From: Homoserinimonas aerilata
GTDB taxonomy: Bacteria > Actinomycetota > Actinomycetes > Actinomycetales > Microbacteriaceae
Length of the DNA stretch: 64,000 bases
Assembly (NCBI RefSeq): GCF_006716125.1
Contig: NZ_VFOM01000002.1
Span: forward strand, 186,001 to 250,000
Direction of reading: 5' to 3'
Shown: piece after piece, positions 1 through 64,000 of the stretch
Position numbering within the stretch: position 1 is the first letter of the stretch
Layout of the letters: every line of letters begins with the position of its first letter
Program-made: the position numbers and the translations under genes
Notes under the pieces: model-generated
What the model was told of the DNA's origin: nothing
The model's database searches: none
Seen by the model: only the letters and a program-made list of their open reading frames with translations

Positions 1-900
1 AAGCTCGCCCGCAAGTACCACCCCGACTCGAACCCCGGCGATGCGAAGGCCGAGTCCCGCTTCAAGGAGATCAGCGAAGCGAACTCGGTACTCTCCGACC
101 CGGAGACGCGCCGCGAGTACGACCAGGTGCGCGCAATGGGCCTCGGCCAGCCGCGCTTCACCTCGGGCGGCCGCGGCCAGGCCGGCGGATTCGATGACGT
201 GTTCGGCGGGATGTTCGGCGGCGGCGCGCAGCGCCCCGGGGCCGCCGGTGCAGGCTCGGCAGATTTCAGTGACATCTTCGGTGGCCTGTTCGGCAGCGGC
301 AATTTCGGGCAGACATCCGGCGGCTTCCGCGGTGCTGGCGGCCCCAGCAGGGGTCGCGACGTGAACGCGACGACCACGCTCGACTTCGAGTCGGCCGTCA
401 AGGGCGACACCGTGCGCCTCGAGGGCGTCAACGGTAAGCCGATGACGGTGCGCATTCCCCCGGGCGTGCACGATGGCCAGAAGATCAGGCTGCGCGGCAA
501 GGGCGAGGCCAGCATCGACGGCGGCCCTGCCGGGGACCTGACCCTCACGGTCACTGTCCGCAAGCATCCGGTGTTCGAGATCGACGGCAAGAATCTGCGC
601 GTCGACGTGCCGGTCACTTTCGCTGAGGCTGCTCTCGGCGCCACCATCGAGGTGCCGACTCTCGGCGGTTCACCCGTCAAACTGAAGGTCGCCCCCGGAA
701 CCCCGAGCGGCCGAGTCCTGCGGGTCAAGGGGCGCGGCGTCGCGGCAGCAGCGGGGGCCGGCGATCTGCTCGCCACAGTGCAGGTCGTTGTTCCCAGCCA
801 CCTGAGCGGCGACGCGGAGAAGGCCGTCAAGGCGCTCGCGAAGGCGCTTCCGGATGAGAACCCGCGCGACGACCTGCTGGCGAGGGCCCGAAAGGGGTGA
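1..900 (+). CDS. dnaJ: DnaJ co-chaperone, 5' end cut by the window
   Basis: J-domain co-chaperone that stimulates DnaK ATPase and delivers unfolded clients. The reading frame is open from base 1. It begins inside the J domain with the HPD motif (KYHPDSNP), continues through a Gly/Phe-rich linker (GFDDVFGGMFGG, SGNFGQTSGGF), and then goes straight into the C-terminal substrate-binding beta domains, which include VRIPPGVHDGQKIRLRGKG. There are no CxxCxGxG zinc-finger repeats, so this is a type II (CbpA/DnaJ1-like) protein. About 300 residues are visible and the first part of the J domain is missing. It sits directly upstream of hspR, the classic actinobacterial dnaK-grpE-dnaJ-hspR order, so dnaK and grpE are expected just outside the window. 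HspR is the likely repressor of the operon. Confidence 0.95.
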   Translation, partial: KLARKYHPDSNPGDAKAESRFKEISEANSVLSDPETRREYDQVRAMGLGQPRFTSGGRGQAGGFDDVFGGMFGGGAQRPGAAGAGSADFSDIFGGLFGSGNFGQTSGGFRGAGGPSRGRDVNATTTLDFESAVKGDTVRLEGVNGKPMTVRIPPGVHDGQKIRLRGKGEASIDGGPAGDLTLTVTVRKHPVFEIDGKNLRVDVPVTFAEAALGATIEVPTLGGSPVKLKVAPGTPSGRVLRVKGRGVAAAAGAGDLLATVQVVVPSHLSGDAEKAVKALAKALPDENPRDDLLARARKG

Positions 901-902
901 GC

Positions 903-1319
903 ATGGACCCCACAGCGCCCGTCTTTGCGATCGCCGTCGCCGCCGAGCTCGCGGGGATGCACCCGCAGACACTCCGCCAATACGACAGGCTCGGGCTCGT
1001 CAGCCCCAAGCGCACCAGCGGCAAGTCGCGGCGCTACTCGATGCGTGACGTCGTGCAGCTGCGGGAGATCGGTGCGCTGGGCGCTGAAGGGGTCAGCCTG
1101 GAGGGCATCCGGCGCATCCTTGAGCTTGAGAACAGGGTCACCGAGCTGGCGCAGCGCGTGCACGAGCTTGAGGGCGCGCTCGCCGACGAACTGCTCAACC
1201 GTCCGGGCCGGCGCGTTTTCGCTGCGGACGAGACCGGCCGTGTCGAGTCGCTGCGAGCAGGCGAGCGTACTCGCCGGCACAACCAGCTGGTCGTCTGGCG
1301 ACCACTGGAGCGTGGCTGA
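903..1319 (+). CDS. hspR: HspR, MerR-family heat-shock repressor
   Basis: Autoregulatory repressor of the dnaK operon and clpB; in this family DnaK acts as co-repressor. The 138-residue protein has an N-terminal MerR-type winged helix (AAELAGMHPQTLRQYDRLGL, then SGKSRRYSMRDVVQL) followed by a coiled region (LELENRVTELAQRVHELEGA). The ATG at 903 is preferred because AAAGGGG lies at good spacing before it. The GTG at 897, overlapping the dnaJ stop, would leave almost no spacing. The gene is translationally close-coupled to dnaJ. A matching HAIR operator is present at 2530-2550 before clpB, which supports the identification. Confidence 0.95.
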   Translation: MDPTAPVFAIAVAAELAGMHPQTLRQYDRLGLVSPKRTSGKSRRYSMRDVVQLREIGALGAEGVSLEGIRRILELENRVTELAQRVHELEGALADELLNRPGRRVFAADETGRVESLRAGERTRRHNQLVVWRPLERG

Positions 1320-2485
1320 TGGCCGCGCCCGTTTTCGACTTCGAGCGCCTGCGTCGCTTTCCCGACGTGGAGGCCGAGAACCTGTTTGCCGTCGACGCGA
1401 GCGACCGGCTGCTGCTTGATGAGGCTGCCGACTCCATCGCATCCGCCCCCGACCGTGTCGCCGTGATCGGTGACCGTTACGGTGCGCTCACGCTGGGGGC
1501 GGCCGCGCTGCACAACGCCTTCGACATCCGAGTGCACCAGGATCCGCTCAGCGGCGAGCTCGCCCTCGGCCACAACGCCGCACTTGTGGGCCTCGACGGA
1601 ACCTTCGTGAGCCACCCGCTCGGCGAGGCGCTGCTGGCCGGAGCCCGCACGGTTCTGCTGCAGCTGCCCCGCAATCTGGCGGAGCTCGACGAGATCGCCG
1701 CCGCCATCGCCCGCCACGCCGACCCCGAGGTTCGCGTCTTCGCGGGTGGCCGCATCAAGCACCTCACGCCCGCGATGAACGAGGTGCTCGGCCGTCACTT
1801 CTCGTCGGTGACGGCGTCGCTGGCCCGGCAGAAGTCGCGCGTGCTTGTCGCCCGCGGGGTGCACGAGCAGGCCCCCGACACCGTGTACCCCCTGCGCGAG
1901 TTCAATGATGAGCTCGGCCTGTGGGTGTGCGCCCACGGCGGCGCCTTCTCCGGCACCAAGCTCGACATCGGCACCCGCTACCTGCTCGGCTTTCTGCGCG
2001 AGATGAAACCGGATGCCGTCACCGCGGTCGATCTCGGATGCGGCACCGGAATTCTGGCCTGCGCGCTGGCGAAGAGCCGCCCCGGCCTGGCCGTTCTCGC
2101 GAGCGACCAGTCTGCCGCAGCCGTCGCATCCACCAGGGCCACCGCTGAGGCGAACGGGCTGCCCGTCACTGTTGTGCGAGATGTGGGGCTGAGTTCGCAG
2201 CCGGATGACTGCGCCGATCTCATCCTGCTGAACCCGCCGTTCCACGTCGGCTCCGCCGTGCATGCGGGCGTCGCGCTGGCGCTGTTCGATGAGGCGGCCC
2301 GGGTGCTGAAGCCCGGCGGCGAACTGTGGACGGTGTTCAACTCGCATCTGCGCTACCGGCCCGCGCTGACGCGCGCGGTCGGGCCGACACGTCTCGCAGG
2401 CCAGAACCCGAAGTTTACTGTGACGGTGTCGACCTTTGAGGGCCGACTCGACCAAGATGACGATAGGCGGGGTTCTGTTCGCTGA
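1319..2485 (+). CDS. Class I SAM-dependent methyltransferase, RsmC/RlmG-like
   Basis: Probable rRNA guanine-N2 methyltransferase. The C-terminal half carries SAM motif I ([15 protein letters not shown], near residue 236) and the N2-methyltransferase signature NPPFH (near residue 304), followed by [18 protein letters not shown]. The N-terminal half is a degenerate second methyltransferase-like domain, as in the RsmC/RlmG family, and the 388-residue length fits. The ATG overlaps the hspR stop (TGATG), with GGAG eight bases upstream, so it is probably cotranscribed with the heat-shock operon. The exact target base cannot be read from the sequence. Confidence 0.8.
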
Positions 2486-2529
2486 GGGCGGGGAGAACCG
2501 GGCGGCAGCCCACACGATGCCCGAGTAGA

Positions 2530-2550
2530 TTTGAGTCTGTAAGGCTCAAC
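2530..2550. promoter_or_regulatory. HAIR element (HspR operator) before clpB
   Basis: TTTGAGT, seven bases, GCTCAAC. This matches the known HspR-associated inverted repeat consensus CTTGAGT-N7-ACTCAAG in 11 of 14 arm positions, with the correct 7-base spacer. It ends 19 bases before the clpB ATG, so a bound repressor would block transcription or its early elongation. Because hspR is encoded 1.2 kb upstream, clpB is very likely derepressed on heat shock from its own promoter. Confidence 0.85.
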
Positions 2551-2569
2551 TTTGAGAGGAGAGGTGCGT

Positions 2570-4723
<2,154 letters not shown>

Positions 4724-4724
4724 C

Positions 4725-4756
4725 GCCCGCTCGGGGCGGGCATCCTGGGGGATGCC
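4725..4756. terminator. Overlapping hairpins between convergent clpB and amiS-like genes
   Basis: GCCCGC-TCGGG-GCGGGC (4725-4741) overlaps GGCATCC-TGGG-GGATGCC (4739-4756) immediately after the clpB stop. The next gene converges from the other strand, so this is a plausible bidirectional terminator. No long T-tract is present. Confidence 0.5.
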
Positions 4757-4778
4757 CCCGGCTTGAGGGGTATTTGGC

Positions 4779-5423
4779 TCAGGCCGGTTCGGCCACAACC
4801 GCAGGCGACGGGGTTGCCTCGACTCGGGCGGCATCGCGAAACACGCTCGAGCGCGTGAGCGCCACAGCGAGTGCCGTCGCCGCTGCGAGAAGCGCCAAGG
4901 CGAAGACGCCGACGGCGGGGGATGTGCTCCACACGCCGTTGATGAGCAACAGGGCGGGTAAGGAGCAACTGGGGATGCCCAGGAGCACCAGGAACCAACC
5001 GGTGAACCGGGTGAGCGACGACCTGCCGAGTGCGAGAAGCAGGAAGAAGAGGGTCCACATGATGCCCCACGTGAGCCAGATCACCGCATAGACCGGATCG
5101 CCGGCGACGCTGATGATCGCATGGTAGAACGCCAGAGCGGCGACGAAGGCGCTGAACCAGCCGAAGCCCTCCGGCTCGAGCTTCAGAAGGATGCCCAGGC
5201 CGAAGTAGAGGTAGGTGAAGCCGAACAGGTAGGTGGGCCAGGTGCCGGAGACGACCGCCGCATCCGAACCGTTCTGGATCAGGATGATCGTCGGCAGCAC
5301 CACCTGCATGGTGCCGACGAAGAGATTCAGTATGGCGGCGCTGCGCGCCGGCACCACACCGAGCGAGTTGAGCCCGTTGACGAGCAGGACGATACCGACG
5401 AAGAGCAGGCCAATGTTACCCAT
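4779..5423 (-). CDS. AmiS/UreI-family amide/urea channel
   Basis: Small integral membrane protein of 214 residues with six predicted hydrophobic segments. The N-terminus (MGNIGLLFVGIVLLVNGLNS) and the internal FGFTYLYFGLGILL are characteristic of the AmiS/UreI family of proton-gated urea or short-chain amide channels. It lies 21 bases downstream of the isochorismatase-fold gene on the same strand, so the two are probably one transcript. By analogy with amidase-AmiS pairs, the channel probably admits the substrate of the upstream enzyme. No urease or classical amidase is visible nearby. The tail (ATPSPAVVAEPA) is low-complexity. Confidence 0.85.
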   Translation of the reverse strand: MGNIGLLFVGIVLLVNGLNSLGVVPARSAAILNLFVGTMQVVLPTIILIQNGSDAAVVSGTWPTYLFGFTYLYFGLGILLKLEPEGFGWFSAFVAALAFYHAIISVAGDPVYAVIWLTWGIMWTLFFLLLALGRSSLTRFTGWFLVLLGIPSCSLPALLLINGVWSTSPAVGVFALALLAAATALAVALTRSSVFRDAARVEATPSPAVVAEPA

Positions 5424-5444
5424 GGTGCTGTCCCGTTCTCCGGC

Positions 5445-6146
5445 TCAGGCGCCGAGAAGTTCGATGAACGTCGCCGACGAGATCACGGGGGCGAAGAACT
5501 GGTTGATGCGCTGGAATGTGGCCGGCTCGTTCTCGGGACGGTTGCATCCGGTGGCGTCGCCGATCACGATCGGCAGCAGGCCGTTGTCGCGGGCGGCGCG
5601 GGCGTTGCCCTCGATGCACCAGTCGGTGTGGATTCCTGTGATGACGACGACCTCGACCTTCTTGCGGGCCAACTCCAACGGCAGGTCAGTGCCCACGAAG
5701 GCTGTCTGCAGCGCCCGTTCGAAGAGCTCGTTGTCGCCCGGCCTCACCAGCTCGCGCAGCTCGCCGACAAGCTCGTTGTCCCAAGCGATCTGGTCTGGTG
5801 TCGCGTCGACGCCGCCTGTCCACGAGTCGTACTGCACGCGGTCGAAATCCGTCTGCGGGTAGTCCTGGCGGAACACCGAATAGCCGACCCAGTTGAACGA
5901 GACGAAGTTGTCGCGCGCGCGGGCGGCCTCCACGGAGCGGACGGTCGCCTCGAGGCTGCCGCGAAGATCGTGCCGCTCACCGAACTGGGCGCCGCCCGGC
6001 CTGTACAGCGAATTCGACTGACTCACCGACAGGAATGCGGCGGGCCGGCGCAGGATCTCCGCCAGGTCGAGCTTCTTCCAGTGATCGGCGAGCTCCGGGA
6101 TCGAAGCGACATTGCTGGACGGGAAGGTGGTGTCGACGAGCGTCAT
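5445..6146 (-). CDS. Isochorismatase-fold cysteine hydrolase with altered triad
   Basis: A 233-residue member of the isochorismatase-like superfamily. The nucleophile region GIHTDWCIEGNARAARDNG is well conserved, with Cys177 in the catalytic position and a typical FVGTDL helix start before it. The usual first-strand DxQN Asp is not present (the region reads FLSVSQSNS), and the usual catalytic Lys before the SAFxxT motif reads as Arg144 (LFERALQTAF). Superfamily members hydrolyse amides such as N-carbamoylsarcosine, nicotinamide, biuret or ureidoacrylate. The adjacent AmiS/UreI channel favours an amide- or urea-like substrate, but this is inference. It is the first gene of a two-gene operon with that channel. 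Confidence 0.75.
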   Translation of the reverse strand: MTLVDTTFPSSNVASIPELADHWKKLDLAEILRRPAAFLSVSQSNSLYRPGGAQFGERHDLRGSLEATVRSVEAARARDNFVSFNWVGYSVFRQDYPQTDFDRVQYDSWTGGVDATPDQIAWDNELVGELRELVRPGDNELFERALQTAFVGTDLPLELARKKVEVVVITGIHTDWCIEGNARAARDNGLLPIVIGDATGCNRPENEPATFQRINQFFAPVISSATFIELLGA

Positions 6147-6235
6147 GGGGCATCTCCAGGTTCGAGGTAACCCTCAGGCTAGGAGGTGGGCGGCCGCGTC
6201 CGGCCCAGGTGACGATTTGTTTCGTTCGTTTGTGC

Positions 6236-7282
6236 TCAGGTGCCCAGTTCGCTCCGGATGGCTGCCGCGAACGCGTCGACGTCGGCCTCCGTGGTGTCCC
6301 ACGAGGTCATCCATCGCACCTCGCCCGTCGCCGGGTTCCAGTCGTAGAAGCGAAAGCGCTCGCGCAGTCGCGCCGCAGCATCCGGGGCGATCACCGCGAA
6401 CACCGCATTCGCCTGCACCCGCTGCGTGACCGTCACCCCGGGGATGCCCTCGACGGCGGCGAACAGCCGGGCCGCCATCGCATTCGCGTGCTGAGCAGAG
6501 CGCAACCACAGCCCATCGTCCAGCAGCGCGAGCAGCTGGGCGGAGCCGAAGCGCATCTTCGACGCCAACTGCATGGTCAGCTTGCGCAGAAACAGCAGCC
6601 CGTCGACCGCCGAAGGGTCGAGCACGACGACAGCCTCACCGTAGAGCAGCCCATTCTTGGTGCCGCCGAAGCTCAGGATGTCGACCCCGGCATCCGTCGT
6701 CATCTCGCGCAGCGACACCCCCAGGTGCGCGGCCGCATTCGCCAGGCGCGCGCCGTCGAGATGCACGCGCATGCCGCGGGCGTGCGCGTGCTTGCAGATC
6801 GCACGGAGCTCCTCCACCGAATACACGGTGCCCAGCTCGGTCGACTGGGTCACGCTCACCGCGAGCGGCTGCGCCCTGTGTTCGTCGCCCCAACCCCACG
6901 CCTCGCGGTCGATCAGCTCAGGGGTGAGCTTGCCATCGGGCGTCTGCACCGGCAGCAACTTGAGACCGCTCACCCGCTCCGGGGCGCCGCCCTCATCGGT
7001 GTTGATGTGCGCTGTCGCGGCCGTGACGACGGCGCCCCAGCGCGGCAGCAGACTCGTCAGGGCGACAACGTTCGCACCCGTGCCGTTGAACACGGGGAAC
7101 ACCTCCGCCTGCTCGCCGAACAGCTCGCGCACGCGCAGCCGGAGGCGTGCCGTGTAGTCGTCCTCGCCGTACGCGACCTGGTGCCCGCCATTCGCCTCAG
7201 CGATCGCCGCGATCACCTCAGGATGCGCACCCGCATAGTTGTCGCTCGCGAAATGCCGCACCGTCTCATCATGAAGTCTCAC
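6236..7282 (-). CDS. ltaE: Low-specificity L-threonine aldolase, PLP enzyme
   Basis: Aminotransferase-fold PLP enzyme that splits threonine or allo-threonine to glycine and acetaldehyde. The 348 residues begin with HFASDNYAGAHPEVI and include the cofactor-pocket FNGTGANVVAL and HLDGARLANAA. The Schiff-base lysine is in SFGGTKNG (K209). Length and motifs match beta-eliminating lyase/threonine aldolases. It is encoded alone, 37 bases upstream of the ABC permease gene end on the same strand. Confidence 0.88.
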   Translation of the reverse strand: MRLHDETVRHFASDNYAGAHPEVIAAIAEANGGHQVAYGEDDYTARLRLRVRELFGEQAEVFPVFNGTGANVVALTSLLPRWGAVVTAATAHINTDEGGAPERVSGLKLLPVQTPDGKLTPELIDREAWGWGDEHRAQPLAVSVTQSTELGTVYSVEELRAICKHAHARGMRVHLDGARLANAAAHLGVSLREMTTDAGVDILSFGGTKNGLLYGEAVVVLDPSAVDGLLFLRKLTMQLASKMRFGSAQLLALLDDGLWLRSAQHANAMAARLFAAVEGIPGVTVTQRVQANAVFAVIAPDAAARLRERFRFYDWNPATGEVRWMTSWDTTEADVDAFAAAIRSELGT

Positions 7283-7319
7283 CGCACAAGTCTGCCACCC
7301 GCGAGTGGCCCGGCGGCAG

Positions 7320-8438
7320 TTAGCCGCGCAGGGCCTCCTTGAGCTTCACGCGGGCGCCCATGCGCAGCAGCGCGTTCGAGTAGATGCGCGAACCGAGCGC
7401 GATGACCAGGGCCGTCGTGACGAGCAGGATGGCCAGCGACAGCACCGGCTCCCACCATTCCGCCGTGCCCAGGAACACGCGCATCGGCATGCCCACGGGC
7501 GCCGAGAATGGCACATACGACATGATGCCGAGCACGAGCGGGTTGTCGTTGAACATGATCACCAGGATGTACGGGATCATCACCAGGTAGGTGACGGGCG
7601 CGGTCGCCGTCGCCATATCCTCCTGACGGGAGACGAGCGCCGCCGTCGCCGAGTAGAGCGCGGCGAGCAGGATGAACCCGAACAGGAACAGCACCACGAA
7701 CCAGACCAGCGACAGCCCCAGGTCGGCGAACAGGATGTCCTGACCGCTGGCCAGCATCCCCACCCCTGCGAGCGCCGCGATGAGGGCGATCTGCGCGAAC
7801 GCGAGAATGCTGTTGCCGAGTATCTTTCCGGCGAGCAGCGCCCGCACGGGCACCGTCGCCATGAGGATCTCGACGATGCGCGTCTGCTTCTCCTCGACGA
7901 CGCTCTGGGCGATCGTCTGCCCGAAGGTGATCGCCGACATGAAGTAGATGAGCCCGAAGCCGATCGCGACCAGATAGATCAGGAACGGATTCTGGCCGAG
8001 GTCGACCGGCTCGAGCAACTGCACATCGGGTGTGACGCTCAGCATCGACAGAACACTGCCGGGGGCATCCTCCAGTGCGATCACGGACACGCCGAGGGGC
8101 GCCGTCGGGTCATCACTCGGCACGATCGCGGCCTCGACGTCACCAGAACGAACCAGCTTCTCGGCCGCAGCGACATCCGCTGCCTCCGTCACCTCGAAAG
8201 CGCCCGAACTCTCGGCAACCTCGATGGCCGAACCGACAGCGGCAACCTTCGCCAGCGACACGTTCTGGCTGGTGAAACCGCCAATGACAACGGATGCGAG
8301 CACAATCAGCAGCAGGATGCCCGTCGAGATGAGGAACGACTTGCTGCGCAGCCGCATCCTCATCTCACGCTCGGCGACCAGCCAGGTCGCCGACAGAAAA
8401 CCGGGCGTCTCATAATCGGTGTTGCGGGGCGTGGTCAC
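7320..8438 (-). CDS. ABC-2 type permease (NatB-like)
   Basis: Membrane subunit of an ABC exporter, 372 residues. There is one N-terminal membrane segment after an amphipathic stretch (AEREMRMRLRSKSFLIST), a long extracytoplasmic region (about residues 60-170), and then five or six further membrane segments. This is the NatB/YhaP-type ABC-2 topology. The start ATG overlaps the stop of the ATPase gene by four bases (ATGA), so the pair is translationally coupled. With the ATPase and the upstream kinase/regulator it forms a stress-responsive export module. The substrate is unknown; Na+ or an antimicrobial compound are possibilities. Confidence 0.85.
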   Translation of the reverse strand: MTTPRNTDYETPGFLSATWLVAEREMRMRLRSKSFLISTGILLLIVLASVVIGGFTSQNVSLAKVAAVGSAIEVAESSGAFEVTEAADVAAAEKLVRSGDVEAAIVPSDDPTAPLGVSVIALEDAPGSVLSMLSVTPDVQLLEPVDLGQNPFLIYLVAIGFGLIYFMSAITFGQTIAQSVVEEKQTRIVEILMATVPVRALLAGKILGNSILAFAQIALIAALAGVGMLASGQDILFADLGLSLVWFVVLFLFGFILLAALYSATAALVSRQEDMATATAPVTYLVMIPYILVIMFNDNPLVLGIMSYVPFSAPVGMPMRVFLGTAEWWEPVLSLAILLVTTALVIALGSRIYSNALLRMGARVKLKEALRG

Positions 8439-9319
8439 TGGATGACCTCCTTGAAGATCTGAGCGAGAGACGGATGCTGCGGGGCGAAACGGATAACAGG
8501 CGCCAGCCCCACGGCCTTCTGCAGCACCCGCTGGGCAACCTCGGGGCTGTCGGCGTCGAACACGGCGAAACCGCCATCGAAGTCGGACACCGTAACGCCC
8601 GGCTCGTCGCGCAACCAGCCGGCATCACCGTCGAGCTGAAGCTCGTAGCGGTTGCCGGAGTGCTGATCACGCAGCCCCTCACGGGAGCCGCTCGCGCGGA
8701 TCTCGCCATCCGCGATCACCACCAGGTCGTCGCAGAGCCGCTCGACGATGTCGAGCTGATGGGAGGAGAACAGAACAGGCGCACCGCGGGCGGCGCGATC
8801 CTTGAGCACGTTCAGCACAACCTCGACGGCAAGCGGGTCAAGGCCAGAGAAGGGCTCGTCGAGCACCAACACCTCAGGGTCATGCACGAGCGCCGCCGCA
8901 ATCTGAGCGCGCTGCTGGTTGCCAAGAGAGAGGCTCTCGACGGTGTCGCCTGCGCGCTCGCCCAGCCCCAACTGCTCAAGAAGAGCATCCGTGTTCTTGG
9001 TGGCCTGCGCGTTCGACATGCCGTGCAGCCGGCCCAGATACACGATCTGCTCGCCGATCTTCATCTTCGGGTAGAGGCCGCGCTCCTCCGGCATGTAACC
9101 GAAGCGCTTGCGGCGCTCCGCCGTGAGCGGCTCGCCGTCAAGCGTGACCGTGCCGGAACTGGGGGAGAGCACACCGAGGATGACACGCATCGTCGTGGTC
9201 TTGCCGGCGCCGTTGCCGCCGACGAAGCCCGTCATGCGGCCCCCCTCGACAGTGAACGACACATCGCGCAGAACAGTGCGCTCGCCGAAGGAGCGGTTGA
9301 TGTCGGTGAGTTCGAGCAT
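8435..9319 (-). CDS. ABC transporter ATP-binding protein (NatA-like)
   Basis: 294-residue ATPase with Walker A GGNGAGKTTT, signature SLSLGNQQRAQIAAALV and Walker B VLVLDEPFSGLDP, then the H-loop SSHQLDIVE. A C-terminal extension of about 85 residues (ELQLDGDAGWLRDEPGV onward) is the DUF4162-like domain common in NatA/drug-exporter ATPases. It is coupled to the permease gene downstream. The 119-bp gap upstream separates it from the response-regulator gene and is the likely place for a regulated promoter. Confidence 0.92.
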   Translation of the reverse strand: MLELTDINRSFGERTVLRDVSFTVEGGRMTGFVGGNGAGKTTTMRVILGVLSPSSGTVTLDGEPLTAERRKRFGYMPEERGLYPKMKIGEQIVYLGRLHGMSNAQATKNTDALLEQLGLGERAGDTVESLSLGNQQRAQIAAALVHDPEVLVLDEPFSGLDPLAVEVVLNVLKDRAARGAPVLFSSHQLDIVERLCDDLVVIADGEIRASGSREGLRDQHSGNRYELQLDGDAGWLRDEPGVTVSDFDGGFAVFDADSPEVAQRVLQKAVGLAPVIRFAPQHPSLAQIFKEVIQ

Positions 9320-9438
9320 GACTCCACGCTAGGGGCAGCGGCCGACAGCGCGCCTCCCCCGTGAGGCGGGTCTTGCTCAGCCGTGAGGGGGAGCGAGGGG
9401 GAGCGCCTCGAAACCCTCGACCGCCGGGCGGCCCCGCC

Positions 9439-10113
9439 TCAGGCGATGCCGGTTTCGTAGGCGTGGATGACGGCGTGGATGCGGTCCCGCACGCCGAGCT
9501 TCATCAGAATCTTCGACACATGCGTTTTCACGGTGGCTTCGCCGAGGAACAGTTCTGTGGCGATCTCCGCATTGCTGAGGCCGCGGGCGACGAGGGCCAG
9601 CACCTCCGCTTCGCGATCTGTGAGATCTGAGGCCAGTGAGGGGGCCGCTGCCCGCATCCGCTCTCCTCGTGGCCCGCCGTCGTCGGCGAAGGAGGCGATG
9701 ACGCGTCTCGTGACGTTCGGTGAGAGCAGCGCGTCGCCGCGCGCGAGCACCTGCACGGCGTCGATGAGCTGCTCGGGTGAGGCCGTCTTGAGCAGGAATC
9801 CGCTCGCACCGGCCCGCAGCGCCTCGAAGAGGTAGTCGTCGCGGTCGAACGTTGTGAGGATCAGCACCGATGCGGCGACGGATGCGTCGGCGACGAGCAG
9901 CCCGGTGGCTTCGAGCCCGTCCATCCCCGGCATCTGCACGTCCATGCAGATCACGTCGGGCTGCAGTTCGCGGGCGAGGCGGATGCCGTCGGCCCCGTTG
10001 CCTGCTTCGCCGACGACCTCGATGCCGGGCTCGCTCTGCAGGATGATGCGGAAGCCGGCGCGCACCAGTTCCTGGTCGTCAACGAGAAGAACCCTGGTCG
10101 CGTTTTCGGTCAT
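9439..10113 (-). CDS. NarL/LuxR-family response regulator
   Basis: 224 residues. The receiver domain has acidic pocket DD near the N-terminus (VLLVDDQE), phosphoacceptor Asp in VICMDVQMPGMDGLE, Thr in LILTTFDRDD and Lys in FLLKTASPE. The C-terminal LuxR helix-turn-helix is LTDREAEVLALVARGLSNAE. The gene's ATG overlaps the kinase stop (ATGA), so kinase and regulator are one transcriptional and translational unit. Position and orientation suggest it controls the downstream NatAB-like exporter. Confidence 0.93.
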   Translation of the reverse strand: MTENATRVLLVDDQELVRAGFRIILQSEPGIEVVGEAGNGADGIRLARELQPDVICMDVQMPGMDGLEATGLLVADASVAASVLILTTFDRDDYLFEALRAGASGFLLKTASPEQLIDAVQVLARGDALLSPNVTRRVIASFADDGGPRGERMRAAAPSLASDLTDREAEVLALVARGLSNAEIATELFLGEATVKTHVSKILMKLGVRDRIHAVIHAYETGIA

Positions 10114-11381
10114 GAGGCTCCTGCCGGGTCGAGGGGCACGCTCGCGCGCACCAGGTAGCCGCCGCGCGATCGCGGGCCCACCTCGAGGGTGCCGTCGACG
10201 GCGGCGAGGCGCTCCCGCATGCCGGTGTGACCGAGGCCGTGGCCGCCGGTTGCGAGTGAGCGGCCCACCCCGTCGTCGGTCACTTCAAGTTCGACGCGTC
10301 CTTCGAGGTAGCGCAGTCGCATGTCCGCACTGGCCCTCTCGCCCGCATGCTTTCGCACATTGGTGAGCGCTTCCTGCGCGACCCTGTAGAGGGTGAAACC
10401 GGCAAGGGGGGTTACAGGATGGGGTCGTCCGATGATCTGCAGAGTGACGGGGGTGCCGGCCGAGCGGCTCTGCTCCGCCAGCTCAGCCAGCTGCTCGATG
10501 CCGCGGGTCGAGGCTGACTCTTTCGGCGCATCCGGCGCATCCATTGCTCCGTCGCGCAGCGTCGTGAGGAGCTTGTGAAGCTCGTCGACGGCCGCCCGTG
10601 CGCTCTGCTCGATGAGGCCGAGCGATGCGGATGCCTGCTCAGGGTCGGTCGGAAGCACGCGCCGGGCGGCACCCGCCTGCACCCCCATCACGGAGACGTG
10701 GTGGGCGACGACGTCGTGCAGTTCACGGGCAATGGCCACCCGGTCGAGGGCAACCGCCTGCCGGGCGCTCACCTCGCGTGCGGCCGCCAGCTCAGCCGTA
10801 CGCGATTCGAGTTCAGTGCGGGAGCGAGCGGATGCCCACATGCGGTCACCGAAATAGTAGGCACCGCCGAAATACAGCACATTGGTCAGAAAGTTGATGA
10901 GCGCGAACGACGCGAACTGCGAGAAGATGCCCGAACGGGAGACGCCCGGCAGTAGCTCGGGGTCGCTGACGGTCACAAGCAGATTCGCGGTGACCCACAC
11001 GAACATGGCCACGATGATGACAATGCGCACGACCGTCGCCGTGCGGCGGCTGCGGCCCCACGCGCCGAGCGAATAGATGGCCATGAAGAGCGCGATCTGG
11101 CTGATCAGCATCTCCGGCACGGCGAACTGGCCCGTGACGAAGAACGCCAACGACACGACCACCGCGACGATCGCCGGAAAGCGGCGGCGGAAGGCGAGCG
11201 GAATCGTGAACCCGGCCACGGCGAGCATCGTCAGCCAGAGCGGCGCCGGGTCATCGTACCAGCCGATGCGCGCGTACAGCGCGACGGTGAAGACAGAGCC
11301 GACGACGAGCAGCAGGGCGCCCACCGCGTCACGCCGATAGCCGCTCCTGCCGGGGAGCGGGCGCACCCACGAATCGTTCAT
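10110..11381 (-). CDS. DesK-type sensor histidine kinase
   Basis: Membrane sensor kinase of 423 residues. Five or six N-terminal membrane segments are followed by a HisKA_3 dimerisation domain with phosphoacceptor His in AIARELHDVVAHHVSVM, and an HATPase domain with N-box EALTNVRKHA and G-box VTDDGVG and GGHGLGHTGMRERLAA. The ATG at 11381 has GGTGGGA upstream. The longer GTG-initiated frame adds a non-conserved tail and is not preferred. Its partner regulator overlaps it by four bases. Confidence 0.9.
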   Translation of the reverse strand: MNDSWVRPLPGRSGYRRDAVGALLLVVGSVFTVALYARIGWYDDPAPLWLTMLAVAGFTIPLAFRRRFPAIVAVVVSLAFFVTGQFAVPEMLISQIALFMAIYSLGAWGRSRRTATVVRIVIIVAMFVWVTANLLVTVSDPELLPGVSRSGIFSQFASFALINFLTNVLYFGGAYYFGDRMWASARSRTELESRTAELAAAREVSARQAVALDRVAIARELHDVVAHHVSVMGVQAGAARRVLPTDPEQASASLGLIEQSARAAVDELHKLLTTLRDGAMDAPDAPKESASTRGIEQLAELAEQSRSAGTPVTLQIIGRPHPVTPLAGFTLYRVAQEALTNVRKHAGERASADMRLRYLEGRVELEVTDDGVGRSLATGGHGLGHTGMRERLAAVDGTLEVGPRSRGGYLVRASVPLDPAGAS

Positions 11382-11441
11382 CGTCCCACCGTAGCGAGGC
11401 CGAGCCGCATGCCACATCCGCCGGGAGGCGGAACCGGCAGG

Positions 11442-12257
11442 CTACAGCGAGTGCTCGTCGAGCCAGCGCAGCAGCACCCGCGCGAACTCGTCGGGGTGTT
11501 CGACGCTCGGAAGGTGCGCCGAGTCGGGAAAACGGCATCCGTCTGCCCGCGGGATCGTCGACAGCAGGTACTCGTACTGGGCAAGCGCCTCACTGAGGTC
11601 GTGGTCGCCGACGACCACGAGGGTCGGCACTGTCACGTCGACGACGCGGTCGTAGGCGGGCGGCTCGAGCTGCATCGGCACGGGCCTATCGGATGCGCTC
11701 CGCAGGTTGGCCGCGTCGAGTTCGTAGGCGGTGCGCACGAACTGGGGGTCGAGCGTGCTCTCGTCGCGCCCGACGCCGATGCTCCACAGCTTCACCTCGA
11801 GGCGGCTGAGCTCCGCCCAGTCCTGGCGTTCGTAGGCGGCGTCGCAGAGGTCGATGGCCGCATCCTCTGCCTCGGTTAGTTCCACATCGGGGAACCCGCT
11901 CGGGCCGCCGCCGATGACGACGAGGCCGCTCACCCGCTGGGGTGTGTCGACGGCGAGGTCGATGGCGAGGCGGCCGCCGCGTGAGCATCCGATGATCGTG
12001 GCCCGGTCGACGCCCAGATGGTCGAGCAGGGCGAGCGCGTCGGCGCGCTCCGAGAACTCGACGTCGTCGCTCGTGGTCTGCCCGAAACCGCGCGAGTCGT
12101 AGCGGATGACGTGATGTGACGCCGCCAGCGCTGCCACCTGTGGGTCCCACATCCGCAGGTTCGCGATGCCCGCATGCACCAGCAGCAGGGCGGGGGCGGA
12201 TGCTTCGCCTTCGGTCTCGTAGTAGAGCGAGGCGCCGTTCAACTCCAGTCGCGACAT
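11442..12257 (-). CDS. Alpha/beta-fold hydrolase
   Basis: 271-residue single-domain hydrolase of the 3-oxoadipate enol-lactonase/haloperoxidase type. Visible features are an oxyanion strand LLLVHAGIANLRMWDP, a nucleophile elbow GCSRGGRLA, an acid region VVVGDHDLSE and a catalytic His in FPDSAHLPSVEHP. No signal peptide is present, so it is probably cytoplasmic. Its physiological ester or lactone substrate cannot be assigned; no beta-ketoadipate pathway genes flank it. Confidence 0.8.
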   Translation of the reverse strand: MSRLELNGASLYYETEGEASAPALLLVHAGIANLRMWDPQVAALAASHHVIRYDSRGFGQTTSDDVEFSERADALALLDHLGVDRATIIGCSRGGRLAIDLAVDTPQRVSGLVVIGGGPSGFPDVELTEAEDAAIDLCDAAYERQDWAELSRLEVKLWSIGVGRDESTLDPQFVRTAYELDAANLRSASDRPVPMQLEPPAYDRVVDVTVPTLVVVGDHDLSEALAQYEYLLSTIPRADGCRFPDSAHLPSVEHPDEFARVLLRWLDEHSL

Positions 12258-12315
12258 GCTTCGAGGCTATGCCTGCGGATGGCCGATGGCCAGAGCGGGG
12301 GCGATTCCGGTGTGG

Positions 12316-12954
12316 TCAGGCCTGCGGGATCCGGATGCCGCGCAGCCCGTCGACGGCCGCCAGCGCGCCGTCGAGATCGCGCGCCCGCAGCGCCTCCAGG
12401 AGGGCGCTCTGCCAGCCGGCGAGTTGCTCCAGATTGATGGCCTCCGGCAGGTGCAGGCTGCCGAGACGGATCATGTGCACGACCCCGGTGAGGGAACGCA
12501 GCAGCGCCTCATTGCGCGAGGCGGCGCGCAGCTCGGCATAGAAGTCGAAGTTCGCATCGGCGAGGCCCTGGAAGTCCTGCACGGGCAGTCTGCTCACGAA
12601 GGCGCGGTGGTGCTGCTCCATGCGCTCGATCATGTCGTCATCGACGCGCTGCACCGCCTCGCGCACGAGAGCGGAGCAGAGCGCCACCCACACGGCCATG
12701 GCGTCGATCGTCTGCCGGGGGCTGACCACGGCGACGCGGGTGAAGCGGTTTGCGGATGCCTCGACCACGCCGATATCGCGCAGGCGCTGCAGGGCCTCCC
12801 GCACGGGCGTGCGCGAGACGTCGAACTCCTCGGCGATGCGACCGTCGCTGAGCCGGTCGCCCGGTTGAAGGCTGCCGTCGTGGATGGAGGTGAGCAGATG
12901 GTCATAGACCATCCCGACCACGGGGCTGGAGGTCACGGGGGAGTCGACGGTCAC
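12316..12954 (-). CDS. GntR-family regulator, FCD type
   Basis: 212 residues: an N-terminal winged helix (DGRIAEEFDVSRTPVREALQ) and an all-helical FCD effector domain typical of FadR-like repressors responding to small organic acids. It starts at GTG 12954. It is encoded 32 bases downstream of the acetyl-CoA synthetase start on the opposite side of that gene's promoter region, same strand orientation as the hydrolase. It may regulate the neighbouring acs or hydrolase gene, but no clear operator was seen. Confidence 0.85.
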   Translation of the reverse strand: MTVDSPVTSSPVVGMVYDHLLTSIHDGSLQPGDRLSDGRIAEEFDVSRTPVREALQRLRDIGVVEASANRFTRVAVVSPRQTIDAMAVWVALCSALVREAVQRVDDDMIERMEQHHRAFVSRLPVQDFQGLADANFDFYAELRAASRNEALLRSLTGVVHMIRLGSLHLPEAINLEQLAGWQSALLEALRARDLDGALAAVDGLRGIRIPQA

Positions 12955-12986
12955 GCCCCTACTTTAGGGGCCGGAGCGACCAGCGC

Positions 12987-14993
12987 CTATATGCCGCGCA
13001 GGGAATCTCTGTCGGCGGCATCCAGGATCTCGGCGATACGTGCGGGCACGGAGGAGTCCTGCAGGCTCGTCACATCGCCCAGCTCGCGCCCGTCGATGAT
13101 GTCTCCGAGCAGTCGGCGCATGATCTTGCCCGACCGAGTCTTCGGCAGCTCGGCAACCACGATCACATCGCGCGGCTTCGCGATCGGGCCGATTTGCTTC
13201 GCAACATGCGCCCTCAGCAGGGTGGCGACGTCCTCCCCCTCCGCGAGGGCACGCGCGGGCACGACGAAGGCGACGATGGCCTCGCCTGTGCTCGCATCCG
13301 TTCCTCTCGTCACGCCAGCCTCACCGACGAGCGGATGCGCGACGAGCGACGACTCGATCTCGATCGTCGAGAGGCGGTGGCCGGACACATTGATGACGTC
13401 GTCGACGCGGCCGAGCACCCATATGTCGCCCTCGGCATCCGCCTTGGCCCCGTCGCCCGAGAAATAGTAGCCGCGGTCGGCGAAGCGCGCCCAGTAGGAG
13501 TCGAGATAGCGCTGCGCGTCGCCCCACACGGTTCTCGCCATGGCGGGCCAGGTGCCCTCGATGACGAGGTAGCCGCCCGCGCCGGGTGGCACGGGCTCAC
13601 CCGCGTCGTCGACAACATGGGTCGTGAGGGCGGGCAGGGCGCGGTTCGCCGAGCCTGGCTTGAGTGTCGAGACGCCCGGCAGCGGCGCCATGATGGCGGC
13701 ACCCGTCTCCGACTGCCACCAGGTGTCGACAATGGGGGCGATGCCGCCGCCGAGTTGCTCTCGAAACCACGTCCATGCCTCAGGATTGATGGCCTCGCCG
13801 ACCGAGCCGAGCAGTCGTATGCTCGACAGGTCATACGAGGCGGGCAGGCCGTCGGCGAACCACGTCATGTAGCTGCGGATGAGCGTCGGCGCCGTGTAAT
13901 AGGTGGTCACCCCGTAACGCTGGATGATCTCGAAGTGCCGGCCGGGCACCGGGGTGTCGGGTGTTCCCTCGTACAGCACCTGGGTGGTCGCGTTCGAGAG
14001 CGGACCGTACAGCGCGTATGTGTGGGCGGTCACCCACGCGAGGTCGGCCGTGCACCAGTAGACGTCGTCGGGTTTCGCATCGAAGATGGCCCAGTGCGTC
14101 CACGACGCCTGCGTGAGATAGCCGCCGCTCGTGTGCACGAGCCCCTTCGGGCGACCGGTCGTGCCCGAGGTGTAGATGATGAACAGCGGATGCTCGGAGT
14201 CGAAATCCTGCGCCTCATGCACAGCAGGCTGCCGGTCGACGATGTCATGCCACCAGACATCCCGTCCCTCCGTCCAGGGCACCTCGTCGCCTGTGCGGCG
14301 CACGACGAGCACATGCTCCAGGGTGGGCTGCCCTGCCGCAGCCTCGTCGGACTGTGCCTTCACCGACACCGCCCTGCCGCGCCGGAACTGCCCATCACTG
14401 GTCACGAGCAGCTTCGCGCCCGTGTCCTCGATGCGGAACCGGAGCGCCTCCGCGCTGAAACCGCCGAAGACGAGCGAGTGAACAGCGCCGACGCGCGCGA
14501 TCGCGAGCGTGATGATGGAGGTCTCCGGGATCACCGGCAGGTACACGACCACGCGGTCGCCGGGGCCTATGCCCAGCTCGGTGAGCGCGTTGGCGGCCTT
14601 CGACACCTCTTCCTGCAGCTGCCGGAACGTGTAGGCGCGGGTGTCGCCGCGCTCGCCCTCGAAGAAGTAGGCCACCTTGTCGCCGAGGCCCGCATCCACA
14701 TGCCTGTCGACGCAGTTGACGGCGACATTGAGCCTGCCGCCGAGAAACCAGCCCGCTTGCGGCGGTTCGAGTGAGCCATCCGGCTGCAGCGCCGGCTTCC
14801 AGGTGTGGGCCGTGTGCCAGGGCTGCGCCCAGTCGAGGCGGTGCGCAGCCCTCTCCCAGAAGGCGACAGGATCTGCGGATGCTTCGGCCCACGCATCCGG
14901 CCCCACATTCGCCGTCGCCGCGAACGCCTCGGGCGCCGGATGCCGGCGCGATTCGACGAGGAGTTCACGGATGGGGGCGGAAGAGAGCGTCAC
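12987..14993 (-). CDS. acs: AMP-forming acyl-CoA (acetyl-CoA) synthetase
   Basis: 668-residue ANL-superfamily enzyme activating acetate (or propionate) to the CoA thioester via acyl-AMP. Motifs seen are P-loop YTSGTTGRPKG, DTWWQSETGAAI, the YYFSGDGAKADAEG motif, and the C-terminal catalytic lysine motif PKTRSGKIMRRLL, which is the usual acetylation-controlled Lys. The N-terminal ACAS extension (FWERAAHRLDWAQPWHTAH) is present. It starts at GTG 14993. The length is slightly above E. coli Acs (652). Specificity among acetate, propionate and butyrate is not settled by the visible motifs. Confidence 0.88.
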   Translation of the reverse strand: MTLSSAPIRELLVESRRHPAPEAFAATANVGPDAWAEASADPVAFWERAAHRLDWAQPWHTAHTWKPALQPDGSLEPPQAGWFLGGRLNVAVNCVDRHVDAGLGDKVAYFFEGERGDTRAYTFRQLQEEVSKAANALTELGIGPGDRVVVYLPVIPETSIITLAIARVGAVHSLVFGGFSAEALRFRIEDTGAKLLVTSDGQFRRGRAVSVKAQSDEAAAGQPTLEHVLVVRRTGDEVPWTEGRDVWWHDIVDRQPAVHEAQDFDSEHPLFIIYTSGTTGRPKGLVHTSGGYLTQASWTHWAIFDAKPDDVYWCTADLAWVTAHTYALYGPLSNATTQVLYEGTPDTPVPGRHFEIIQRYGVTTYYTAPTLIRSYMTWFADGLPASYDLSSIRLLGSVGEAINPEAWTWFREQLGGGIAPIVDTWWQSETGAAIMAPLPGVSTLKPGSANRALPALTTHVVDDAGEPVPPGAGGYLVIEGTWPAMARTVWGDAQRYLDSYWARFADRGYYFSGDGAKADAEGDIWVLGRVDDVINVSGHRLSTIEIESSLVAHPLVGEAGVTRGTDASTGEAIVAFVVPARALAEGEDVATLLRAHVAKQIGPIAKPRDVIVVAELPKTRSGKIMRRLLGDIIDGRELGDVTSLQDSSVPARIAEILDAADRDSLRGI

Positions 14994-15066
14994 GCCCTCA
15001 ACGCTAGGCGGAGGGCTCGCCGGCCCCGAATCGCGCCGTCACGTTACGCAACATCGCCCTGCGGCG

Positions 15067-15123
15067 CGAGAGTACCCAAAGTGCACGATCTGGGCCGAAA
15101 AGCGAGCACTTTGCGTACTCTCG
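15067..15123. repeat. 57-bp intergenic palindrome, family A copy 1
   Basis: Begins CGAGAGTAC and ends GTACTCTCG, with an inner arm CAAAGTGC/GCACTTTG. The total length is 57 bp, like the other family A copies. It lies between the tandem minus-strand APC permease and acs genes. This copy is the most divergent in its inner arms. Confidence 0.75.
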
Positions 15124-15156
15124 ATGGCTTCTCTCGGCGCGAGGAGGCCCGCTCGG

Positions 15157-16599
15157 CTACGAGAGGTCGACATGCCTGCGCACGCGGGCGACGATCGGCC
15201 CGAGCGCGAACGCGACCGCGAACAGTGCCAGGATGCCCCACGAGAACGGGCCGTAGCCCTCCTCCGCCACGAGCACCGGCAGGTTCTGCAGGATGATCAC
15301 GAAGAACGCGAGCAGCCCGAGCAGCCCGAGGCCCGGCGCCACGAGCGTCTTCCAGCGGCTGAGCTCGTGGTGCTCGCGTCGCAGCAGCACGATCACGGCG
15401 GTGCTCGTGATGACGAGGAGCAGCACAATGCCGACCGCCGAGATGCCGCCCAGCCAGGTGTAGAACTGGTTGATCGGGTCGAGCCCGAGCAGCACGGCGG
15501 CAATGACCAGCACGGCGACGACGGCCGAGGTGACAAGCGAGGCGAGCGCGGGCGAGCCGTGCTTCTGGTGCGGGCGCGAGAGCCGCTCGGCAAAGACGCC
15601 CTTCTTGGAGAGGGCGAAGACGTAGCGTGCCCCGATGTTATGGAACGACAGGATGCACGCGAACAGGCTTGTCACGAACAGCAACTGGATGATGTGCCCG
15701 CCGACGGAGCCGAGATACGCCTCCGTCGTGGTCGCCAGGATGCTGCCGGCGTTCTCGCCCGCGTTCGCGACGATGTCGCTCTCACCGTTGGCGGTGATGA
15801 GCACCCAGCTGGACAGCGTGTAGAAGACGCCGATGAGGATGAGCGAGATGTAGGTGGCGCGGGGGATCGTGCGCTCCGGGTTCTTCGCCTCGTCGCGGAA
15901 CACGGCGGTCGCCTCGAAGCCGATGAAGCTGAGGATGGCGAAAAGGATCGCGAAACCGGGCGCGCCCGACACGATCTCGGCCGGCGTGACGATGCCCGTC
16001 GAGAAGCCCTCAGGGCCTCCGCCCCCGAAGACGACCACGGCGTCGAGTACCAGCACGATGGCGACCTCGGCGATGAGGAGTACGCCGAGGATCTTGCCCG
16101 AGAGGTTGATGTTGAGGTAGCCGAGCGCAGACACGACGACGAACCCGACGATCGCGTAGACCCACCACGGCACAGCGGGCAGGCCGTAGCTCTGCAGGAG
16201 AGCGTCGAAGCCCGGGCCAAAGATGCCGAAGACACCGGCCTCGAGTGCCAGATATGACAGCAGCGCGGCGAACGCGGCACCGAGGCCTGCGCTACGGCCG
16301 AGACCCTTGTCGACATAGGCGAAGAAGGCGCCTGCCGACTTCACGAACGGGGTGGCCGTCGTGAACCCGACCGCGAACAGCAGCAGGACGGCGGTGACGA
16401 CGACGAAGGTGAACGGAAAACCGGCGCCGTTGCCGTTGGCGATGCCGAGCGGCACCGGCCCGCCGATGACGCCGAGCGGCGAAGCAGCCGCGACGACGAT
16501 GAAGACGATGCTGGCGACGCCGAGCGAACCGCGGAGGGTGCGCGACGGCACCGCGGCCGGTTCGGCGGCCTCGGGGACGACTGTTGTTGTCGATGACAT
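15157..16599 (-). CDS. APC-superfamily amino acid permease
   Basis: 480 residues with about twelve predicted membrane segments. The N-terminal signature GVASIVFIVVAAASPLGVIG and the sixth-helix region FIGFEATAVFRDEAKNPERT are typical of the amino acid/polyamine/organocation superfamily. It is encoded 90 bases downstream of two flavin-dependent monooxygenase-like genes on the same strand. It could therefore import a substrate for them, such as a sulfur-containing amine or amino acid. That link is contextual only. Confidence 0.85.
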   Translation of the reverse strand: MSSTTTVVPEAAEPAAVPSRTLRGSLGVASIVFIVVAAASPLGVIGGPVPLGIANGNGAGFPFTFVVVTAVLLLFAVGFTTATPFVKSAGAFFAYVDKGLGRSAGLGAAFAALLSYLALEAGVFGIFGPGFDALLQSYGLPAVPWWVYAIVGFVVVSALGYLNINLSGKILGVLLIAEVAIVLVLDAVVVFGGGGPEGFSTGIVTPAEIVSGAPGFAILFAILSFIGFEATAVFRDEAKNPERTIPRATYISLILIGVFYTLSSWVLITANGESDIVANAGENAGSILATTTEAYLGSVGGHIIQLLFVTSLFACILSFHNIGARYVFALSKKGVFAERLSRPHQKHGSPALASLVTSAVVAVLVIAAVLLGLDPINQFYTWLGGISAVGIVLLLVITSTAVIVLLRREHHELSRWKTLVAPGLGLLGLLAFFVIILQNLPVLVAEEGYGPFSWGILALFAVAFALGPIVARVRRHVDLS

Positions 16600-16689
16600 G
16601 GTGGGTGGTCCGTTCGGAACGAAGAGAAGAAGGGCAGGTGGAGAAAAAGTAGCGGCGCCCCGGCTGCTGCGGCGCTTCGTGACCTTTTA

Positions 16690-17895
16690 TTACCGGGCGG
16701 ACTTCTGAGCATCCGGTGCCGGCGGCACGCCGATCGCCCACTCATACGGCGGCTCCGCGTCGTTGACGAGGTGGTCGCCGATGATGCGCGCCTTGAATGC
16801 GACAGGGTTGTGCGAGCCGACCGTGCGGGCGTTGCGCCAGTGCCGGTCGAGGGCGAGGCCAGTCGAGGTGGCGGATGCGCCGAGCGCGTCGAAAAGGCTG
16901 GTCGCGGCCCTCAGCGACAGCTCGGCGACGATTGCCTGCGCTCGTGCGGACGCGATCTCCGCCTCGCGCCTGCTCGCCGCCCGCTCCTCCGGGGTGCGGG
17001 CCTCATAGGCGAGCTGCAGTTCCTCTGCGGCCCGCAGCACGACGGCCTCCGCAGCAAAGGCGTCTGCCGAGATTCGGCCCACGATCTCGAGCACCTGCGG
17101 GTCGTGGCGCGTCTGGGCGGCGTTACCGTGGCTGAACGAGCGCGCCCGCGTGGCCACCTGGTGCACGGCATCCGACTCCGCCGCCCGGGCGATGCCGGCC
17201 TGCACGGCGACGAGCACGAGCTGGTACAGCGATGTCTGGTACGAGAAGCGCTCCGCGAAGGGGTGCACATGCTCGGCCCGCACGGGGGCCGCGTCGAAGA
17301 CGGTCGTGCCGCTGCCGGTGAGCCGCTGCCCGAAGCCCGTCCAGTCGTCGCTCACGGTCACCGCATCCGTCGCCGTGCTCACAAGCGCTGCGACCTCTGT
17401 GCCGTCAGGGGCGAGGGCGGATGCGTCGATCCATTCTGCGAAGATACTGCCGGTCGAGTAGTACTTGCGCCCCGTGATGGTGAAGTCGTCGCCGGCGGCT
17501 GTCAACCGCGTGGTCGTGTCGCCGAGCGCGACGGAGCCGATCTCGGTGACGGCATTGCCGACGAGCTCACCCGAGGCGAAGCGGCGCAGCCACTCCTCGC
17601 GTTCGGAGGAGGCCGGCGCGCAGAGGCGATCTTCGACGAAGGCGAGATGCCCGCGCAGGGCCTGCGGCACATGCGGGTCGGCTGCGGCGAGCTCGACGAG
17701 CAGGCGGAACAGCTCCGGCAGGCTCGCCCCGTCGCCGCCGAACTCCCGCGGCACGCGAACCCCCGTGAAGCCGGACTGCTTGAGCCAGCCGATCTGCTCG
17801 AACGGAAGCACGCGGTCGAGCTCACGCTGCAGTGAACCCTCGGCGATACGCGCGAAGACCGGCCGGTACTTGGCCGCGAGCGCTGCGTAGCCCAT
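16690..17895 (-). CDS. Acyl-CoA dehydrogenase-fold flavoenzyme, SfnB/DszC-like (A)
   Basis: 401 residues with the acyl-CoA dehydrogenase fold: an N-terminal helical domain, a middle beta domain (GNAVTEIGSVALGDTTTRL, then FTITGRKYYSTGS), and a C-terminal helical domain ending in LDRHWRNARTVGSHNPVAFK. The last motif (RHWRNxRTxxxHNP) is characteristic of the DszC/SfnB branch. Members use reduced flavin and oxygen on sulfur compounds rather than dehydrogenating acyl-CoA. The ATG overlaps the stop of the upstream paralogue by one base, so the two are translationally coupled. The substrate is unknown. Confidence 0.82.
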   Translation of the reverse strand: MGYAALAAKYRPVFARIAEGSLQRELDRVLPFEQIGWLKQSGFTGVRVPREFGGDGASLPELFRLLVELAAADPHVPQALRGHLAFVEDRLCAPASSEREEWLRRFASGELVGNAVTEIGSVALGDTTTRLTAAGDDFTITGRKYYSTGSIFAEWIDASALAPDGTEVAALVSTATDAVTVSDDWTGFGQRLTGSGTTVFDAAPVRAEHVHPFAERFSYQTSLYQLVLVAVQAGIARAAESDAVHQVATRARSFSHGNAAQTRHDPQVLEIVGRISADAFAAEAVVLRAAEELQLAYEARTPEERAASRREAEIASARAQAIVAELSLRAATSLFDALGASATSTGLALDRHWRNARTVGSHNPVAFKARIIGDHLVNDAEPPYEWAIGVPPAPDAQKSAR

Positions 17896-19127
17896 CAGGT
17901 GTACAGCGACACGGGCTGAATCGTGCCGTTCAGGTAGTGGGCGCCGACCTCGATCTTCTTGTAGTCGACAGGGTCGTGCAGGCTGTGCGTACGGATGTCG
18001 CGCCAGTGCCGGTCGAGCCCGACCGCCGCCCTCGTCGAACTCGCACCGGTCGCCTCGAACACGCGACTCGAGACATCGAGGCCGACCTCTGTGGCAATGA
18101 CCTTGAGCTGGGCGACCGCGATCTCGAGGGCGGCGCGATCATCGGATGTCGTGGCCGCCCCGAGCGCGACTGCCTCGTCGTAGCGTCGGTTCAGTCGGTC
18201 GGCGAGAGCCTCCACGGCGACCGTGCGGGCCACAAGCTCGCCGAAGAGGCGATGTGTGACCGGGTCGTCGGAGTAGCGGTCGACGCCGCTGAGGAACCAG
18301 CTCCCCGGGCGTGCCCGGGTGAGCTCGCGCGCCTGGGCGAGCGCGCCCTCAGCGATGCCGAGGTAGATGTTGCCGAACAGCAGCTGCACGCCGGGGGTGA
18401 CGACCGAGGAGAAGGGCTCATCCTCGTCGACGCCGATGATGTCGTCGGGGCTGACCGCGACATCCGTGTACCGCACCGAGCCGCTCGCGCTGGCGCGGTA
18501 GCCCACGTTGTCCCAGTCGCCCGGGTGTTCGATGCCGGGTCGGTCGCCCTCGATCGCAAAGACCACGAGTCGGCCGTCGAGCGCACCGCCCTCAGCGACG
18601 GCGCCCGCGATGATGACATCGGCGACGGATGCCCCGGTCGCGAAGCGCTTGACGCCGCTCAGCCTGTAGCCGTCGCCGTCGGCGGTGAAAGCCAGGTCGG
18701 GGCTGACCGGGTTGAACGAGTCGCTCCAGACCCAGGAGCCCTCGGCGCTGCGGCGCAGCCACTCCGCCTGGCGGGCGGGGTCGGTGCCGTAGAACACGAC
18801 GCAGGCCTGGTTGAGGTAGTGGTAGCCGAGGATCTGGGCGATGGATGCGTCGGCGCGGGCCAGCACGCGCGCCACACCGAACGCGGTCTCCCAGTGGCCG
18901 CCGTGCCCGCCCGCCTGTGCGGGCACGAGCAGGTTCGCGAGTCCGCTCTCGCGTAGCAGCGCCAGCTGTTCGACGGGCGGGGTGTTCGCCCTGTCGCGGG
19001 CCACCGCATCCTTGGCCAGCTCGTCGGCGACGGACTGCGCCACCGCCAGCCAGCGCTCGGACTCGGCGGCGGAGGCGACGCCCGACCAGGGGCTTCGCGT
19101 GCGCGGTGGTGTCGTGGTGATGGTCAT
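17895..19127 (-). CDS. Acyl-CoA dehydrogenase-fold flavoenzyme, SfnB/DszC-like (B)
   Basis: 410-residue paralogue of the downstream enzyme. It has VWSDSFNPVSPDLAFTADGD and YRLSGVKRFATGASVADVI in the middle domain and the family end motif LDRHWRDIRTHSLHDPVDYK. It is the first gene of a minus-strand operon (this gene, paralogue A, APC permease) and faces the LLM monooxygenase gene across a 147-bp divergent region. Two acyl-CoA dehydrogenase-fold monooxygenases plus one DszA-class enzyme is the composition seen in sulfone/sulfide desulfurisation gene sets. I therefore infer a role in organosulfur scavenging. Confidence 0.82.
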   Translation of the reverse strand: MTITTTPPRTRSPWSGVASAAESERWLAVAQSVADELAKDAVARDRANTPPVEQLALLRESGLANLLVPAQAGGHGGHWETAFGVARVLARADASIAQILGYHYLNQACVVFYGTDPARQAEWLRRSAEGSWVWSDSFNPVSPDLAFTADGDGYRLSGVKRFATGASVADVIIAGAVAEGGALDGRLVVFAIEGDRPGIEHPGDWDNVGYRASASGSVRYTDVAVSPDDIIGVDEDEPFSSVVTPGVQLLFGNIYLGIAEGALAQARELTRARPGSWFLSGVDRYSDDPVTHRLFGELVARTVAVEALADRLNRRYDEAVALGAATTSDDRAALEIAVAQLKVIATEVGLDVSSRVFEATGASSTRAAVGLDRHWRDIRTHSLHDPVDYKKIEVGAHYLNGTIQPVSLYT

Positions 19128-19274
19128 TCGTCCTCATTCGGCTGGGGCATACGTGCACCAGATCATCGCCGCCCGCGGCGCGGCATCCGGGTTCATGACG
19201 AAATGTTGCTGCGCGCGTGGCGCTCCCGGGCGAGGCGGCGCACCATTGAGTGCCCCCGCGCGAAAGGTCTCCTC

Positions 19275-20648
19275 ATGCCCGAAACTCCCCGCCAGATCCG
19301 CTTCAACGCCTTCGACATGAACTGCGTCGCCCACCAGTCCTCCGGCATGTGGCGGCACCCGCAGGACCGCTCGCGCGACTACAACAAGCTCAGCTACTGG
19401 ACCGAGCTGGCCAAGCTGCTCGAACGCGGCCGCTTCGACGGCATCTTCATCGCGGATGTCCTCGGCACCTACGACGTCTACGGTGACAGCAACGAGGCGC
19501 CCATCAAGCACGGCGCCCAGGTGCCCGTGAACGACCCGCTCATGCTCGTCTCCGCGATGGCCACCGTCACCGAGCACCTCGGATTCGGTGTCACCGCGGG
19601 CACGGCCTACGAGCATCCGTACCCCTTCGCGCGTCGGATGACGACACTCGACCACCTGACAGAAGGCCGCGTCGGCTGGAACGTCGTCACCGGCTACCTG
19701 CCCTCCGCCGCCCGCAACATGGGGCACGACGACCAGATGGAACACGACGAGCGTTACGCGCACGCCGACGAATACCTCGAGGTGCTCTACAAGCTGTGGG
19801 AGGGCTCCTGGGAGGACGACGCCGTCGTCGTCGATCGCGAGGCGGGCGTGTTCACCGACCCGTCGAAGGTGCACGACATCGACCACAAGGGCAAATACTT
19901 CACGGTGCCCGGCATCCACATCTCCGAGCCGTCGCCGCAGCGCACGCCCGTGATCTACCAGGCCGGGGCGTCACCGCGCGGCATCGAGTTCGCGGCGGGC
20001 AACGCCGAAGCCATCTTCGTCGCCTCGCCGACCAAGGAGATCCTGGCGGCGACCGTGAAGCGCATCCGCGACGCCCTCGAGACGGCCGGCCGTGACCGCC
20101 ACTCGGCCCGCATCTACACGCTGCTCACGATCATCACCGACGAGACCCCGGATGCTGCGCGCGCGAAATACGACGAGTACCTGTCGTACGCGAGCGAGGA
20201 GGGCGCGCTCGTCTTCATGTCCGGGTGGATGGGCATCGACCTGTCGCAGTACGACCTGAACGAGCCCGTCGGCAACGTCAAGAGCAACGCCATCCAGTCG
20301 GCCGTGACCAACTTTCAGCAGGCCAACGCCGAAGGCGGCGAATGGACGGTGGGTGACATCGCCCGGCACAGCGCCATCGGCGGGCTCGGCCCCACCATCG
20401 TCGGCTCGGGTGAAGAGATCGCCGACCAGCTGCAGGAGTGGGTCGCCGAGACCGACGTCGACGGCTTCAACATCGCCTACGCGATCACGCCCGGCACCTT
20501 CGAGGATGTCATCAAGCATGTGGTGCCCGTGCTGCAGGCTCGCGGCGCCTACCCCACCGAATATGTGGAGGGCACGCTGCGCCAGAAGCTGCACGGCAAC
20601 GGCGACCGCCTGCCCGCAGAACACAAAGGCGCCCGCTACAAGGTGTAG
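19275..20648 (+). CDS. LLM-class FMNH2-dependent monooxygenase, NtaA/SnaA/DszA family
   Basis: 457-residue bacterial luciferase-like TIM-barrel monooxygenase. The start MPETPRQIRFNAFDMNC and the following WRHPQDRSRDYNKLSYW, GVTAGTAYEHPYPFARRM and GRVGWNVVTGYLPSAARNMG are diagnostic for the NtaA/SnaA/DszA group, which needs a separate flavin reductase. The ATG at 19275 follows GAAAGGTCT; a longer frame from 19203 is not conserved-looking. No flavin reductase is visible in the cluster. Divergent from the two DszC-like genes, it probably acts in the same pathway, possibly releasing sulfite from a sulfone or cleaving a C-N bond. Confidence 0.88.
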   Translation: MPETPRQIRFNAFDMNCVAHQSSGMWRHPQDRSRDYNKLSYWTELAKLLERGRFDGIFIADVLGTYDVYGDSNEAPIKHGAQVPVNDPLMLVSAMATVTEHLGFGVTAGTAYEHPYPFARRMTTLDHLTEGRVGWNVVTGYLPSAARNMGHDDQMEHDERYAHADEYLEVLYKLWEGSWEDDAVVVDREAGVFTDPSKVHDIDHKGKYFTVPGIHISEPSPQRTPVIYQAGASPRGIEFAAGNAEAIFVASPTKEILAATVKRIRDALETAGRDRHSARIYTLLTIITDETPDAARAKYDEYLSYASEEGALVFMSGWMGIDLSQYDLNEPVGNVKSNAIQSAVTNFQQANAEGGEWTVGDIARHSAIGGLGPTIVGSGEEIADQLQEWVAETDVDGFNIAYAITPGTFEDVIKHVVPVLQARGAYPTEYVEGTLRQKLHGNGDRLPAEHKGARYKV

Positions 20649-20723
20649 CGAGCGCCCTTCTCGGCTGCGAAGGGTCGAAATAAGCCCTTCCGCGGCTCAG
20701 GTGGGGAACATAGTGACCACTCG

Positions 20724-20957
20724 CGGGTGGGTGCGGGTGCGAGTGCGGGTGTGCGCTTGCCGCGAGTGGTCGCGGGGGTGCGTGGGTGTGCGCTTGCCGC
20801 GAGTGGTCGCGGGTGTGCGCGGGTGTGCGCTTTCCGCGAGTGGTCGCGGGGGTGTGCGGGTGTGCGCTTGCCGCGAGTGGTCGCGGGGGTGTGCGGGTGT
20901 GCGCTTGCCGCGAGTGGTCGCGGGGGTGTGCGGGTGTGCGCTTGCCGCGAGTGGTCG
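20724..20957. repeat. 37-bp tandem repeat (minisatellite)
   Basis: The core CGCGAGTGGTCG recurs at 20761, 20798, 20835, 20872, 20909 and 20946, an exact 37-bp period. A diverged leading half-unit lies at about 20724-20760. The array is flanked by TGACCACTCGCGGG on the left (20714-20727) and by AGTGGTCGAAAG ... AGAAAGTGACC on the right. Those flanks are the arms of the family B palindrome also seen at 62579-62722. Together with the 16-bp array below, it fills the gene-free stretch 20649-21107. All frames are open through it, so the long ORFs here are artefacts of the period. Confidence 0.92.
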
Positions 20958-21005
20958 AAAGTTGCCTCATGCGCGCGATTTTGGGGGTAGAAAGTGACCA
21001 ATCGC

Positions 21006-21068
21006 GGAGAGGGGCGGGGGCGGAGAGGGGCGGGGGCGGAGAGGGGCGGGGCGGAGAGGGGCGGGGGC
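21006..21068. repeat. 16-bp tandem repeat of a G-rich unit
   Basis: Four copies of GGAGAGGGGCGGGGGC (starts 21006, 21022, 21038 with one base less, and 21053). It is strongly G-rich on the plus strand. It is followed by a direct duplication of GAGTTACATCAGTCC (about 21084 and 21099), the second copy overlapping the 3' end of the padR gene. Confidence 0.88.
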
Positions 21069-21107
21069 AGAGACCGGCTCCGCGAGTTACATCAGTCCTG
21101 AGTTACA

Positions 21108-21719
21108 TCAGTCCGCGAGGATGAGGTAGAGCGCCCGCCGGGTCTCGTCGAGCTTCTCGGCGGCCGCGGCGCGCTGCTCGTCGGTGGCGGAGAGCCTGAA
21201 CTGGTGCACGACGCCCATGAGTTTGCCGATGCTCTCGTGCAGTGCCGTCTCGTGCTCGGAGCGCCCGGGAGTCGCATCCCACGCTTTGGCGAGATCTTCT
21301 GAATGCTCGTCGACGTAGGCGCGGCCGGCATCCGTCAGTTCGAATTCGGTGCGACGCCCGTCGCCGGTGGAGCTGATGAGCTCCTCGTCGACGAGCTGCT
21401 GCAGGGTCGGGTAGACGGAGCCGGGGCTGGGCCGCCACGTGCCGCCCGTCTTCTCGGCGATGGCCTTGATGAGGCCGTAACCGTTGGATGCTCCCTCGCC
21501 GAGCAGCGACAGGATGGCGAGGCGCACATCGCCGCGGCCGGCTCGGCGCTGGCCGCGGGGGCCGAAGCCGCCGCGGGCCCCGAACCCGGGCCCGAAGCCT
21601 TCACGCGGGCCGAAGCCTGCGCCGTGCTCGTGGCCGTGATGGCTGGGGTCGTGGTGGAAGCGTCGCCCGCCGCCTCGGCGGTCGTGCGGGGTGCTGTCTG
21701 TGAAGTGGTGGTTTCTCAT
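21108..21719 (-). CDS. PadR-family regulator with His/Gly-rich N-terminus
   Basis: 203-residue transcriptional regulator. Residues 1-60 are His-, Gly- and Arg-rich (HHDPSHHGHEHG, then repeated GFGPR/GFGAR blocks). The PadR winged helix follows (VRLAILSLLGEGASNGYGLI, then SPGSVYPTLQQLVDEELIS and DGRRTEFELTDAGR), and then a C-terminal dimerisation coil. The closest architecture is the PadR group with low-complexity Gly/His tails. The promoter at 21738-21777 carries GCGATA/TATCGC half-sites, indicating autoregulation. The histidines could bind metal, but that is speculation. The target beyond itself is not evident; the divergent AEC carrier is a candidate. Confidence 0.88.
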   Translation of the reverse strand: MRNHHFTDSTPHDRRGGGRRFHHDPSHHGHEHGAGFGPREGFGPGFGARGGFGPRGQRRAGRGDVRLAILSLLGEGASNGYGLIKAIAEKTGGTWRPSPGSVYPTLQQLVDEELISSTGDGRRTEFELTDAGRAYVDEHSEDLAKAWDATPGRSEHETALHESIGKLMGVVHQFRLSATDEQRAAAAEKLDETRRALYLILAD

Positions 21720-21737
21720 TGAAGTCTTCTCTCGTTT

Positions 21738-21777
21738 GCGATAGCTCGAAGATATATCGCTGACTATCGCTTGTCAA
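21738..21777 (-). promoter_or_regulatory. padR promoter with overlapping operator
   Basis: On the minus strand TTGACA is followed after 17 bases by TATCTT, close to the sigma-A consensus. Half-sites GCGATAG (21738-21744), ATATCGC (21754-21760) and CTATCGC (21764-21770) form overlapping inverted repeats within the promoter. This is an AT-rich island in a GC-rich region and is the expected arrangement for PadR autorepression. Confidence 0.7.
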
Positions 21778-21842
21778 GAATAAATTGTGCGCAGCATCCG
21801 AGCCCGACGGATGCGTCGCCCGCCGTCTGTAAGAATGAACCA

Positions 21843-22763
21843 ATGGTTGGTGTACTGATCGGCTTCGCGATCATCGCGGCGATCATCGGCACCGGTTACG
21901 TCATCGGGCGCATCAACCTGCTCGGCCCGCATGCGCAGCCCGTGCTCGCCCGCCTCGTCTACTTCGTGGCATCCCCGTGCCTGCTGTTCACGATCCTCGC
22001 CGAGGCGAAGGTCGAGAAGCTGTTCTCGCCGCTGCTCGTCGTCTCCCTCGTCGCGGCGCTCGCCGTGTTCGCCGTCTTCCTGCTGGTGGCCGTCGTCTTC
22101 TGGCGCCGAAAGATCCCCGAAGCGGTCATCGGGGCATTCGCGTCCGGCTACGTCAACGCCAACAACATCGGCATCCCCGTCTCCGTCTATGTGCTCGGCG
22201 ACATCAGCGCATCCGCCCCCGTCATCCTGCTGCAGCTGCTCGTGTTCGCCCCCATCGGCCTCGCCGTGCTCGACATGACCACGGGCGGCCCCAGCTCGCT
22301 CGGCAAGATCGCCACCCAGCCGCTGCGCAACCCCATCATCATCGGCTCGCTGCTGGGCGTGATCTTCTCCATCGCCCACATCGAGGTGCCCGAGCCGATC
22401 ATGCAGCCCTTCCACATCATCGGCGGTGCCGCCGTGCCGCTCATGCTCATCAGCTACGGAATCTCGTTGCACGGCCAGAAGATCCTGCAGGCCGGCTCCG
22501 CGCGGCGGGATGTCGTGGTCGCATCCGCGCTCAAACTGATCGTCATGCCCGTCGTCGCGTGGGCGGTCGGCGCGCTCGTCTTCGGGCTGAGCGGCCACGA
22601 ACTGTTCGTCGTGGTGGCGCTCGCGGCACTGCCGGCCGCGCAGAACGTGTTCAACTTCGCGCAGCGCTACAACAGGGGAGAGATCCTCGCCCGCGACACC
22701 GTCTTCGTGACGACACTCGGATCGCTGCCCGTTCTCGTGCTGCTGGCGGCGCTGCTGCACTGA
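21843..22763 (+). CDS. AEC-family transporter (auxin efflux carrier type)
   Basis: 306 residues with about ten membrane segments in two five-helix halves. The protein starts MVGVLIGFAIIAAIIGTGYVIGR. GYVNANNIGIPVSVYVLGD matches the conserved Asn-containing fourth helix of this carrier family, which moves malate, malonate or auxin-like anions. The ATG at 21843 is chosen because the upstream extension is hydrophilic and would cover the padR promoter. It is divergent from padR with about 120 bp between starts, so PadR control is possible. Confidence 0.85.
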   Translation: MVGVLIGFAIIAAIIGTGYVIGRINLLGPHAQPVLARLVYFVASPCLLFTILAEAKVEKLFSPLLVVSLVAALAVFAVFLLVAVVFWRRKIPEAVIGAFASGYVNANNIGIPVSVYVLGDISASAPVILLQLLVFAPIGLAVLDMTTGGPSSLGKIATQPLRNPIIIGSLLGVIFSIAHIEVPEPIMQPFHIIGGAAVPLMLISYGISLHGQKILQAGSARRDVVVASALKLIVMPVVAWAVGALVFGLSGHELFVVVALAALPAAQNVFNFAQRYNRGEILARDTVFVTTLGSLPVLVLLAALLH

Positions 22764-22778
22764 GGGCGATGCTCTCGC

Positions 22779-22839
22779 CCGACACCTCACGACACAGCCG
22801 CCCCTCAGGCGCGTGCAGGTGTGTCGCGAAGTGTCGGGT
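22779..22839. repeat. 61-bp imperfect intergenic palindrome
   Basis: The left arm CCCGACACCTCACGACACA pairs with a right arm whose reverse complement is CCCGACACTTCGCGACACA, two mismatches in 19. It lies between the AEC carrier and the sensor kinase gene, both plus strand. It is similar in size and position to the family A palindromes but unrelated in sequence. Confidence 0.75.
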
Positions 22840-22965
22840 GAACGATGAAGGGGGCGGATGCTCGCCCCGGTCGGCCAGGTCGCCGGCACCCGTACTCCCC
22901 AGGGAGTACGGGCCGCAATCCGCACACCGGATGCCGCGGCCCCGCCGTGTAAGTACGCTGTGAGA

Positions 22966-24210
22966 ATGCGCCGGTCAGAGTGGATGTCCTCGTCGTGGCA
23001 TCACGGCGACGGCTCGCTCGATGACGCCCCTCCCCGCTTCGGCATGCCGCCCGCCGTGCGACTGTGGCTGCCGGTCGTCGTCTCCTTCCTTGTGCAGGTT
23101 CCGGTGGCCGTGTTCCTCACCGTGCGCGCTGCGGACGGCGGTGTGTCGAACCTGCCCGAGTGGCACGGGCCGGGCCCCGAGTGGGTGGCCGCAACCGCCG
23201 AGCTGCCCGTCCTCCTCCTGGGCCTCGCCCTCGCTCTGATCGGGCCTCTCGCCCTCATCGCGGCGCGCAGATTCCCGGGACCGGTCGTCGCGATCGTCGC
23301 CGCCGCAGCATCCGCCGACTTCCTCTTCGCCCCGCCCGCCGGCCCGCCCTATGTGGCGTTCGCCTTCGCGACGATCCTCGGCATCGTGCGGGGTGCCAGC
23401 GCCTGGGTGTTCTCCGCGGTCGCGGCCGCCTGGCTGCTGTGCGTGGTCGGGCCGAGCGTGGTGGGTTCGGCTGCGGCACCGTTCCCGATCGCGGCGCTCA
23501 CCGTCGGGCTGCTCCTCAGCCTCGGAATCGGTGCGGGCATCCGGGGCCGGCGTGAGGGCATCCGCGCCGCCCGCCAGGCATTCGAGCGCAGGCGGGAGGA
23601 CGCCACCCAGCAGGAGCGCGTGCGCATCGCCCGCGAACTGCACGACGTGCTCGCGCACTCGCTGTCGCAGATCTCCGTGCAGGCCGGGGTGGGGCTGCAC
23701 CTCATCGAGCGGCAGCCGGAGAAGGCGGCCGAGGCGCTCGCCAACATCAAACAGACCAGCCGGGTCGCGCTCGACGAGGTGCGCGGCGTGCTCGGGATGC
23801 TGCGCGACGGCGACTCCCCCCTGCTGCCGCAGCCGCAACTGTCGATGGTGCACGAACTCGCCGACACGGCCACCCGCGCAGGGCTTGCGGTCACCCTGGA
23901 CGACAGCATCGAGACGCCGCCGCCGGCCGCAGTGCAGATGGCGCTCTACCGGCTGGTGCAGGAGAGCGTCACCAACGCGGTGCGCCATGCGGAGGCATCC
24001 GCGCTGTCGATCCGGCTCGCGGAGGAGAACGGCGACTACATTGTCGAGATCACCGACGACGGCAGGGGCGCGACGGATGCCGAGGGCCGCGGAATCCTGG
24101 GCATGCGAGAACGCGCCGAACTGCTCGGCGGCACGCTCACGGCGGGCCCCCGCGACGGCGTGCGCGGCTTCCGGGTGCGCGGGAGCATCCCCGTGAGAGG
24201 CGCCCGATGA
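22966..24210 (+). CDS. Sensor histidine kinase, HisKA_3 type
   Basis: 414-residue membrane kinase. Four or five membrane segments (about residues 25-190) are followed by HisKA_3 with the phosphoacceptor in RVRIARELHDVLAHSLSQIS, then an HATPase domain (ESVTNAVRHAEASALS, ITDDGRGATDAEG, GILGMRERAELLGG). The ATG at 22966 is the first start giving a compact N-terminus. The stop overlaps the downstream regulator start (ATGA). The stimulus is unknown; no transporter operon adjoins this pair. Confidence 0.9.
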   Translation: MRRSEWMSSSWHHGDGSLDDAPPRFGMPPAVRLWLPVVVSFLVQVPVAVFLTVRAADGGVSNLPEWHGPGPEWVAATAELPVLLLGLALALIGPLALIAARRFPGPVVAIVAAAASADFLFAPPAGPPYVAFAFATILGIVRGASAWVFSAVAAAWLLCVVGPSVVGSAAAPFPIAALTVGLLLSLGIGAGIRGRREGIRAARQAFERRREDATQQERVRIARELHDVLAHSLSQISVQAGVGLHLIERQPEKAAEALANIKQTSRVALDEVRGVLGMLRDGDSPLLPQPQLSMVHELADTATRAGLAVTLDDSIETPPPAAVQMALYRLVQESVTNAVRHAEASALSIRLAEENGDYIVEITDDGRGATDAEGRGILGMRERAELLGGTLTAGPRDGVRGFRVRGSIPVRGAR

Positions 24211-24869
24211 TCCGGGTCGTCGTCGCGGACGACCAGCAGCTCATCCGGGGCGGCTTCCGCGCGCTGCTCGACTCCGAACCCGACATCGAGGTCGTCGGCG
24301 AGGCGGGCACGGGCCGCGAGGCGCTCGCCGTGGTCGCCCGGGAGCGCCCCGACGTCGTGCTCATGGACATCCGCATGCCCGACGGCGACGGCCTGTGGGC
24401 GACCGAGCAGATCGTCGCAGACAAGAACCTCGCCGCAACGCGCGTCGTGGTGGTCACAACCTTCGAACTGGACGAATACGTGGTGCACGCCATCCGGGCG
24501 GGGGCGAGCGGGTTCCTGGTGAAAGACACCGAGCCGGTCGAACTGATCAGGGCGGTGCGCGTCGTCGCCGGCGGCGAGGCGCTGCTCTCACCGGGCGTCA
24601 CGCGGCGGCTGCTCGAGCGGGTCGCCGGAACGCTGCGACACGACCCGGATGCGACGGCGCTGCACGCGCTGACCGGTCGCGAACGCGAGGTGCTCGCCCT
24701 CGTCGGCGAGGGCCTCACCAACGAGGAGATCGGCGCGCGGCTGTTCCTCAGCCCGCTCACGGCGAAGACGCACGTGTCGCGCATCATGTCGAAGCTCGCC
24801 GCACGCGACCGCGTGCAACTCGTGGTCACGGCCTACGAGACGGGCCTGGTCTCGCCGGGGCGGCAGTAG
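24207..24869 (+). CDS. NarL/LuxR-family response regulator
   Basis: 220 residues: a receiver domain (VVVADDQQLIRGGFRALL, phospho-Asp in VVLMDIRMPDGDG, FLVKDTEPVEL) and a LuxR-type helix-turn-helix (LTGREREVLALVGEGLTNEE). It overlaps the kinase gene by four bases. It is similar in layout to the regulator at 9439-10113 but clearly a different paralogue. Confidence 0.93.
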   Translation: MIRVVVADDQQLIRGGFRALLDSEPDIEVVGEAGTGREALAVVARERPDVVLMDIRMPDGDGLWATEQIVADKNLAATRVVVVTTFELDEYVVHAIRAGASGFLVKDTEPVELIRAVRVVAGGEALLSPGVTRRLLERVAGTLRHDPDATALHALTGREREVLALVGEGLTNEEIGARLFLSPLTAKTHVSRIMSKLAARDRVQLVVTAYETGLVSPGRQ

Positions 24870-24894
24870 CGCCTGGGGCGTATCGCCTGAGCTG

Positions 24895-24954
24895 CGAGGC
24901 GTTTTCGGTGGAATGAGCCTGGAACGGGCGGCTCATTTCGCCGAAAACGCCTCG
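24895..24954. repeat. 60-bp near-perfect intergenic palindrome
   Basis: 24-nt arms beginning CGAGGCGTTTTCGG and ending CCGAAAACGCCTCG with two internal mismatches and a 12-base centre. It follows the response regulator stop by 25 bases and precedes a plus-strand gene. It could act as a terminator hairpin, but there is no T-run. Confidence 0.8.
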
Positions 24955-25113
24955 GACAGAGCTGGCCCCCTGTCGCGGTGGCGGCGCAGGCGGCGGATGC
25001 TCCGCAGAGAGTAGCGGGATTCATCCGGCGGGCAGATTCGCCACAGGGCGGGCGAGACGAGTCTTGGTGAAGCGGGTCGCACAGTGCGGGCCGCCTCATG
25101 AAGGGACACCATC

Positions 25114-25437
25114 GTGCTCACCACATTCACCACAACGCTCGGCCAGGTCGCCGCCGACCACGGGCCGGTCATGGCTCACTGGGCCGGAGGAGGATTCCCC
25201 TGGTTCGTCGTGTTCGTTCCACTGTTCTGGATCGCCGTCTTCGTCGGCCTCTTCGTGTTCGCCGGCCGACGCCGCAGGGAACACTTCGCCCATCGTGAGT
25301 GGAACGCCACCGCCGGAGCACGCGACGCCGAGAAGACGCTCGCGGAGCGCTTCGCTCAGGGCGACATCGACGAGACCGAATACCGCGCCCGCCTCGAGGT
25401 GCTGCGCGCGAACCGGCCTGAGCCGCGCGCCCCGTAG
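25114..25437 (+). CDS. Small membrane protein with SHOCT domain
   Basis: 107 residues. One strong membrane segment (WFVVFVPLFWIAVFVGLFVF) is followed by a cytoplasmic tail ending in a SHOCT domain (AEKTLAERFAQGDIDETEYR, ARLEVLR). SHOCT is a short C-terminal oligomerisation or localisation module found on many bacterial membrane proteins. It starts at GTG 25114. It converges on the exonuclease gene with only 8 bases between stops. Molecular function is unknown. Confidence 0.75.
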   Translation: MLTTFTTTLGQVAADHGPVMAHWAGGGFPWFVVFVPLFWIAVFVGLFVFAGRRRREHFAHREWNATAGARDAEKTLAERFAQGDIDETEYRARLEVLRANRPEPRAP

Positions 25438-25445
25438 CGAGGGGC

Positions 25446-26285
25446 CTAGAAGATCATCGGCCGGTCGTCGTCGTCCTCGGTCTGCACATCGAGGTCGACG
25501 ACGACGGGCACGTGGTCGCTGGGCGCGTCACCCTTGCGCTCGTCGCGGTGGATGCTCGCATCCGTCACCAGGTCGGCGAAGGCATCCGAACCCAGAATGA
25601 AATCGATGCGCATGCCCTCGTTGCGGGGGAACCGCAGCTGCTTGTAGTCCCAGAAGGTGAAACCCTCGGGCACGAGCGGGCGCACAACGTCGCTGAACCC
25701 GGCCGACTCGAAGGCGAAGAACGCGTCACGCTCCGGCTGCGAGATGTGCGTCGAAACCCCGTGCACGAACGACGGGTCACCCATGTCGGCGTCCGTCGGG
25801 GCGACATTGAAATCGCCCATCAGGGCAAGAGGCGACCCCGGATGCGCGGCCAGCCACGCGGCGGCATCGGTGCGCAGGGCGGCCAACCAGTCCAGCTTGT
25901 AGGTGAAGTGCGGGTCGTCGAGCGCGCGGCCGTTGGGCACGTAGAGGCTCCACAGTCGCACCCCCTCGACGGTGACTCCCAGCGCGCGCGCCTCGAGCGG
26001 AGCATCCGGGCCCTCATGGCCCTTCAGGAATCCGGGCTGCCCGGCGAAGCTCGTCGCCACATCCTCCATCGGGAGGCGACTCGCGAAGGCGACACCGTTC
26101 CACTGGTTGAGGCCGTGCGCGTGCACCTGGTAGCCGGCCTCCTCGAAGGCCTCGAGGGGGAACTGCTCAGGCTTGCACTTGATCTCCTGCATGCCGAGCA
26201 CGTCGACATCCTCGCGGAGCAGCCAGTCGACGACCCGGCCGTGACGGGTGCGGATGGAGTTCACATTCCAGGTGGCGACGCGCAT
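25446..26285 (-). CDS. xth: Exodeoxyribonuclease III / AP endonuclease
   Basis: 279-residue endonuclease/exonuclease/phosphatase-fold DNA repair enzyme that incises at abasic sites. Visible motifs are MRVATWNVNSIRTR, the metal-binding Glu in LGMQEIKCKPEQFP, GDFNVAPTDADM, RIDFILGSDAF and the catalytic DHVPVVVDLD. The ATG at 26285 is placed at the canonical MRVATWN; the longer frame from 26402 is unsupported. The C-terminus is acidic (TEDDDDRPMIF). Confidence 0.92.
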   Translation of the reverse strand: MRVATWNVNSIRTRHGRVVDWLLREDVDVLGMQEIKCKPEQFPLEAFEEAGYQVHAHGLNQWNGVAFASRLPMEDVATSFAGQPGFLKGHEGPDAPLEARALGVTVEGVRLWSLYVPNGRALDDPHFTYKLDWLAALRTDAAAWLAAHPGSPLALMGDFNVAPTDADMGDPSFVHGVSTHISQPERDAFFAFESAGFSDVVRPLVPEGFTFWDYKQLRFPRNEGMRIDFILGSDAFADLVTDASIHRDERKGDAPSDHVPVVVDLDVQTEDDDDRPMIF

Positions 26286-26324
26286 GCTCCCAACGCTACC
26301 GAACCCGCGAGCCACAAGAGCCGC

Positions 26325-26380
26325 TCGAGTACGCCAATCGGATGCTCCGGCCGGTCGTGAAGAGCAGAATCGCGTACTTG
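26325..26380. repeat. Possible degenerate family A palindrome upstream of pyrE
   Basis: CGAGTACGCCAATC at the left and a right end whose reverse complement is CAAGTACGCGATTC: three mismatches in 14. It is 56 bp long and lies in the 175-bp divergent region between xth and pyrE. It resembles the AGTACGC-type end of family A but has lost part of the outer arm, so the assignment is tentative. Confidence 0.4.
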
Positions 26381-26459
26381 ACGTACCCAGATGGCCTGTC
26401 ACGGGCCGCCGCCACCGGAGAACATGCCCTCAGGCTATTGCCCCCGGTAGAATCGCCGG

Positions 26460-27011
26460 GTGACGGATGCCAGAACCCAGCTCATCGACTTCATCAAGGC
26501 CGACGCGGTCTTCCACGGCGACTTCACGCTCACGAGTGGCAAGAAGGCCAGCTACTACGTGGACCTGCGCAAGGTGAGCCTCGACCACAGGGTTGCCCCG
26601 CTCATCGGCCAGGTCATGCTCGACCTCATCGCCGAAGTGCCCGATGTTGCCGCCGTCGGGGGCATGACCATGGGGGCCGACCCCATCGCATCCGCCGTTC
26701 TGCATCAGGGTGCCGCCCGCGGTCTCGCCTACGACGCCTTTGTGGTGCGCAAGCAGCCGAAGGACCACGGGCGTGGCCGTCAGGTCGAGGGTCCGGATGT
26801 CTCGGGTCGCCGCGTCATCGTGCTCGAGGACACCTCGACGACGGGTGGCTCACCGCTCGCCGCCGCGGAGGCACTCGAGAAGGTGGGCGCCCAGATCGTC
26901 GCCGTCGCTGTCGTCGTCGACCGCGCCACGGGGGCCAAAGAGGTCATCGAGGCTGCCGGCTACCGGTATCTCGCCGCCATCTCGCTGGGTGATCTCGGGC
27001 TCGAGCCATGA
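26460..27011 (+). CDS. pyrE: Orotate phosphoribosyltransferase
   Basis: Forms OMP from orotate and PRPP in pyrimidine synthesis. 183 residues. FTLTSGKKASYYVDLR is the N-terminal OPRTase signature, VRKQPKDHGRGRQVEG the flexible catalytic loop, and RVIVLEDTSTTGGSPL the PRPP-binding motif. It starts at GTG 26460. The stop overlaps the next gene's ATG (GAGCCATGA), suggesting coupling with the downstream membrane protein. Confidence 0.92.
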   Translation: MTDARTQLIDFIKADAVFHGDFTLTSGKKASYYVDLRKVSLDHRVAPLIGQVMLDLIAEVPDVAAVGGMTMGADPIASAVLHQGAARGLAYDAFVVRKQPKDHGRGRQVEGPDVSGRRVIVLEDTSTTGGSPLAAAEALEKVGAQIVAVAVVVDRATGAKEVIEAAGYRYLAAISLGDLGLEP

Positions 27012-28159
27012 CGAAGGGCCGCGACGAGCACGACCCAGAAGGCCTGCCCGACGCCGGCCTCGACTCGCTGTTCGGTGAGCAGCAGTTCCAGGACTACGAG
27101 GATGGCGTGCTCGGCAACCCCTTCGTGGCCCCTCCGGCGGAGCAGGGTTCCGCTGCGGGTGCGCCGCCCCAGCAGCCGGTGGCGCCGCAGGTTTCGGGTG
27201 CGGCCGCGGCCGCGGCCTCGTACCCGCAGCCGCCTGCCGCGGCACCGCAGTCGCGCCGCGAGGCGCGCGAGGCGGCCGCGCGGGAGGAGGCGCTGCGAGG
27301 CGGGCTGCCGGGGGCGAGTGACGCGCCGCATGCGACAGAGGCGCCGGCCGGCGCGACTTATGGGCTTCCGGGCGCCGGCGCAGCATCGGGCGCGACCGGC
27401 CCCGACCCGCGGGCGTTCGCCGGGCAGCACCCCGCCGCCGCCCCCACAGACGAGCAGCCCGCCGACACCGCCGGCGCAGTTCCGGATGCCGGTGAGCCGC
27501 AGCCCGCCGAGTGGCAGTCGCTGCATGAGCAGCCCGAATGGGAGCCGGCGACTGCAGCTCCCGCCCCGCGCAGCGGCGACGGGGAACGCAAGAAGTTCTC
27601 GCCCTACCTGTTCTGGTTCGGCCTCACCGGAATGCAGAAGGCGCTCGTCGTCACGGCGGGCGTGCTGCTCCTGGTGATCATCCTCGTCGGCCTGTACGCC
27701 TTCGGTGCCGGACTGGCCGGCTCGCAGACGCAGAAGCCTCCCGCCCAGGAGCCCGGCGGTGAGCCCGCTCCCGTCTCCGGGCCGCTCGCTCCCGGCGACC
27801 ACGCATGGAACACCCTGCAGGGCGGCGAGTGCATCAGCCCCTTCGACACCGTGTGGGCAGAATCGTTCACCGTCGTCGACTGCGGTGTCGAGCATCCGGC
27901 GCAGCTCGTCTCACGCGGGCTCATCGGCGACGAGGTCATCGAATATCAGGATGCTGCGGGCTGGCAGGCGCTACTGCCCAACTACTGCAACCCCTCGCTG
28001 CTCGACCTGGGTGTGGCCGGCCAGTACACGGATCTGCAGTTCGAGTTCAGCTACCCGGGCGGCGCCACAGAGTGGGGCAACGGCGATCGCGACTTCTTCT
28101 GCTTCGTCACCCGATCATCCGGGGAATCGCTGACAGGGTCACTCGTCCCCAGCGAGTAA
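27008..28159 (+). CDS. Membrane protein with C-terminal septum-formation-type domain
   Basis: 383 residues. A long Ala/Pro/Gln-rich cytoplasmic region (about 1-205) is followed by one membrane segment (ALVVTAGVLLLVIILVGLYA, about 214-236). The extracytoplasmic domain contains four cysteines (GGECISPF, VVDCGVEHP, NYCNPS, FFCFVTR) and matches the actinobacterial septum-formation domain pattern of a Cys followed by VDC..PH-like residues. It overlaps pyrE by four bases. Its role is probably envelope-related; the family name derives from limited experimental evidence, so function is uncertain. Confidence 0.65.
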   Translation: MTKGRDEHDPEGLPDAGLDSLFGEQQFQDYEDGVLGNPFVAPPAEQGSAAGAPPQQPVAPQVSGAAAAAASYPQPPAAAPQSRREAREAAAREEALRGGLPGASDAPHATEAPAGATYGLPGAGAASGATGPDPRAFAGQHPAAAPTDEQPADTAGAVPDAGEPQPAEWQSLHEQPEWEPATAAPAPRSGDGERKKFSPYLFWFGLTGMQKALVVTAGVLLLVIILVGLYAFGAGLAGSQTQKPPAQEPGGEPAPVSGPLAPGDHAWNTLQGGECISPFDTVWAESFTVVDCGVEHPAQLVSRGLIGDEVIEYQDAAGWQALLPNYCNPSLLDLGVAGQYTDLQFEFSYPGGATEWGNGDRDFFCFVTRSSGESLTGSLVPSE

Positions 28160-28198
28160 GAGATCGCCCGCCCGCCCGCCCGCCTGCGCTGCCCGGCT

Positions 28199-28306
28199 GC
28201 CTGCGCCGAAAAGAGGGAGCTTTTCGCGCAGGCTCACGTCAACGAGGAACTTTGCGCGCCCGGATGCGACTTCCTCCTCGATATCTGCGACCTCGATATC
28301 TGCGAC
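28199..28306. repeat. Hairpin and 15-bp direct repeat after the septum-type gene
   Basis: GCCTGCGCCGAAAAG / CTTTTCGCGCAGGC (28199-28233, six-base loop) forms a strong hairpin 40 bases past the stop at 28159 and may act as terminator. Further on, CTCGATATCTGCGAC is duplicated exactly head to tail (28277-28291 and 28292-28306), just before the converging HAD gene. Confidence 0.75.
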
Positions 28307-28315
28307 AGGGCTTGC

Positions 28316-29092
28316 TTAGCGTTCGACGAGATCGGCGACGCTGGCGAGCACCTCGTCGGGGCGGAACGGGTAGCGCAGAATCTCCGCCTCGTCACTGATG
28401 CCCGTCATCACGAGGATCGTGTGCAGGCCAGCCTCGATGCCGGCGACGACATCCGTGTCCATGCGGTCACCGATCATGGCCGTGTTCTCGCTGTGCGCGC
28501 CGATCTTGTTCATCGCCGAGCGGAACATCATCGGGTTCGGCTTGCCGACAACGTACGGCTCCATGCCGGTCGCCTTCGTGATGAGCGCGGCGACCGCACC
28601 CGTCGCGGGCAGCGGGCCCTCCGCGCTCGGCCCCGTCGCATCCGGGTTCGTGCTGATGAAGCGGGCGCCCCTGCCGATGAGGCGGATCGCCTTCGTGATC
28701 GCGTCGAAGGAGTACGTGCGCGTCTCGCCGAGCACCACGAAATCGGGGTTGCTCTCCGTCATGATGAAACCGGCCTCGTGCATGGCCGTCGTGAGACCGG
28801 CCTCGCCGATCACATAGGCGGTGCCGCCGCGGCTCTGCGACTTGAGAAAGTCGGCCGTCGCGAGCGCCGACGTGTAGATCGCGCTCTCGGGAACCTCGAG
28901 GCCGGATGCGCGCAGCCGGGCGGCCAGATCGCGCGGTGTGAAGATCGAATTGTTGGTGAGCACAAGGAACGGCATGCCGCGCTCGGTCCACTGGGCGAGC
29001 AGCTCGGATGCCCCCGGCACGGGATTGTTCTCATGGACGAGAACCCCGTCCATGTCGGTCAGCCAGCACTCAATGTTGTCGCGATCAGCCAT
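28316..29092 (-). CDS. HAD-IIA family phosphatase (NagD-like)
   Basis: 258-residue haloacid dehalogenase-superfamily enzyme with a C2 cap. Motif I is LTDMDGVLVHENNPVPG, motif II FLVLTNNSIFTP, the motif III Lys is in YVVGKPNPMMF, and motif IV is MIGDRMDTDVVAGIEAG. This set is typical of NagD/AraL/4-nitrophenylphosphatase-type sugar or nucleotide phosphatases. It lies 50 bases downstream of argG on the same strand, but no arginine-related role is implied. Confidence 0.87.
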   Translation of the reverse strand: MADRDNIECWLTDMDGVLVHENNPVPGASELLAQWTERGMPFLVLTNNSIFTPRDLAARLRASGLEVPESAIYTSALATADFLKSQSRGGTAYVIGEAGLTTAMHEAGFIMTESNPDFVVLGETRTYSFDAITKAIRLIGRGARFISTNPDATGPSAEGPLPATGAVAALITKATGMEPYVVGKPNPMMFRSAMNKIGAHSENTAMIGDRMDTDVVAGIEAGLHTILVMTGISDEAEILRYPFRPDEVLASVADLVER

Positions 29093-29142
29093 GCCGCAAT
29101 CCTATGGGGCGCGGTGGAGCGGCACCCCTCAGAACTTGTGCC

Positions 29143-30573
<1,431 letters not shown>

Positions 30574-30655
30574 TCAATCGTAGAGGTCGGCGCGGATGTC
30601 CGGGGCCGGGCGCTCGCCGTGGCATCCGGCCAGCCTGTTGTTACCGGATGCTGCG

Positions 30656-30712
30656 CGAGACTGCACGAATCGCCCGCTTTCGGGCCCGAAGCGGACGATT
30701 CGTGCAGTCTCG
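30656..30712. repeat. 57-bp intergenic palindrome, family A copy 2
   Basis: Outer arms CGAGACTGCACGAATCG and CGATTCGTGCAGTCTCG are perfectly complementary. The inner part reads CCCGCTTTCGGGCCCGAAGCGGA. It sits between argG and the lyase gene, both on the minus strand. Confidence 0.9.
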
Positions 30713-30736
30713 GTGCTGAGCGCTCAGCGAGCGCCT

Positions 30737-31618
30737 TCAGGAGCCGTAGTTGTCGTCGAGCCCCTGATGGTGCTCGAGTCCCACGACGCCCATGAAGTCG
30801 TCGTAGCTGAACTGGGCGGCCGCGTTCGAGAAGCCGTCAGCGCGCAGGGTGGCGAGAGCGGATGCTGCGGCCGCGGTGGCCGCGAACAGCGCGTCGAGCG
30901 GGTGCAGCACGATCGAGAAGCCGAGTTCGCGCGCCTCGTCAAGGGTGAGGTTGGCGGCTTCTGTACCCGTGATGAGGGCGATCACCTTCGGCCCCTCGAG
31001 TCGGCGGCCGATCTCCTCTGCCTGGGCGAGGGTCTTGACACCATCGACGAAGAGCAGGTCTGCACCGGCGTCACGGTAGCGTTTGGCGCGGTCGAGGGCC
31101 ACGTCGAGCCCTTCGACGCCGAGGGCGTCGGTGCGCCCGATGATGAGCATGTCGCGGTCGGCGCGGGCGGAGACGGCTGCCCGGATGTGCCGCTCGGCGC
31201 GCTCCTCCTCCATGAGCTGCACGCCGGCCATCTGGCCGCACCTCTTCGGGCTGGTCTGGTCTTCGAGGTGCAGCGCCGCGACATCCGCCTGGATGTATTC
31301 GTGCACCGTGCGTTCGATGTTCGATGGCCCGCCGTATCCGTTGTCGGCGTCGGCGATGACGGGGATGTCGACCGCGCGGGTCATGGCGCGTGCGGCGTCT
31401 GCCATTTCGCTCTGGGTGAGTATTCCGAGGTCGGGCACGCCCAGGCGGGCTGCGGTGACGCCGAAGCCGGTCATGTACACGGCGGCGAACCCCGCCTGTT
31501 CGACGAGGCGGGCGGTGAGCGGGTCGGCAGCTCCTGGCGCCTGCACGGGGGTGCCGGAGTCGATCAGGCGTCGCAGTCTCTGGGCGTTGCCGAGGGGGAC
31601 GGGTGCAGCTGTGGTCAT
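30737..31618 (-). CDS. Isocitrate lyase/PEP mutase-family C-C lyase
   Basis: 293-residue (beta/alpha)8 enzyme of the PrpB/dimethylmalate lyase/oxaloacetate decarboxylase superfamily. Key elements are AVYMTGFGVTAARLG, metal-binding Asp in VIADADNGYG, LHLEDQTSPKRCGQMAG (the signature-loop Cys is kept, but the residue after Gly is Gln, not the His of KRCGH), and IGRTDALGVEG. It is the second gene of an operon with the SDR dehydrogenase upstream, and lies in a cluster with a TRAP transporter and GntR regulator. Likely role: cleaving a 2-hydroxy- or 2-oxo-dicarboxylate produced by the SDR enzyme. Ordinary methylisocitrate lyase is less likely because no prpC/prpD is present. Confidence 0.82.
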   Translation of the reverse strand: MTTAAPVPLGNAQRLRRLIDSGTPVQAPGAADPLTARLVEQAGFAAVYMTGFGVTAARLGVPDLGILTQSEMADAARAMTRAVDIPVIADADNGYGGPSNIERTVHEYIQADVAALHLEDQTSPKRCGQMAGVQLMEEERAERHIRAAVSARADRDMLIIGRTDALGVEGLDVALDRAKRYRDAGADLLFVDGVKTLAQAEEIGRRLEGPKVIALITGTEAANLTLDEARELGFSIVLHPLDALFAATAAAASALATLRADGFSNAAAQFSYDDFMGVVGLEHHQGLDDNYGS

Positions 31619-31662
31619 GGTTGTCCTTCTCTCTTCGTTGAGGGTGCTGGGGTTCCGCGGCG

Positions 31663-32472
31663 TCAGCCGACGGTGAGGCCACCGTCGATGTTGATCGCCT
31701 GGCCGGTCATGTAGTCGGATGCGGGAGAGGCGAGGAACTCGGCAAGTCCCGCGACATCGTCCATGGTCTGGGGGCGACCGAGTGGCACGGCCGAGGTTCG
31801 CGTCTTCCAGGCTGTTCCTGTCTCCCATCCTTCGACCTCGGACCATTCCCGGTCGATGAGCTTCCACATGTCATTGTCGACGAGCCCCGGGCAGATGGCG
31901 TTGACTGTCACGTCTGGCGCCAGCGTGTAGGAGGCGCTGTGGGTGAGGTTGATGACGGCGGCCTTGCTGGCGCGGTAGTGCGGGATGATGGGCGCCATCG
32001 GGCCGGCGGCGTAGCGCCCCGCGATGGAGGCCATGGTGATGATCTTCCCCTTGGGGCGACCGGCGGAGAGGGGCTCCTGGCTGAGCATCTGACGGGCTGC
32101 TGCCTGCAGTGTGAGCAGCGTGCCGGTGACGTTGACGTTCATCGTGCGGTTCCAGTCGTCGGCGGTGACGTCGAGCAGCGGTTTGACCTGGATGATTCCC
32201 GCGTTGCAGATCATGACGTCGAGGCGACCGAATTCGGCAACCGTGGCGGCGACGAGTGCGGTGCAGTCATCCGCGTCGGTGACATCGGCGCGGACCGAGA
32301 TGGCTTTGCCGCCGAGCTCTCGAACTGCTTCGGCGGATGCTGTGGCCCTGTCATCGTCGATGTCGCTGATGACGATATTGGCTCCCTGTTGGGCGAAGCG
32401 CATCGCCATCGCGTGGCCGATTCCTTGGCCTGAGCCGGTGATCGCCACCGTCAGTTCGTTGAGTGATGTCAT
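31663..32472 (-). CDS. SDR-family NAD(P)-dependent oxidoreductase
   Basis: 269-residue classical short-chain dehydrogenase. The cofactor motif is AITGSGQGIGHAMAMRF, with an acidic residue after the second strand (ISDIDDDRA) that favours NAD+. NAG is in MICNAGIIQVKP, and the catalytic YxxxK is in PHYRASKAAVINL with Ser upstream (ITMASIAGRYA). The ATG at 32472 gives the normal SDR N-terminus. It is first in an operon with the lyase gene and divergent from gntR; operators at 32519-32577 lie in its promoter. It probably oxidises a hydroxy acid imported by the TRAP system. Confidence 0.87.
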   Translation of the reverse strand: MTSLNELTVAITGSGQGIGHAMAMRFAQQGANIVISDIDDDRATASAEAVRELGGKAISVRADVTDADDCTALVAATVAEFGRLDVMICNAGIIQVKPLLDVTADDWNRTMNVNVTGTLLTLQAAARQMLSQEPLSAGRPKGKIITMASIAGRYAAGPMAPIIPHYRASKAAVINLTHSASYTLAPDVTVNAICPGLVDNDMWKLIDREWSEVEGWETGTAWKTRTSAVPLGRPQTMDDVAGLAEFLASPASDYMTGQAINIDGGLTVG

Positions 32473-32518
32473 TGCTCGACCGCCTTGTGAAGTGATTGGA
32501 TACTGAAAGAGTACCCGT

Positions 32519-32577
32519 CTTGTATACAAGATTAGCGCTCAAAGATGTACACAACCGCGAGAAATCGTGTATACAAG
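32519..32577. promoter_or_regulatory. Paired GntR operators in the SDR/gntR divergent promoter
   Basis: CTTGTATACAAG (32519-32530) is a perfect 12-bp palindrome. CGTGTATACAAG (32566-32577) is a second near-identical copy, and GATGTACACAAC (about 32543-32554) looks like a weaker third site between them. FadR-type GntR proteins bind short TTGTNNACAA-like palindromes, so these are very probably sites for the adjacent GntR protein controlling both directions. Confidence 0.78.
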
Positions 32578-32618
32578 ACGGATACCCGTCAATGGAGCGT
32601 GTCAAAGGAGATCGCCGA

Positions 32619-33386
32619 ATGGCAACAGCGCAGGAGAGCGGCTCGCTTTCGGATCGTGTGGCATCCCATGTGAAAGACGCGATCCTCGACGGCTCCCTCG
32701 ATCTGGGAGAGTCCCTCTCCGAAGACACCCTCGCCGAGGTGCTGGGCGTGAGTCGCACACCCGTCCGCCAGGCCCTCCAGCTGCTGCAGACCCAGGGTCT
32801 GGTGCAGATCGTTCCGCGCTCCGGCAGCTACGTCTTCGTGCCCACCGAGGAACAGATCGCCGAACTCTGCGACTTCCGCCTCGCTATGGAACAGCAGGCC
32901 GTCTCCTGGGCGTTCCGGCGGCACAGGGCCGAATCGGCAGAGGCACTCGCCACGGTCGTGGACACCATGACTCAGGCCATCGCCGAGCGGGACATGCAGC
33001 AGTACGGCCGTGCCGACACCGCATTCCACCAGGTGTTCTTCGACAACTGCGACAACAGTTACCTGCGCAAGAGCTACACCATGAACCTCGTACAGGTGGC
33101 GGCGCTTCGCACCCACCTCGCGACATACACCGAGGCGGAACCGATGCGGTCCTTCGCCGATCACGAAGCCATCCGGGATGTCTTCGCCGACGGCAGGGAA
33201 GCCGACATCGGGGACATCCTGACGGCGCACATCCTTCGCACGAAGGAGAACTACACGGCCACGCTTCGCCGGCGGCAGGAGCGCAAGAGCGAAACACGCC
33301 TGCAGCACCTCCACCGGGTGCTCAAGCCCCGACAGGCCGCAACCGACGGCCACCCCCAGCCTGATGCGTTCGCAGTGGAGGCATGA
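32619..33386 (+). CDS. GntR-family (FadR/FCD) regulator of the TRAP cluster
   Basis: 255 residues: an N-terminal winged helix (LSEDTLAEVLGVSRTPVRQA, then LVQIVPRSGSYVFVPT) and an FCD ligand domain containing conserved FHQVFFDNCDNSYL and ADHEAIRDVFADG, whose Asp/His positions usually bind a metal and a carboxylate. AAAGGAG lies before the ATG at 32619, which therefore is preferred over upstream ATGs that fall inside the operators. It is divergent from SDR/lyase and upstream of the TRAP genes. It likely represses both until the transported acid binds. Confidence 0.9.
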   Translation: MATAQESGSLSDRVASHVKDAILDGSLDLGESLSEDTLAEVLGVSRTPVRQALQLLQTQGLVQIVPRSGSYVFVPTEEQIAELCDFRLAMEQQAVSWAFRRHRAESAEALATVVDTMTQAIAERDMQQYGRADTAFHQVFFDNCDNSYLRKSYTMNLVQVAALRTHLATYTEAEPMRSFADHEAIRDVFADGREADIGDILTAHILRTKENYTATLRRRQERKSETRLQHLHRVLKPRQAATDGHPQPDAFAVEA

Positions 33387-33474
33387 CCGCGAGGTCATGC
33401 AGGCACTGTGCGCATCTTCCGTTTCGTCGCCGTTCTCGGCGCCGGGACACCGCACCATCTGAGAGGACAATGAA

Positions 33475-34590
33475 GTGACAATCAAGAACAAGCGGCGGGC
33501 GCAGCTCGCGGCGATCGGAACCCTGGCGGCAGCTGCCCTGGTACTTGCGGGATGTTCCGCGACCACCGGCGCCGACGGCGAAGAGACCTTCGACCTGACC
33601 TGGACGTCGTACACGACCCCAGAGGGCTACTACAGCATGGCCATGGACGAATGGATCTCGATCGTCGAGGAGAAGACCGAGGGGCGCGTCACGATCGAGC
33701 CGTTCTACATGGGCTCGCTCTGCTCGACGATGGACGGCCTCGCCTGCGCCAAGGACGGCCGTGCCGACATCGCCTACACCTCGCCGGCCTTCCACCCCGC
33801 CGAATTCCCCCTCGCCAACGTCGTGACGGTGCCGTTCGTGGCGAAGGACCCGGTTGCGCAGACCGCAGCAGCGGCCTCCCTCTACGAGAGCAACGCAGAC
33901 TACGCCGCAGAGTTCGAGGCCGAAGGCATCCACGCCCTCTACTTCGCACCCGTCACGACCTCGATCCTCGGCACCAAGACCGCGGTCGACTCCTACGCCG
34001 AGCTCAAGGGCCTGTCGGTGCGCAGCACCGCGCGGATGCTCAAGGCATCCGAGATCGCGGGCTCCAACCCGTCGGCGATCCCCGTGAGCGAGATCTACGA
34101 GTCGATCGAGAACGGTGTCATCGACGCGTGGTCGGCGACCGGCCTCGAGTCGGCCATCACCGAGTGGAACCTCGGAGAGGTGACGCCATACATGACGGAC
34201 ACCCAGTCGGGCTCGTTCATCAACGTCATGGCCATCATCAATGCCGAGGTGTGGAACACCATGCCGGCCGACATCCAGAAGATCATGACGGAGGCGAGCG
34301 ACACCGTCTGGGGTGGCCTCTCCGGCGAATACCTGGATGCGATCTTCGATGAGACCTGCGACCGCGCCGCCGACCAGGGCGTCACGCTCAGCACCTGGAG
34401 CGACGCCGAGTCCAAGAAGTGGGCCGACGCCGTGGGCGACACCCTGCTGAACGACTGGAAGAGCGAGGTCAAGGCGGGCAGTGACGCCGACGTCGACGCG
34501 TTCTACGCCGACTACCTGCAGCAGCTCGAAGACGCCTCGGCAACAAGCACCTACGTTGCTCCGGTTGAGTACTGCCTGGCGCGAGGCTAA
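33475..34590 (+). CDS. dctP: TRAP transporter substrate-binding lipoprotein (DctP)
   Basis: 371-residue periplasmic-type binding protein. The N-terminal signal ends in LVLAGC with lipidation Cys27. The body shows TRAP-family features VKSNAIQS-independent DctP hallmarks: LKGLSVRSTARMLKASEIAG (substrate carboxylate Arg) and VSEIYESIENGVIDAW. It starts at GTG 33475. It captures an organic acid and hands it to the DctQ/DctM permease. The arrangement (binding protein, small then large permease) is standard. The ligand is unknown. Confidence 0.9.
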   Translation: MTIKNKRRAQLAAIGTLAAAALVLAGCSATTGADGEETFDLTWTSYTTPEGYYSMAMDEWISIVEEKTEGRVTIEPFYMGSLCSTMDGLACAKDGRADIAYTSPAFHPAEFPLANVVTVPFVAKDPVAQTAAAASLYESNADYAAEFEAEGIHALYFAPVTTSILGTKTAVDSYAELKGLSVRSTARMLKASEIAGSNPSAIPVSEIYESIENGVIDAWSATGLESAITEWNLGEVTPYMTDTQSGSFINVMAIINAEVWNTMPADIQKIMTEASDTVWGGLSGEYLDAIFDETCDRAADQGVTLSTWSDAESKKWADAVGDTLLNDWKSEVKAGSDADVDAFYADYLQQLEDASATSTYVAPVEYCLARG

Positions 34591-34595
34591 TAACA

Positions 34596-35129
34596 GTGTT
34601 TGTCGTTTCCCTCTGGGAGAGAGGACTCCGACCGGCGGCGAAATGGTTCGCCGTCGCGTCGGCAGTCCTCTGCGGCGCACTGGCGCTGCTGCTCACCGCC
34701 GAGGTCGTGATGCGCGGAACCAGTGGCACCTCCATCCGCGGGCTGTTCGAGATCGCCGAGCTCGGGCTCGTCATGACGGTGTTCCTGGGTCTTGCCCAGT
34801 CCGAGGTCAACGGAACGCATGTGCGTGTCACGCTTCTCACCGACAGGCTCTCGCCGGCCGCCGCGAACCGGATGCGCGGAATCGCCCTCATCCTGGCGAC
34901 GGTGTTCCTGGCCTGGATGGGCTTCGAACTCGTCGAACGTGCCCTCCAGTCGTTCACGGTCGGTGAATACCGCACCGGCCTCCTCAACTTCCCCGTCTGG
35001 CCGTCACGAGCCTTTGTGGCGGTCGGAACAGTGTTCCTCGCCCTCGTCCTCTTCGTGAAGGGGCTCGTGCACCTGACGGGCCGCACGCCATCCGGGGCCA
35101 CCGACCACACAGAGGGAGGAGCCGTCTGA
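34596..35129 (+). CDS. dctQ: TRAP transporter small permease (DctQ)
   Basis: 177 residues with four membrane segments, the typical DctQ size and topology. Conserved elements include VVMRGTSGTSIRGLFEIAEL and AQSEVNGTHVRVTLLTDRLS. It starts at GTG 34596, five bases after the dctP stop, and its TGA overlaps the dctM ATG (TGATG), giving tight translational coupling. Confidence 0.88.
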   Translation: MFVVSLWERGLRPAAKWFAVASAVLCGALALLLTAEVVMRGTSGTSIRGLFEIAELGLVMTVFLGLAQSEVNGTHVRVTLLTDRLSPAAANRMRGIALILATVFLAWMGFELVERALQSFTVGEYRTGLLNFPVWPSRAFVAVGTVFLALVLFVKGLVHLTGRTPSGATDHTEGGAV

Positions 35130-36544
35130 TGTCTGCAGAACTCATCGTCATCGTCGTTCTTGCACTGTTCTTCCTGATGCTCGCCATCGAGATGCCCGTC
35201 GCGTTCGCGCTCGGATTCTCGGGGGCCATCGGCACCGTCATGCTGCACTCCTTCAAAGTGGCTGACAGCGTGCTCGCCAACGTGCCATTCGAATCGACCG
35301 CGAAATTCTCGCTCGTCGTCATCCCGCTCTACATAATGCTCGGGGCGATGGCCACGCAGGCACGAATACCCGAACGGGTCTACACGGTGATCAACCGTGT
35401 CGCAGGACGCTTCAAGGGTGGCCTCGCGATCGCAACGATCGGCGCGAGCGGCGGCTTCGCGGCTGTCTCCGGCTCCAGCGTGGCGACCGCGGCAACCCTC
35501 GGCAAGATCTCGGTGCGGCAGATGATCCGTCACGGGTACTCTGCCGAACTGGCCACCGGAATCGTCGCAATCGGCGCGACCCTCGGCATCCTGATCCCGC
35601 CCAGCATCATCATGATCATGTACTCGATCATGAGCGGGGAATCGATCGCAGCCCTCTTCAGTGCGGGAATCGTGCCGGGCATCCTCTCGGCCGTCGCCTA
35701 CATCATCACAGCCCTCATCCTGGTGAAGCGCGATGGCCGCCGAATCAGCGAGAACGCCGAAGTGCTGCAGCGCGTCGGCGCCGCCGGCGCGGGCGGCTCG
35801 GTCGACGTCACCGATGTGACCGCGCCGACGGTGTCGATCGACACGAACGCGGGGGTCCGGTCGAGTTCACTCTTCGCGGAACTGCGAAGCGTCTTCTGGT
35901 TGGTGCTCATCATCGCCGTCGTGATCGTGAGCATCTTCACGGGACTCACGACGCTGTCGGAGTCGGCAGCGCTCGCGGCGGTGATTGCCACGATCGCCCT
36001 CATCGCGGAGCACTTCAAATCGGGGGTGCGGGCCATCATCGGCCGCATCCGTGACGGCCTCGCGGAGTCGGCATCCGTCACGAGCATGGCGTTCGCCGTG
36101 GTGGTGGGCGCGGGTATCTTCGCCTACTTCCTGGTCTCGGCGCGCGTGCCCAACAACCTGTCGCGCTTCTTCGCCGGGCTGGATGTGCCGCCGATCCTGA
36201 TCGTCGTGCTCATCCTGCTCATGATGATCCCCCTCGGGATGTTCCTCGACTCGCTGGCGGTGGTCGTCATCGTCGTGCCGATCGTCTACCCGACCATCAT
36301 CGGCCTGGGCTTCGACGGGATCTGGTTCGCCATCCTGCTGGTGAAGCTCATCGAGATCGGGTTGTTGACGCCGCCGGTGGGCATGAACTGCTTCGTGATC
36401 GCCGGTGTGACGGGAATCAAGCTCGAGACGGTGTTCAAGGGCGTCGCACCCTTCCTGGCGTGCGAGGCGGTGCTGGTGACCCTGTTGATCGTGTTCCCTG
36501 ACATCGTGCTCTGGCTGCCGAACCTCATGGCGTCGATGCGGTGA
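35129..36544 (+). CDS. dctM: TRAP transporter large permease (DctM)
   Basis: 471 residues with about twelve to thirteen membrane segments. Family motifs present are GGFAAVSGSSVATAATLGKI, IGATLGILIPPSIIMIMYS, MIPLGMFLDSLAVVVIVVPI and LIEIGLLTPPVGMNCFV. This is the Na+- or H+-coupled transport subunit completing the TRAP system. The central cytoplasmic loop (about residues 205-255) is somewhat longer than usual. A family A palindrome follows six bases after the stop. Confidence 0.93.
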   Translation: MSAELIVIVVLALFFLMLAIEMPVAFALGFSGAIGTVMLHSFKVADSVLANVPFESTAKFSLVVIPLYIMLGAMATQARIPERVYTVINRVAGRFKGGLAIATIGASGGFAAVSGSSVATAATLGKISVRQMIRHGYSAELATGIVAIGATLGILIPPSIIMIMYSIMSGESIAALFSAGIVPGILSAVAYIITALILVKRDGRRISENAEVLQRVGAAGAGGSVDVTDVTAPTVSIDTNAGVRSSSLFAELRSVFWLVLIIAVVIVSIFTGLTTLSESAALAAVIATIALIAEHFKSGVRAIIGRIRDGLAESASVTSMAFAVVVGAGIFAYFLVSARVPNNLSRFFAGLDVPPILIVVLILLMMIPLGMFLDSLAVVVIVVPIVYPTIIGLGFDGIWFAILLVKLIEIGLLTPPVGMNCFVIAGVTGIKLETVFKGVAPFLACEAVLVTLLIVFPDIVLWLPNLMASMR

Positions 36545-36550
36545 CATGCG

Positions 36551-36607
36551 CGAGACTGCACGAATCGTCCGCTTTCAGCCCCGAAACGGACGATTCGTGC
36601 AGTCTCA
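36551..36607. repeat. 57-bp intergenic palindrome, family A copy 3
   Basis: Arms CGAGACTGCACGAATCGTCC and GGACGATTCGTGCAGTCTCA: perfect except the outermost base. It follows the TRAP operon and precedes a same-strand gene, so it may serve as terminator here. Confidence 0.9.
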
Positions 36608-36638
36608 GCGTCGCGGGCAAGGCGATTAGCCTTGAGGG

Positions 36639-37277
36639 ATGCAGCACGAGCCGAACGCCACCCATGAACTCTCCACTGCGGGGGTCGGCCCCTGGCGCGG
36701 TGAGTGGCCGGAGGGCGGGCACTACGACGAGGAGCTGCTGAAGCGCGGCGACACCCGCAACGTCATCGACCGCTACCGCTATTGGCGCATGGATGCCATC
36801 GTTGCGGACCTCGATGAGCACAGGCATCCGTTTCATGTCGCCATCGAGAACTGGCAGCACGACATGAACATCGGCTCGATCGTGCGCAGCGCGAACGCGT
36901 TCGCCGCCGATACCGTGCATATCGTCGGCCGTCGGCGCTGGAATAAGCGCGGCGCCATGGTCACCGACCGCTACCAGCATGTGATGCACCACGACACGGT
37001 TGCCGCGCTCGTCGAGTGGGCGGATGCCGAGGGGCTGCCGATCATTGGGATCGACAATGTGCCGGGCAGCGTCATCATCGAGACCTTCGACCTGCCGGAG
37101 CGCTGCGTGCTGCTGTTTGGGCAGGAGGGCCCTGGCTTGTCGCCTGAGGCGATCGAGGCATCGGATGCTGTGGTTGAGATCACGCAGTTCGGTTCGACTC
37201 GGTCGATCAACGCCTCGGCAGCGGCTGCCGTTGCCATGCATGCCTGGGTCATGCAGCATGTGGAGTTCCCCGGCTGA
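36639..37277 (+). CDS. TrmH/SpoU-family RNA 2'-O-methyltransferase
   Basis: 212-residue SPOUT-class enzyme. The three family motifs are present: NIGSIVRSANAFAADTVHIV (motif 1), LLFGQEGPGLSPEAI (motif 2) and ITQFGSTRSINASAAAAVAM (motif 3, knot loop binding SAM). It is likely a tRNA or rRNA ribose methylase; the target nucleotide is not defined. It is short and lacks the N-terminal L30-like substrate-binding domain of 23S rRNA SpoU enzymes, so a TrmH-like tRNA role is somewhat more likely. Confidence 0.87.
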   Translation: MQHEPNATHELSTAGVGPWRGEWPEGGHYDEELLKRGDTRNVIDRYRYWRMDAIVADLDEHRHPFHVAIENWQHDMNIGSIVRSANAFAADTVHIVGRRRWNKRGAMVTDRYQHVMHHDTVAALVEWADAEGLPIIGIDNVPGSVIIETFDLPERCVLLFGQEGPGLSPEAIEASDAVVEITQFGSTRSINASAAAAVAMHAWVMQHVEFPG

Positions 37278-37360
37278 ATCGGGGCTCCCGGCGCGAAGTT
37301 CCCGCTTCTGTATACCGGGCCGTATGCTGGCAGGAGAGACCGATCCAAAGGAGGACCGCG

Positions 37361-38611
37361 GTGCCGCAGGCCGAGAATGTCACCATCGTCGGAGCAGGCA
37401 TCGTGGGGCTCAGCACCGCGTGGTTCCTGCAGGAGCACGGGGTTGCGGTCACGGTGCTCGACCGTGAGGGCGTCGCCGCGGGCGCATCCTGGGGCAATGC
37501 GGGCTGGATCGCGCCGGCGCTCACCCTTCCGCTGCCGGAGCCGGGCATCTTCTCCTTCGGTCTGAAGGCCATCATCGACCCCGCCTCACCCGTCTTCGTG
37601 CCGTTCTCCGTGGACCCCCGGCTGCTGCGCTTCCTCGCGGGCTTCGCCCTGAACTCGACCCCGCCCCGGTGGCGCAGAAACATGACCGCGTTCGCCGAGA
37701 TCAACAAGTGGGGCGTCGATTCCTTCGACCGTCTCGCCGACGGCGGCGTCGAGAATCGCACGATCGTCGCCGACCCGTTCCTCACCGGCTTCGTCTCCGA
37801 GCGCGACCGCGGAGTGCTCGAGCACGAGTTCGACGAGATCGCCCTGCGCGGCGGGGCCGTCGACTTCGAGCGCATCAGCGGCGACGAGCTGCGCACGATC
37901 GAGCCGACCGTGAGCGATGCGGTGACCCACGGCATCCGCATATCGGGGCAGCGCTACATCAATCCGCCCGTGTTCATGGAATCGCTCGCGGCGGCGGTCC
38001 GTGCGCGCGGCGGCGAGATCGTGGAGGGGGCGGATGTCGTCGGCATCACCGATCTGGGCGAGCTCGGCGTCGGCATCGATGTCGTGGGCGAGCCGGAGGG
38101 CAGGATCGCCGACCAGGTCGTCATCGCGACGGGCACGTGGATGGGCCGCCTCGCGCGGCGCTTCGGGGTGCGGCAGCTCGTGCAGGCTGGCCGCGGCTAC
38201 AGCTTCAGCGTGCGCCCGGAGACGGTGCCGACGCATCCGATCTATTTTCCCGCCCAGCGGGTCGCCTGCACCCCGCTCGGTGACCGCCTGCGCGTGGGCG
38301 GGATGATGGAGTTCCGGCCCGGCGATGCGCCACCAGACCCGCGCCGCGTGACCACCATGGTCGAGGCTGCACGGCCGCTGTTCCGCGGTGTCGACTGGGA
38401 GGCGCGCGAGGAGGAGTGGGTCGGCTCACGGCCCTGCACGGCCGACGGGCTGCCGCTCGTGGGTGCGACGCGCTCGCCGCGGGTGCACGTCGCAGGGGGT
38501 CACGGCATGTGGGGCGTCACGCTGGGGCCGCTCACCGGCCGCATCCTCGCCGACTCGATCACGGGCGCGGCCGAGCATCCGTTGCTGAAATCGTTCGACC
38601 CGCTGCGCTGA
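37361..38611 (+). CDS. DadA-like FAD-dependent amino acid dehydrogenase/oxidase
   Basis: 416 residues. The N-terminal FAD-binding Rossmann motif is VTIVGAGIVGLSTAWFLQ, followed by GASWGNAGWIAPALTLPLP, the DadA-type G-W region. The C-terminal FAD closure is RPCTADGLPLVGATR ... HVAGGHGMWGVTLGP. It starts at GTG 37361 after AAAGGAGGA. The closest group is the D-amino acid dehydrogenase small subunit/glycine oxidase branch. Its 3' end is the template of a 24-bp tandem repeat that runs past the stop codon. Confidence 0.85.
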   Translation: MPQAENVTIVGAGIVGLSTAWFLQEHGVAVTVLDREGVAAGASWGNAGWIAPALTLPLPEPGIFSFGLKAIIDPASPVFVPFSVDPRLLRFLAGFALNSTPPRWRRNMTAFAEINKWGVDSFDRLADGGVENRTIVADPFLTGFVSERDRGVLEHEFDEIALRGGAVDFERISGDELRTIEPTVSDAVTHGIRISGQRYINPPVFMESLAAAVRARGGEIVEGADVVGITDLGELGVGIDVVGEPEGRIADQVVIATGTWMGRLARRFGVRQLVQAGRGYSFSVRPETVPTHPIYFPAQRVACTPLGDRLRVGGMMEFRPGDAPPDPRRVTTMVEAARPLFRGVDWEAREEEWVGSRPCTADGLPLVGATRSPRVHVAGGHGMWGVTLGPLTGRILADSITGAAEHPLLKSFDPLR

Positions 38612-38661
38612 GGCGACACCGACCCGCTGCGCTGAGGAGACACCGACCCGCTGCGCTCAAC
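38597..38661. repeat. 24-bp tandem repeat covering the dadA-like 3' end
   Basis: GACCCGCTGCGCTGAGG plus a 7-base linker recurs at 38597, 38621 and 38645. The first unit includes the last codons and stop of the dadA-like gene, so the gene end has been duplicated downstream. Confidence 0.85.
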
Positions 38662-38726
38662 AGGAGAAATGCTGCGCCACGCCGCCGCCGGGGCTTCGGC
38701 CTCCGCGCGTCGAGGCAAATCTCCTG
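38661..38726. repeat. Imperfect palindrome, family C copy 1
   Basis: CAGGAGAAATGC at the left and GCAAATCTCCTG at the right pair with one to two mismatches. The right arm GTCGAGGCAAATCTCCTGCGG also occurs as GTCGAAGCAGATCTCCTGCGG at about 45256-45276, defining a second small repeat family. It lies between convergent genes. Confidence 0.65.
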
Positions 38727-38755
38727 CGGAAGCATGCGCGGGCGGCCACAAGTCG

Positions 38756-39742
38756 TCACCTCCGTGACAGTGATGATTCGGATGCCGAGATGCGGCTGAC
38801 GAGACCGGTCGCGGTCTGCTCGTCGATGATGAGCTGCGTGATCGTTCCGGCGCGCAGGGCGGCCAGGAGCGGCACGATCTTGCTGTCGCCGGCCACGGCG
38901 CACACTCGGCGCGACACCGACTGCAGCTCGGCCGGGGTCGGGCCTGTTGCACGTTCGTTCAGGGAGAGGTCTTCGTAGCTGCCGTCGGCGCGGAGGAACA
39001 CGGTGCAGACGTCTCCGACGACGCCTTCGTGGGCGAGCGTCGCGATGTCATCCGCTTCGAGGTAGCCGGCGGAGTACACGTGGCTGGGGATCTCTCCGGC
39101 GATCGCGCCGATGGAGAACAGCATGATGTCGGCTCGGCGCTGCACGTCGAGCACGCGCGCGACCGAGCGCTCGCGCCACATCGCGCGGCGTGTGGCGGCG
39201 AAGTCGAAGAACGCGGGTACGGGAAACAGGTGCACGGTGGCGTCGAAGGCGTCGCCGAAGCGCGACATGAGCGTTGCGGCGTATTCGACCCCTGATGTGC
39301 GGTTGTTCATGGCGCCGTTGAGCTGCACGACCGAGCTGCCGCGTGTCGGCTTCTTGGTGAGGTGCCGGCCGATTGCAGACAGTGTCGTGCCCCAGGCGAT
39401 GCCGAGCACCATGTCTGAGTCGAACCAGTTGGTGACGAGGCGTGCCGTCGCGCGGGCGACCTGCTCGAGCCGTTCTGCTTCGTCGGCGGAGTCGGGCACG
39501 GGCACGACCTGGGCGTCGACGCCGAATGCGGAGGCGATGCGCTGGCTGATGCCGGGCGCTTTCGTGGGTGTCGGGCGCAGCGTGATCTCGACGAGCCCCT
39601 TCTCTCTGGCTTCTTTGAGGAGGCGGGAGACGCTGGAGCGCGACATGTGCAGCTGGGCGCCGATGGCCTCCATCTTCATGTCCTGCAGGTAGTACATGGA
39701 GGCGACTGACAGCAGCATCGCTTCGTGACCGGATGTGTCCAT
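38756..39742 (-). CDS. SorC-family sugar-binding transcriptional regulator
   Basis: 328 residues: an N-terminal helix-turn-helix (MKMEAIGAQLHMSRSSVSRLL) and a SorC/CggR-type sugar-phosphate-binding domain (VLGIAWGTTLSAIGRHL, FSIGAIAGEIPSHVYSAG, LSLNERATGPTPAELQSV, VAGDSKIVPLLAALRAG). The ATG at 39742 is preferred over GTG 39757, which lies inside the palindrome. It is divergent from glpD/glpK, so it probably senses glycerol 3-phosphate or a related sugar phosphate and replaces the DeoR-type GlpR found elsewhere. Confidence 0.85.
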   Translation of the reverse strand: MDTSGHEAMLLSVASMYYLQDMKMEAIGAQLHMSRSSVSRLLKEAREKGLVEITLRPTPTKAPGISQRIASAFGVDAQVVPVPDSADEAERLEQVARATARLVTNWFDSDMVLGIAWGTTLSAIGRHLTKKPTRGSSVVQLNGAMNNRTSGVEYAATLMSRFGDAFDATVHLFPVPAFFDFAATRRAMWRERSVARVLDVQRRADIMLFSIGAIAGEIPSHVYSAGYLEADDIATLAHEGVVGDVCTVFLRADGSYEDLSLNERATGPTPAELQSVSRRVCAVAGDSKIVPLLAALRAGTITQLIIDEQTATGLVSRISASESSLSRR

Positions 39743-39751
39743 GTCCCCATT

Positions 39752-39812
39752 CTGCACGTTTGTGCAGGATGCCTGCGCGATTTGCCATAAGCCCGTGGCG
39801 CACCCATAGACT
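39752..39812. promoter_or_regulatory. Operator palindrome and candidate glp promoter
   Basis: CTGCAC-GTTT-GTGCAG (39752-39767) is a perfect inverted repeat lying just upstream of the regulator start, a likely SorC-type operator. Downstream on the plus strand TTGCCA (39782-39787) and TAGACT (39807-39812), 19 bases apart, form a plausible promoter for glpD-glpK. Confidence 0.6.
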
Positions 39813-39883
39813 CCAAAACAAGACGCATCAGCGTTTTCACAGCAAACGGGTCACCGCCGAAAGTTCAGGGGTATCGCAGCACC

Positions 39884-41641
39884 ATGACCGAGAGTCGTCT
39901 GACAGCAGAAACGCGCAGCGCAGCGCTGCGTGCGCTCGCCGCGAGCACCGAAGAGGGCGCCGAACTCGACATCCTGGTCATCGGTGGCGGAGTGACCGGC
40001 GCCGGCATCGCGCTGGATGCCGCAGCCCGCGGTCTCCGCACCGCGGTGGTGGAGGCGCAGGACTGGTCAGCAGGCACCTCGAGCCGCTCCAGCAAACTCG
40101 TTCACGGTGGCCTGCGCTACCTGCAGATGCTCGACTTCAAGCTCGTGCACGAGGCGCTCACCGAGCGCGACCTGCTGCTCACCCGAATCGCACCACATCT
40201 GGTGCGTCCGATCCCGTTCCTCTACCCGCTGCGCCACCGCCTCTGGGAGCGGGCGTTCATCGGCGCCGGAATCGCCCTCTACGATTCGCTCGCGAGCCTC
40301 AAGCGCGGCAAGCGTTCGGTGCCGTGGCACCGCCACCTGGGGCGCAAGGAGCTTGCACGGGTGTTCCCCGATCTTTCGGAAAAGGCGGCCATCGGCGCGA
40401 TCGAGTACTGGGATGCGACTGTCGACGACTCGCGGTACGTGCTCACGACCGTGCGCACCGCCCAAGCGCAGGGTGCCATCGCGGCATCCCGCACCGAGGT
40501 CACCGAGCTCACGAAGAACAGCGCCGGCGCAGTCGACGGCGCGATCATCCGGGATCTGGAGACGGGCGAGTCCATCACGGTCAAGGCGCGTGCCGTCATC
40601 AGCTCAACCGGTGTCTGGACGGAGGAGGCGCAGGCACTCGCCGGGGAGCCCGGCGGTCTGCGGGTGCTCGCCTCGAAGGGCATCCACATTGTTGTCCCGC
40701 GCGAGCGGATCTCCGGTCAGGATGGCCTCATCCTGCAGACGGAGAAGAGCGTGCTCTTCGTGATTCCGTGGTCGCGCTACTGGGTCATCGGCACGACAGA
40801 CACCCCCTGGGCGGAAGATCTGACCAACCCGACCCCCACGGCTGCTGACGTCGAGTACGTGCTCGAACGGGTGAATGCCGTGCTGAAGCATCCGCTCAGC
40901 GAAGGTGATGTCGTGGGCACCTGGGCGGGGCTTCGCCCGCTGCTGCAGCCGGGCACCAAGGAGGGCACGTCCTCCGCGAAGGTGTCGCGCGAGCACACCG
41001 TGGCCTCACCGGTTCCGGGTCTCACTGTGATCGCCGGCGGCAAGTTCACCACCTACCGCGTCATGGCGAAGGATGCTGTCGACTTCGCACTCGGCGACGG
41101 CGCACGGTCGATCCCGTCCACGACGGCCGGAATTCCGCTGCTCGGGGCCGAAGGGTTCGATGGCGCGCGCGCCGACATCGCGGCGACGATCGAGCGTTTC
41201 GGCTGGAGCGATCAGCTCGTCGACCACCTGCTGCACCGCTACGGCGCGGAGGTCACCCAGATCGCCGCGCTCTGCGATGCCGACCCCACGCTCGCCGTGC
41301 CGCTCGCCGAGGCGCCCGCGTATCTCCGGGCAGAGATCGCCTACGCGGCCACGCAGGAGGGCGCGCTGCATCTGGAGGATGTGCTGCTGCGGCGCACGCG
41401 CATCCAGTACGAATACGAGAATGAGGGCGTTGCGAGCCTCGACGAGATCGCGGCGATCATGGCGCCGCTGCTCGGTTGGTCGACAGGCCGGATGCTCGAG
41501 GAGACCAGCTCATACCGCGAACGTGCTGCCGCTGAGCAGGATGCGCGACTCAGCCCCGACGACGCCTCCGCCGCGAAGGCGAGGAGCAGGGCCGTGTCGG
41601 TTGTGGATGCTCTGCGTTCCGACGAGAAGGCGACCGGCTGA
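39884..41641 (+). CDS. glpD: Aerobic glycerol-3-phosphate dehydrogenase
   Basis: FAD-linked, membrane-associated enzyme oxidising glycerol 3-phosphate to dihydroxyacetone phosphate. 585 residues. The FAD-binding motif is ILVIGGGVTGAGIALDAAAR. It is followed by TSSRSSKLVHGGLRYLQ, the classic GlpD signature, and later by TVIAGGKFTTYRVMAKDA, with the C-terminal GlpD helical domain. It starts ATG 39884. It is followed after 27 bases by glpK in the same operon; no glpF facilitator is seen. Confidence 0.95.
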   Translation: MTESRLTAETRSAALRALAASTEEGAELDILVIGGGVTGAGIALDAAARGLRTAVVEAQDWSAGTSSRSSKLVHGGLRYLQMLDFKLVHEALTERDLLLTRIAPHLVRPIPFLYPLRHRLWERAFIGAGIALYDSLASLKRGKRSVPWHRHLGRKELARVFPDLSEKAAIGAIEYWDATVDDSRYVLTTVRTAQAQGAIAASRTEVTELTKNSAGAVDGAIIRDLETGESITVKARAVISSTGVWTEEAQALAGEPGGLRVLASKGIHIVVPRERISGQDGLILQTEKSVLFVIPWSRYWVIGTTDTPWAEDLTNPTPTAADVEYVLERVNAVLKHPLSEGDVVGTWAGLRPLLQPGTKEGTSSAKVSREHTVASPVPGLTVIAGGKFTTYRVMAKDAVDFALGDGARSIPSTTAGIPLLGAEGFDGARADIAATIERFGWSDQLVDHLLHRYGAEVTQIAALCDADPTLAVPLAEAPAYLRAEIAYAATQEGALHLEDVLLRRTRIQYEYENEGVASLDEIAAIMAPLLGWSTGRMLEETSSYRERAAAEQDARLSPDDASAAKARSRAVSVVDALRSDEKATG

Positions 41642-41668
41642 GTGAAGAACGCAGGAGGGGAGCGTTCG

Positions 41669-43210
41669 ATGGCGAATGCGGGCAGTGCCGAGTATGTGAT
41701 GGCGATCGATCAGGGGACCACAAGCACGCGGGCGATCATCGTCGACCGCAGTGCCCGCGTGGTCTCGTCGGGCCAGCTCGAACACCGTCAGCTGTTCCCC
41801 CGCGCCGGGTGGGTTGAACACGATGCGGTGGAGATCTGGAACAGTGTGCGTGAGGCCGTCGGCATCGCCCTCAGCCGGGCCGAGCTCAGCCCGCATGACA
41901 TCGCCGCCGTCGGGGTCACCAACCAGCGGGAGACCGCCGTCGTCTGGAACAGGCTCACCGGCCGCCCGGTCTACAACGCCATCGTCTGGCAGGACACCCG
42001 CACGCAGTCCATCGTCGACCGTCTGGCAGGCGAGGCCGGCGTTGACCGTTACAAGCAGATCGTGGGCCTCCCCCTGGCGACCTATTTCGCCGGCCCCAAG
42101 GTTGCATGGATCCTCGAGAACGTCGACGGATGCCGTGAGGCGGCAGAAGCGGGCGAGCTGCTCTTCGGCACGATCGACAGCTGGCTGCTCTGGAATCTCA
42201 CGGGCGGCCGCGACGGTGGGGTGCACGTCACCGATGTGACGAACGCCTCGCGCACCCTCCTTATGGACCTCGACACGCTTTCTTGGCGGGAGGACATCGC
42301 CGCGGAACTGGGGATTCCCCTGTCGATGCTTCCGAGCATCCGTTCGTCATCTGAGGTGTACGGCACGTGCAGCGAGAACGGAATGCTGCCCGGCGTGCCG
42401 ATCGCGGGCATCCTGGGCGACCAGCAGGCGGCCATGTTCGGGCAGGCCTGCTTCGACGAGGGCATGGCGAAGAACACCTACGGCACCGGCAACTTCGTGC
42501 TCCTGAACACCGGCACCAAGCGGGTCGACAGCGCCAACGGGCTGCTCACGACCGTGTGTTATCAGCTGGGTTCCGCTGCCCCCGTCTATGCGCTGGAGGG
42601 GTCGATCGCGGTCACCGGGTCGCTCGTGCAGTGGCTGCGCGACAATCTGGGGCTCATCAACGAGGCATCCGATATCGAGCGGCTCGCCCTCTCGGTCGAC
42701 GACAACGGCGGCGCATATTTCGTGCCGGCCTTCTCCGGTCTCTTCGCCCCGCACTGGCGGCAGGATGCCCGCGGTGCCCTGCTGGGCCTCACCCGTTTCG
42801 TCAACCGGGCCCACATCGCGCGGGCCGCTCTCGAGGCGACCGCGTTCCAGACCCGCGAGGTCATGGAGGCCATGAATGCGGATGCTGGGGTCGAGTTGGC
42901 AGAGCTGCGCGTCGACGGCGGCATGGTCGCCAACGAACTGCTGATGCAGTTCCAGGCCGACCAGCTCGGCGTCGATGTCATTCGGCCGCGTGTCACCGAG
43001 ACGACGGCGCTGGGCGCCGCGTTCGCCGCGGGCATCGCGATCGGGTTCTGGAAGGGCACACAGGAGGTCGCCGACACCTGGGCTGAAGACGCCCGGTGGT
43101 CGCCGACGATGCCCGACGGCGAACGAGACAGGCTTTACCGCAACTGGAAGAAGGCGGTGACGAAGACCATGGGTTGGGTCGACGACGACGTGGAGGCGTC
43201 TGAACCCTGA
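41669..43210 (+). CDS. glpK: Glycerol kinase
   Basis: Phosphorylates glycerol to glycerol 3-phosphate, feeding GlpD. 513 residues of the FGGY family. The phosphate loop is [15 protein letters not shown]; other features are [53 protein letters not shown] and the FGGY C-terminal signature [20 protein letters not shown]. The ATG at 41669 follows GGAGGGG at proper spacing; the in-frame GTG at 41642 directly abuts the glpD stop and lacks one. Confidence 0.95.
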
Positions 43211-43289
43211 CCCCATGACGAGCAGCTCAGGCGGCTCACGAACACACCACAGTAAAGAGCGAGACCCACACGAAGGAGTCGGGAATCAC

Positions 43290-45146
43290 ATGAAACAGAA
43301 GATGATCAGGAGGAACAGCTTCTGGCTGGTCCTCTCCGTGGCCTTGATGGTCGTATCCGCGATCGGCGCGTCGCTTGTTCAGACGGGTGGCGGCTCTGTC
43401 GCCATCAAGGACATGAGGTGGGAGACCGCCTCCGGCCAGACGATGAGCGCACTGCTGTTCAAGCCTGCGTCGGCGACGGCAGAGAATCCGGCCCCCGCGG
43501 TCGTGGTCAGCCACGGTTGGTGGAACAACCGCGAGATGCAGGATGCCAACTATGTCGAGCTCGCGCGCCGCGGCTACGTCGTGCTGTCGATCGACATGTA
43601 CGGTCACGGCAACTCGGAGCCGCTCGTTGCCAGCGAGCTGACGCTCGGCGGCACCGGCATGTACGACGCTGTGAAGCTCGTGGCCGATCTGCCCTACATC
43701 GACAAGGACAAGCTGGGGGTCTCGGGTCACTCGAACGGTGCCCGGGCGGCGAACTTCTCGGTCGCCATCGACAACGCGGCCGATGAGCAGCTCATCAAGG
43801 CTGTGCTGTTGGTCGACAATGACGCCGTCTATCGTGACGCCGCCGACGACAACAAGTACTTCAACCTGTACGGCGCGCGCCCGACAGGTATTGTGGCCGA
43901 CCAGTATGACGAGTTCTTCTTCCGGAGCTACGACGAGAATGGTGCTGTGCTGACGCCTCCGCGTGAGTACATCGGCACCCCCAACGCCCAGTCCTTCCTG
44001 AACTTCGGGGTCGACCCGGAGGAGGCGACGGATGTCCGTGAGGCGGGCAAGTTCTACACCGACACGGTCGATGGTGTCGAGACGAGCCGCGTCGTGTACA
44101 CGCCGGCGGAGACGCACCCGTGGGGAACGATCTCGAAGACCACGGTCGCAAGCCAGGTCGAGTTCTTCGAGAACGCGTTCGGGGCTCCTGAGCCGATCGC
44201 CGCAGATTCGCAGATCTGGCAGGTCAAGGAGGGTTTCACCGCCCTGGGTCTCATCGGCTTCGGTATCTTCCTCGTCGCCTTCGCCCGCGCACTCCTGACG
44301 ACGCGGGCGTTCGCCGGCCTGAAGCACACGCCGACGGCGGAGCTCGCCCCCGCGACGCGCAAGGGTCACGCCTGGTTCTGGGGCGGCCTGCTGGTGTCTG
44401 CGCTCTTCTCCGGATTCAGCTACATCTGGGTCAGTCAGCAGCCGTGGATCAGCGGGATCGCCTTCAACGTGACTCCGACAATCTTCACGCAGGGCGCCGT
44501 GTTCTTCATCGCGTTCTGGGCGGCGATCAACGGCATTGCGGCGATCGTCATCATGGGTGTCGCCTACTGGCTGTTCGGCCGGCGCGAGGGGCAGAACCTG
44601 CGTGACCTGGGCGTTCTGCCCGGGTGGAAGAAGTTCTGGCAGGGCATCGGCCTCGGAGCCGTCGTCGTCGTTGCGGCGTTCGGCATCGTGTTCATGCTCG
44701 ACTACTTCTTCAAGACCGACTTCAGGCTCTGGGTTGTCGCCGTCAAGGCGTTCACGCCTGACAAGGTCGGTATCGCGCTGTTGTACCTGCCGATGTTCCT
44801 GCTGTACTTCCTGGCGAACTCGGTGGCCATCAACAGCTTCAACCGGTTCACCATCAAGGGCAGGGAGTGGCTCAACACGGCCGTCCTGGTGCTGTTCAAC
44901 TCGCTCGCACCGATCGTGCTCGTCGTCGCTCAGTACACGACATTCGCCAACACGGGGCACCTCATCCCGGGCTTCGGCGGCATCAACAGTATCTGGCTGT
45001 TCCCGGTGATCGTGCTGCTGGCCGCTGCTGCGGTGGTGTCGCGCAAGATCTACCGTGCGACGAACAACCCGTACATCGGTGGGTTCATCACGGCGAGCGT
45101 GGTGACCCTGATGAGTGTGAGCAACACCCTCACGGTCGTCTACTAG
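43290..45146 (+). CDS. Membrane protein with N-terminal alpha/beta-hydrolase domain
   Basis: 618 residues. A first membrane segment (FWLVLSVALMVVSAIGASLV) is followed by an extracytoplasmic dienelactone hydrolase-like domain (about residues 35-300). That domain has an oxyanion strand PAVVVSHGWWNNREMQDANY, nucleophile elbow GVSGHSNGARAANF and a late His region TPAETHPWG. The C-terminal half has about eight or nine further membrane segments without a recognised transporter motif. The ATG at 43290 follows GAAGGAG. It is on the same strand as glpK, 79 bases downstream, and is followed by a strong terminator. A cell-surface esterase, peptidase or lipid-modifying enzyme is possible; function is unknown. 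Confidence 0.75.
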   Translation: MKQKMIRRNSFWLVLSVALMVVSAIGASLVQTGGGSVAIKDMRWETASGQTMSALLFKPASATAENPAPAVVVSHGWWNNREMQDANYVELARRGYVVLSIDMYGHGNSEPLVASELTLGGTGMYDAVKLVADLPYIDKDKLGVSGHSNGARAANFSVAIDNAADEQLIKAVLLVDNDAVYRDAADDNKYFNLYGARPTGIVADQYDEFFFRSYDENGAVLTPPREYIGTPNAQSFLNFGVDPEEATDVREAGKFYTDTVDGVETSRVVYTPAETHPWGTISKTTVASQVEFFENAFGAPEPIAADSQIWQVKEGFTALGLIGFGIFLVAFARALLTTRAFAGLKHTPTAELAPATRKGHAWFWGGLLVSALFSGFSYIWVSQQPWISGIAFNVTPTIFTQGAVFFIAFWAAINGIAAIVIMGVAYWLFGRREGQNLRDLGVLPGWKKFWQGIGLGAVVVVAAFGIVFMLDYFFKTDFRLWVVAVKAFTPDKVGIALLYLPMFLLYFLANSVAINSFNRFTIKGREWLNTAVLVLFNSLAPIVLVVAQYTTFANTGHLIPGFGGINSIWLFPVIVLLAAAAVVSRKIYRATNNPYIGGFITASVVTLMSVSNTLTVVY

Positions 45147-45156
45147 CCAAAACGAG

Positions 45157-45188
45157 AAGGGCCCCGGGTTTCGCAACCCGGGGCCTTT
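45157..45188 (+). terminator. Intrinsic terminator after the membrane hydrolase gene
   Basis: AAGGGCCCCGGGTT, loop TCGC, AACCCGGGGCCTTT: a strong GC-rich hairpin ending in TTT, 11 bases past the stop codon. It closes the glpD-glpK-hydrolase transcription direction. Confidence 0.85.
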
Positions 45189-45206
45189 CGTCGTCTGGCG
45201 CGCTCA

Positions 45207-45276
45207 GCAGGGGCAACGGGATGCCGCGCCGCAGCGAGCTCGCCGGCATCCGCGTGTCGAAGCAGATCTCCTGCGG
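45207..45276. repeat. Imperfect palindrome, family C copy 2
   Basis: GCAGGGGCAAC and GGATGCCGCG at the left pair with CATCCGCGTGTCGAAG and CAGATCTCCTGCGG at the right, with a gap in the left arm. The right arm shares GTCGA-GCA-ATCTCCTGCGGAAG with the copy at 38661-38726. Confidence 0.6.
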
Positions 45277-45305
45277 AAGGCTCGAGCGGCTGTTCAGCTG
45301 CAGGT

Positions 45306-46064
45306 TCAGGCGGCGGACGTGAGCACCGTGTCGAGCTCGTGCACGGTCACGTGCTGCGTGCGGCGGTCGATCGTGAGGATGCTGCGCTCCGGCACGCGCT
45401 GCCAGCCGTCGCGCTGCCATCCACTCGAGGCGACGGCGGTGAAGTCGGCACCGACGCGATAGGCGAGCTCGTAGTAGTCGGCGCCCAGAAAGTCGGGGGC
45501 TTTGCTCGCGTCATCGGCGACGATGATCAGCTCATCGGGGGTGAGCAGCAGGGCGTTGAGGCTCGCCTCCTCGGCGACCTCGCCGAGCCGCGAGACGACT
45601 GTGCGGATGGCGTCGACAACGGATGCCCGCCGAAACTCAGAAACGAGGGCCAGCAGGTAGCGCTCGCTGTCGGTGTCGCCACGAATGCCCGCCCGCAGGT
45701 CCGCATCGATGAGCGGCTCGATGGACGCGATCTCGCGGATGGAACCGTTGTGCGCGAACGACAGGTCGCCGTGCACGAACGGATGCGTGTTCGCCTCCGA
45801 CACGGGAAGGTCCAGTGTTGCGGCCCGCAGGTGGGCGATGCCGCTCGTCACCCGCGATCCGCGCAGCACGGCGTCGTAGTCGCGGCTCGTGTGGGCGGAC
45901 TCGGCGGCCACCGTCAGCGTGCGCTGACCCCGCCGCTCGCCGGAGAAACCCCAGCCATCGCCATGCAGACCCGCGGAGAGCGCCGTGAATTCCTCGAAAT
46001 CGTGGCCCAGGGCATCCGGAATCGTCGTCTCGGTGTGAGACACAAAACCCAGCAGCCGGCACAT
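45306..46064 (-). CDS. Class II glutamine amidotransferase-like (Ntn hydrolase) protein
   Basis: 252 residues. The N-terminus is MCRLLGFVSH: Cys2 becomes the Ntn nucleophile after Met removal, which fixes the start at 46064 rather than the upstream in-frame codon. Other features are HGDGWGFSG, SGIAHLRAATLDLPVSEANT and HNGSIREIASIEPL, as in the YafJ/EgtC/DUG3-like group. These enzymes hydrolyse gamma-glutamyl bonds. No ergothioneine genes are adjacent, so the substrate remains open. Confidence 0.83.
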   Translation of the reverse strand: MCRLLGFVSHTETTIPDALGHDFEEFTALSAGLHGDGWGFSGERRGQRTLTVAAESAHTSRDYDAVLRGSRVTSGIAHLRAATLDLPVSEANTHPFVHGDLSFAHNGSIREIASIEPLIDADLRAGIRGDTDSERYLLALVSEFRRASVVDAIRTVVSRLGEVAEEASLNALLLTPDELIIVADDASKAPDFLGADYYELAYRVGADFTAVASSGWQRDGWQRVPERSILTIDRRTQHVTVHELDTVLTSAA

Positions 46065-46212
46065 GGCTTCAACGGTACGCACGGCGCCGGAGCCCGCCAA
46101 GTGGTGGTGTCACCCGGCGTAACAGTGCGGGGTCAAGGCGCGACCCAGCGCCGCAGCGCCCGGGCGCGATAGACTGTCAGTTCTCCCCGTCATATTTTCG
46201 AAGGGAACACCC

Positions 46213-47499
46213 ATGCCCGCAATCGTGCTCATCGGCGCCCAGTGGGGCGACGAAGGAAAGGGCAAGGCCACCGACCTCCTCGGCGGCCGCGTCGACTACG
46301 TCGTCAAGTTCAACGGTGGCAACAACGCCGGTCACACCGTCGTCATCGGCGACGAGAAGTACGCGCTGCACCTGCTGCCGTCGGGCATCCTCTCCCCGGG
46401 GGTCGTGCCCGTCATCGCCAACGGTGTCGTCGTCGACATCGAGGTGCTCTTCGAGGAGCTCGACGCGCTCATCGCCCGCGGCGTCGACGTCTCCCGTCTG
46501 CTGGTCAGCGCCAACGCGCACGTCATCACGCACTACCACCGCACGCTCGACAAGGTCACGGAGCGCTTCCTCGGCAAGCGCCAGATCGGCACAACGGGTC
46601 GCGGCATCGGCCCCACCTACGCCGACAAGATCAACCGGGTGGGCATCCGCATCCAGGATCTCTTCGACGAGAACATCCTGCGCCAGAAGGTGGAGGGTGC
46701 GCTGCACCAGAAGAACCACCTGCTGGTCAAGATCTACAACCGGCGTGCGATCACCGTCGACGAGATCGTCGAAGACCTGCTGCAGTACGTCGAGCGGCTG
46801 CGCCCCATGGTGGCCGACACGGCGCTCGTGCTCACGCAGGCGCTCGATGCGGGCAAGACGGTGCTGTTCGAGGCAGGCCAGGCGACGATGCTGGATGTCG
46901 ACCACGGCACATACCCGTTCGTCACCTCCTCGAATGCGACCTCCGGCGGTGCCGCCACCGGCTCCGGGGTTGCCCCCAACCGCTTCGAGCGGGTCATCGG
47001 CGTCGTCAAGGCGTACACGACCCGCGTCGGTGCTGGGCCGTTCCCGACCGAGCTCTTCGACGAGTCGGGCGAGTTCCTGCGCAACAACGGCGGCGAGTTC
47101 GGCACCACCACGGGTCGCCCGCGTCGTTGCGGCTGGTACGACGCGCCCATTGCGCGCTACTCGGCCCGCATCAACGGCGTCACCGACTTCGTGCTCACCA
47201 AGCTTGACGTGCTGACCGGGCTCGACGAGATCCCCGTCTGCGTCGCCTACGAGGTTGACGGTGTGCGCGTCGACGAGGTTCCCGTGTCGCAGAGTGACTT
47301 CCACCACGCGAAGCCCGTCTACGAGACGTTCCCCGGATGGTCGGAGGACATCACCGGCGTGCGTCGCTTCGAAGATCTGCCGCAGAATGCGCAGGACTAC
47401 GTGCTCGCCCTGGAGAAGATCAGCGGCTCGCGCATCTCGGCGATCGGCGTCGGCCCCGGCCGTGACGCCATCGTCGTGCGCCACGACCTGATCGGCTGA
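46213..47499 (+). CDS. purA: Adenylosuccinate synthetase
   Basis: GTP-dependent first step from IMP to AMP. 428 residues. The family starts [20 protein letters not shown], with [51 protein letters not shown] and [12 protein letters not shown] all present. A TAGACT -10-like hexamer lies at 46170-46175. A 66-bp perfect-arm palindrome begins 20 bases past the stop. It is isolated from the other purine genes in the window. Confidence 0.97.
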
Positions 47500-47519
47500 G
47501 CTGAGCGCTGCCGCGCCGA

Positions 47520-47585
47520 CGTTGTGCGGCTTTTATGTCGTTGTGCGCGCCCGTGCACGCACAACGACATAAAAGCCGCACAACG
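47520..47585. repeat. 66-bp palindrome with perfect 28-nt arms
   Basis: The left arm runs CGTTGTGCGGCTTTTATGTC to GTTGTGCG (47520-47547). A 10-base centre CGCCCGTGCA is followed by an exactly complementary right arm (47558-47585). It lies downstream of purA. The TTTTAT/ATAAAA block in the arms is markedly AT-rich for this genome. It could terminate purA transcription, but the perfect symmetry exceeds what termination needs. Confidence 0.9.
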
Positions 47586-47715
47586 ATGCGGATGCCCGGA
47601 GGCCTGCGCCCCGGTTGCGGGAGTAGAGAGCGCGCGCAATTCGTGGAATCATCGGTATATCGGGGTGGACGACCTGCCCCGGCGATGATCGACACGTGCG
47701 GGCAGGGGGCCAGTG

Positions 47716-47916
47716 ATGCCGCTGCTCGGTGCTACCACCACAATCCTGCTGCTTCTGTGCTCCGTCACCGTGCTCGCCGCCGCGGAGGCGAGCACCGACC
47801 ATGTCTCGCCATGGCTCACCCCGGGAATCCTCATCATCATCGCGGTCATCATCACGCCCCTGCTCAGCTACTTCCTGTACAGCAGGCGTGGCGGCAGCGA
47901 CCCCGACGCGGAGTGA
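47716..47916 (+). CDS. Small two-helix membrane protein
   Basis: 66 residues. Two hydrophobic stretches (LLGATTTILLLLCSVTVLAA and LTPGILIIIAVIITPLLSYF) are followed by a charged tail (YSRRGGSDPDAE). The first could instead be a signal sequence ending at LAAAEA. AGGGGG precedes the ATG at 47716. No family was recognised; it is accepted because of the clean RBS, the membrane character and the absence of a competing gene. Confidence 0.5.
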   Translation: MPLLGATTTILLLLCSVTVLAAAEASTDHVSPWLTPGILIIIAVIITPLLSYFLYSRRGGSDPDAE

Positions 47917-47969
47917 CGCTCGCGAGGTGATCACGACATCCGGATGCGCGGGGCAGCCGGGAAGGCAGA

Positions 47970-48587
47970 TCAGACGACCGTGAACCCGGCCGGCAGCGGC
48001 TCCCGCCCTGTCAGCGCCAACAGCAGCGGCGTGCCCTGCCCCTTGTTCACCGCGGTCGAGCTGAGGAGCGCCACGGTGCCCATCACAGCATCCGCGGGAG
48101 GGGTGAAGTCGGAGTCGATTGCGCGAGCCAGGTCGATGGAGTGCACCACCAGCTCGACGACGCGGGTGCGCAGATATTCGCTCAGCAGGATGCCCATGCC
48201 GCCGATCGACACCACCCGGTCTGCGGGCTGCCGGGCGATCAGCGCGCGGGTTCGCTGCAGCGCTTCGCGCACGGTCGCGACGGGGTCGGCCCCGAGCCAC
48301 TCGCCGGCTTCGACGCCGCGCCGCTCGATGGAGGCGTGGTCGGTGAACTGTTCGAGCACCGACTTGTAGTAGTCCTCGGCGCTGGGGATGGTGACGCCGC
48401 CGGGCTCATCCTGGCCCAGGTAGCTCTCAACGGTGAGGATGGCGCGGGCGGTGTGGCCCGCGAGGCTGCGCACATCCCAGACGCCGAGCCCGGGCAGCGA
48501 CCACTGATCGTCGGTCACCTCGCCGAGCAGTGAGACGAAGGCATCGGCCGACCTGGAGAAGAGCTCTGTGGTGGTCACGGATACCAT
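47970..48587 (-). CDS. DinB-fold mycothiol-dependent-type enzyme (maleylpyruvate isomerase N-domain family)
   Basis: 205 residues of the DinB/mycothiol-dependent maleylpyruvate isomerase superfamily. It has four-helix bundle features GVWDVRSLAGHTARAI and RTRVVELVVHSIDLARAID, whose His residues are the expected metal ligands. Members use mycothiol, which fits an actinomycete. The ATG at 48587 is chosen; an in-frame extension to 49598 is a shadow of the two genes on the other strand. The substrate is unknown. Confidence 0.78.
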   Translation of the reverse strand: MVSVTTTELFSRSADAFVSLLGEVTDDQWSLPGLGVWDVRSLAGHTARAILTVESYLGQDEPGGVTIPSAEDYYKSVLEQFTDHASIERRGVEAGEWLGADPVATVREALQRTRALIARQPADRVVSIGGMGILLSEYLRTRVVELVVHSIDLARAIDSDFTPPADAVMGTVALLSSTAVNKGQGTPLLLALTGREPLPAGFTVV

Positions 48588-48617
48588 CGTGGCACTTTCG
48601 GTGGAAGACTGCATTTC

Positions 48618-49262
48618 GTGACCGCGAAACGACCCCAGCCCGAGCGCCTCGAGGGGCGCTACATCTCCCTCGAACCGCTGCGCGATGAGCACATGCCCGC
48701 GCTGTTCGCGGCCATAGGGCATCCGCAGGTCTTCGCCGGAGGCTACGGCGGCGGCCCGGCGGGGCTGAGCGACACAGCCGAAGGTTTCGCCGAGTGGGCT
48801 CGCGGCTACTACCCCTTCGCGTCGGGCATCCCGTATGCGGTCCTGTTGCGCGGCGGGCCGCACGATGGCGAGGTCATCGGCACCAGCTCGCTGGCCGACT
48901 TCGATGTCGAGAACGAGTCGACGCACATCGGCTGGACGGCCTACGCGCCGCAGGTGTGGGGCACGGCCGTGAACGCGGAGGCGAAGCTGCTGCTGCTCGG
49001 CCACGCCTTCGACAGCGGCTTCGGGCGGGTGAAGATCCAGGCGGATGCGATCAATCAGCGGTCGAGGGCGGCGATCGCCGGCATCGGGGCCGCCTTCGAG
49101 GGTGTGCTGCGGCGCGTGAGACGACGCGCCGATGGCAGCTGGCGCGACACCGCGGTCTACTCGATCCTGCTCGAGGAATGGCCGGATGTTCGGGCCGGGC
49201 TTGAACAGCGGCTTGCGGCGCAGGGCGGTCGCCCGGTGTTGTTCCGCGGGCTGCCCGACTGA
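48618..49262 (+). CDS. GNAT-family N-acetyltransferase (RimJ/RimL-like)
   Basis: 214 residues. The layout is that of the RimJ/RimL/YdaF group: GRYISLEPLRDEHMPALFAA at the start, HIGWTAYAPQVWGTAVNAEA for the acetyl-CoA-binding beta4-alpha3 region, and VKIQADAINQRSRAAIAGIG near the end. It starts at GTG 48618 and is divergent from the DinB-fold gene with only 30 bases between starts. The acceptor (protein N-terminus or small amine) is unknown. Confidence 0.82.
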   Translation: MTAKRPQPERLEGRYISLEPLRDEHMPALFAAIGHPQVFAGGYGGGPAGLSDTAEGFAEWARGYYPFASGIPYAVLLRGGPHDGEVIGTSSLADFDVENESTHIGWTAYAPQVWGTAVNAEAKLLLLGHAFDSGFGRVKIQADAINQRSRAAIAGIGAAFEGVLRRVRRRADGSWRDTAVYSILLEEWPDVRAGLEQRLAAQGGRPVLFRGLPD

Positions 49263-49325
49263 CGGTCGCCACCCTGTAAATTGGGTGGTGGCCACCGCAT
49301 GGGGCGGGCCGGCCTGGAGGGCGTG

Positions 49326-49622
49326 ATGAGCGAGAACGATGCCGCATCCGATCTGCTGAGGCTGCGCAAGAGCATCGACAATGTCGATGCGGCGCTGATC
49401 CACATGCTCGCGGAGCGGTTCAGGTTCACGCAGCAGGTGGGCGAGCTGAAGGCGGCGAACGGTATGCCGTCGTCTGACCCGGAGCGGGAGAAGGTGCAGA
49501 TCGCGCGCCTGCGGGTGCTCGCCGAGCAGGCCAATCTCGACCCGGAGTTCGCAGAGAAGTTCCTCGGATTCATCGTCGCGGAGGTCATCCACCACCATGA
49601 CCGCATCCGCAACGGCGACTAG
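49326..49622 (+). CDS. Chorismate mutase, AroQ class
   Basis: 98-residue all-helical chorismate mutase for phenylalanine/tyrosine synthesis. LLRLRKSIDNVDAALIHMLA, ERFRFTQQVGELKAANG and DPEREKVQIARLRVLAEQAN give the conserved Arg, Arg, Lys and Glu positions of AroQ active sites. The ATG at 49326 follows GGAGGG; the longer frame from 49281 has no RBS. It is cytoplasmic because no signal peptide is seen. Confidence 0.88.
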   Translation: MSENDAASDLLRLRKSIDNVDAALIHMLAERFRFTQQVGELKAANGMPSSDPEREKVQIARLRVLAEQANLDPEFAEKFLGFIVAEVIHHHDRIRNGD

Positions 49623-49673
49623 CCGCCGAGCAACTCCCGCGGGTTGAGTAGCGCGGAACGCGCCTCCGCCTCG

Positions 49674-51992
49674 CTAGCCGCCGACGACCGCCCCGAAGTG
49701 CTCCGGCAGTGTGGCGGTGTGCGCGCCGCGCAGTTCGTCGACCGACACCGTGAACTGGTCCTGGATCTCCAGCTGCCCGTTGTTGTCGGTGACGCCGATG
49801 CGCAGCACAGGGTAGCCGCGGCCTTCGCACAGGCCGACGAAGCGCACATCGTCTTCGCGCGGGACGCTGACGATGACCCGGCCGGTCGACTCACTGAACA
49901 TGGCCGCCGTCTCGTCGACGCCGTCGCGCTGGGTGATTCCGGTCAGCCACACGCGGGCGCCGACGCCAAAGCGCAGCACCGATTCGGCCAGCGCCTGGAA
50001 GAGCCCGCCGTCGGCGAGGTCGTGCGCGGAGGAGAGCAGGCTGCCCTGGCCGCCGGAGTGCAGCAGCCCGGCGAGCATCTTCTCGTCGTCGAGTGACACG
50101 GTGGGCGGCAGCCCGCCCAGGTGGTCGTGGATGACTCCGGCCCAGGCGCTGCCGTCGAGCTCGTCGCGGGTGGTGCCGAGCAGGTAGATGTTGTTGCCCT
50201 CGTCCTGCCAACCGCTGGGGATGCGGCGGGCGACGTCGTCGATGGTGCCGAGCACGGCGATGACGGGGGTCGGGTGGATGGGCACGTCGCCGGTCTGGTT
50301 GTAGAACGACACGTTGCCGCCGGTGACCGGGATCTCCAGCTCGAGGCAGGCATCCGAGAGTCCTTCGACGGTCTCACTGAACTGCCACATGACCTCAGGG
50401 TTCTCGGGGGAGCCGAAGTTGAGGCAGTCGCTGACGGCGACGGGGGTCGCGCCGGTGGCGGCGACGTTGCGGTACGCCTCCGCGAGCGCGAGGCGGGCGC
50501 CCTGCCGCGGGTCGAGCTGGCAGTAGCGGCCATTCGCATCCGTCGCCACGGCGAAGCCGAGCCCACTGTTCTCGTCGATGCGCACCATGCCGCCGTCATC
50601 CGGGAACGACAGGGCGGTGTTGCCGCCGACGTAGCGGTCGTACTGGTTGGTGACCCACTCCTTGGAGGCAAGGTTGGGGCTGCCGAGCAGGCGCAGGGCC
50701 TGGTCGCGCAGTTCGTCGGGGCCGGATGCGCGGGGCAGCCGGGCGGACGTGTCAGCCTGCAGCGCGTCGATCCAGCTGGGGTAGGCGACGGGTCGGTCGT
50801 ACACGGGCCCGTCGACGGCGACCGTGTTGGGGTCGACGTTGACGATCTCGTCGCCGTGGTGGGTGATCACGAGGCGGTCGCCTTCGGTGACCTCGCCGAG
50901 CACGCTCGTCTCGACGTCCCACTTGTTCACGACGGCCATGAAAGCGTCGAGCTTCTCGGGGCGCACGATGGCCATCATGCGCTCCTGGCTTTCGCTCATC
51001 AGGATCTCTTCGGCCGTGAGCGTGGGGTCGCGCAGCAGCACGTTCTCGAGCTGGATGCGCATGCCGCCGTCGCCGTTGGCCGCGAGCTCAGAGGTCGCAC
51101 ACGAGATGCCGGCCGCGCCGAGATCCTGGATTCCCTCAACGAGTTCGTTCTTGAAGAGCTCGAGGCAGCACTCGATGAGCACCTTCTCGGCGAAGGGGTC
51201 GCCGACCTGCACGGCGGGCCGCTTGGTGGGGCCACCCTCGTCGAAGGAGTCGGAGGCGAGGATGGATGCTCCGCCGATTCCGTCGCCGCCGGTGCGCGCC
51301 CCAAAGAGCACGACCTTGTTGCCGACGCCGCGGGCGTTGGCCAGGTGCAGGTCCTCGTGGCGGAGCACGCCGACCGCGAGCGCATTCACGAGCGGGTTGG
51401 CCTGGTACACGGAGTCGAAGTAGGTTTCGCCGCCGATGTTGGGCAGGCCGAGGCAGTTGCCGTAGAAGCTGATGCCGCTGACGACGCCGTGCACGACGCG
51501 GGCCGTATCGGGGTCATCGATCTTGCCGAAGCGGAGGGCATCCATGACGGCGACGGGGCGCGCACCCATGGAGATGATGTCGCGCACGATTCCGCCGACA
51601 CCGGTCGCGGCACCCTGGAACGGCTCGATGTAACTGGGGTGGTTGTGCGACTCGATCTTGAAGGTGACCGCCCAGCCTTCGCCGACGTCGATGACGCCCG
51701 CGTTCTCGCCCATGCCCACCATGAGGTTCTTCTTCATGGCCGGGCTGACCTTCTCGCCGAACTGGCGCAGGTACTTCTTGCTCGACTTGTAGGAGCAGTG
51801 CTCGCTCCACATGACCGAGTACATGGCCAGCTCGCCGCTCGTGGGGCGGCGGCCCAAGATCTCGCGGATGCTCGCGTACTCGTCCGGCTTCAGCCCGAGC
51901 GCCGCATACGGCTGCTCCTTCTCGGGCGTTGCGACGGCGTTCGAGACGGTGTCGGCGACATGGTGGCGGGGGGTGGCTGAGACGTCGGTCAC
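49674..51992 (-). CDS. purL: Phosphoribosylformylglycinamidine synthase subunit II
   Basis: ATP-dependent FGAM synthase catalytic subunit of the PurS/PurQ/PurL type, 772 residues. Motifs include [76 protein letters not shown] and [20 protein letters not shown]. The small-type PurL lacks the fused glutaminase; that subunit (purQ) and purS lie 7.5 kb away at 59501-60474 on the same strand. The gene starts GTG 51992 or a nearby codon and is alone here. Confidence 0.95.
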
Positions 51993-52127
51993 GAGGGGGC
52001 TTCTCCCAGAGGATTACGGATGCCGCAGGCACGTTCGCCGGCTCGGCCAGTCTACCGCTGCAGCTCACCGCATCCGCCCGCCGCGCATCCGCCCGCCGCG
52101 CATCCGCCCGCCTGCCTCCCCACCCCC

Positions 52128-52198
52128 ACTTCGCCGAGACTGCACGAATCGCACGCTTTCGCGCCCAAAGCGTGCGATTCGTGCAGTCTCGGCGAAGT
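52128..52198. repeat. 71-bp extended palindrome, family A copy 4
   Basis: The core 57 bp (52135-52191) has arms CGAGACTGCACGAATCGCAC and GTGCGATTCGTGCAGTCTCG. Complementarity continues outward through ACTTCGCC/GGCGAAGT, giving 71 bp. It is the most symmetrical family A copy and lies between divergent genes. Confidence 0.92.
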
Positions 52199-52228
52199 TG
52201 GAGGGGTGACGGACACTCGGATGTTCAG

Positions 52229-52285
52229 CGAGAGTACGCGAATCGCACGCTTTTCCGGCTCAAACGGTCGATTTGCGTAGTCTCG
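52229..52285. repeat. 57-bp palindrome, family A copy 5 (hybrid ends)
   Basis: The left end is CGAGAGTACGCGAATCGCAC, the AGTACGC type. The right end CGATTTGCGTAGTCTCG is mixed (ACTACGC when read inward). It shows that the two end types recombine or drift within one element. Confidence 0.85.
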
Positions 52286-52331
52286 GCGAAGAGGAGGGGC
52301 GGATGTCCGGGGCGTCTGCCACGCTTGAGCC

Positions 52332-53543
52332 GTGACCGATGCCCCCGCCGACCCCTCAGCCGATCCGGTGCTCGAGCCCACAGCCGAGCCCGCAGTCGAC
52401 TCCGCAGCCGTGCCTTCAGCAGGCTCCGCAGCCGTGCCTTCAGCAGGCTCCGCAGCCGTGCCCCCAGCCGAGCCCGCAGTCGATGCTTCAGCCGTGACCG
52501 ATGCCGATGCCGACTCGTCAGCCGACTCCACAGCCGTGCCGTCAGCCGAGCCCGCAGCCGACGCTGCAGCCGAGCCTGCAGCCGTGCCGTCAGCCGACTC
52601 CGCAGCCGATGCTTCAGCCGCCGCCGACACCGCGGCAGGGCCTGCTGCCGAAGCGGCCCGCGCACGCCTCATCTCGGCCATCGCGCCGTTCACCCTCGGT
52701 GCTCTTGCCGCAGCAGGGGGCATCCTGCCGGCCCTTCTCGATGGCGGGCGCCTGCCGCTGCAGAACCTGTGGACGACGCAGACTCTTCCCGAGGACATGC
52801 CGTTCGCACTGCTTCCGGTGAGTCAGTACCAGGCGATCACGCTGCTGGCGCTGCTCGTGATGGGAGGTGTGGTGGCCGGGCTTGCTGTTCGTGTCATCCG
52901 GCGGCGGCGTCCTATAGCGGCCCGTCCGGTGGCCGCCGGGCTGCTGGTGGTGCACACGATCGCGATTGTGCAGAGTTTTGTGGTTGTCGCTGATGGTGTC
53001 GGCGCCTTCGCGGAGGGCGCCGACGATCGCGGTTTCTTCTACTTCACGGGGATGCTGACGGGCGTTGAGGCGTGTGCGCTGCTCGCCCTGCTCGCATTCC
53101 GGTTGACCTCGCGGCGTTCTGTTGGCCCTGTTGCGCTCGGTGTCGGCCTCGCGGCGGTGCCGTTCGCCTCCTGGATCGGCACGGGAATCGTCGCAGTGAC
53201 CGGTCTGGCCGGGTACCCGCCGCTCGCGGCAGATGTGCTGCGGTGGCTGCCGGCGCTCATCGTGGGGCTTGCGCTCGCCTGGTGCGGGGTCAAGCCTGTG
53301 GCCCGACTCGGCGTCTGGGCGGGTCTCCTCCTCGCGCTGTGGCTGATTCCCGCGCTGTTCACCGCGACCGCTTATGCCTTGGGTATGCGCGTGCTGGATG
53401 GGGATCTCGCTGAGATGGCGGATGCTGGTGCCCAGGTCTTCGGCATGGCTCTCTGGGTCGACCTGGGCCCTGTCGTGGTGGCTGCGGCGATCGGAGCGGT
53501 CGGCGTCGGGGCGCGGATGCTGTGGACGCGTAGCCGCCGCTGA
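52332..53543 (+). CDS. Multi-pass membrane protein with repetitive acidic Ala/Pro/Ser N-terminus
   Basis: 403 residues. Residues 1-110 are low-complexity, built from repeats such as SADSAA, PAEPA and AVPSAGSA (the DNA shows the matching CAGCCG-type periodicity). About eight membrane segments follow (residues 115-400). The N-terminal segment is probably an acidic cytoplasmic or surface tail. No family was recognised. It starts GTG 52332, 47 bases after the second palindrome. Function is unknown. Confidence 0.6.
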   Translation: MTDAPADPSADPVLEPTAEPAVDSAAVPSAGSAAVPSAGSAAVPPAEPAVDASAVTDADADSSADSTAVPSAEPAADAAAEPAAVPSADSAADASAAADTAAGPAAEAARARLISAIAPFTLGALAAAGGILPALLDGGRLPLQNLWTTQTLPEDMPFALLPVSQYQAITLLALLVMGGVVAGLAVRVIRRRRPIAARPVAAGLLVVHTIAIVQSFVVVADGVGAFAEGADDRGFFYFTGMLTGVEACALLALLAFRLTSRRSVGPVALGVGLAAVPFASWIGTGIVAVTGLAGYPPLAADVLRWLPALIVGLALAWCGVKPVARLGVWAGLLLALWLIPALFTATAYALGMRVLDGDLAEMADAGAQVFGMALWVDLGPVVVAAAIGAVGVGARMLWTRSRR

Positions 53544-53588
53544 AGTGGTTTCGATCGCCTCTTGACGGATGCCCGACGCAGGCGTAAC

Positions 53589-53608
53589 GTGCAACCAAAT
53601 GGTTGCAC
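53589..53608. promoter_or_regulatory. ArsR-type operator overlapping the arsR start codon
   Basis: GTGCAACC-AAAT-GGTTGCAC is a perfect 20-bp inverted repeat that contains the ATG of the regulator (53599). This placement is typical of autorepressing SdpR-like ArsR proteins paired with SRPBCC genes. Confidence 0.82.
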
Positions 53609-53946
53609 AAAATGAGTTGAGTGATGTCGACATCGATCGCATGTTCCAGGCCCTCGCCGCATCAACGCGGCGGGACATCCTGCGACGCACGATCGCCGAG
53701 GAGCAGTCGGTCTCGGAGTTGGCCCGCGAATACGACATGTCGTTCGCGGCCGTGCAGAAGCACGTCGCCGTGCTCGAAGCGGCTCAGCTCATCGTCAAGC
53801 GTGCGGAGGGGCGGGAACGTCTCGTGCGCGCAAATCCTGAGATGATCGCCCGCGCGCGGGCCCTTCTCGCCCGCTACGAAGACCTCTGGCGAACACGCGT
53901 CGATCGCCTCGACGTGCTGCTGGCCGCCCAACCTGAAGGAGAATGA
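53599..53946 (+). CDS. ArsR-family regulator (SdpR-like)
   Basis: 115 residues with a winged helix: MFQALAASTRRDILRRTIAE, SVSELAREYDMSFAAVQKHV, AVLEAAQLIVKRAEGRERLV. It lacks the metal-binding Cys motif (ELCVCDL) of ArsR/SmtB sensors, so it is probably not a metal sensor. The gene ends one base before the SRPBCC gene starts and is preceded by its own operator. It is the usual regulator of START/AHSA1-type proteins. Confidence 0.88.
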   Translation: MVAQNELSDVDIDRMFQALAASTRRDILRRTIAEEQSVSELAREYDMSFAAVQKHVAVLEAAQLIVKRAEGRERLVRANPEMIARARALLARYEDLWRTRVDRLDVLLAAQPEGE

Positions 53947-53947
53947 C

Positions 53948-54925
53948 ATGCCTGTCACCGATGTCACCACCGATGCCGAGAAGCTCACCATGACGCTCGT
54001 CGCCGATTTCGCCGCCCCCGTCGAGCGGGTGTGGGCCGCCTTCACCGACCCGCGGCAGCTTGAGCGTTTCTGGGGCCCGCCCGGATGGCCGGCCACGTTC
54101 ACCGAATTCGACCACACTGTCGGTGGTCGCGCGAGGTACCACATGACCAGCCCGCAGGGCGAGCGCTCATCCGGGGCGTGGGAGTTCCTCATGATCGATG
54201 AGCCCCGCCGTTTCGAGGTGATCGACGGTTTCGTCGACAGCGACGGCGCGGCCGCCGATGGCATGCCGTCGATGCGCATGACGTACGAGTTCGAGGTCAC
54301 CGAATCGGGCACGCGGATGATCAACGTCACCTATTTCGATTCGGTCGAAGCGCTCGAACAGCTCACAGCGATGGGCATGGTCGAGGGCTCGACCATGGCG
54401 ATGAACCAGCTCGACATCGTGCTGGAGGGGCTGCGCGCCTACGCGCAGGGCAAGGGCACACGCACCGAGTTGCTCGATGACACCCATGTGCGCATCACAC
54501 GCCTTATCGAGGGCCCGCGCGAGTTCGTCTGGCGCGCCCACAACGAGCCCGAGCTGATGCGCCAGTGGCTGCTCGGCCCGGACGGCTGGGTGATGACGGA
54601 CTGTGTGATCGCGGCCGCCGCAGGCGACAGCTACCGCACCGCCTGGGCGCCGGTCGACGGCACCGAGGGTGAGGCGTTCGGCTTCGAGGGCGAAGCGCTC
54701 CTCGTGGAGGCCCCGCGCCGCATGGTCACGACGGAGCGCATGACCGGCGTCGACGGCCCGGGCACGGTGAACGATCTGAGCCTCGACGAGGAGGATGGGG
54801 CAACCCTTCTCACCCTGCTCATCGAGTACCCCAGCAGGGAACTGCGCGACATGATCCTCGCCACGGGCATGACCGACGGCATGGAGGCCTCGTACGCGCG
54901 CATGGAGAAAGAGCTTGTTCGCTGA
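53948..54925 (+). CDS. Tandem SRPBCC (AHSA1-like) domain protein
   Basis: 325 residues containing two SRPBCC/AHSA1 domains. The first (about 12-155) has FAAPVERVWAAFTDPRQLER, FWGPPGWPATF and YFDSVEALEQLTAMGMVEG. The second (about 165-325) has RLIEGPREFVWRAHNEPELM, RQWLLGPDGW and DMILATGMTDGMEASYARME. The proteins bind hydrophobic ligands or act on them. Single-domain versions usually pair with ArsR regulators; here two domains are fused in one chain. Coupled to the ArsR gene with a 1-base gap. Confidence 0.87.
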   Translation: MPVTDVTTDAEKLTMTLVADFAAPVERVWAAFTDPRQLERFWGPPGWPATFTEFDHTVGGRARYHMTSPQGERSSGAWEFLMIDEPRRFEVIDGFVDSDGAAADGMPSMRMTYEFEVTESGTRMINVTYFDSVEALEQLTAMGMVEGSTMAMNQLDIVLEGLRAYAQGKGTRTELLDDTHVRITRLIEGPREFVWRAHNEPELMRQWLLGPDGWVMTDCVIAAAAGDSYRTAWAPVDGTEGEAFGFEGEALLVEAPRRMVTTERMTGVDGPGTVNDLSLDEEDGATLLTLLIEYPSRELRDMILATGMTDGMEASYARMEKELVR

Positions 54926-55061
54926 CCGCGGGGCGTAGCTGACGCCTTCCGTTCATCGCGGCTTAACCGGGGCATCCGCTCGTGTTGCCCTGCGCTGTCT
55001 AGCGTGACGTTACGACAACGCCGTGAGTATCCGGCGTATGGCGAACAACGGAGGGCGCACC

Positions 55062-55796
55062 ATGACCATCGAACGCGACATCGCACAGGAGCTCGACGAA
55101 GACCTCGACGTGGAGATCGAACTCGTCGTGCTCGACCTTGCCGGCACCACGGTGCGCGACGACGGCCTCGTCGAGCGGGCTTTCGCGCTCGCCGCTGAGC
55201 GCACCGGAATTGTCGACGGCGACGAGCAGCTTGCGGGCGCTCTCGGCTATGTGCGCGAGACGATGGGGCAGTCGAAGATCGACGTGTTCCGGGCGCTTGC
55301 CGCAGACGATGCTGCCGCGGAGCGTGCCAACGAAGCCTTCGAGACCGCCTACCTGGAGCTCGCCGTCCAGGGCGGCATCGAGGCGATCCCCGGCGCGGAA
55401 GAGCTGCTGCGCCAGCTGCGTGACTTCGATGTGAAGATCGCCCTCGTCACCGGTTTCTCGCGGGCCACCATGGACGCCATCCTCGAGGTGCTCGGCTGGG
55501 CGGCGCTCGTCGACGTGACGCTTGTGCCCGCCGAGGCTGGCCGCGGTCGGCCGTTCCCGGATCTGCCCCTCACCGCGCTGATGCGCGTCGGCGCTTCGGG
55601 CACCGCCGGCATGGTCATCGTCGGTGACACCGCCAGCGACATGCTCTCGGGGGTGAACGCGGGCGCAGGCCTCATCGTCGGTGTTCTGACGGGCGCCCAC
55701 GACCGCGAGACCCTTGAGGCGGCCGGTGCGGATGTCGTGCTCGACAGCATCGCGGAACTCGCGCCGCTGCTCGGCATCGACGACGTCATCGAGTAG
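55062..55796 (+). CDS. Phosphonatase-like HAD hydrolase (PhnX-like)
   Basis: 244 residues. The nucleophile motif is VVLDLAGTTVRDDG, the DxAGT form that distinguishes phosphonatases from ordinary HAD enzymes. A lysine in ETMGQSKIDVFRAL aligns with the PhnX cap-domain Schiff-base Lys (MGLLKID). The motif III position has Arg (AGRGRPFPD) as in PhnX, and motif IV is VIVGDTASDM. These features indicate C-P cleavage of phosphonoacetaldehyde or a hydroxylated relative. The ATG at 55062 follows GGAGGG. It is coupled to the Zn alcohol dehydrogenase gene 5 bases downstream. No PhnW transaminase is present. Confidence 0.82.
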   Translation: MTIERDIAQELDEDLDVEIELVVLDLAGTTVRDDGLVERAFALAAERTGIVDGDEQLAGALGYVRETMGQSKIDVFRALAADDAAAERANEAFETAYLELAVQGGIEAIPGAEELLRQLRDFDVKIALVTGFSRATMDAILEVLGWAALVDVTLVPAEAGRGRPFPDLPLTALMRVGASGTAGMVIVGDTASDMLSGVNAGAGLIVGVLTGAHDRETLEAAGADVVLDSIAELAPLLGIDDVIE

Positions 55797-55801
55797 TCGG
55801 C

Positions 55802-56974
55802 ATGCCGAACGCCACCCACCCCACGCGGGATGTGCTGCTGAGCCCGTCGCCGACGGCCGTCGTCTGGTCGGGAGCCGGCCACCCCCTCGTGCAGATCGCC
55901 ACCCCGGGCGTTTCGCTCGGAGCTGGCGACCTGCTCGTCGAGGTCGAGTTGGCGACCGTCTGCGGCTCCGATCTGCACACCGTGCTCGGCCACCGCAGCG
56001 CCGACACTCCGCTCGTGCTCGGTCACGAGCAGGTGGGACGGGTGGTCGCCCTCGGCGAGCACGCGCGGGCATCCAATGGCACCCCGCTCATGGTCGGCAT
56101 GCGCGTCATCTGGTCAGTCGCGGTCGCGTGCGGCGACTGCGATCGCTGCGTGCGCGGCCTCAGCCAGAAGTGCCGCACCCTCGCCAAGTACGGGCACGAC
56201 AGGGTTCGTCGCGGTTGGGAGCTGAGCGGCGGCTTCGCCACGCACGTTCAGGTGCTCGCCGGAACCGCTGTCATCATCGTCGACGACGAGCTGCCCGCCG
56301 CCGTCATCGCCCCAGCCAGCTGCGCGACCGCCACTGTCGTTGCCGCGCTCGATGCGGCATCCGGGGTCGTTCCCCTCGCCGGCGAGACGGTCGTCATCGC
56401 CGGGGCCGGCCTGCTGGGCCTCACCGCCTGCGCCATGGCGACGGATGCGGGCGCCACGGTTATCGTCTCCGATCCGGATGCGATGCGTCGCGAGGTCGCG
56501 CTGCGCTTCGGTGCGGCCGCCGCGGTCGAGCCTGTGGCACTTCAGCCGACACTGGCCCGGATGCTCGAACAGGGCAGCAGGGAACCGCTTGTCGCCATCG
56601 AGATGTCGGGTGCGCCTTCCGCCGTCGCCGCCCTCGTGTCTACGGTCGGCGTCGGCGGTGTTGTCGTGTTGGTGGGCAGCGTCTCACCCGGCGAGCTGGT
56701 TCCCATCGACCCGGAGTCGATCGTGCGTCGGCTCGTCACCCTGCGCGGCGTGCACAACTACGGCGGCGGCCAGCTGGAGCGCGCCGCCGAGTACCTCGAA
56801 GGCGCCGCCGGGCGGTACCCCTTCGCGTCGCTCGTGGGCGAAACTTTCGGGCTCGGGGAGGTCGAGCAGGCGCTTGAGCTCGCCGCGCGGGGCACGCACC
56901 TGCGGGTCGCCATCGACCCGCGCAGCCAGACGCGCACGCCAGCGCTGCAGGCCGTCGCGCACGCGAGCCCCTGA
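55802..56974 (+). CDS. Zinc-dependent alcohol dehydrogenase, HpnZ-like
   Basis: 390 residues of the medium-chain dehydrogenase family. Catalytic zinc ligands are in TVCGSDLHTVLGHR and LGHEQVGRVV, structural zinc cysteines in VACGDCDRCVRGLSQKC, and the NAD motif is IAGAGLLGLTACAMA. The partnership with a phosphonatase-like hydrolase is the known context of the proposed phosphonate-catabolism alcohol dehydrogenases. It may reduce or oxidise the aldehyde released by C-P cleavage. The substrate is not proven. Confidence 0.83.
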   Translation: MPNATHPTRDVLLSPSPTAVVWSGAGHPLVQIATPGVSLGAGDLLVEVELATVCGSDLHTVLGHRSADTPLVLGHEQVGRVVALGEHARASNGTPLMVGMRVIWSVAVACGDCDRCVRGLSQKCRTLAKYGHDRVRRGWELSGGFATHVQVLAGTAVIIVDDELPAAVIAPASCATATVVAALDAASGVVPLAGETVVIAGAGLLGLTACAMATDAGATVIVSDPDAMRREVALRFGAAAAVEPVALQPTLARMLEQGSREPLVAIEMSGAPSAVAALVSTVGVGGVVVLVGSVSPGELVPIDPESIVRRLVTLRGVHNYGGGQLERAAEYLEGAAGRYPFASLVGETFGLGEVEQALELAARGTHLRVAIDPRSQTRTPALQAVAHASP

Positions 56975-57211
56975 GTGCCCGGCCGAGCTGCTGGCGGCGC
57001 CCCTCCTGACTGGCCCACCCCTCCTGTGTGGCCCGCCCGCCTGGCCTGGCCCGCCTGCCTGACTGGCCCACCCCTCCCTGTGTGGCCCGCCCGCCTGCCT
57101 GGCGCCCGCCCGCATCCGCCCCGCCCGCATCCGCCCCGCCCGCATCCGCCCCGTCCGGCCCGGCCCTCTGTGCCCGGCCCGCCCGCATCCGCTCCCGCCC
57201 GCACCCCTCGC

Positions 57212-57268
57212 CGAGACTGCACGTATTGCACGCTTTTCGCCTCGAACCGTACGTTTCGTGCACTCTCG
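57212..57268. repeat. 57-bp palindrome, family A copy 6
   Basis: The left end CGAGACTGCACGTATTGCAC pairs with GTACGTTTCGTGCACTCTCG with several mismatches. Centre GCTTTTCGCCTCGAACC. Confidence 0.85.
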
Positions 57269-57294
57269 ACGACGGTCGCCGCGCGCGCGTCCGC

Positions 57295-57351
57295 CGAGAG
57301 TACGCAGATCGCACGCTTTTGGCCCGAAAACGTACGTTTTGTGCAGTCTCG
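57295..57351. repeat. 57-bp palindrome, family A copy 7 (hybrid ends)
   Basis: The left end is CGAGAGTACGCAGATCGCAC (AGTACGC type) and the right end is GTACGTTTTGTGCAGTCTCG (ACTGCAC type). It lies 83 bases after copy 6, mirroring the doublet at 52135/52229. Confidence 0.88.
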
Positions 57352-57443
57352 AGACCTGCTAGTTTGCTGGGGACGCGCCGAACCTGAGAATGCATGCAAC
57401 CGAACCGGCCCCGAGAGACGGCGCCCAGAGAGATGACACAGCC

Positions 57444-57767
57444 ATGAGCGATCCCGCCCTGAACCAGCCTGCCGGCCAGCCGCAGCCCGTGTACTTCGTG
57501 CAGGCCCCGCCGCGCGGCCTCAGCGTCACCTCGATGGTGCTGGGTCTCGCATCCATCCTCTTCGGCTTCACGTTTCTGGTGCCGCTCGGTGCGCTGATCT
57601 TCGGCATCGTGGGCCTGAAGAAGGAGCCGGCGGGCAGGGGGATGGCGATCACCGGCATCGTCATCGGTGCCCTGTTCATGCTGTTCTGGGTGCTGCTGGG
57701 CGGGGTCATCCTGGCCGCAATCGGCGGGCTCATCGGCCTCGCCGGAACCACCTCCTACACTGGCTGA
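57444..57767 (+). CDS. DUF4190-type small membrane protein
   Basis: 107 residues. A Pro/Gln-rich cytoplasmic start (NQPAGQPQPVYFVQAPPRG) is followed by two membrane segments around VTSMVLGLASILFGFTFLVP and GMAITGIVIGALFMLFWVLL, with the family pattern GxxKKEPxGRGMAITGIVIG between them. The ATG at 57444 is chosen over an upstream in-frame ATG at 57390. DUF4190 proteins are common in actinobacteria; their function is unknown. Confidence 0.75.
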   Translation: MSDPALNQPAGQPQPVYFVQAPPRGLSVTSMVLGLASILFGFTFLVPLGALIFGIVGLKKEPAGRGMAITGIVIGALFMLFWVLLGGVILAAIGGLIGLAGTTSYTG

Positions 57768-57824
57768 ACGCCGGCGCCGCGTTCGGGCAAGCAGTGCCGC
57801 AGCTAAGGGGAGGAGAAGTACGGG

Positions 57825-58313
57825 TCAGCGCCCCCCGGGAGGCCCCAGAGTGACCAGCACCGTGAAGATCACGGCGACGACGACGACGACGAATGCGACG
57901 AGCACGAGCGGGTGCTTCAGGAACCATCTCATGAGCCGGTCGATCCAGTGGGCGTCGCGCGGGTCATCCGTCTTCTCGGTGCGCCAGCGGCCGGCGAGCA
58001 GCCCGCGGCGGTCGAGCCACAGGTCGAACGGGATGGTCGCGTAGGGCACGATCGCGGTCAGCACGCCGACGACGATGAGGCGGATGCTCCACCTCTGGTT
58101 CACGCCCACCAGCACGGCGGTCGCCGCATACAGCAGGAACACGAAGCCATGGATGCTGCCGCCGATGCGCACTCCGAGGTCGCCGGCGTCGAACACGTAC
58201 TTCATGAGCAGGCCGGCGATGAGGAGCGTCCAGGTGATGGCCTCGGCGATGGCGACGACGCGGTAGAAGCGTTGCGGGGTCAGGCGGGTCGTGGGTGGGG
58301 AGGTCGTGGTCAT
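57825..58313 (-). CDS. DUF3817-family membrane protein
   Basis: 162 residues. RFYRVVAIAEAITWTLLIAG, KYVFDAGDLGVRIGGSIHGF and the following VFLLYAA are the conserved DUF3817 (YdzA-like) core with three membrane segments. An extra C-terminal membrane segment (LVLVAFVVVVVAVIFTVLV) follows a charged loop. Divergent from the MscS gene by about 80 bp. Function is unknown. Confidence 0.8.
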   Translation of the reverse strand: MTTTSPPTTRLTPQRFYRVVAIAEAITWTLLIAGLLMKYVFDAGDLGVRIGGSIHGFVFLLYAATAVLVGVNQRWSIRLIVVGVLTAIVPYATIPFDLWLDRRGLLAGRWRTEKTDDPRDAHWIDRLMRWFLKHPLVLVAFVVVVVAVIFTVLVTLGPPGGR

Positions 58314-58394
58314 TCGACCATTCTCTCGTGCGCGGGAGGCTCGCCCATCATGCGAAAGTTCGATCTCGTGCGCGCCCGTGCCTAGGCTGGGCGG

Positions 58395-59480
58395 ATGCCG
58401 ATCCAAGAAGACGACCTGACCGGATGGGGCCCGTGGCTGGGCACGCTCCTCGCGATCGCCGTGGCGGTGGTGGCTGTGGTGGTGCTGGTTCTGCTCGTGC
58501 GGCTGGTGGTGGCCCTAGCGAGCAGGCGCGCCCCGTGGATGGGCCTGCTGTTGCAGCGGATGCGTCACCGCTGGCGCTTCCTGCTGCTGGTTGTGGCGCT
58601 GTGGGTCGCCTGTGCGGTGAGCGCCCCCGCCGACCTCCCGTGGTGGCCGGCGTTGTCGCGGGTGTTCCTGATTGTGGTCATCCTGACGGCCGGGTGGCTG
58701 CTGTCGGCGATCACGTCGTTCGGTATCGAGAGGGTGATGGCGCGTTACGACGCGAGCGGCGTTCTCGGCCCTGAGGCTCGGCGGATGCGCACCCAGCTGT
58801 CGGTCGTGCAGCGACTCGCGACGGTGCTTATTGCTGTGATCGCGTTCGGCGCGGTGCTGTTCACGTTTCCTGAGGTGCGGGCTGTGGGGGCGAGTGTTCT
58901 TGCCTCGGCGGGCATCGTCAGCATCATCGCCGGCCTGGCCGCGCAGTCGACGCTCGGCAATCTGATTGCGGGCATCCAGCTTGCGTTCAGTGACGCCATC
59001 CGGGTGGGTGATGTGGTTGTCGTCGAGGGCGAGTGGGGCCGCATCGGTGAGATCACGCTGTCGTATGTGGTGGTGAATGTCTGGGATGAGCGGCGGCTGG
59101 TGCTGCCAAGCACCTATTTCACGTCGAAGCCGTTCGAGAGTTGGACGCGACGCTCCGACAAGATCCTCGGCACCGTGTACATGGACCTCGACTGGCGCGT
59201 GCCCGTGGAGGCGGTGCGCGAGAAGTTCATGGAGATCGTGGAGGGCTCGGATGCCTGGGATCGGCGCGCGGCCAGCGTGCTCGTCACAGGGTCGGAGGGC
59301 GGTTTCGTGACCCTGCGCTTTCTCGTCTCATCGGCAGACTCGGGCGACCAGTGGGCGCTGCGCTGCCTGGTGCGCGAGGAGATCATGACCTGGCTGCAGG
59401 CGGAGCATCCTGAGGCCCTGCCGGTGACACGGGTGTCGCTGGAGCAGCCGCGCGTGTCGTCGGAGCAGCCCCACGACTGA
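58395..59480 (+). CDS. Mechanosensitive ion channel (MscS family)
   Basis: 361 residues: four predicted membrane segments, then the pore helix and beta domain (LASAGIVSIIAGLAAQSTLG, NLIAGIQLAFSDAIRVGD, VVVVEGEWGRIGEITLSYVV, VLPSTYFTSKPFESWTRR). It would open on membrane tension and release solutes on osmotic downshock. The C-terminus carries a small imperfect repeat (SLEQPRVSSEQPHD). Confidence 0.9.
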   Translation: MPIQEDDLTGWGPWLGTLLAIAVAVVAVVVLVLLVRLVVALASRRAPWMGLLLQRMRHRWRFLLLVVALWVACAVSAPADLPWWPALSRVFLIVVILTAGWLLSAITSFGIERVMARYDASGVLGPEARRMRTQLSVVQRLATVLIAVIAFGAVLFTFPEVRAVGASVLASAGIVSIIAGLAAQSTLGNLIAGIQLAFSDAIRVGDVVVVEGEWGRIGEITLSYVVVNVWDERRLVLPSTYFTSKPFESWTRRSDKILGTVYMDLDWRVPVEAVREKFMEIVEGSDAWDRRAASVLVTGSEGGFVTLRFLVSSADSGDQWALRCLVREEIMTWLQAEHPEALPVTRVSLEQPRVSSEQPHD

Positions 59481-59500
59481 GGCTGCCGCCTTCGCTGAGG

Positions 59501-60199
<699 letters not shown>

Positions 60200-60204
60200 G
60201 GTCA

Positions 60205-60474
60205 CTAGTGCGTCTCCCCTGCGACGGCCGAGTCGGGCGTCGTGATGCTGATGACGTCTTCGATCACCGAGTTGGAGAGCATTGTCTCGGCGAGCTCGCG
60301 CACTTCGGCGAGCACCGCATCCGTGATCTCGTCGACGGTGATCTCGAAGCGCTTGCCGATGCGCACGCCGGCGAAGTGGGTTTTGCCGAGGCGGTGCAGG
60401 GCTCCGGAGACGGCCTTGCCCTGGGGGTCGAGCAGTTCGGCCTTGGGCATGACCTCGACGACGATTGTGGGCAC
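60205..60474 (-). CDS. purS: FGAM synthase accessory subunit PurS
   Basis: 89-residue PurS, which bridges PurQ and Pur[21 protein letters not shown], then [10 protein letters not shown] and GKRFEITVD match the family. It is followed at once by purQ. purL is 7.5 kb further downstream in the same orientation, beyond seven unrelated genes. Confidence 0.92.
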
Positions 60475-60539
60475 GGTTCACTCCAGGGGATCGCGCGGAT
60501 GAATGCCTTCATTCTACCCGGATGCTTAGGCCCGCCTTA

Positions 60540-60568
60540 TTTTGAATTACTCAAAACAACGCTAGAAT
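60540..60568 (+). promoter_or_regulatory. furA promoter with Fur-type operator
   Basis: TTTTGA-ATTAC-TCAAAA (60540-60556) is a perfect 6-5-6 inverted repeat in an otherwise GC-rich region. TAGAAT (60563-60568) is a good -10. A start site about seven bases later falls on the ATG at 60576, suggesting a leaderless mRNA. The operator overlaps the -35 region, as expected for autorepression by the Fur-family product. Confidence 0.75.
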
Positions 60569-60575
60569 GGATGTC

Positions 60576-61022
60576 ATGGAAACGGCCACGACGCAGACGC
60601 TCGGCGAGAGCATCCGCGGTGCCGGTCTCAAGGTGACTGAGCCCCGCGTGGCCGTGCTGCGCGCGCTCGACGCCAGCCCGCACGCCGACGCCGACACCGT
60701 GTTCGGCGCCGTGCGGCAGACGCTGCCCGGCACCTCCCTGCAGGCCGTCTATGGCGTGCTCGCCGCGCTCACCGGCGCCGGACTGCTGCGCCGAATCGAG
60801 CCGGCCGGTTCGAGCGCGCTCTACGAGCTGCGCACGGGCGACAACCACCACCATGTGGTGTGCAGCGGATGCGGGGCCATAGAAGACGTCGACTGTGTCG
60901 TCGGTGAGGCGCCCTGCCTGACCCCGTCGAATGCTTCTGGTTTCGCCATCCACACTGCAGAGGTCACCTTCTGGGGACTCTGCCCCTCATGCCACAACGC
61001 GACCACCGAACCCAACAGATAG
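60576..61022 (+). CDS. furA: Fur-family peroxide/iron regulator (FurA/CatR-like)
   Basis: 148 residues (or 151 from ATG 60567). The winged helix is [20 protein letters not shown] and [18 protein letters not shown]; metal-site residues are in [20 protein letters not shown] and GLCPSCHN. Directly followed by a catalase gene 11 bases downstream, the classic FurA/CatR-catalase pairing in actinobacteria in which oxidation of the regulator derepresses both genes. The promoter geometry favours leaderless translation at 60576. Confidence 0.87.
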
Positions 61023-61033
61023 AAGGAGACACC

Positions 61034-62518
61034 GTGACCAACTTCACGACGACCCAGAGTGGGGCGCCTCTCGCGAGCGACGCACACTCGCTCACGACCG
61101 GCCCCGACGGCATCACCGCGCTTCACGACTTCGCGCTCGTTGAGAAGCTCGCCTCGTTCAACCGCGAGCGCGTGCCGGAGCGCAACCCGCACGCCAAGGG
61201 CGGCGGAGCGTTCGGTGAGTTCGAGGCGACCGAGGACATGTCGGCGTACACGCGCGCCGCAGTGTTCCAGCAGGGCGCCAAGAGCGAGATGCTTCTGCGT
61301 TTCTCGTCTGTCGCCGGCGAGCAGGGCTCACCCGACACCTGGCGCGATGTGCGCGGCTACGCGCTGCGTTTCTACACGACCGAGGGCAACTACGACATCG
61401 TCGGCAACAACACTCCGGTGTTCTTCATCCGCGACGGCATCAAGTTCCCTGACTTCATCCACTCGCAGAAGCGCCTCGGCGGTTCGGCCCTGCGCGACGC
61501 CGACATGCAGTGGGACTTCTGGACTCTCTCGCCCGAGTCGGCCCACCAGGTCACCTACGTCATGGGTGACCGCGGTCTCTCCAAGTCGTGGCGCCACCTC
61601 AACGGCTACGGCTCGCACACCTACCAGTGGATCAACTCCGAGGGTGAGCGATTCTGGGTTCAGTACCACTTCAAGTCCCGCCAGGGCGTCGAGCTGATGG
61701 AGGCCGCCGAGGCCGAGAAGCTCGCCGGTTCCGACTCCGACTACTACCGTCGCGACCTGTACGAGGCCATCGAGCGCGGCGAGTTCCCCACCTGGGATGT
61801 GTTCGTGCAGATCATGCCGTACGAGGACGCGAAGACGTACCGCTTCAACCCCTTCGACATCACGAAGGTGTGGCCGCACGCCGACTACCCGCTGCAGAAG
61901 GTCGGGCACTACACGCTCAACCGCAACCCGCAGAACTTCTTCGCTGAGATCGAGCAGGCCGCGTTCTCGCCGTCGAACCTGGTTCCCGGCATCGGCATCA
62001 GCCCCGACAAGATGCTCATGGCTCGCGTGTTCTCGTACCCGGATGCCCAGCGCAACCGCATCGGCACCAACTACAACGAGCTGCCGGTCAACCGTCCGCA
62101 CGCGACGGAGGTGACCAACTACCAGCACGAGGGCCAGATGCGTTTCAATTACCCGGATGCTTCGGCTCGCGTCTACACCCCGAACTCGTTCGGTGGCCCC
62201 GCCGCCGACCCGGCCCGTGCATCCGAGGGTCGCTGGGAGAGCGACGGCGAGCTCGTGCGCGCCGCGCAGACCCTGCACTCGGAGGACGACGACTTCGGCC
62301 AGGCGGGCACCCTCTACCGTGAGGTGTTCACCGAGGAGTCGAAGGCGCGCTTCCTTCAGACGCTCGCCGGCCAGTACGGCGCCCTGACGGTCCCCGCGAT
62401 CAAGGACCGCTTCATCTGGTACTGGACCTCCGTCGACTCGGGTCTCGGTGCGAAGCTCATTGAGGCCGTCAAGCACGGTGACATCGCGTCGGCCGACCCC
62501 GTGGGTGTCGGCGAGTAG
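61034..62518 (+). CDS. katA: Monofunctional heme catalase
   Basis: 494-residue small-subunit (clade 3-like) catalase disproportionating hydrogen peroxide. Active-site His53 is in [16 protein letters not shown]. Other motifs are FVARDGI-type region [38 protein letters not shown] and the heme-ligand Tyr335 in [14 protein letters not shown]. It starts GTG 61034 after AGAAGGAG. It is cotranscribed with furA and ends in a strong terminator. Confidence 0.96.
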
Positions 62519-62532
62519 CACCCCGCACGCAG

Positions 62533-62565
62533 AAGCGGCCGGCCCCCTCGGGGGTCGGCCGCTTT
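62533..62565 (+). terminator. Intrinsic terminator after katA
   Basis: AAGCGGCCGGCCCCC, loop TCG, GGGGTCGGCCGCTTT: a long GC-rich hairpin ending in TTT, 14 bases after the katA stop. Confidence 0.88.
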
Positions 62566-62578
62566 CGCGTCTCCGCGT

Positions 62579-62722
62579 GCGAGTGGTCAAGTCTCGCCCT
62601 TCGTCCGCGGTCTTGGGGCGAGAAGTGACCTTTCACGAGCTTTCACTTTTCGCTCAAGTGCGTGAGTGGTCATCTCTCGCCCGAAGGAGAAGCCCTTGGG
62701 GTGAGAAGTGACCGATCGCGGG
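62579..62722. repeat. Two tandem family B palindromes
   Basis: Copy 1 (62579-62638) runs GCGAGTGGTCAAGTCTCGCCC to GGGCGAGAAGTGACCTTTCA. Copy 2 (about 62661-62722) runs GTGAGTGGTCATCTCTCGCC to GGTGAGAAGTGACCGATCGC. The AGTGGTCA and AGAAGTGACC elements recur at 20711-20998, where they bracket the 37-bp minisatellite. They lie between convergent katA and the VOC gene. Confidence 0.8.
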
Positions 62723-62746
62723 TGCCGGCGCAGGGGTGGGTGCGGG

Positions 62747-63613
62747 TTACGCCGCAGCCGTCACCCGAATCAGGTTCGACCACGGGTCGTCGAAGGTGAG
62801 CACCTTGCCGTCGTTTGCCTGTTGGATGCCGCGGGCCGTCAGCCGTTCGGCGAGTGCGCCGATCTCATCCGTTGTGGGCACCTGGATGGCGACCTGACCG
62901 AGGCCTAGCGCGGGGGTGCGGGCGGGGGCGCCCGAGCTGTGCCACGTGTTCATGCCGACGTGGTGGTGGTAGCCGCCGGCGCTCACGAACAGCGCCTGGG
63001 TGCCGTATTCGATGGTCACCTCGAAGCCGACGGTGTCGACGTAGAACTGCTTCGCCGTCTGGATGTCTCCCACCTTCAGGTGCACGTGGCCGATGCCGGT
63101 CTCGCCCACGGTGGGGGCGGCGAGTCCTGCCTCGGTGAGGTTCTCCTGCAGGAAGCGGTTCGGGTCGAGGTAGACGGTGCCCATGTGCACGGAGCCGTTG
63201 TTCCACTCCCACAGGCTGCGGTCGGTGTCCCAGTACAGTTCGACGCCGTTGCCTTCGGGGTCGTCGAAGTAGAAGGCGTTGCTGACGAAGTGATCGGAGC
63301 TGCCGGTGAACTTGTTCGGGTAGAGCTTCGCGGTCGAGTAGACGGATGCGGCGAGGTCGCTCTTCTCGGCGAACAGGAAGGCCGTGTGGAACAGCCCGGC
63401 GGCGGAATCGGGCGCGTGCTTCAGCTCGGGGGCGAGCTCGAGCACGAGCGAGGCGTTGCCGGTGCGGCCGAGGATGGCGGTGTTGCCCTCCTGTGCGAGG
63501 AGGGTGAGGCCGACGCCGTCACGGTAGAAGGCGATCATCGTGTCGAGGTCGGCGACCTTGAGGGTGACCGCGCCCATGGCGGTGTCTGCGGCGAGAATGT
63601 CGAGTGTGCTCAT
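62747..63613 (-). CDS. VOC-family protein, CatE-like extradiol dioxygenase fold
   Basis: 288 residues with two vicinal-oxygen-chelate domains. Domain 1: GAVTLKVADLDTMIAFYRDG, then FVSNAFYFDDPEGNGVELYW. Domain 2: GHVHLKVGDIQTAKQFYVDT, then SAGGYHHHVGMNTWHS. The order and the GHVHLKV motif match the CatE (YfiE-like) catechol-2,3-dioxygenase family, although many members have no proven dioxygenase activity. It starts at ATG 63613. Confidence 0.85.
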   Translation of the reverse strand: MSTLDILAADTAMGAVTLKVADLDTMIAFYRDGVGLTLLAQEGNTAILGRTGNASLVLELAPELKHAPDSAAGLFHTAFLFAEKSDLAASVYSTAKLYPNKFTGSSDHFVSNAFYFDDPEGNGVELYWDTDRSLWEWNNGSVHMGTVYLDPNRFLQENLTEAGLAAPTVGETGIGHVHLKVGDIQTAKQFYVDTVGFEVTIEYGTQALFVSAGGYHHHVGMNTWHSSGAPARTPALGLGQVAIQVPTTDEIGALAERLTARGIQQANDGKVLTFDDPWSNLIRVTAAA

Positions 63614-63657
63614 GGTTGTAGCAACAACCTTCTCTCTTCTCTATTCCCGATTCACGA

Positions 63658-64000
63658 TCAGGATGCCGGCAGAAGCGTCTTCGCGTAGCAGAAGCTGAAT
63701 GGCGCGTCCACGTAGGCGCCGAAGTTGGGGATGCGGGAGTAGCCCTCACGCTCATAGAAGCGGATGGCCGCCTTCAGTCGGTCGCCCGTCTCGAGCACCA
63801 GCCGTGCGATGCCGAGCTCGAGCGCCGCCGCCTCCAGGGCGTGCAGTACGTCGGGCGCAACACCCGTGCCCCGCCGAGACGGAGTCACATACATGCGCTT
63901 CACCTCGGCGTCGCCGCCCTCAAGAATGCGCAGCCCACCGCATCCGGCCGGAATGCCGTCGTCGTAGGCGACCAGGAACAGGGCCGCATCGGCGGCGCTC
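63658..64000 (-). CDS. GNAT-family N-acetyltransferase, 5' end beyond the window
   Basis: The open frame runs to the last base. About 114 residues are visible: AGCGGLRILEGGDAEVKRMY, VTPSRRGTGVAPDVLHALEA (acetyl-CoA loop, RxxGxA variant), LGIARLVLETGDRLKAAIRF and YEREGYSRIPNFGAYVDAPF. This is a typical GNAT core ending. The internal GTG at 63903 is not the real start because the conserved fold begins upstream. Confidence 0.83.
   Translation of the reverse strand, partial: SAADAALFLVAYDDGIPAGCGGLRILEGGDAEVKRMYVTPSRRGTGVAPDVLHALEAAALELGIARLVLETGDRLKAAIRFYEREGYSRIPNFGAYVDAPFSFCYAKTLLPAS

Follow-up and report, generated by a model that had tools for sequence, protein, structure and literature searches.

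The 57-bp palindromes that lie between the genes of Homoserinimonas aerilata are probably the dimeric recognition sites, and probably also the cutting sites, of a nuclease encoded in the same genome, a protein that joins an AbiEi-like part to a Vsr/EDxHD homing-endonuclease-like domain. The dimer would fix the length of the sites, and repair would spread copies and swap their halves. That nuclease genes and palindromes go together is well supported, whereas we infer that the nuclease binds and cuts the sites and that repair spreads them and swaps their halves.

Seven copies, each of exactly 57 bp, lie in the window (the whole stretch of 64,000 nucleotides that was analysed), as the initial annotation had it. 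They are given here with their neighbouring genes, A and B being the two half types and no strand being assigned to the palindromes:

15067..15123, palindrome, B/B with the left end one base changed (CGAGAGTACCC), in a tandem gap
12987-14993 (minus strand, acetyl-CoA synthetase-like) and 15157-16551 (minus strand, amino acid permease-like), neighbours of the 15067 copy
30656..30712, palindrome, A/A, in a tandem gap
29143-30570 (minus strand, argininosuccinate synthase-like) and 30737-31618 (minus strand, PEP mutase/isocitrate lyase-like), neighbours of the 30656 copy
36551..36607, palindrome, A/A with final base A (TGAGACTGCAC), in a tandem gap
35129-36544 (plus strand, DctM-like) and 36639-37277 (plus strand, SpoU methylase-like), neighbours of the 36551 copy
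52135..52191, palindrome, A/A, in a divergent gap, first of a pair
52229..52285, palindrome, B half and C-A-G half (CGAGACTACGC), second of this pair, in the divergent gap of the 52135 copy
49674-51992 (minus strand, AIR-synthase-related/FGAR-AT-like) and 52332-53543 (plus strand, no Pfam match), neighbours of the 52135/52229 pair
57212..57268, palindrome, A half and G-G-A half (CGAGAGTGCAC), in a tandem gap, first of a pair
57295..57351, palindrome, A/B hybrid, second of the pair with the 57212 copy
55802-56974 (plus strand, alcohol dehydrogenase-like) and 57444-57767 (plus strand, DUF4190), neighbours of the 57212/57295 pair

Four copies have one end that is one base off the two end types named in the annotation. 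Judged by eye, the flanks of the window copies contain no T-run, as had been noticed, and no Rfam family reached its gathering score within the window.

The family extends over the whole genome. A pattern of free length (CGAGASTRCRC-N{20,50}-GYGYASTCTCG, 42-72 bp permitted) had 34 matches, every one of exactly 57 bp, and the reversed pattern, used as the control under the same limits, had none. With the length fixed at 57 bp, 43 palindromes were found with at most one mismatch and 45 with at most three (control, 0); of the two extra ones, one is a decayed copy and the other is apparently a chance match. The copies are thus neither limited to the window nor free in length, two of the three outcomes that would have spoken against the annotation. 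The mosaic copies it described also recur, since 25 of the 43 join an A half to a B half, the remainder being 7 A/A, 2 B/B and 9 with other letters. Tandem copies add to the apparent excess of A/B hybrids, and it is set aside as evidence. The conserved positions are those of the half-sites, the centre being variable, and the inner sequence drifts at constant length. The preference extends beyond the 57 bp, where CG-N / N-CG is favoured in the flanks; read outwards on the strand of the element, this N is almost never A (0 of 86 ends in H. aerilata, 1 of 216 elsewhere).

None of the 43 copies lies inside a gene predicted by our own codon-usage gene finder, in keeping with the intergenic placement first reported. 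The gaps that bear them comprise 11 tandem, 8 convergent and 3 divergent ones, with one further divergent gap outside this count because its locus was cut. The description of the contexts as tandem and divergent was therefore a small-sample statement: both occur, but convergent gaps do as well. Palindromes often stand in pairs or bigger clusters. Helical phasing of neighbouring copies was considered and dropped: over 20 start-to-start distances (15 distinct) a 10.5-bp period gave p ~0.29, and among six periods tested on the distinct distances the strongest, 11.0, reached ~0.045 uncorrected.

Exact ends at 57-bp spacing were found in 96 DNA stretches in a scan with one genome per species; all 80 of these that were listed belong to Actinobacteria genera, such as Cellulomonas, Cryobacterium, Microbacterium and Mycobacterium. 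Across genera the ends agree and the inner arms differ by genus. Within our sample of the family, 13 of 299 genomes, H. aerilata included, have at least one copy with no more than one mismatch. Outside H. aerilata, 98 of 109 copies are intergenic and 11 fall in genes predicted by the same gene finder. The gaps with copies in these other genomes divide into 42 tandem, 36 convergent and 2 divergent (80 classified), against 167, 68 and 79 among background gaps of at least 70 bp. Palindromes prefer gaps downstream of genes.

Clustering of the genes beside elements revealed one protein group that adjoins elements in six genera; Pfam relates five of the six proteins to DUF559 or MTES_1575, in some cases below the curated cut-off. 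Other gene groups also recur beside elements. In H. aerilata the gene of this group lies beyond the window at G000:C1 ~293.6-294.6 kb (L114:18631-19563, minus strand), bracketed by five palindromes on one side and three on the other. Its product has 310 residues, with an AbiEi-like part at about residues 5-199 and the Vsr/EDxHD homing-endonuclease-like domain at about 202-308. The latter, restriction-endonuclease-like in kind, has a Vsr-like catalytic fold that is confident in the predicted structure; fold assignments were drawn from a match list and cover the families listed there. Four residues, E207, D240, H257 and D266, are invariant in 48 of 48 family members and are candidate EDxHD active-site residues, the motif having been assigned by us. 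The N-terminal part resembles, in the model, AbiEi, a binder of inverted repeats: the structural match has an rmsd of 6.7 over 175 residues, Foldseek alone gave no match below E 0.001, and the commonest PADLOC AbiEi model is matched by 16 of the 48 members.

Among loci that bear the element, 9 of 11 nuclease-type genes adjoin a copy (within ~250 bp) and 5 sit between two, although these loci were picked for the element and this adjacency alone is not a fair sample. Relatives of the H. aerilata nuclease were found by protein query in 79 of 120 family genomes, and at 23 of 30 protein-chosen loci a strong palindrome lies within ~350 bp of the nuclease gene, on both sides at 16. The 7 loci without a nearby palindrome in this looser test include the H. 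aerilata locus itself, scored as a miss despite its eight copies because hybrid copies fall below the symmetry threshold. At all 16 two-sided loci the two sides have an identical stretch of 10-57 bp in common; between different genes the identical stretch averages 6.0 bp, with a maximum of 11 (240 comparisons). A stricter test called for a [CT]GA[GAC] tag at both ends and permitted 44-72 bp. Of 41 nuclease genes, 24 had such a palindrome, 15 of them on both sides, and 17 had none nearby, the H. aerilata gene again included for its hybrid copies. All 41 palindromes so found are 56, 57 or 58 bp long (11, 25 and 5, respectively), and 110 kb away from the genes yielded 4 matches (44, 54, 56 and 56 bp).

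The palindromes beside the relatives' genes mostly have a sequence of their own. The three nuclease genes of H. aerilata have three different palindromes, and among 11 further paralogues from three genomes, 10 are near a palindrome and 6 have a matched pair, with distinct sequences. Distinct gene-palindrome pairs thus coexist within one genome. Palindromes beside nuclease genes served to predict two families, and both turned out to be dispersed. The palindrome in genome G028 (CGAGCACAG) led to 61 copies there, to 24 in G103, a congener, and to none in three other genomes; at least two of the two-mismatch matches look like chance. With the length left free, 57 bp was found for 44 of 45 copies in G028, the other being 58 bp, and for all 7 in G103. 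The one in genome G068 (CGACTTGCCG), searched at 57 bp only, led to 6 copies, of which 4 are not beside the gene; outside G068 it gave one two-mismatch match in G028 and none in three others. Similarity between nucleases was not correlated with similarity between their palindromes over 22 families (r -0.025), 8 of which had been picked for their palindrome or their proximity to the H. aerilata locus; over the 14 families not chosen by palindrome the correlation was weak (r 0.187; 232 of 5000 shuffles as high). Some nuclease genes are split over two frames or contain a stop.

In the mechanism that we propose, each arm of ~23-24 bp would be bound by one nuclease protein, and the catalytic domains of the pair would come together across the ~9 bp in the middle, where conservation is poor. 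The distance at which the pair is held would set the length of the site, so that each nuclease family would keep one length, be it 56, 57 or 58 bp. When a site is broken at its centre, repair from other copies would homogenise and spread the sites; it would also swap halves between copies, giving mosaic ends, and leave the nuclease gene still enclosed by sites of its own kind. A nuclease with such sites explains why the length is fixed, the sequence dyad-symmetric and the centre variable, why the halves are mosaic, why the gene is flanked and why there is one palindrome family per enzyme. Our confidence is evenly divided on the wider proposal of a new self-spreading class in Actinobacteria, in which an AbiEi-EDxHD nuclease cuts a palindrome of 56-58 bp at its centre and multiplies the target site besides its gene, with several specific pairs per genome.

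The main rival explanation keeps the binding and gives up the cutting of the palindromes: the AbiEi-like part would regulate its own gene, the palindromes would be a regulon (of the host or selfish) or chromosome-organising sites, and the nuclease would act elsewhere. A passage of PMC7319586 describes AbiEi and Rv2827c as repressors of their own promoters that bind paired 23-bp inverted repeats, and a palindrome often stands directly upstream of the nuclease gene. However, palindromes flank the gene on both sides in 16 of the 30 cases, most copies lie in tandem or convergent gaps, only 2 of the 80 classified gaps of other genomes being divergent, and the candidate catalytic residues are invariant. 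We regard such an operator role by itself as unlikely, if still the strongest of the alternatives.

That the palindromes are RNA hairpins, serving as bidirectional terminators or transcript-end structures and uniform by chance, is very improbable. The arms are largely complementary, and the preference for gene-downstream gaps is what such hairpins would show; because of it, terminator action is possible as a side effect of the palindromes. The arms themselves argue otherwise in H. aerilata, where they match as well between copies (0.716) as within a copy (0.712; n=43). The two arms are thus independent here, which indicates a symmetric protein-binding site and not a selected hairpin. The Cellulomonas type behaves alike (0.832 within, 0.831 between; n=44), and the Cryobacterium type is intermediate between these two and G028 (0.830 within, 0.776 between; n=19; 35 of 2000 shuffles as high). 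In G028 the arms do match better within a copy, as a hairpin would give (0.787 vs 0.478; n=22, G103 copies included), and also in one G028 subtype (0.740 vs 0.580; n=13). This matching could stem from a mixture of subfamilies, from a recent origin or from conversion of one arm by the other, and a hairpin constraint could likewise produce it. In tandem gaps, read on the sense strand, G-U mismatches are not favoured over A-C, with 38 against 27 in H. aerilata and 35 against 37 elsewhere. The fixed length, the copies in divergent gaps and the palindromes at both ends of nuclease genes also stand against hairpins. The view of the annotation that these are not terminators is supported by the length, the mismatches and the H. 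aerilata arms, and the copies in divergent gaps show that the family is not confined to transcript 3' ends, even though gene-downstream gaps are favoured.

The annotation had offered a small repeat (REP/MITE-like) or a bound structural site; its interpretation is partly supported, a REP-like repeat and a bound site both coming close. Passages of PMC3733652 describe REPs as intergenic palindromes of 20-40 bp with GTAG or CGTC tags, dispersed, clustered and flanking a partner gene. The likeness to such REP/RAYT systems (REPtrons) lies in short, dispersed intergenic palindromes with a tetranucleotide foot, in clusters, and a dedicated enzyme gene flanked by copies. Movement by a RAYT, an HUH Y1 transposase acting on single-stranded hairpins, would also fit the within-copy arm matching of G028. 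But the RAYT-like gene that the annotation suggested looking for was not found: no Y1_Tnp (PF01797) turned up in any of 6 genomes searched, H. aerilata included, while the control search detected it in 5 of 14. In its place the partner is an AbiEi-Vsr/EDxHD nuclease, a protein of another fold, the palindromes are 56-58 bp with a CGAG-like foot, and the arms act as independent half-sites in H. aerilata. We give this origin very little credence, and equally little to a defence or addiction module, in which a solitary restriction-like nuclease would have the palindromes as decoys or self-marks. The PADLOC matches and the restriction-endonuclease-like catalytic domain point that way, but several enzyme-palindrome pairs per genome, each with dispersed or flanking sites of its own, fit selfish spread better. 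Least probable of all is a MITE, derived from some DDE insertion sequence that would share these ends. The elements are short and repeated with inverted ends, but neither such an insertion sequence nor any half-site outside full palindromes (at up to two mismatches, save one end of the decayed copy) was found in the H. aerilata genome, the printed flanks showed, by eye, no sign of target-site duplication, and the inner sequence drifts while the length stays.

The nuclease and its presumed sites can also be set beside other known enzymes. As in EDxHD homing endonucleases such as I-Bth0305I, the catalytic fold is Vsr-like, with invariant candidate E, D, H and D residues, and the length of the palindromes fits the target of ~60 bp that EDxHD enzymes cut as a dimer. 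The gene of I-Bth0305I resides in a phage group I intron. Unlike it, the present gene is free-standing between full copies of its presumed site, has an AbiEi-like part and goes with many sites that have no gene. It differs from the AbiEi antitoxins of the AbiE type IV toxin-antitoxin system in its fused nuclease domain, in repeats dispersed over the genome and in a half-site spacing of ~9 bp instead of 3-4 bp, and from Vsr mismatch endonucleases and DUF559 proteins in the added AbiEi-like part and the cognate palindromes. We found no description of such palindromes in the open-access literature searched. Judged by the features in which it was tested against known systems, and within the limits of this literature check, the system appears to be new in kind. 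It provides a functional setting for the common, uncharacterised DUF559/MTES_1575-type proteins and for a class of repeats without an Rfam match in the window. If the proposal is true, an unrelated enzyme would here underlie a REP-like system, which would hence be convergent. It makes testable how repeats hold an exact length amid inner drift, with two bound proteins as the ruler. Many enzyme-site pairs could be read straight from genomes; with several specificities per genome, they would form a natural set of enzymes whose targets are unusually long, and long-site nucleases are useful tools.

Palindromes and the nuclease gene have clearly been gained or lost between relatives. In H. aerilata, G195 and G241 an ispE-like (GHMP kinase) gene and an ABC-type gene enclose the nuclease gene, which has the opposite orientation and stands among palindromes whose flavour is particular to each species. 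In G143, without the nuclease gene, the ispE-like and ABC-type genes are 73 bp apart, the flanks aligning too poorly to place the junction, and in G080 another gene comes after ispE. At one divergent site where H. aerilata has two copies, the interval left unaligned measures 439-471 bp there and 58, 72, 86 and 266 bp in four congeners without copies. At the window sites 36551 and 52135/52229, synteny with congeners is not clean. No clean insertion or target duplication at base level was found at the loci compared (the nuclease locus, L185 and the window sites). In L185, a 20-kb stretch of G028, two of the three copies fall where the alignment with G103 ends, and these copies may mark rearrangement at the sites.

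The site of the dispersed 57-bp palindromes' presumed nuclease is not the only palindrome of about this length in the H. aerilata genome (loci extracted from this and other genomes carry L numbers):

L123:1646-1702, solitary 57-bp palindrome, start TGAGTTGCC
window 24895-24954, 60-bp tagged palindrome of a second kind, start CGAGGCGTTTTCGG or CGAGCCGTTTTCGG
L120:7738-7797, 60-bp tagged palindrome of the same second kind, start CGAGGCGTTTTCGG or CGAGCCGTTTTCGG
L119:12411, L121:907 and L122:15688, three 58-bp palindromes, start CGAGTTGCC, rich in CTTTCGCCCC

The solitary copy in L123 resembles the pair that brackets the gene of a paralogous nuclease (G000:C1:2083160), and thus the site of this paralogue seems to be dispersed as well. 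The 60-bp kind was found at these two places by the scan for tagged palindromes in the sampled parts of the genome, and is possibly the site of another nuclease. The three 58-bp palindromes are a further fixed-length repeat family.

Alignment of the related genome G028 with its congener G103 stops at two palindromes (6660-6716 and 18778-18834 of L185, a 20-kb stretch of G028), which are possible rearrangement points. The 57-bp end pattern also occurs in a near-perfect palindrome at L054:7439-7495, on a contig titled Collinsella ihumii, where complementarity continues for 12 bp further into the flanks. Collinsella is a genus distant from the other palindrome matches.

Several copies in the window and in L114, the locus of the nuclease gene, are directly adjoined, perhaps by chance, by arrays of 15-bp units, a GT run or GC-rich units. 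These and other repeats are:

window 52069-52112 and 57105-57203, short tandem arrays adjoining palindrome copies
L114 ~7575-7640 and ~17930-18100, short tandem arrays adjoining palindrome copies
window 20743-20957, tandem array, 37-bp unit, 5.8 copies
window 32511-32585, inverted repeat, 23-nt arms, 29-nt spacer with TTGTATACAAG
window 47520-47585, inverted repeat, 31-nt arms (97% complementary), 4 nt in between

The repeat with 23-nt arms is operator-like; that with 31-nt arms lies outside the tagged type.
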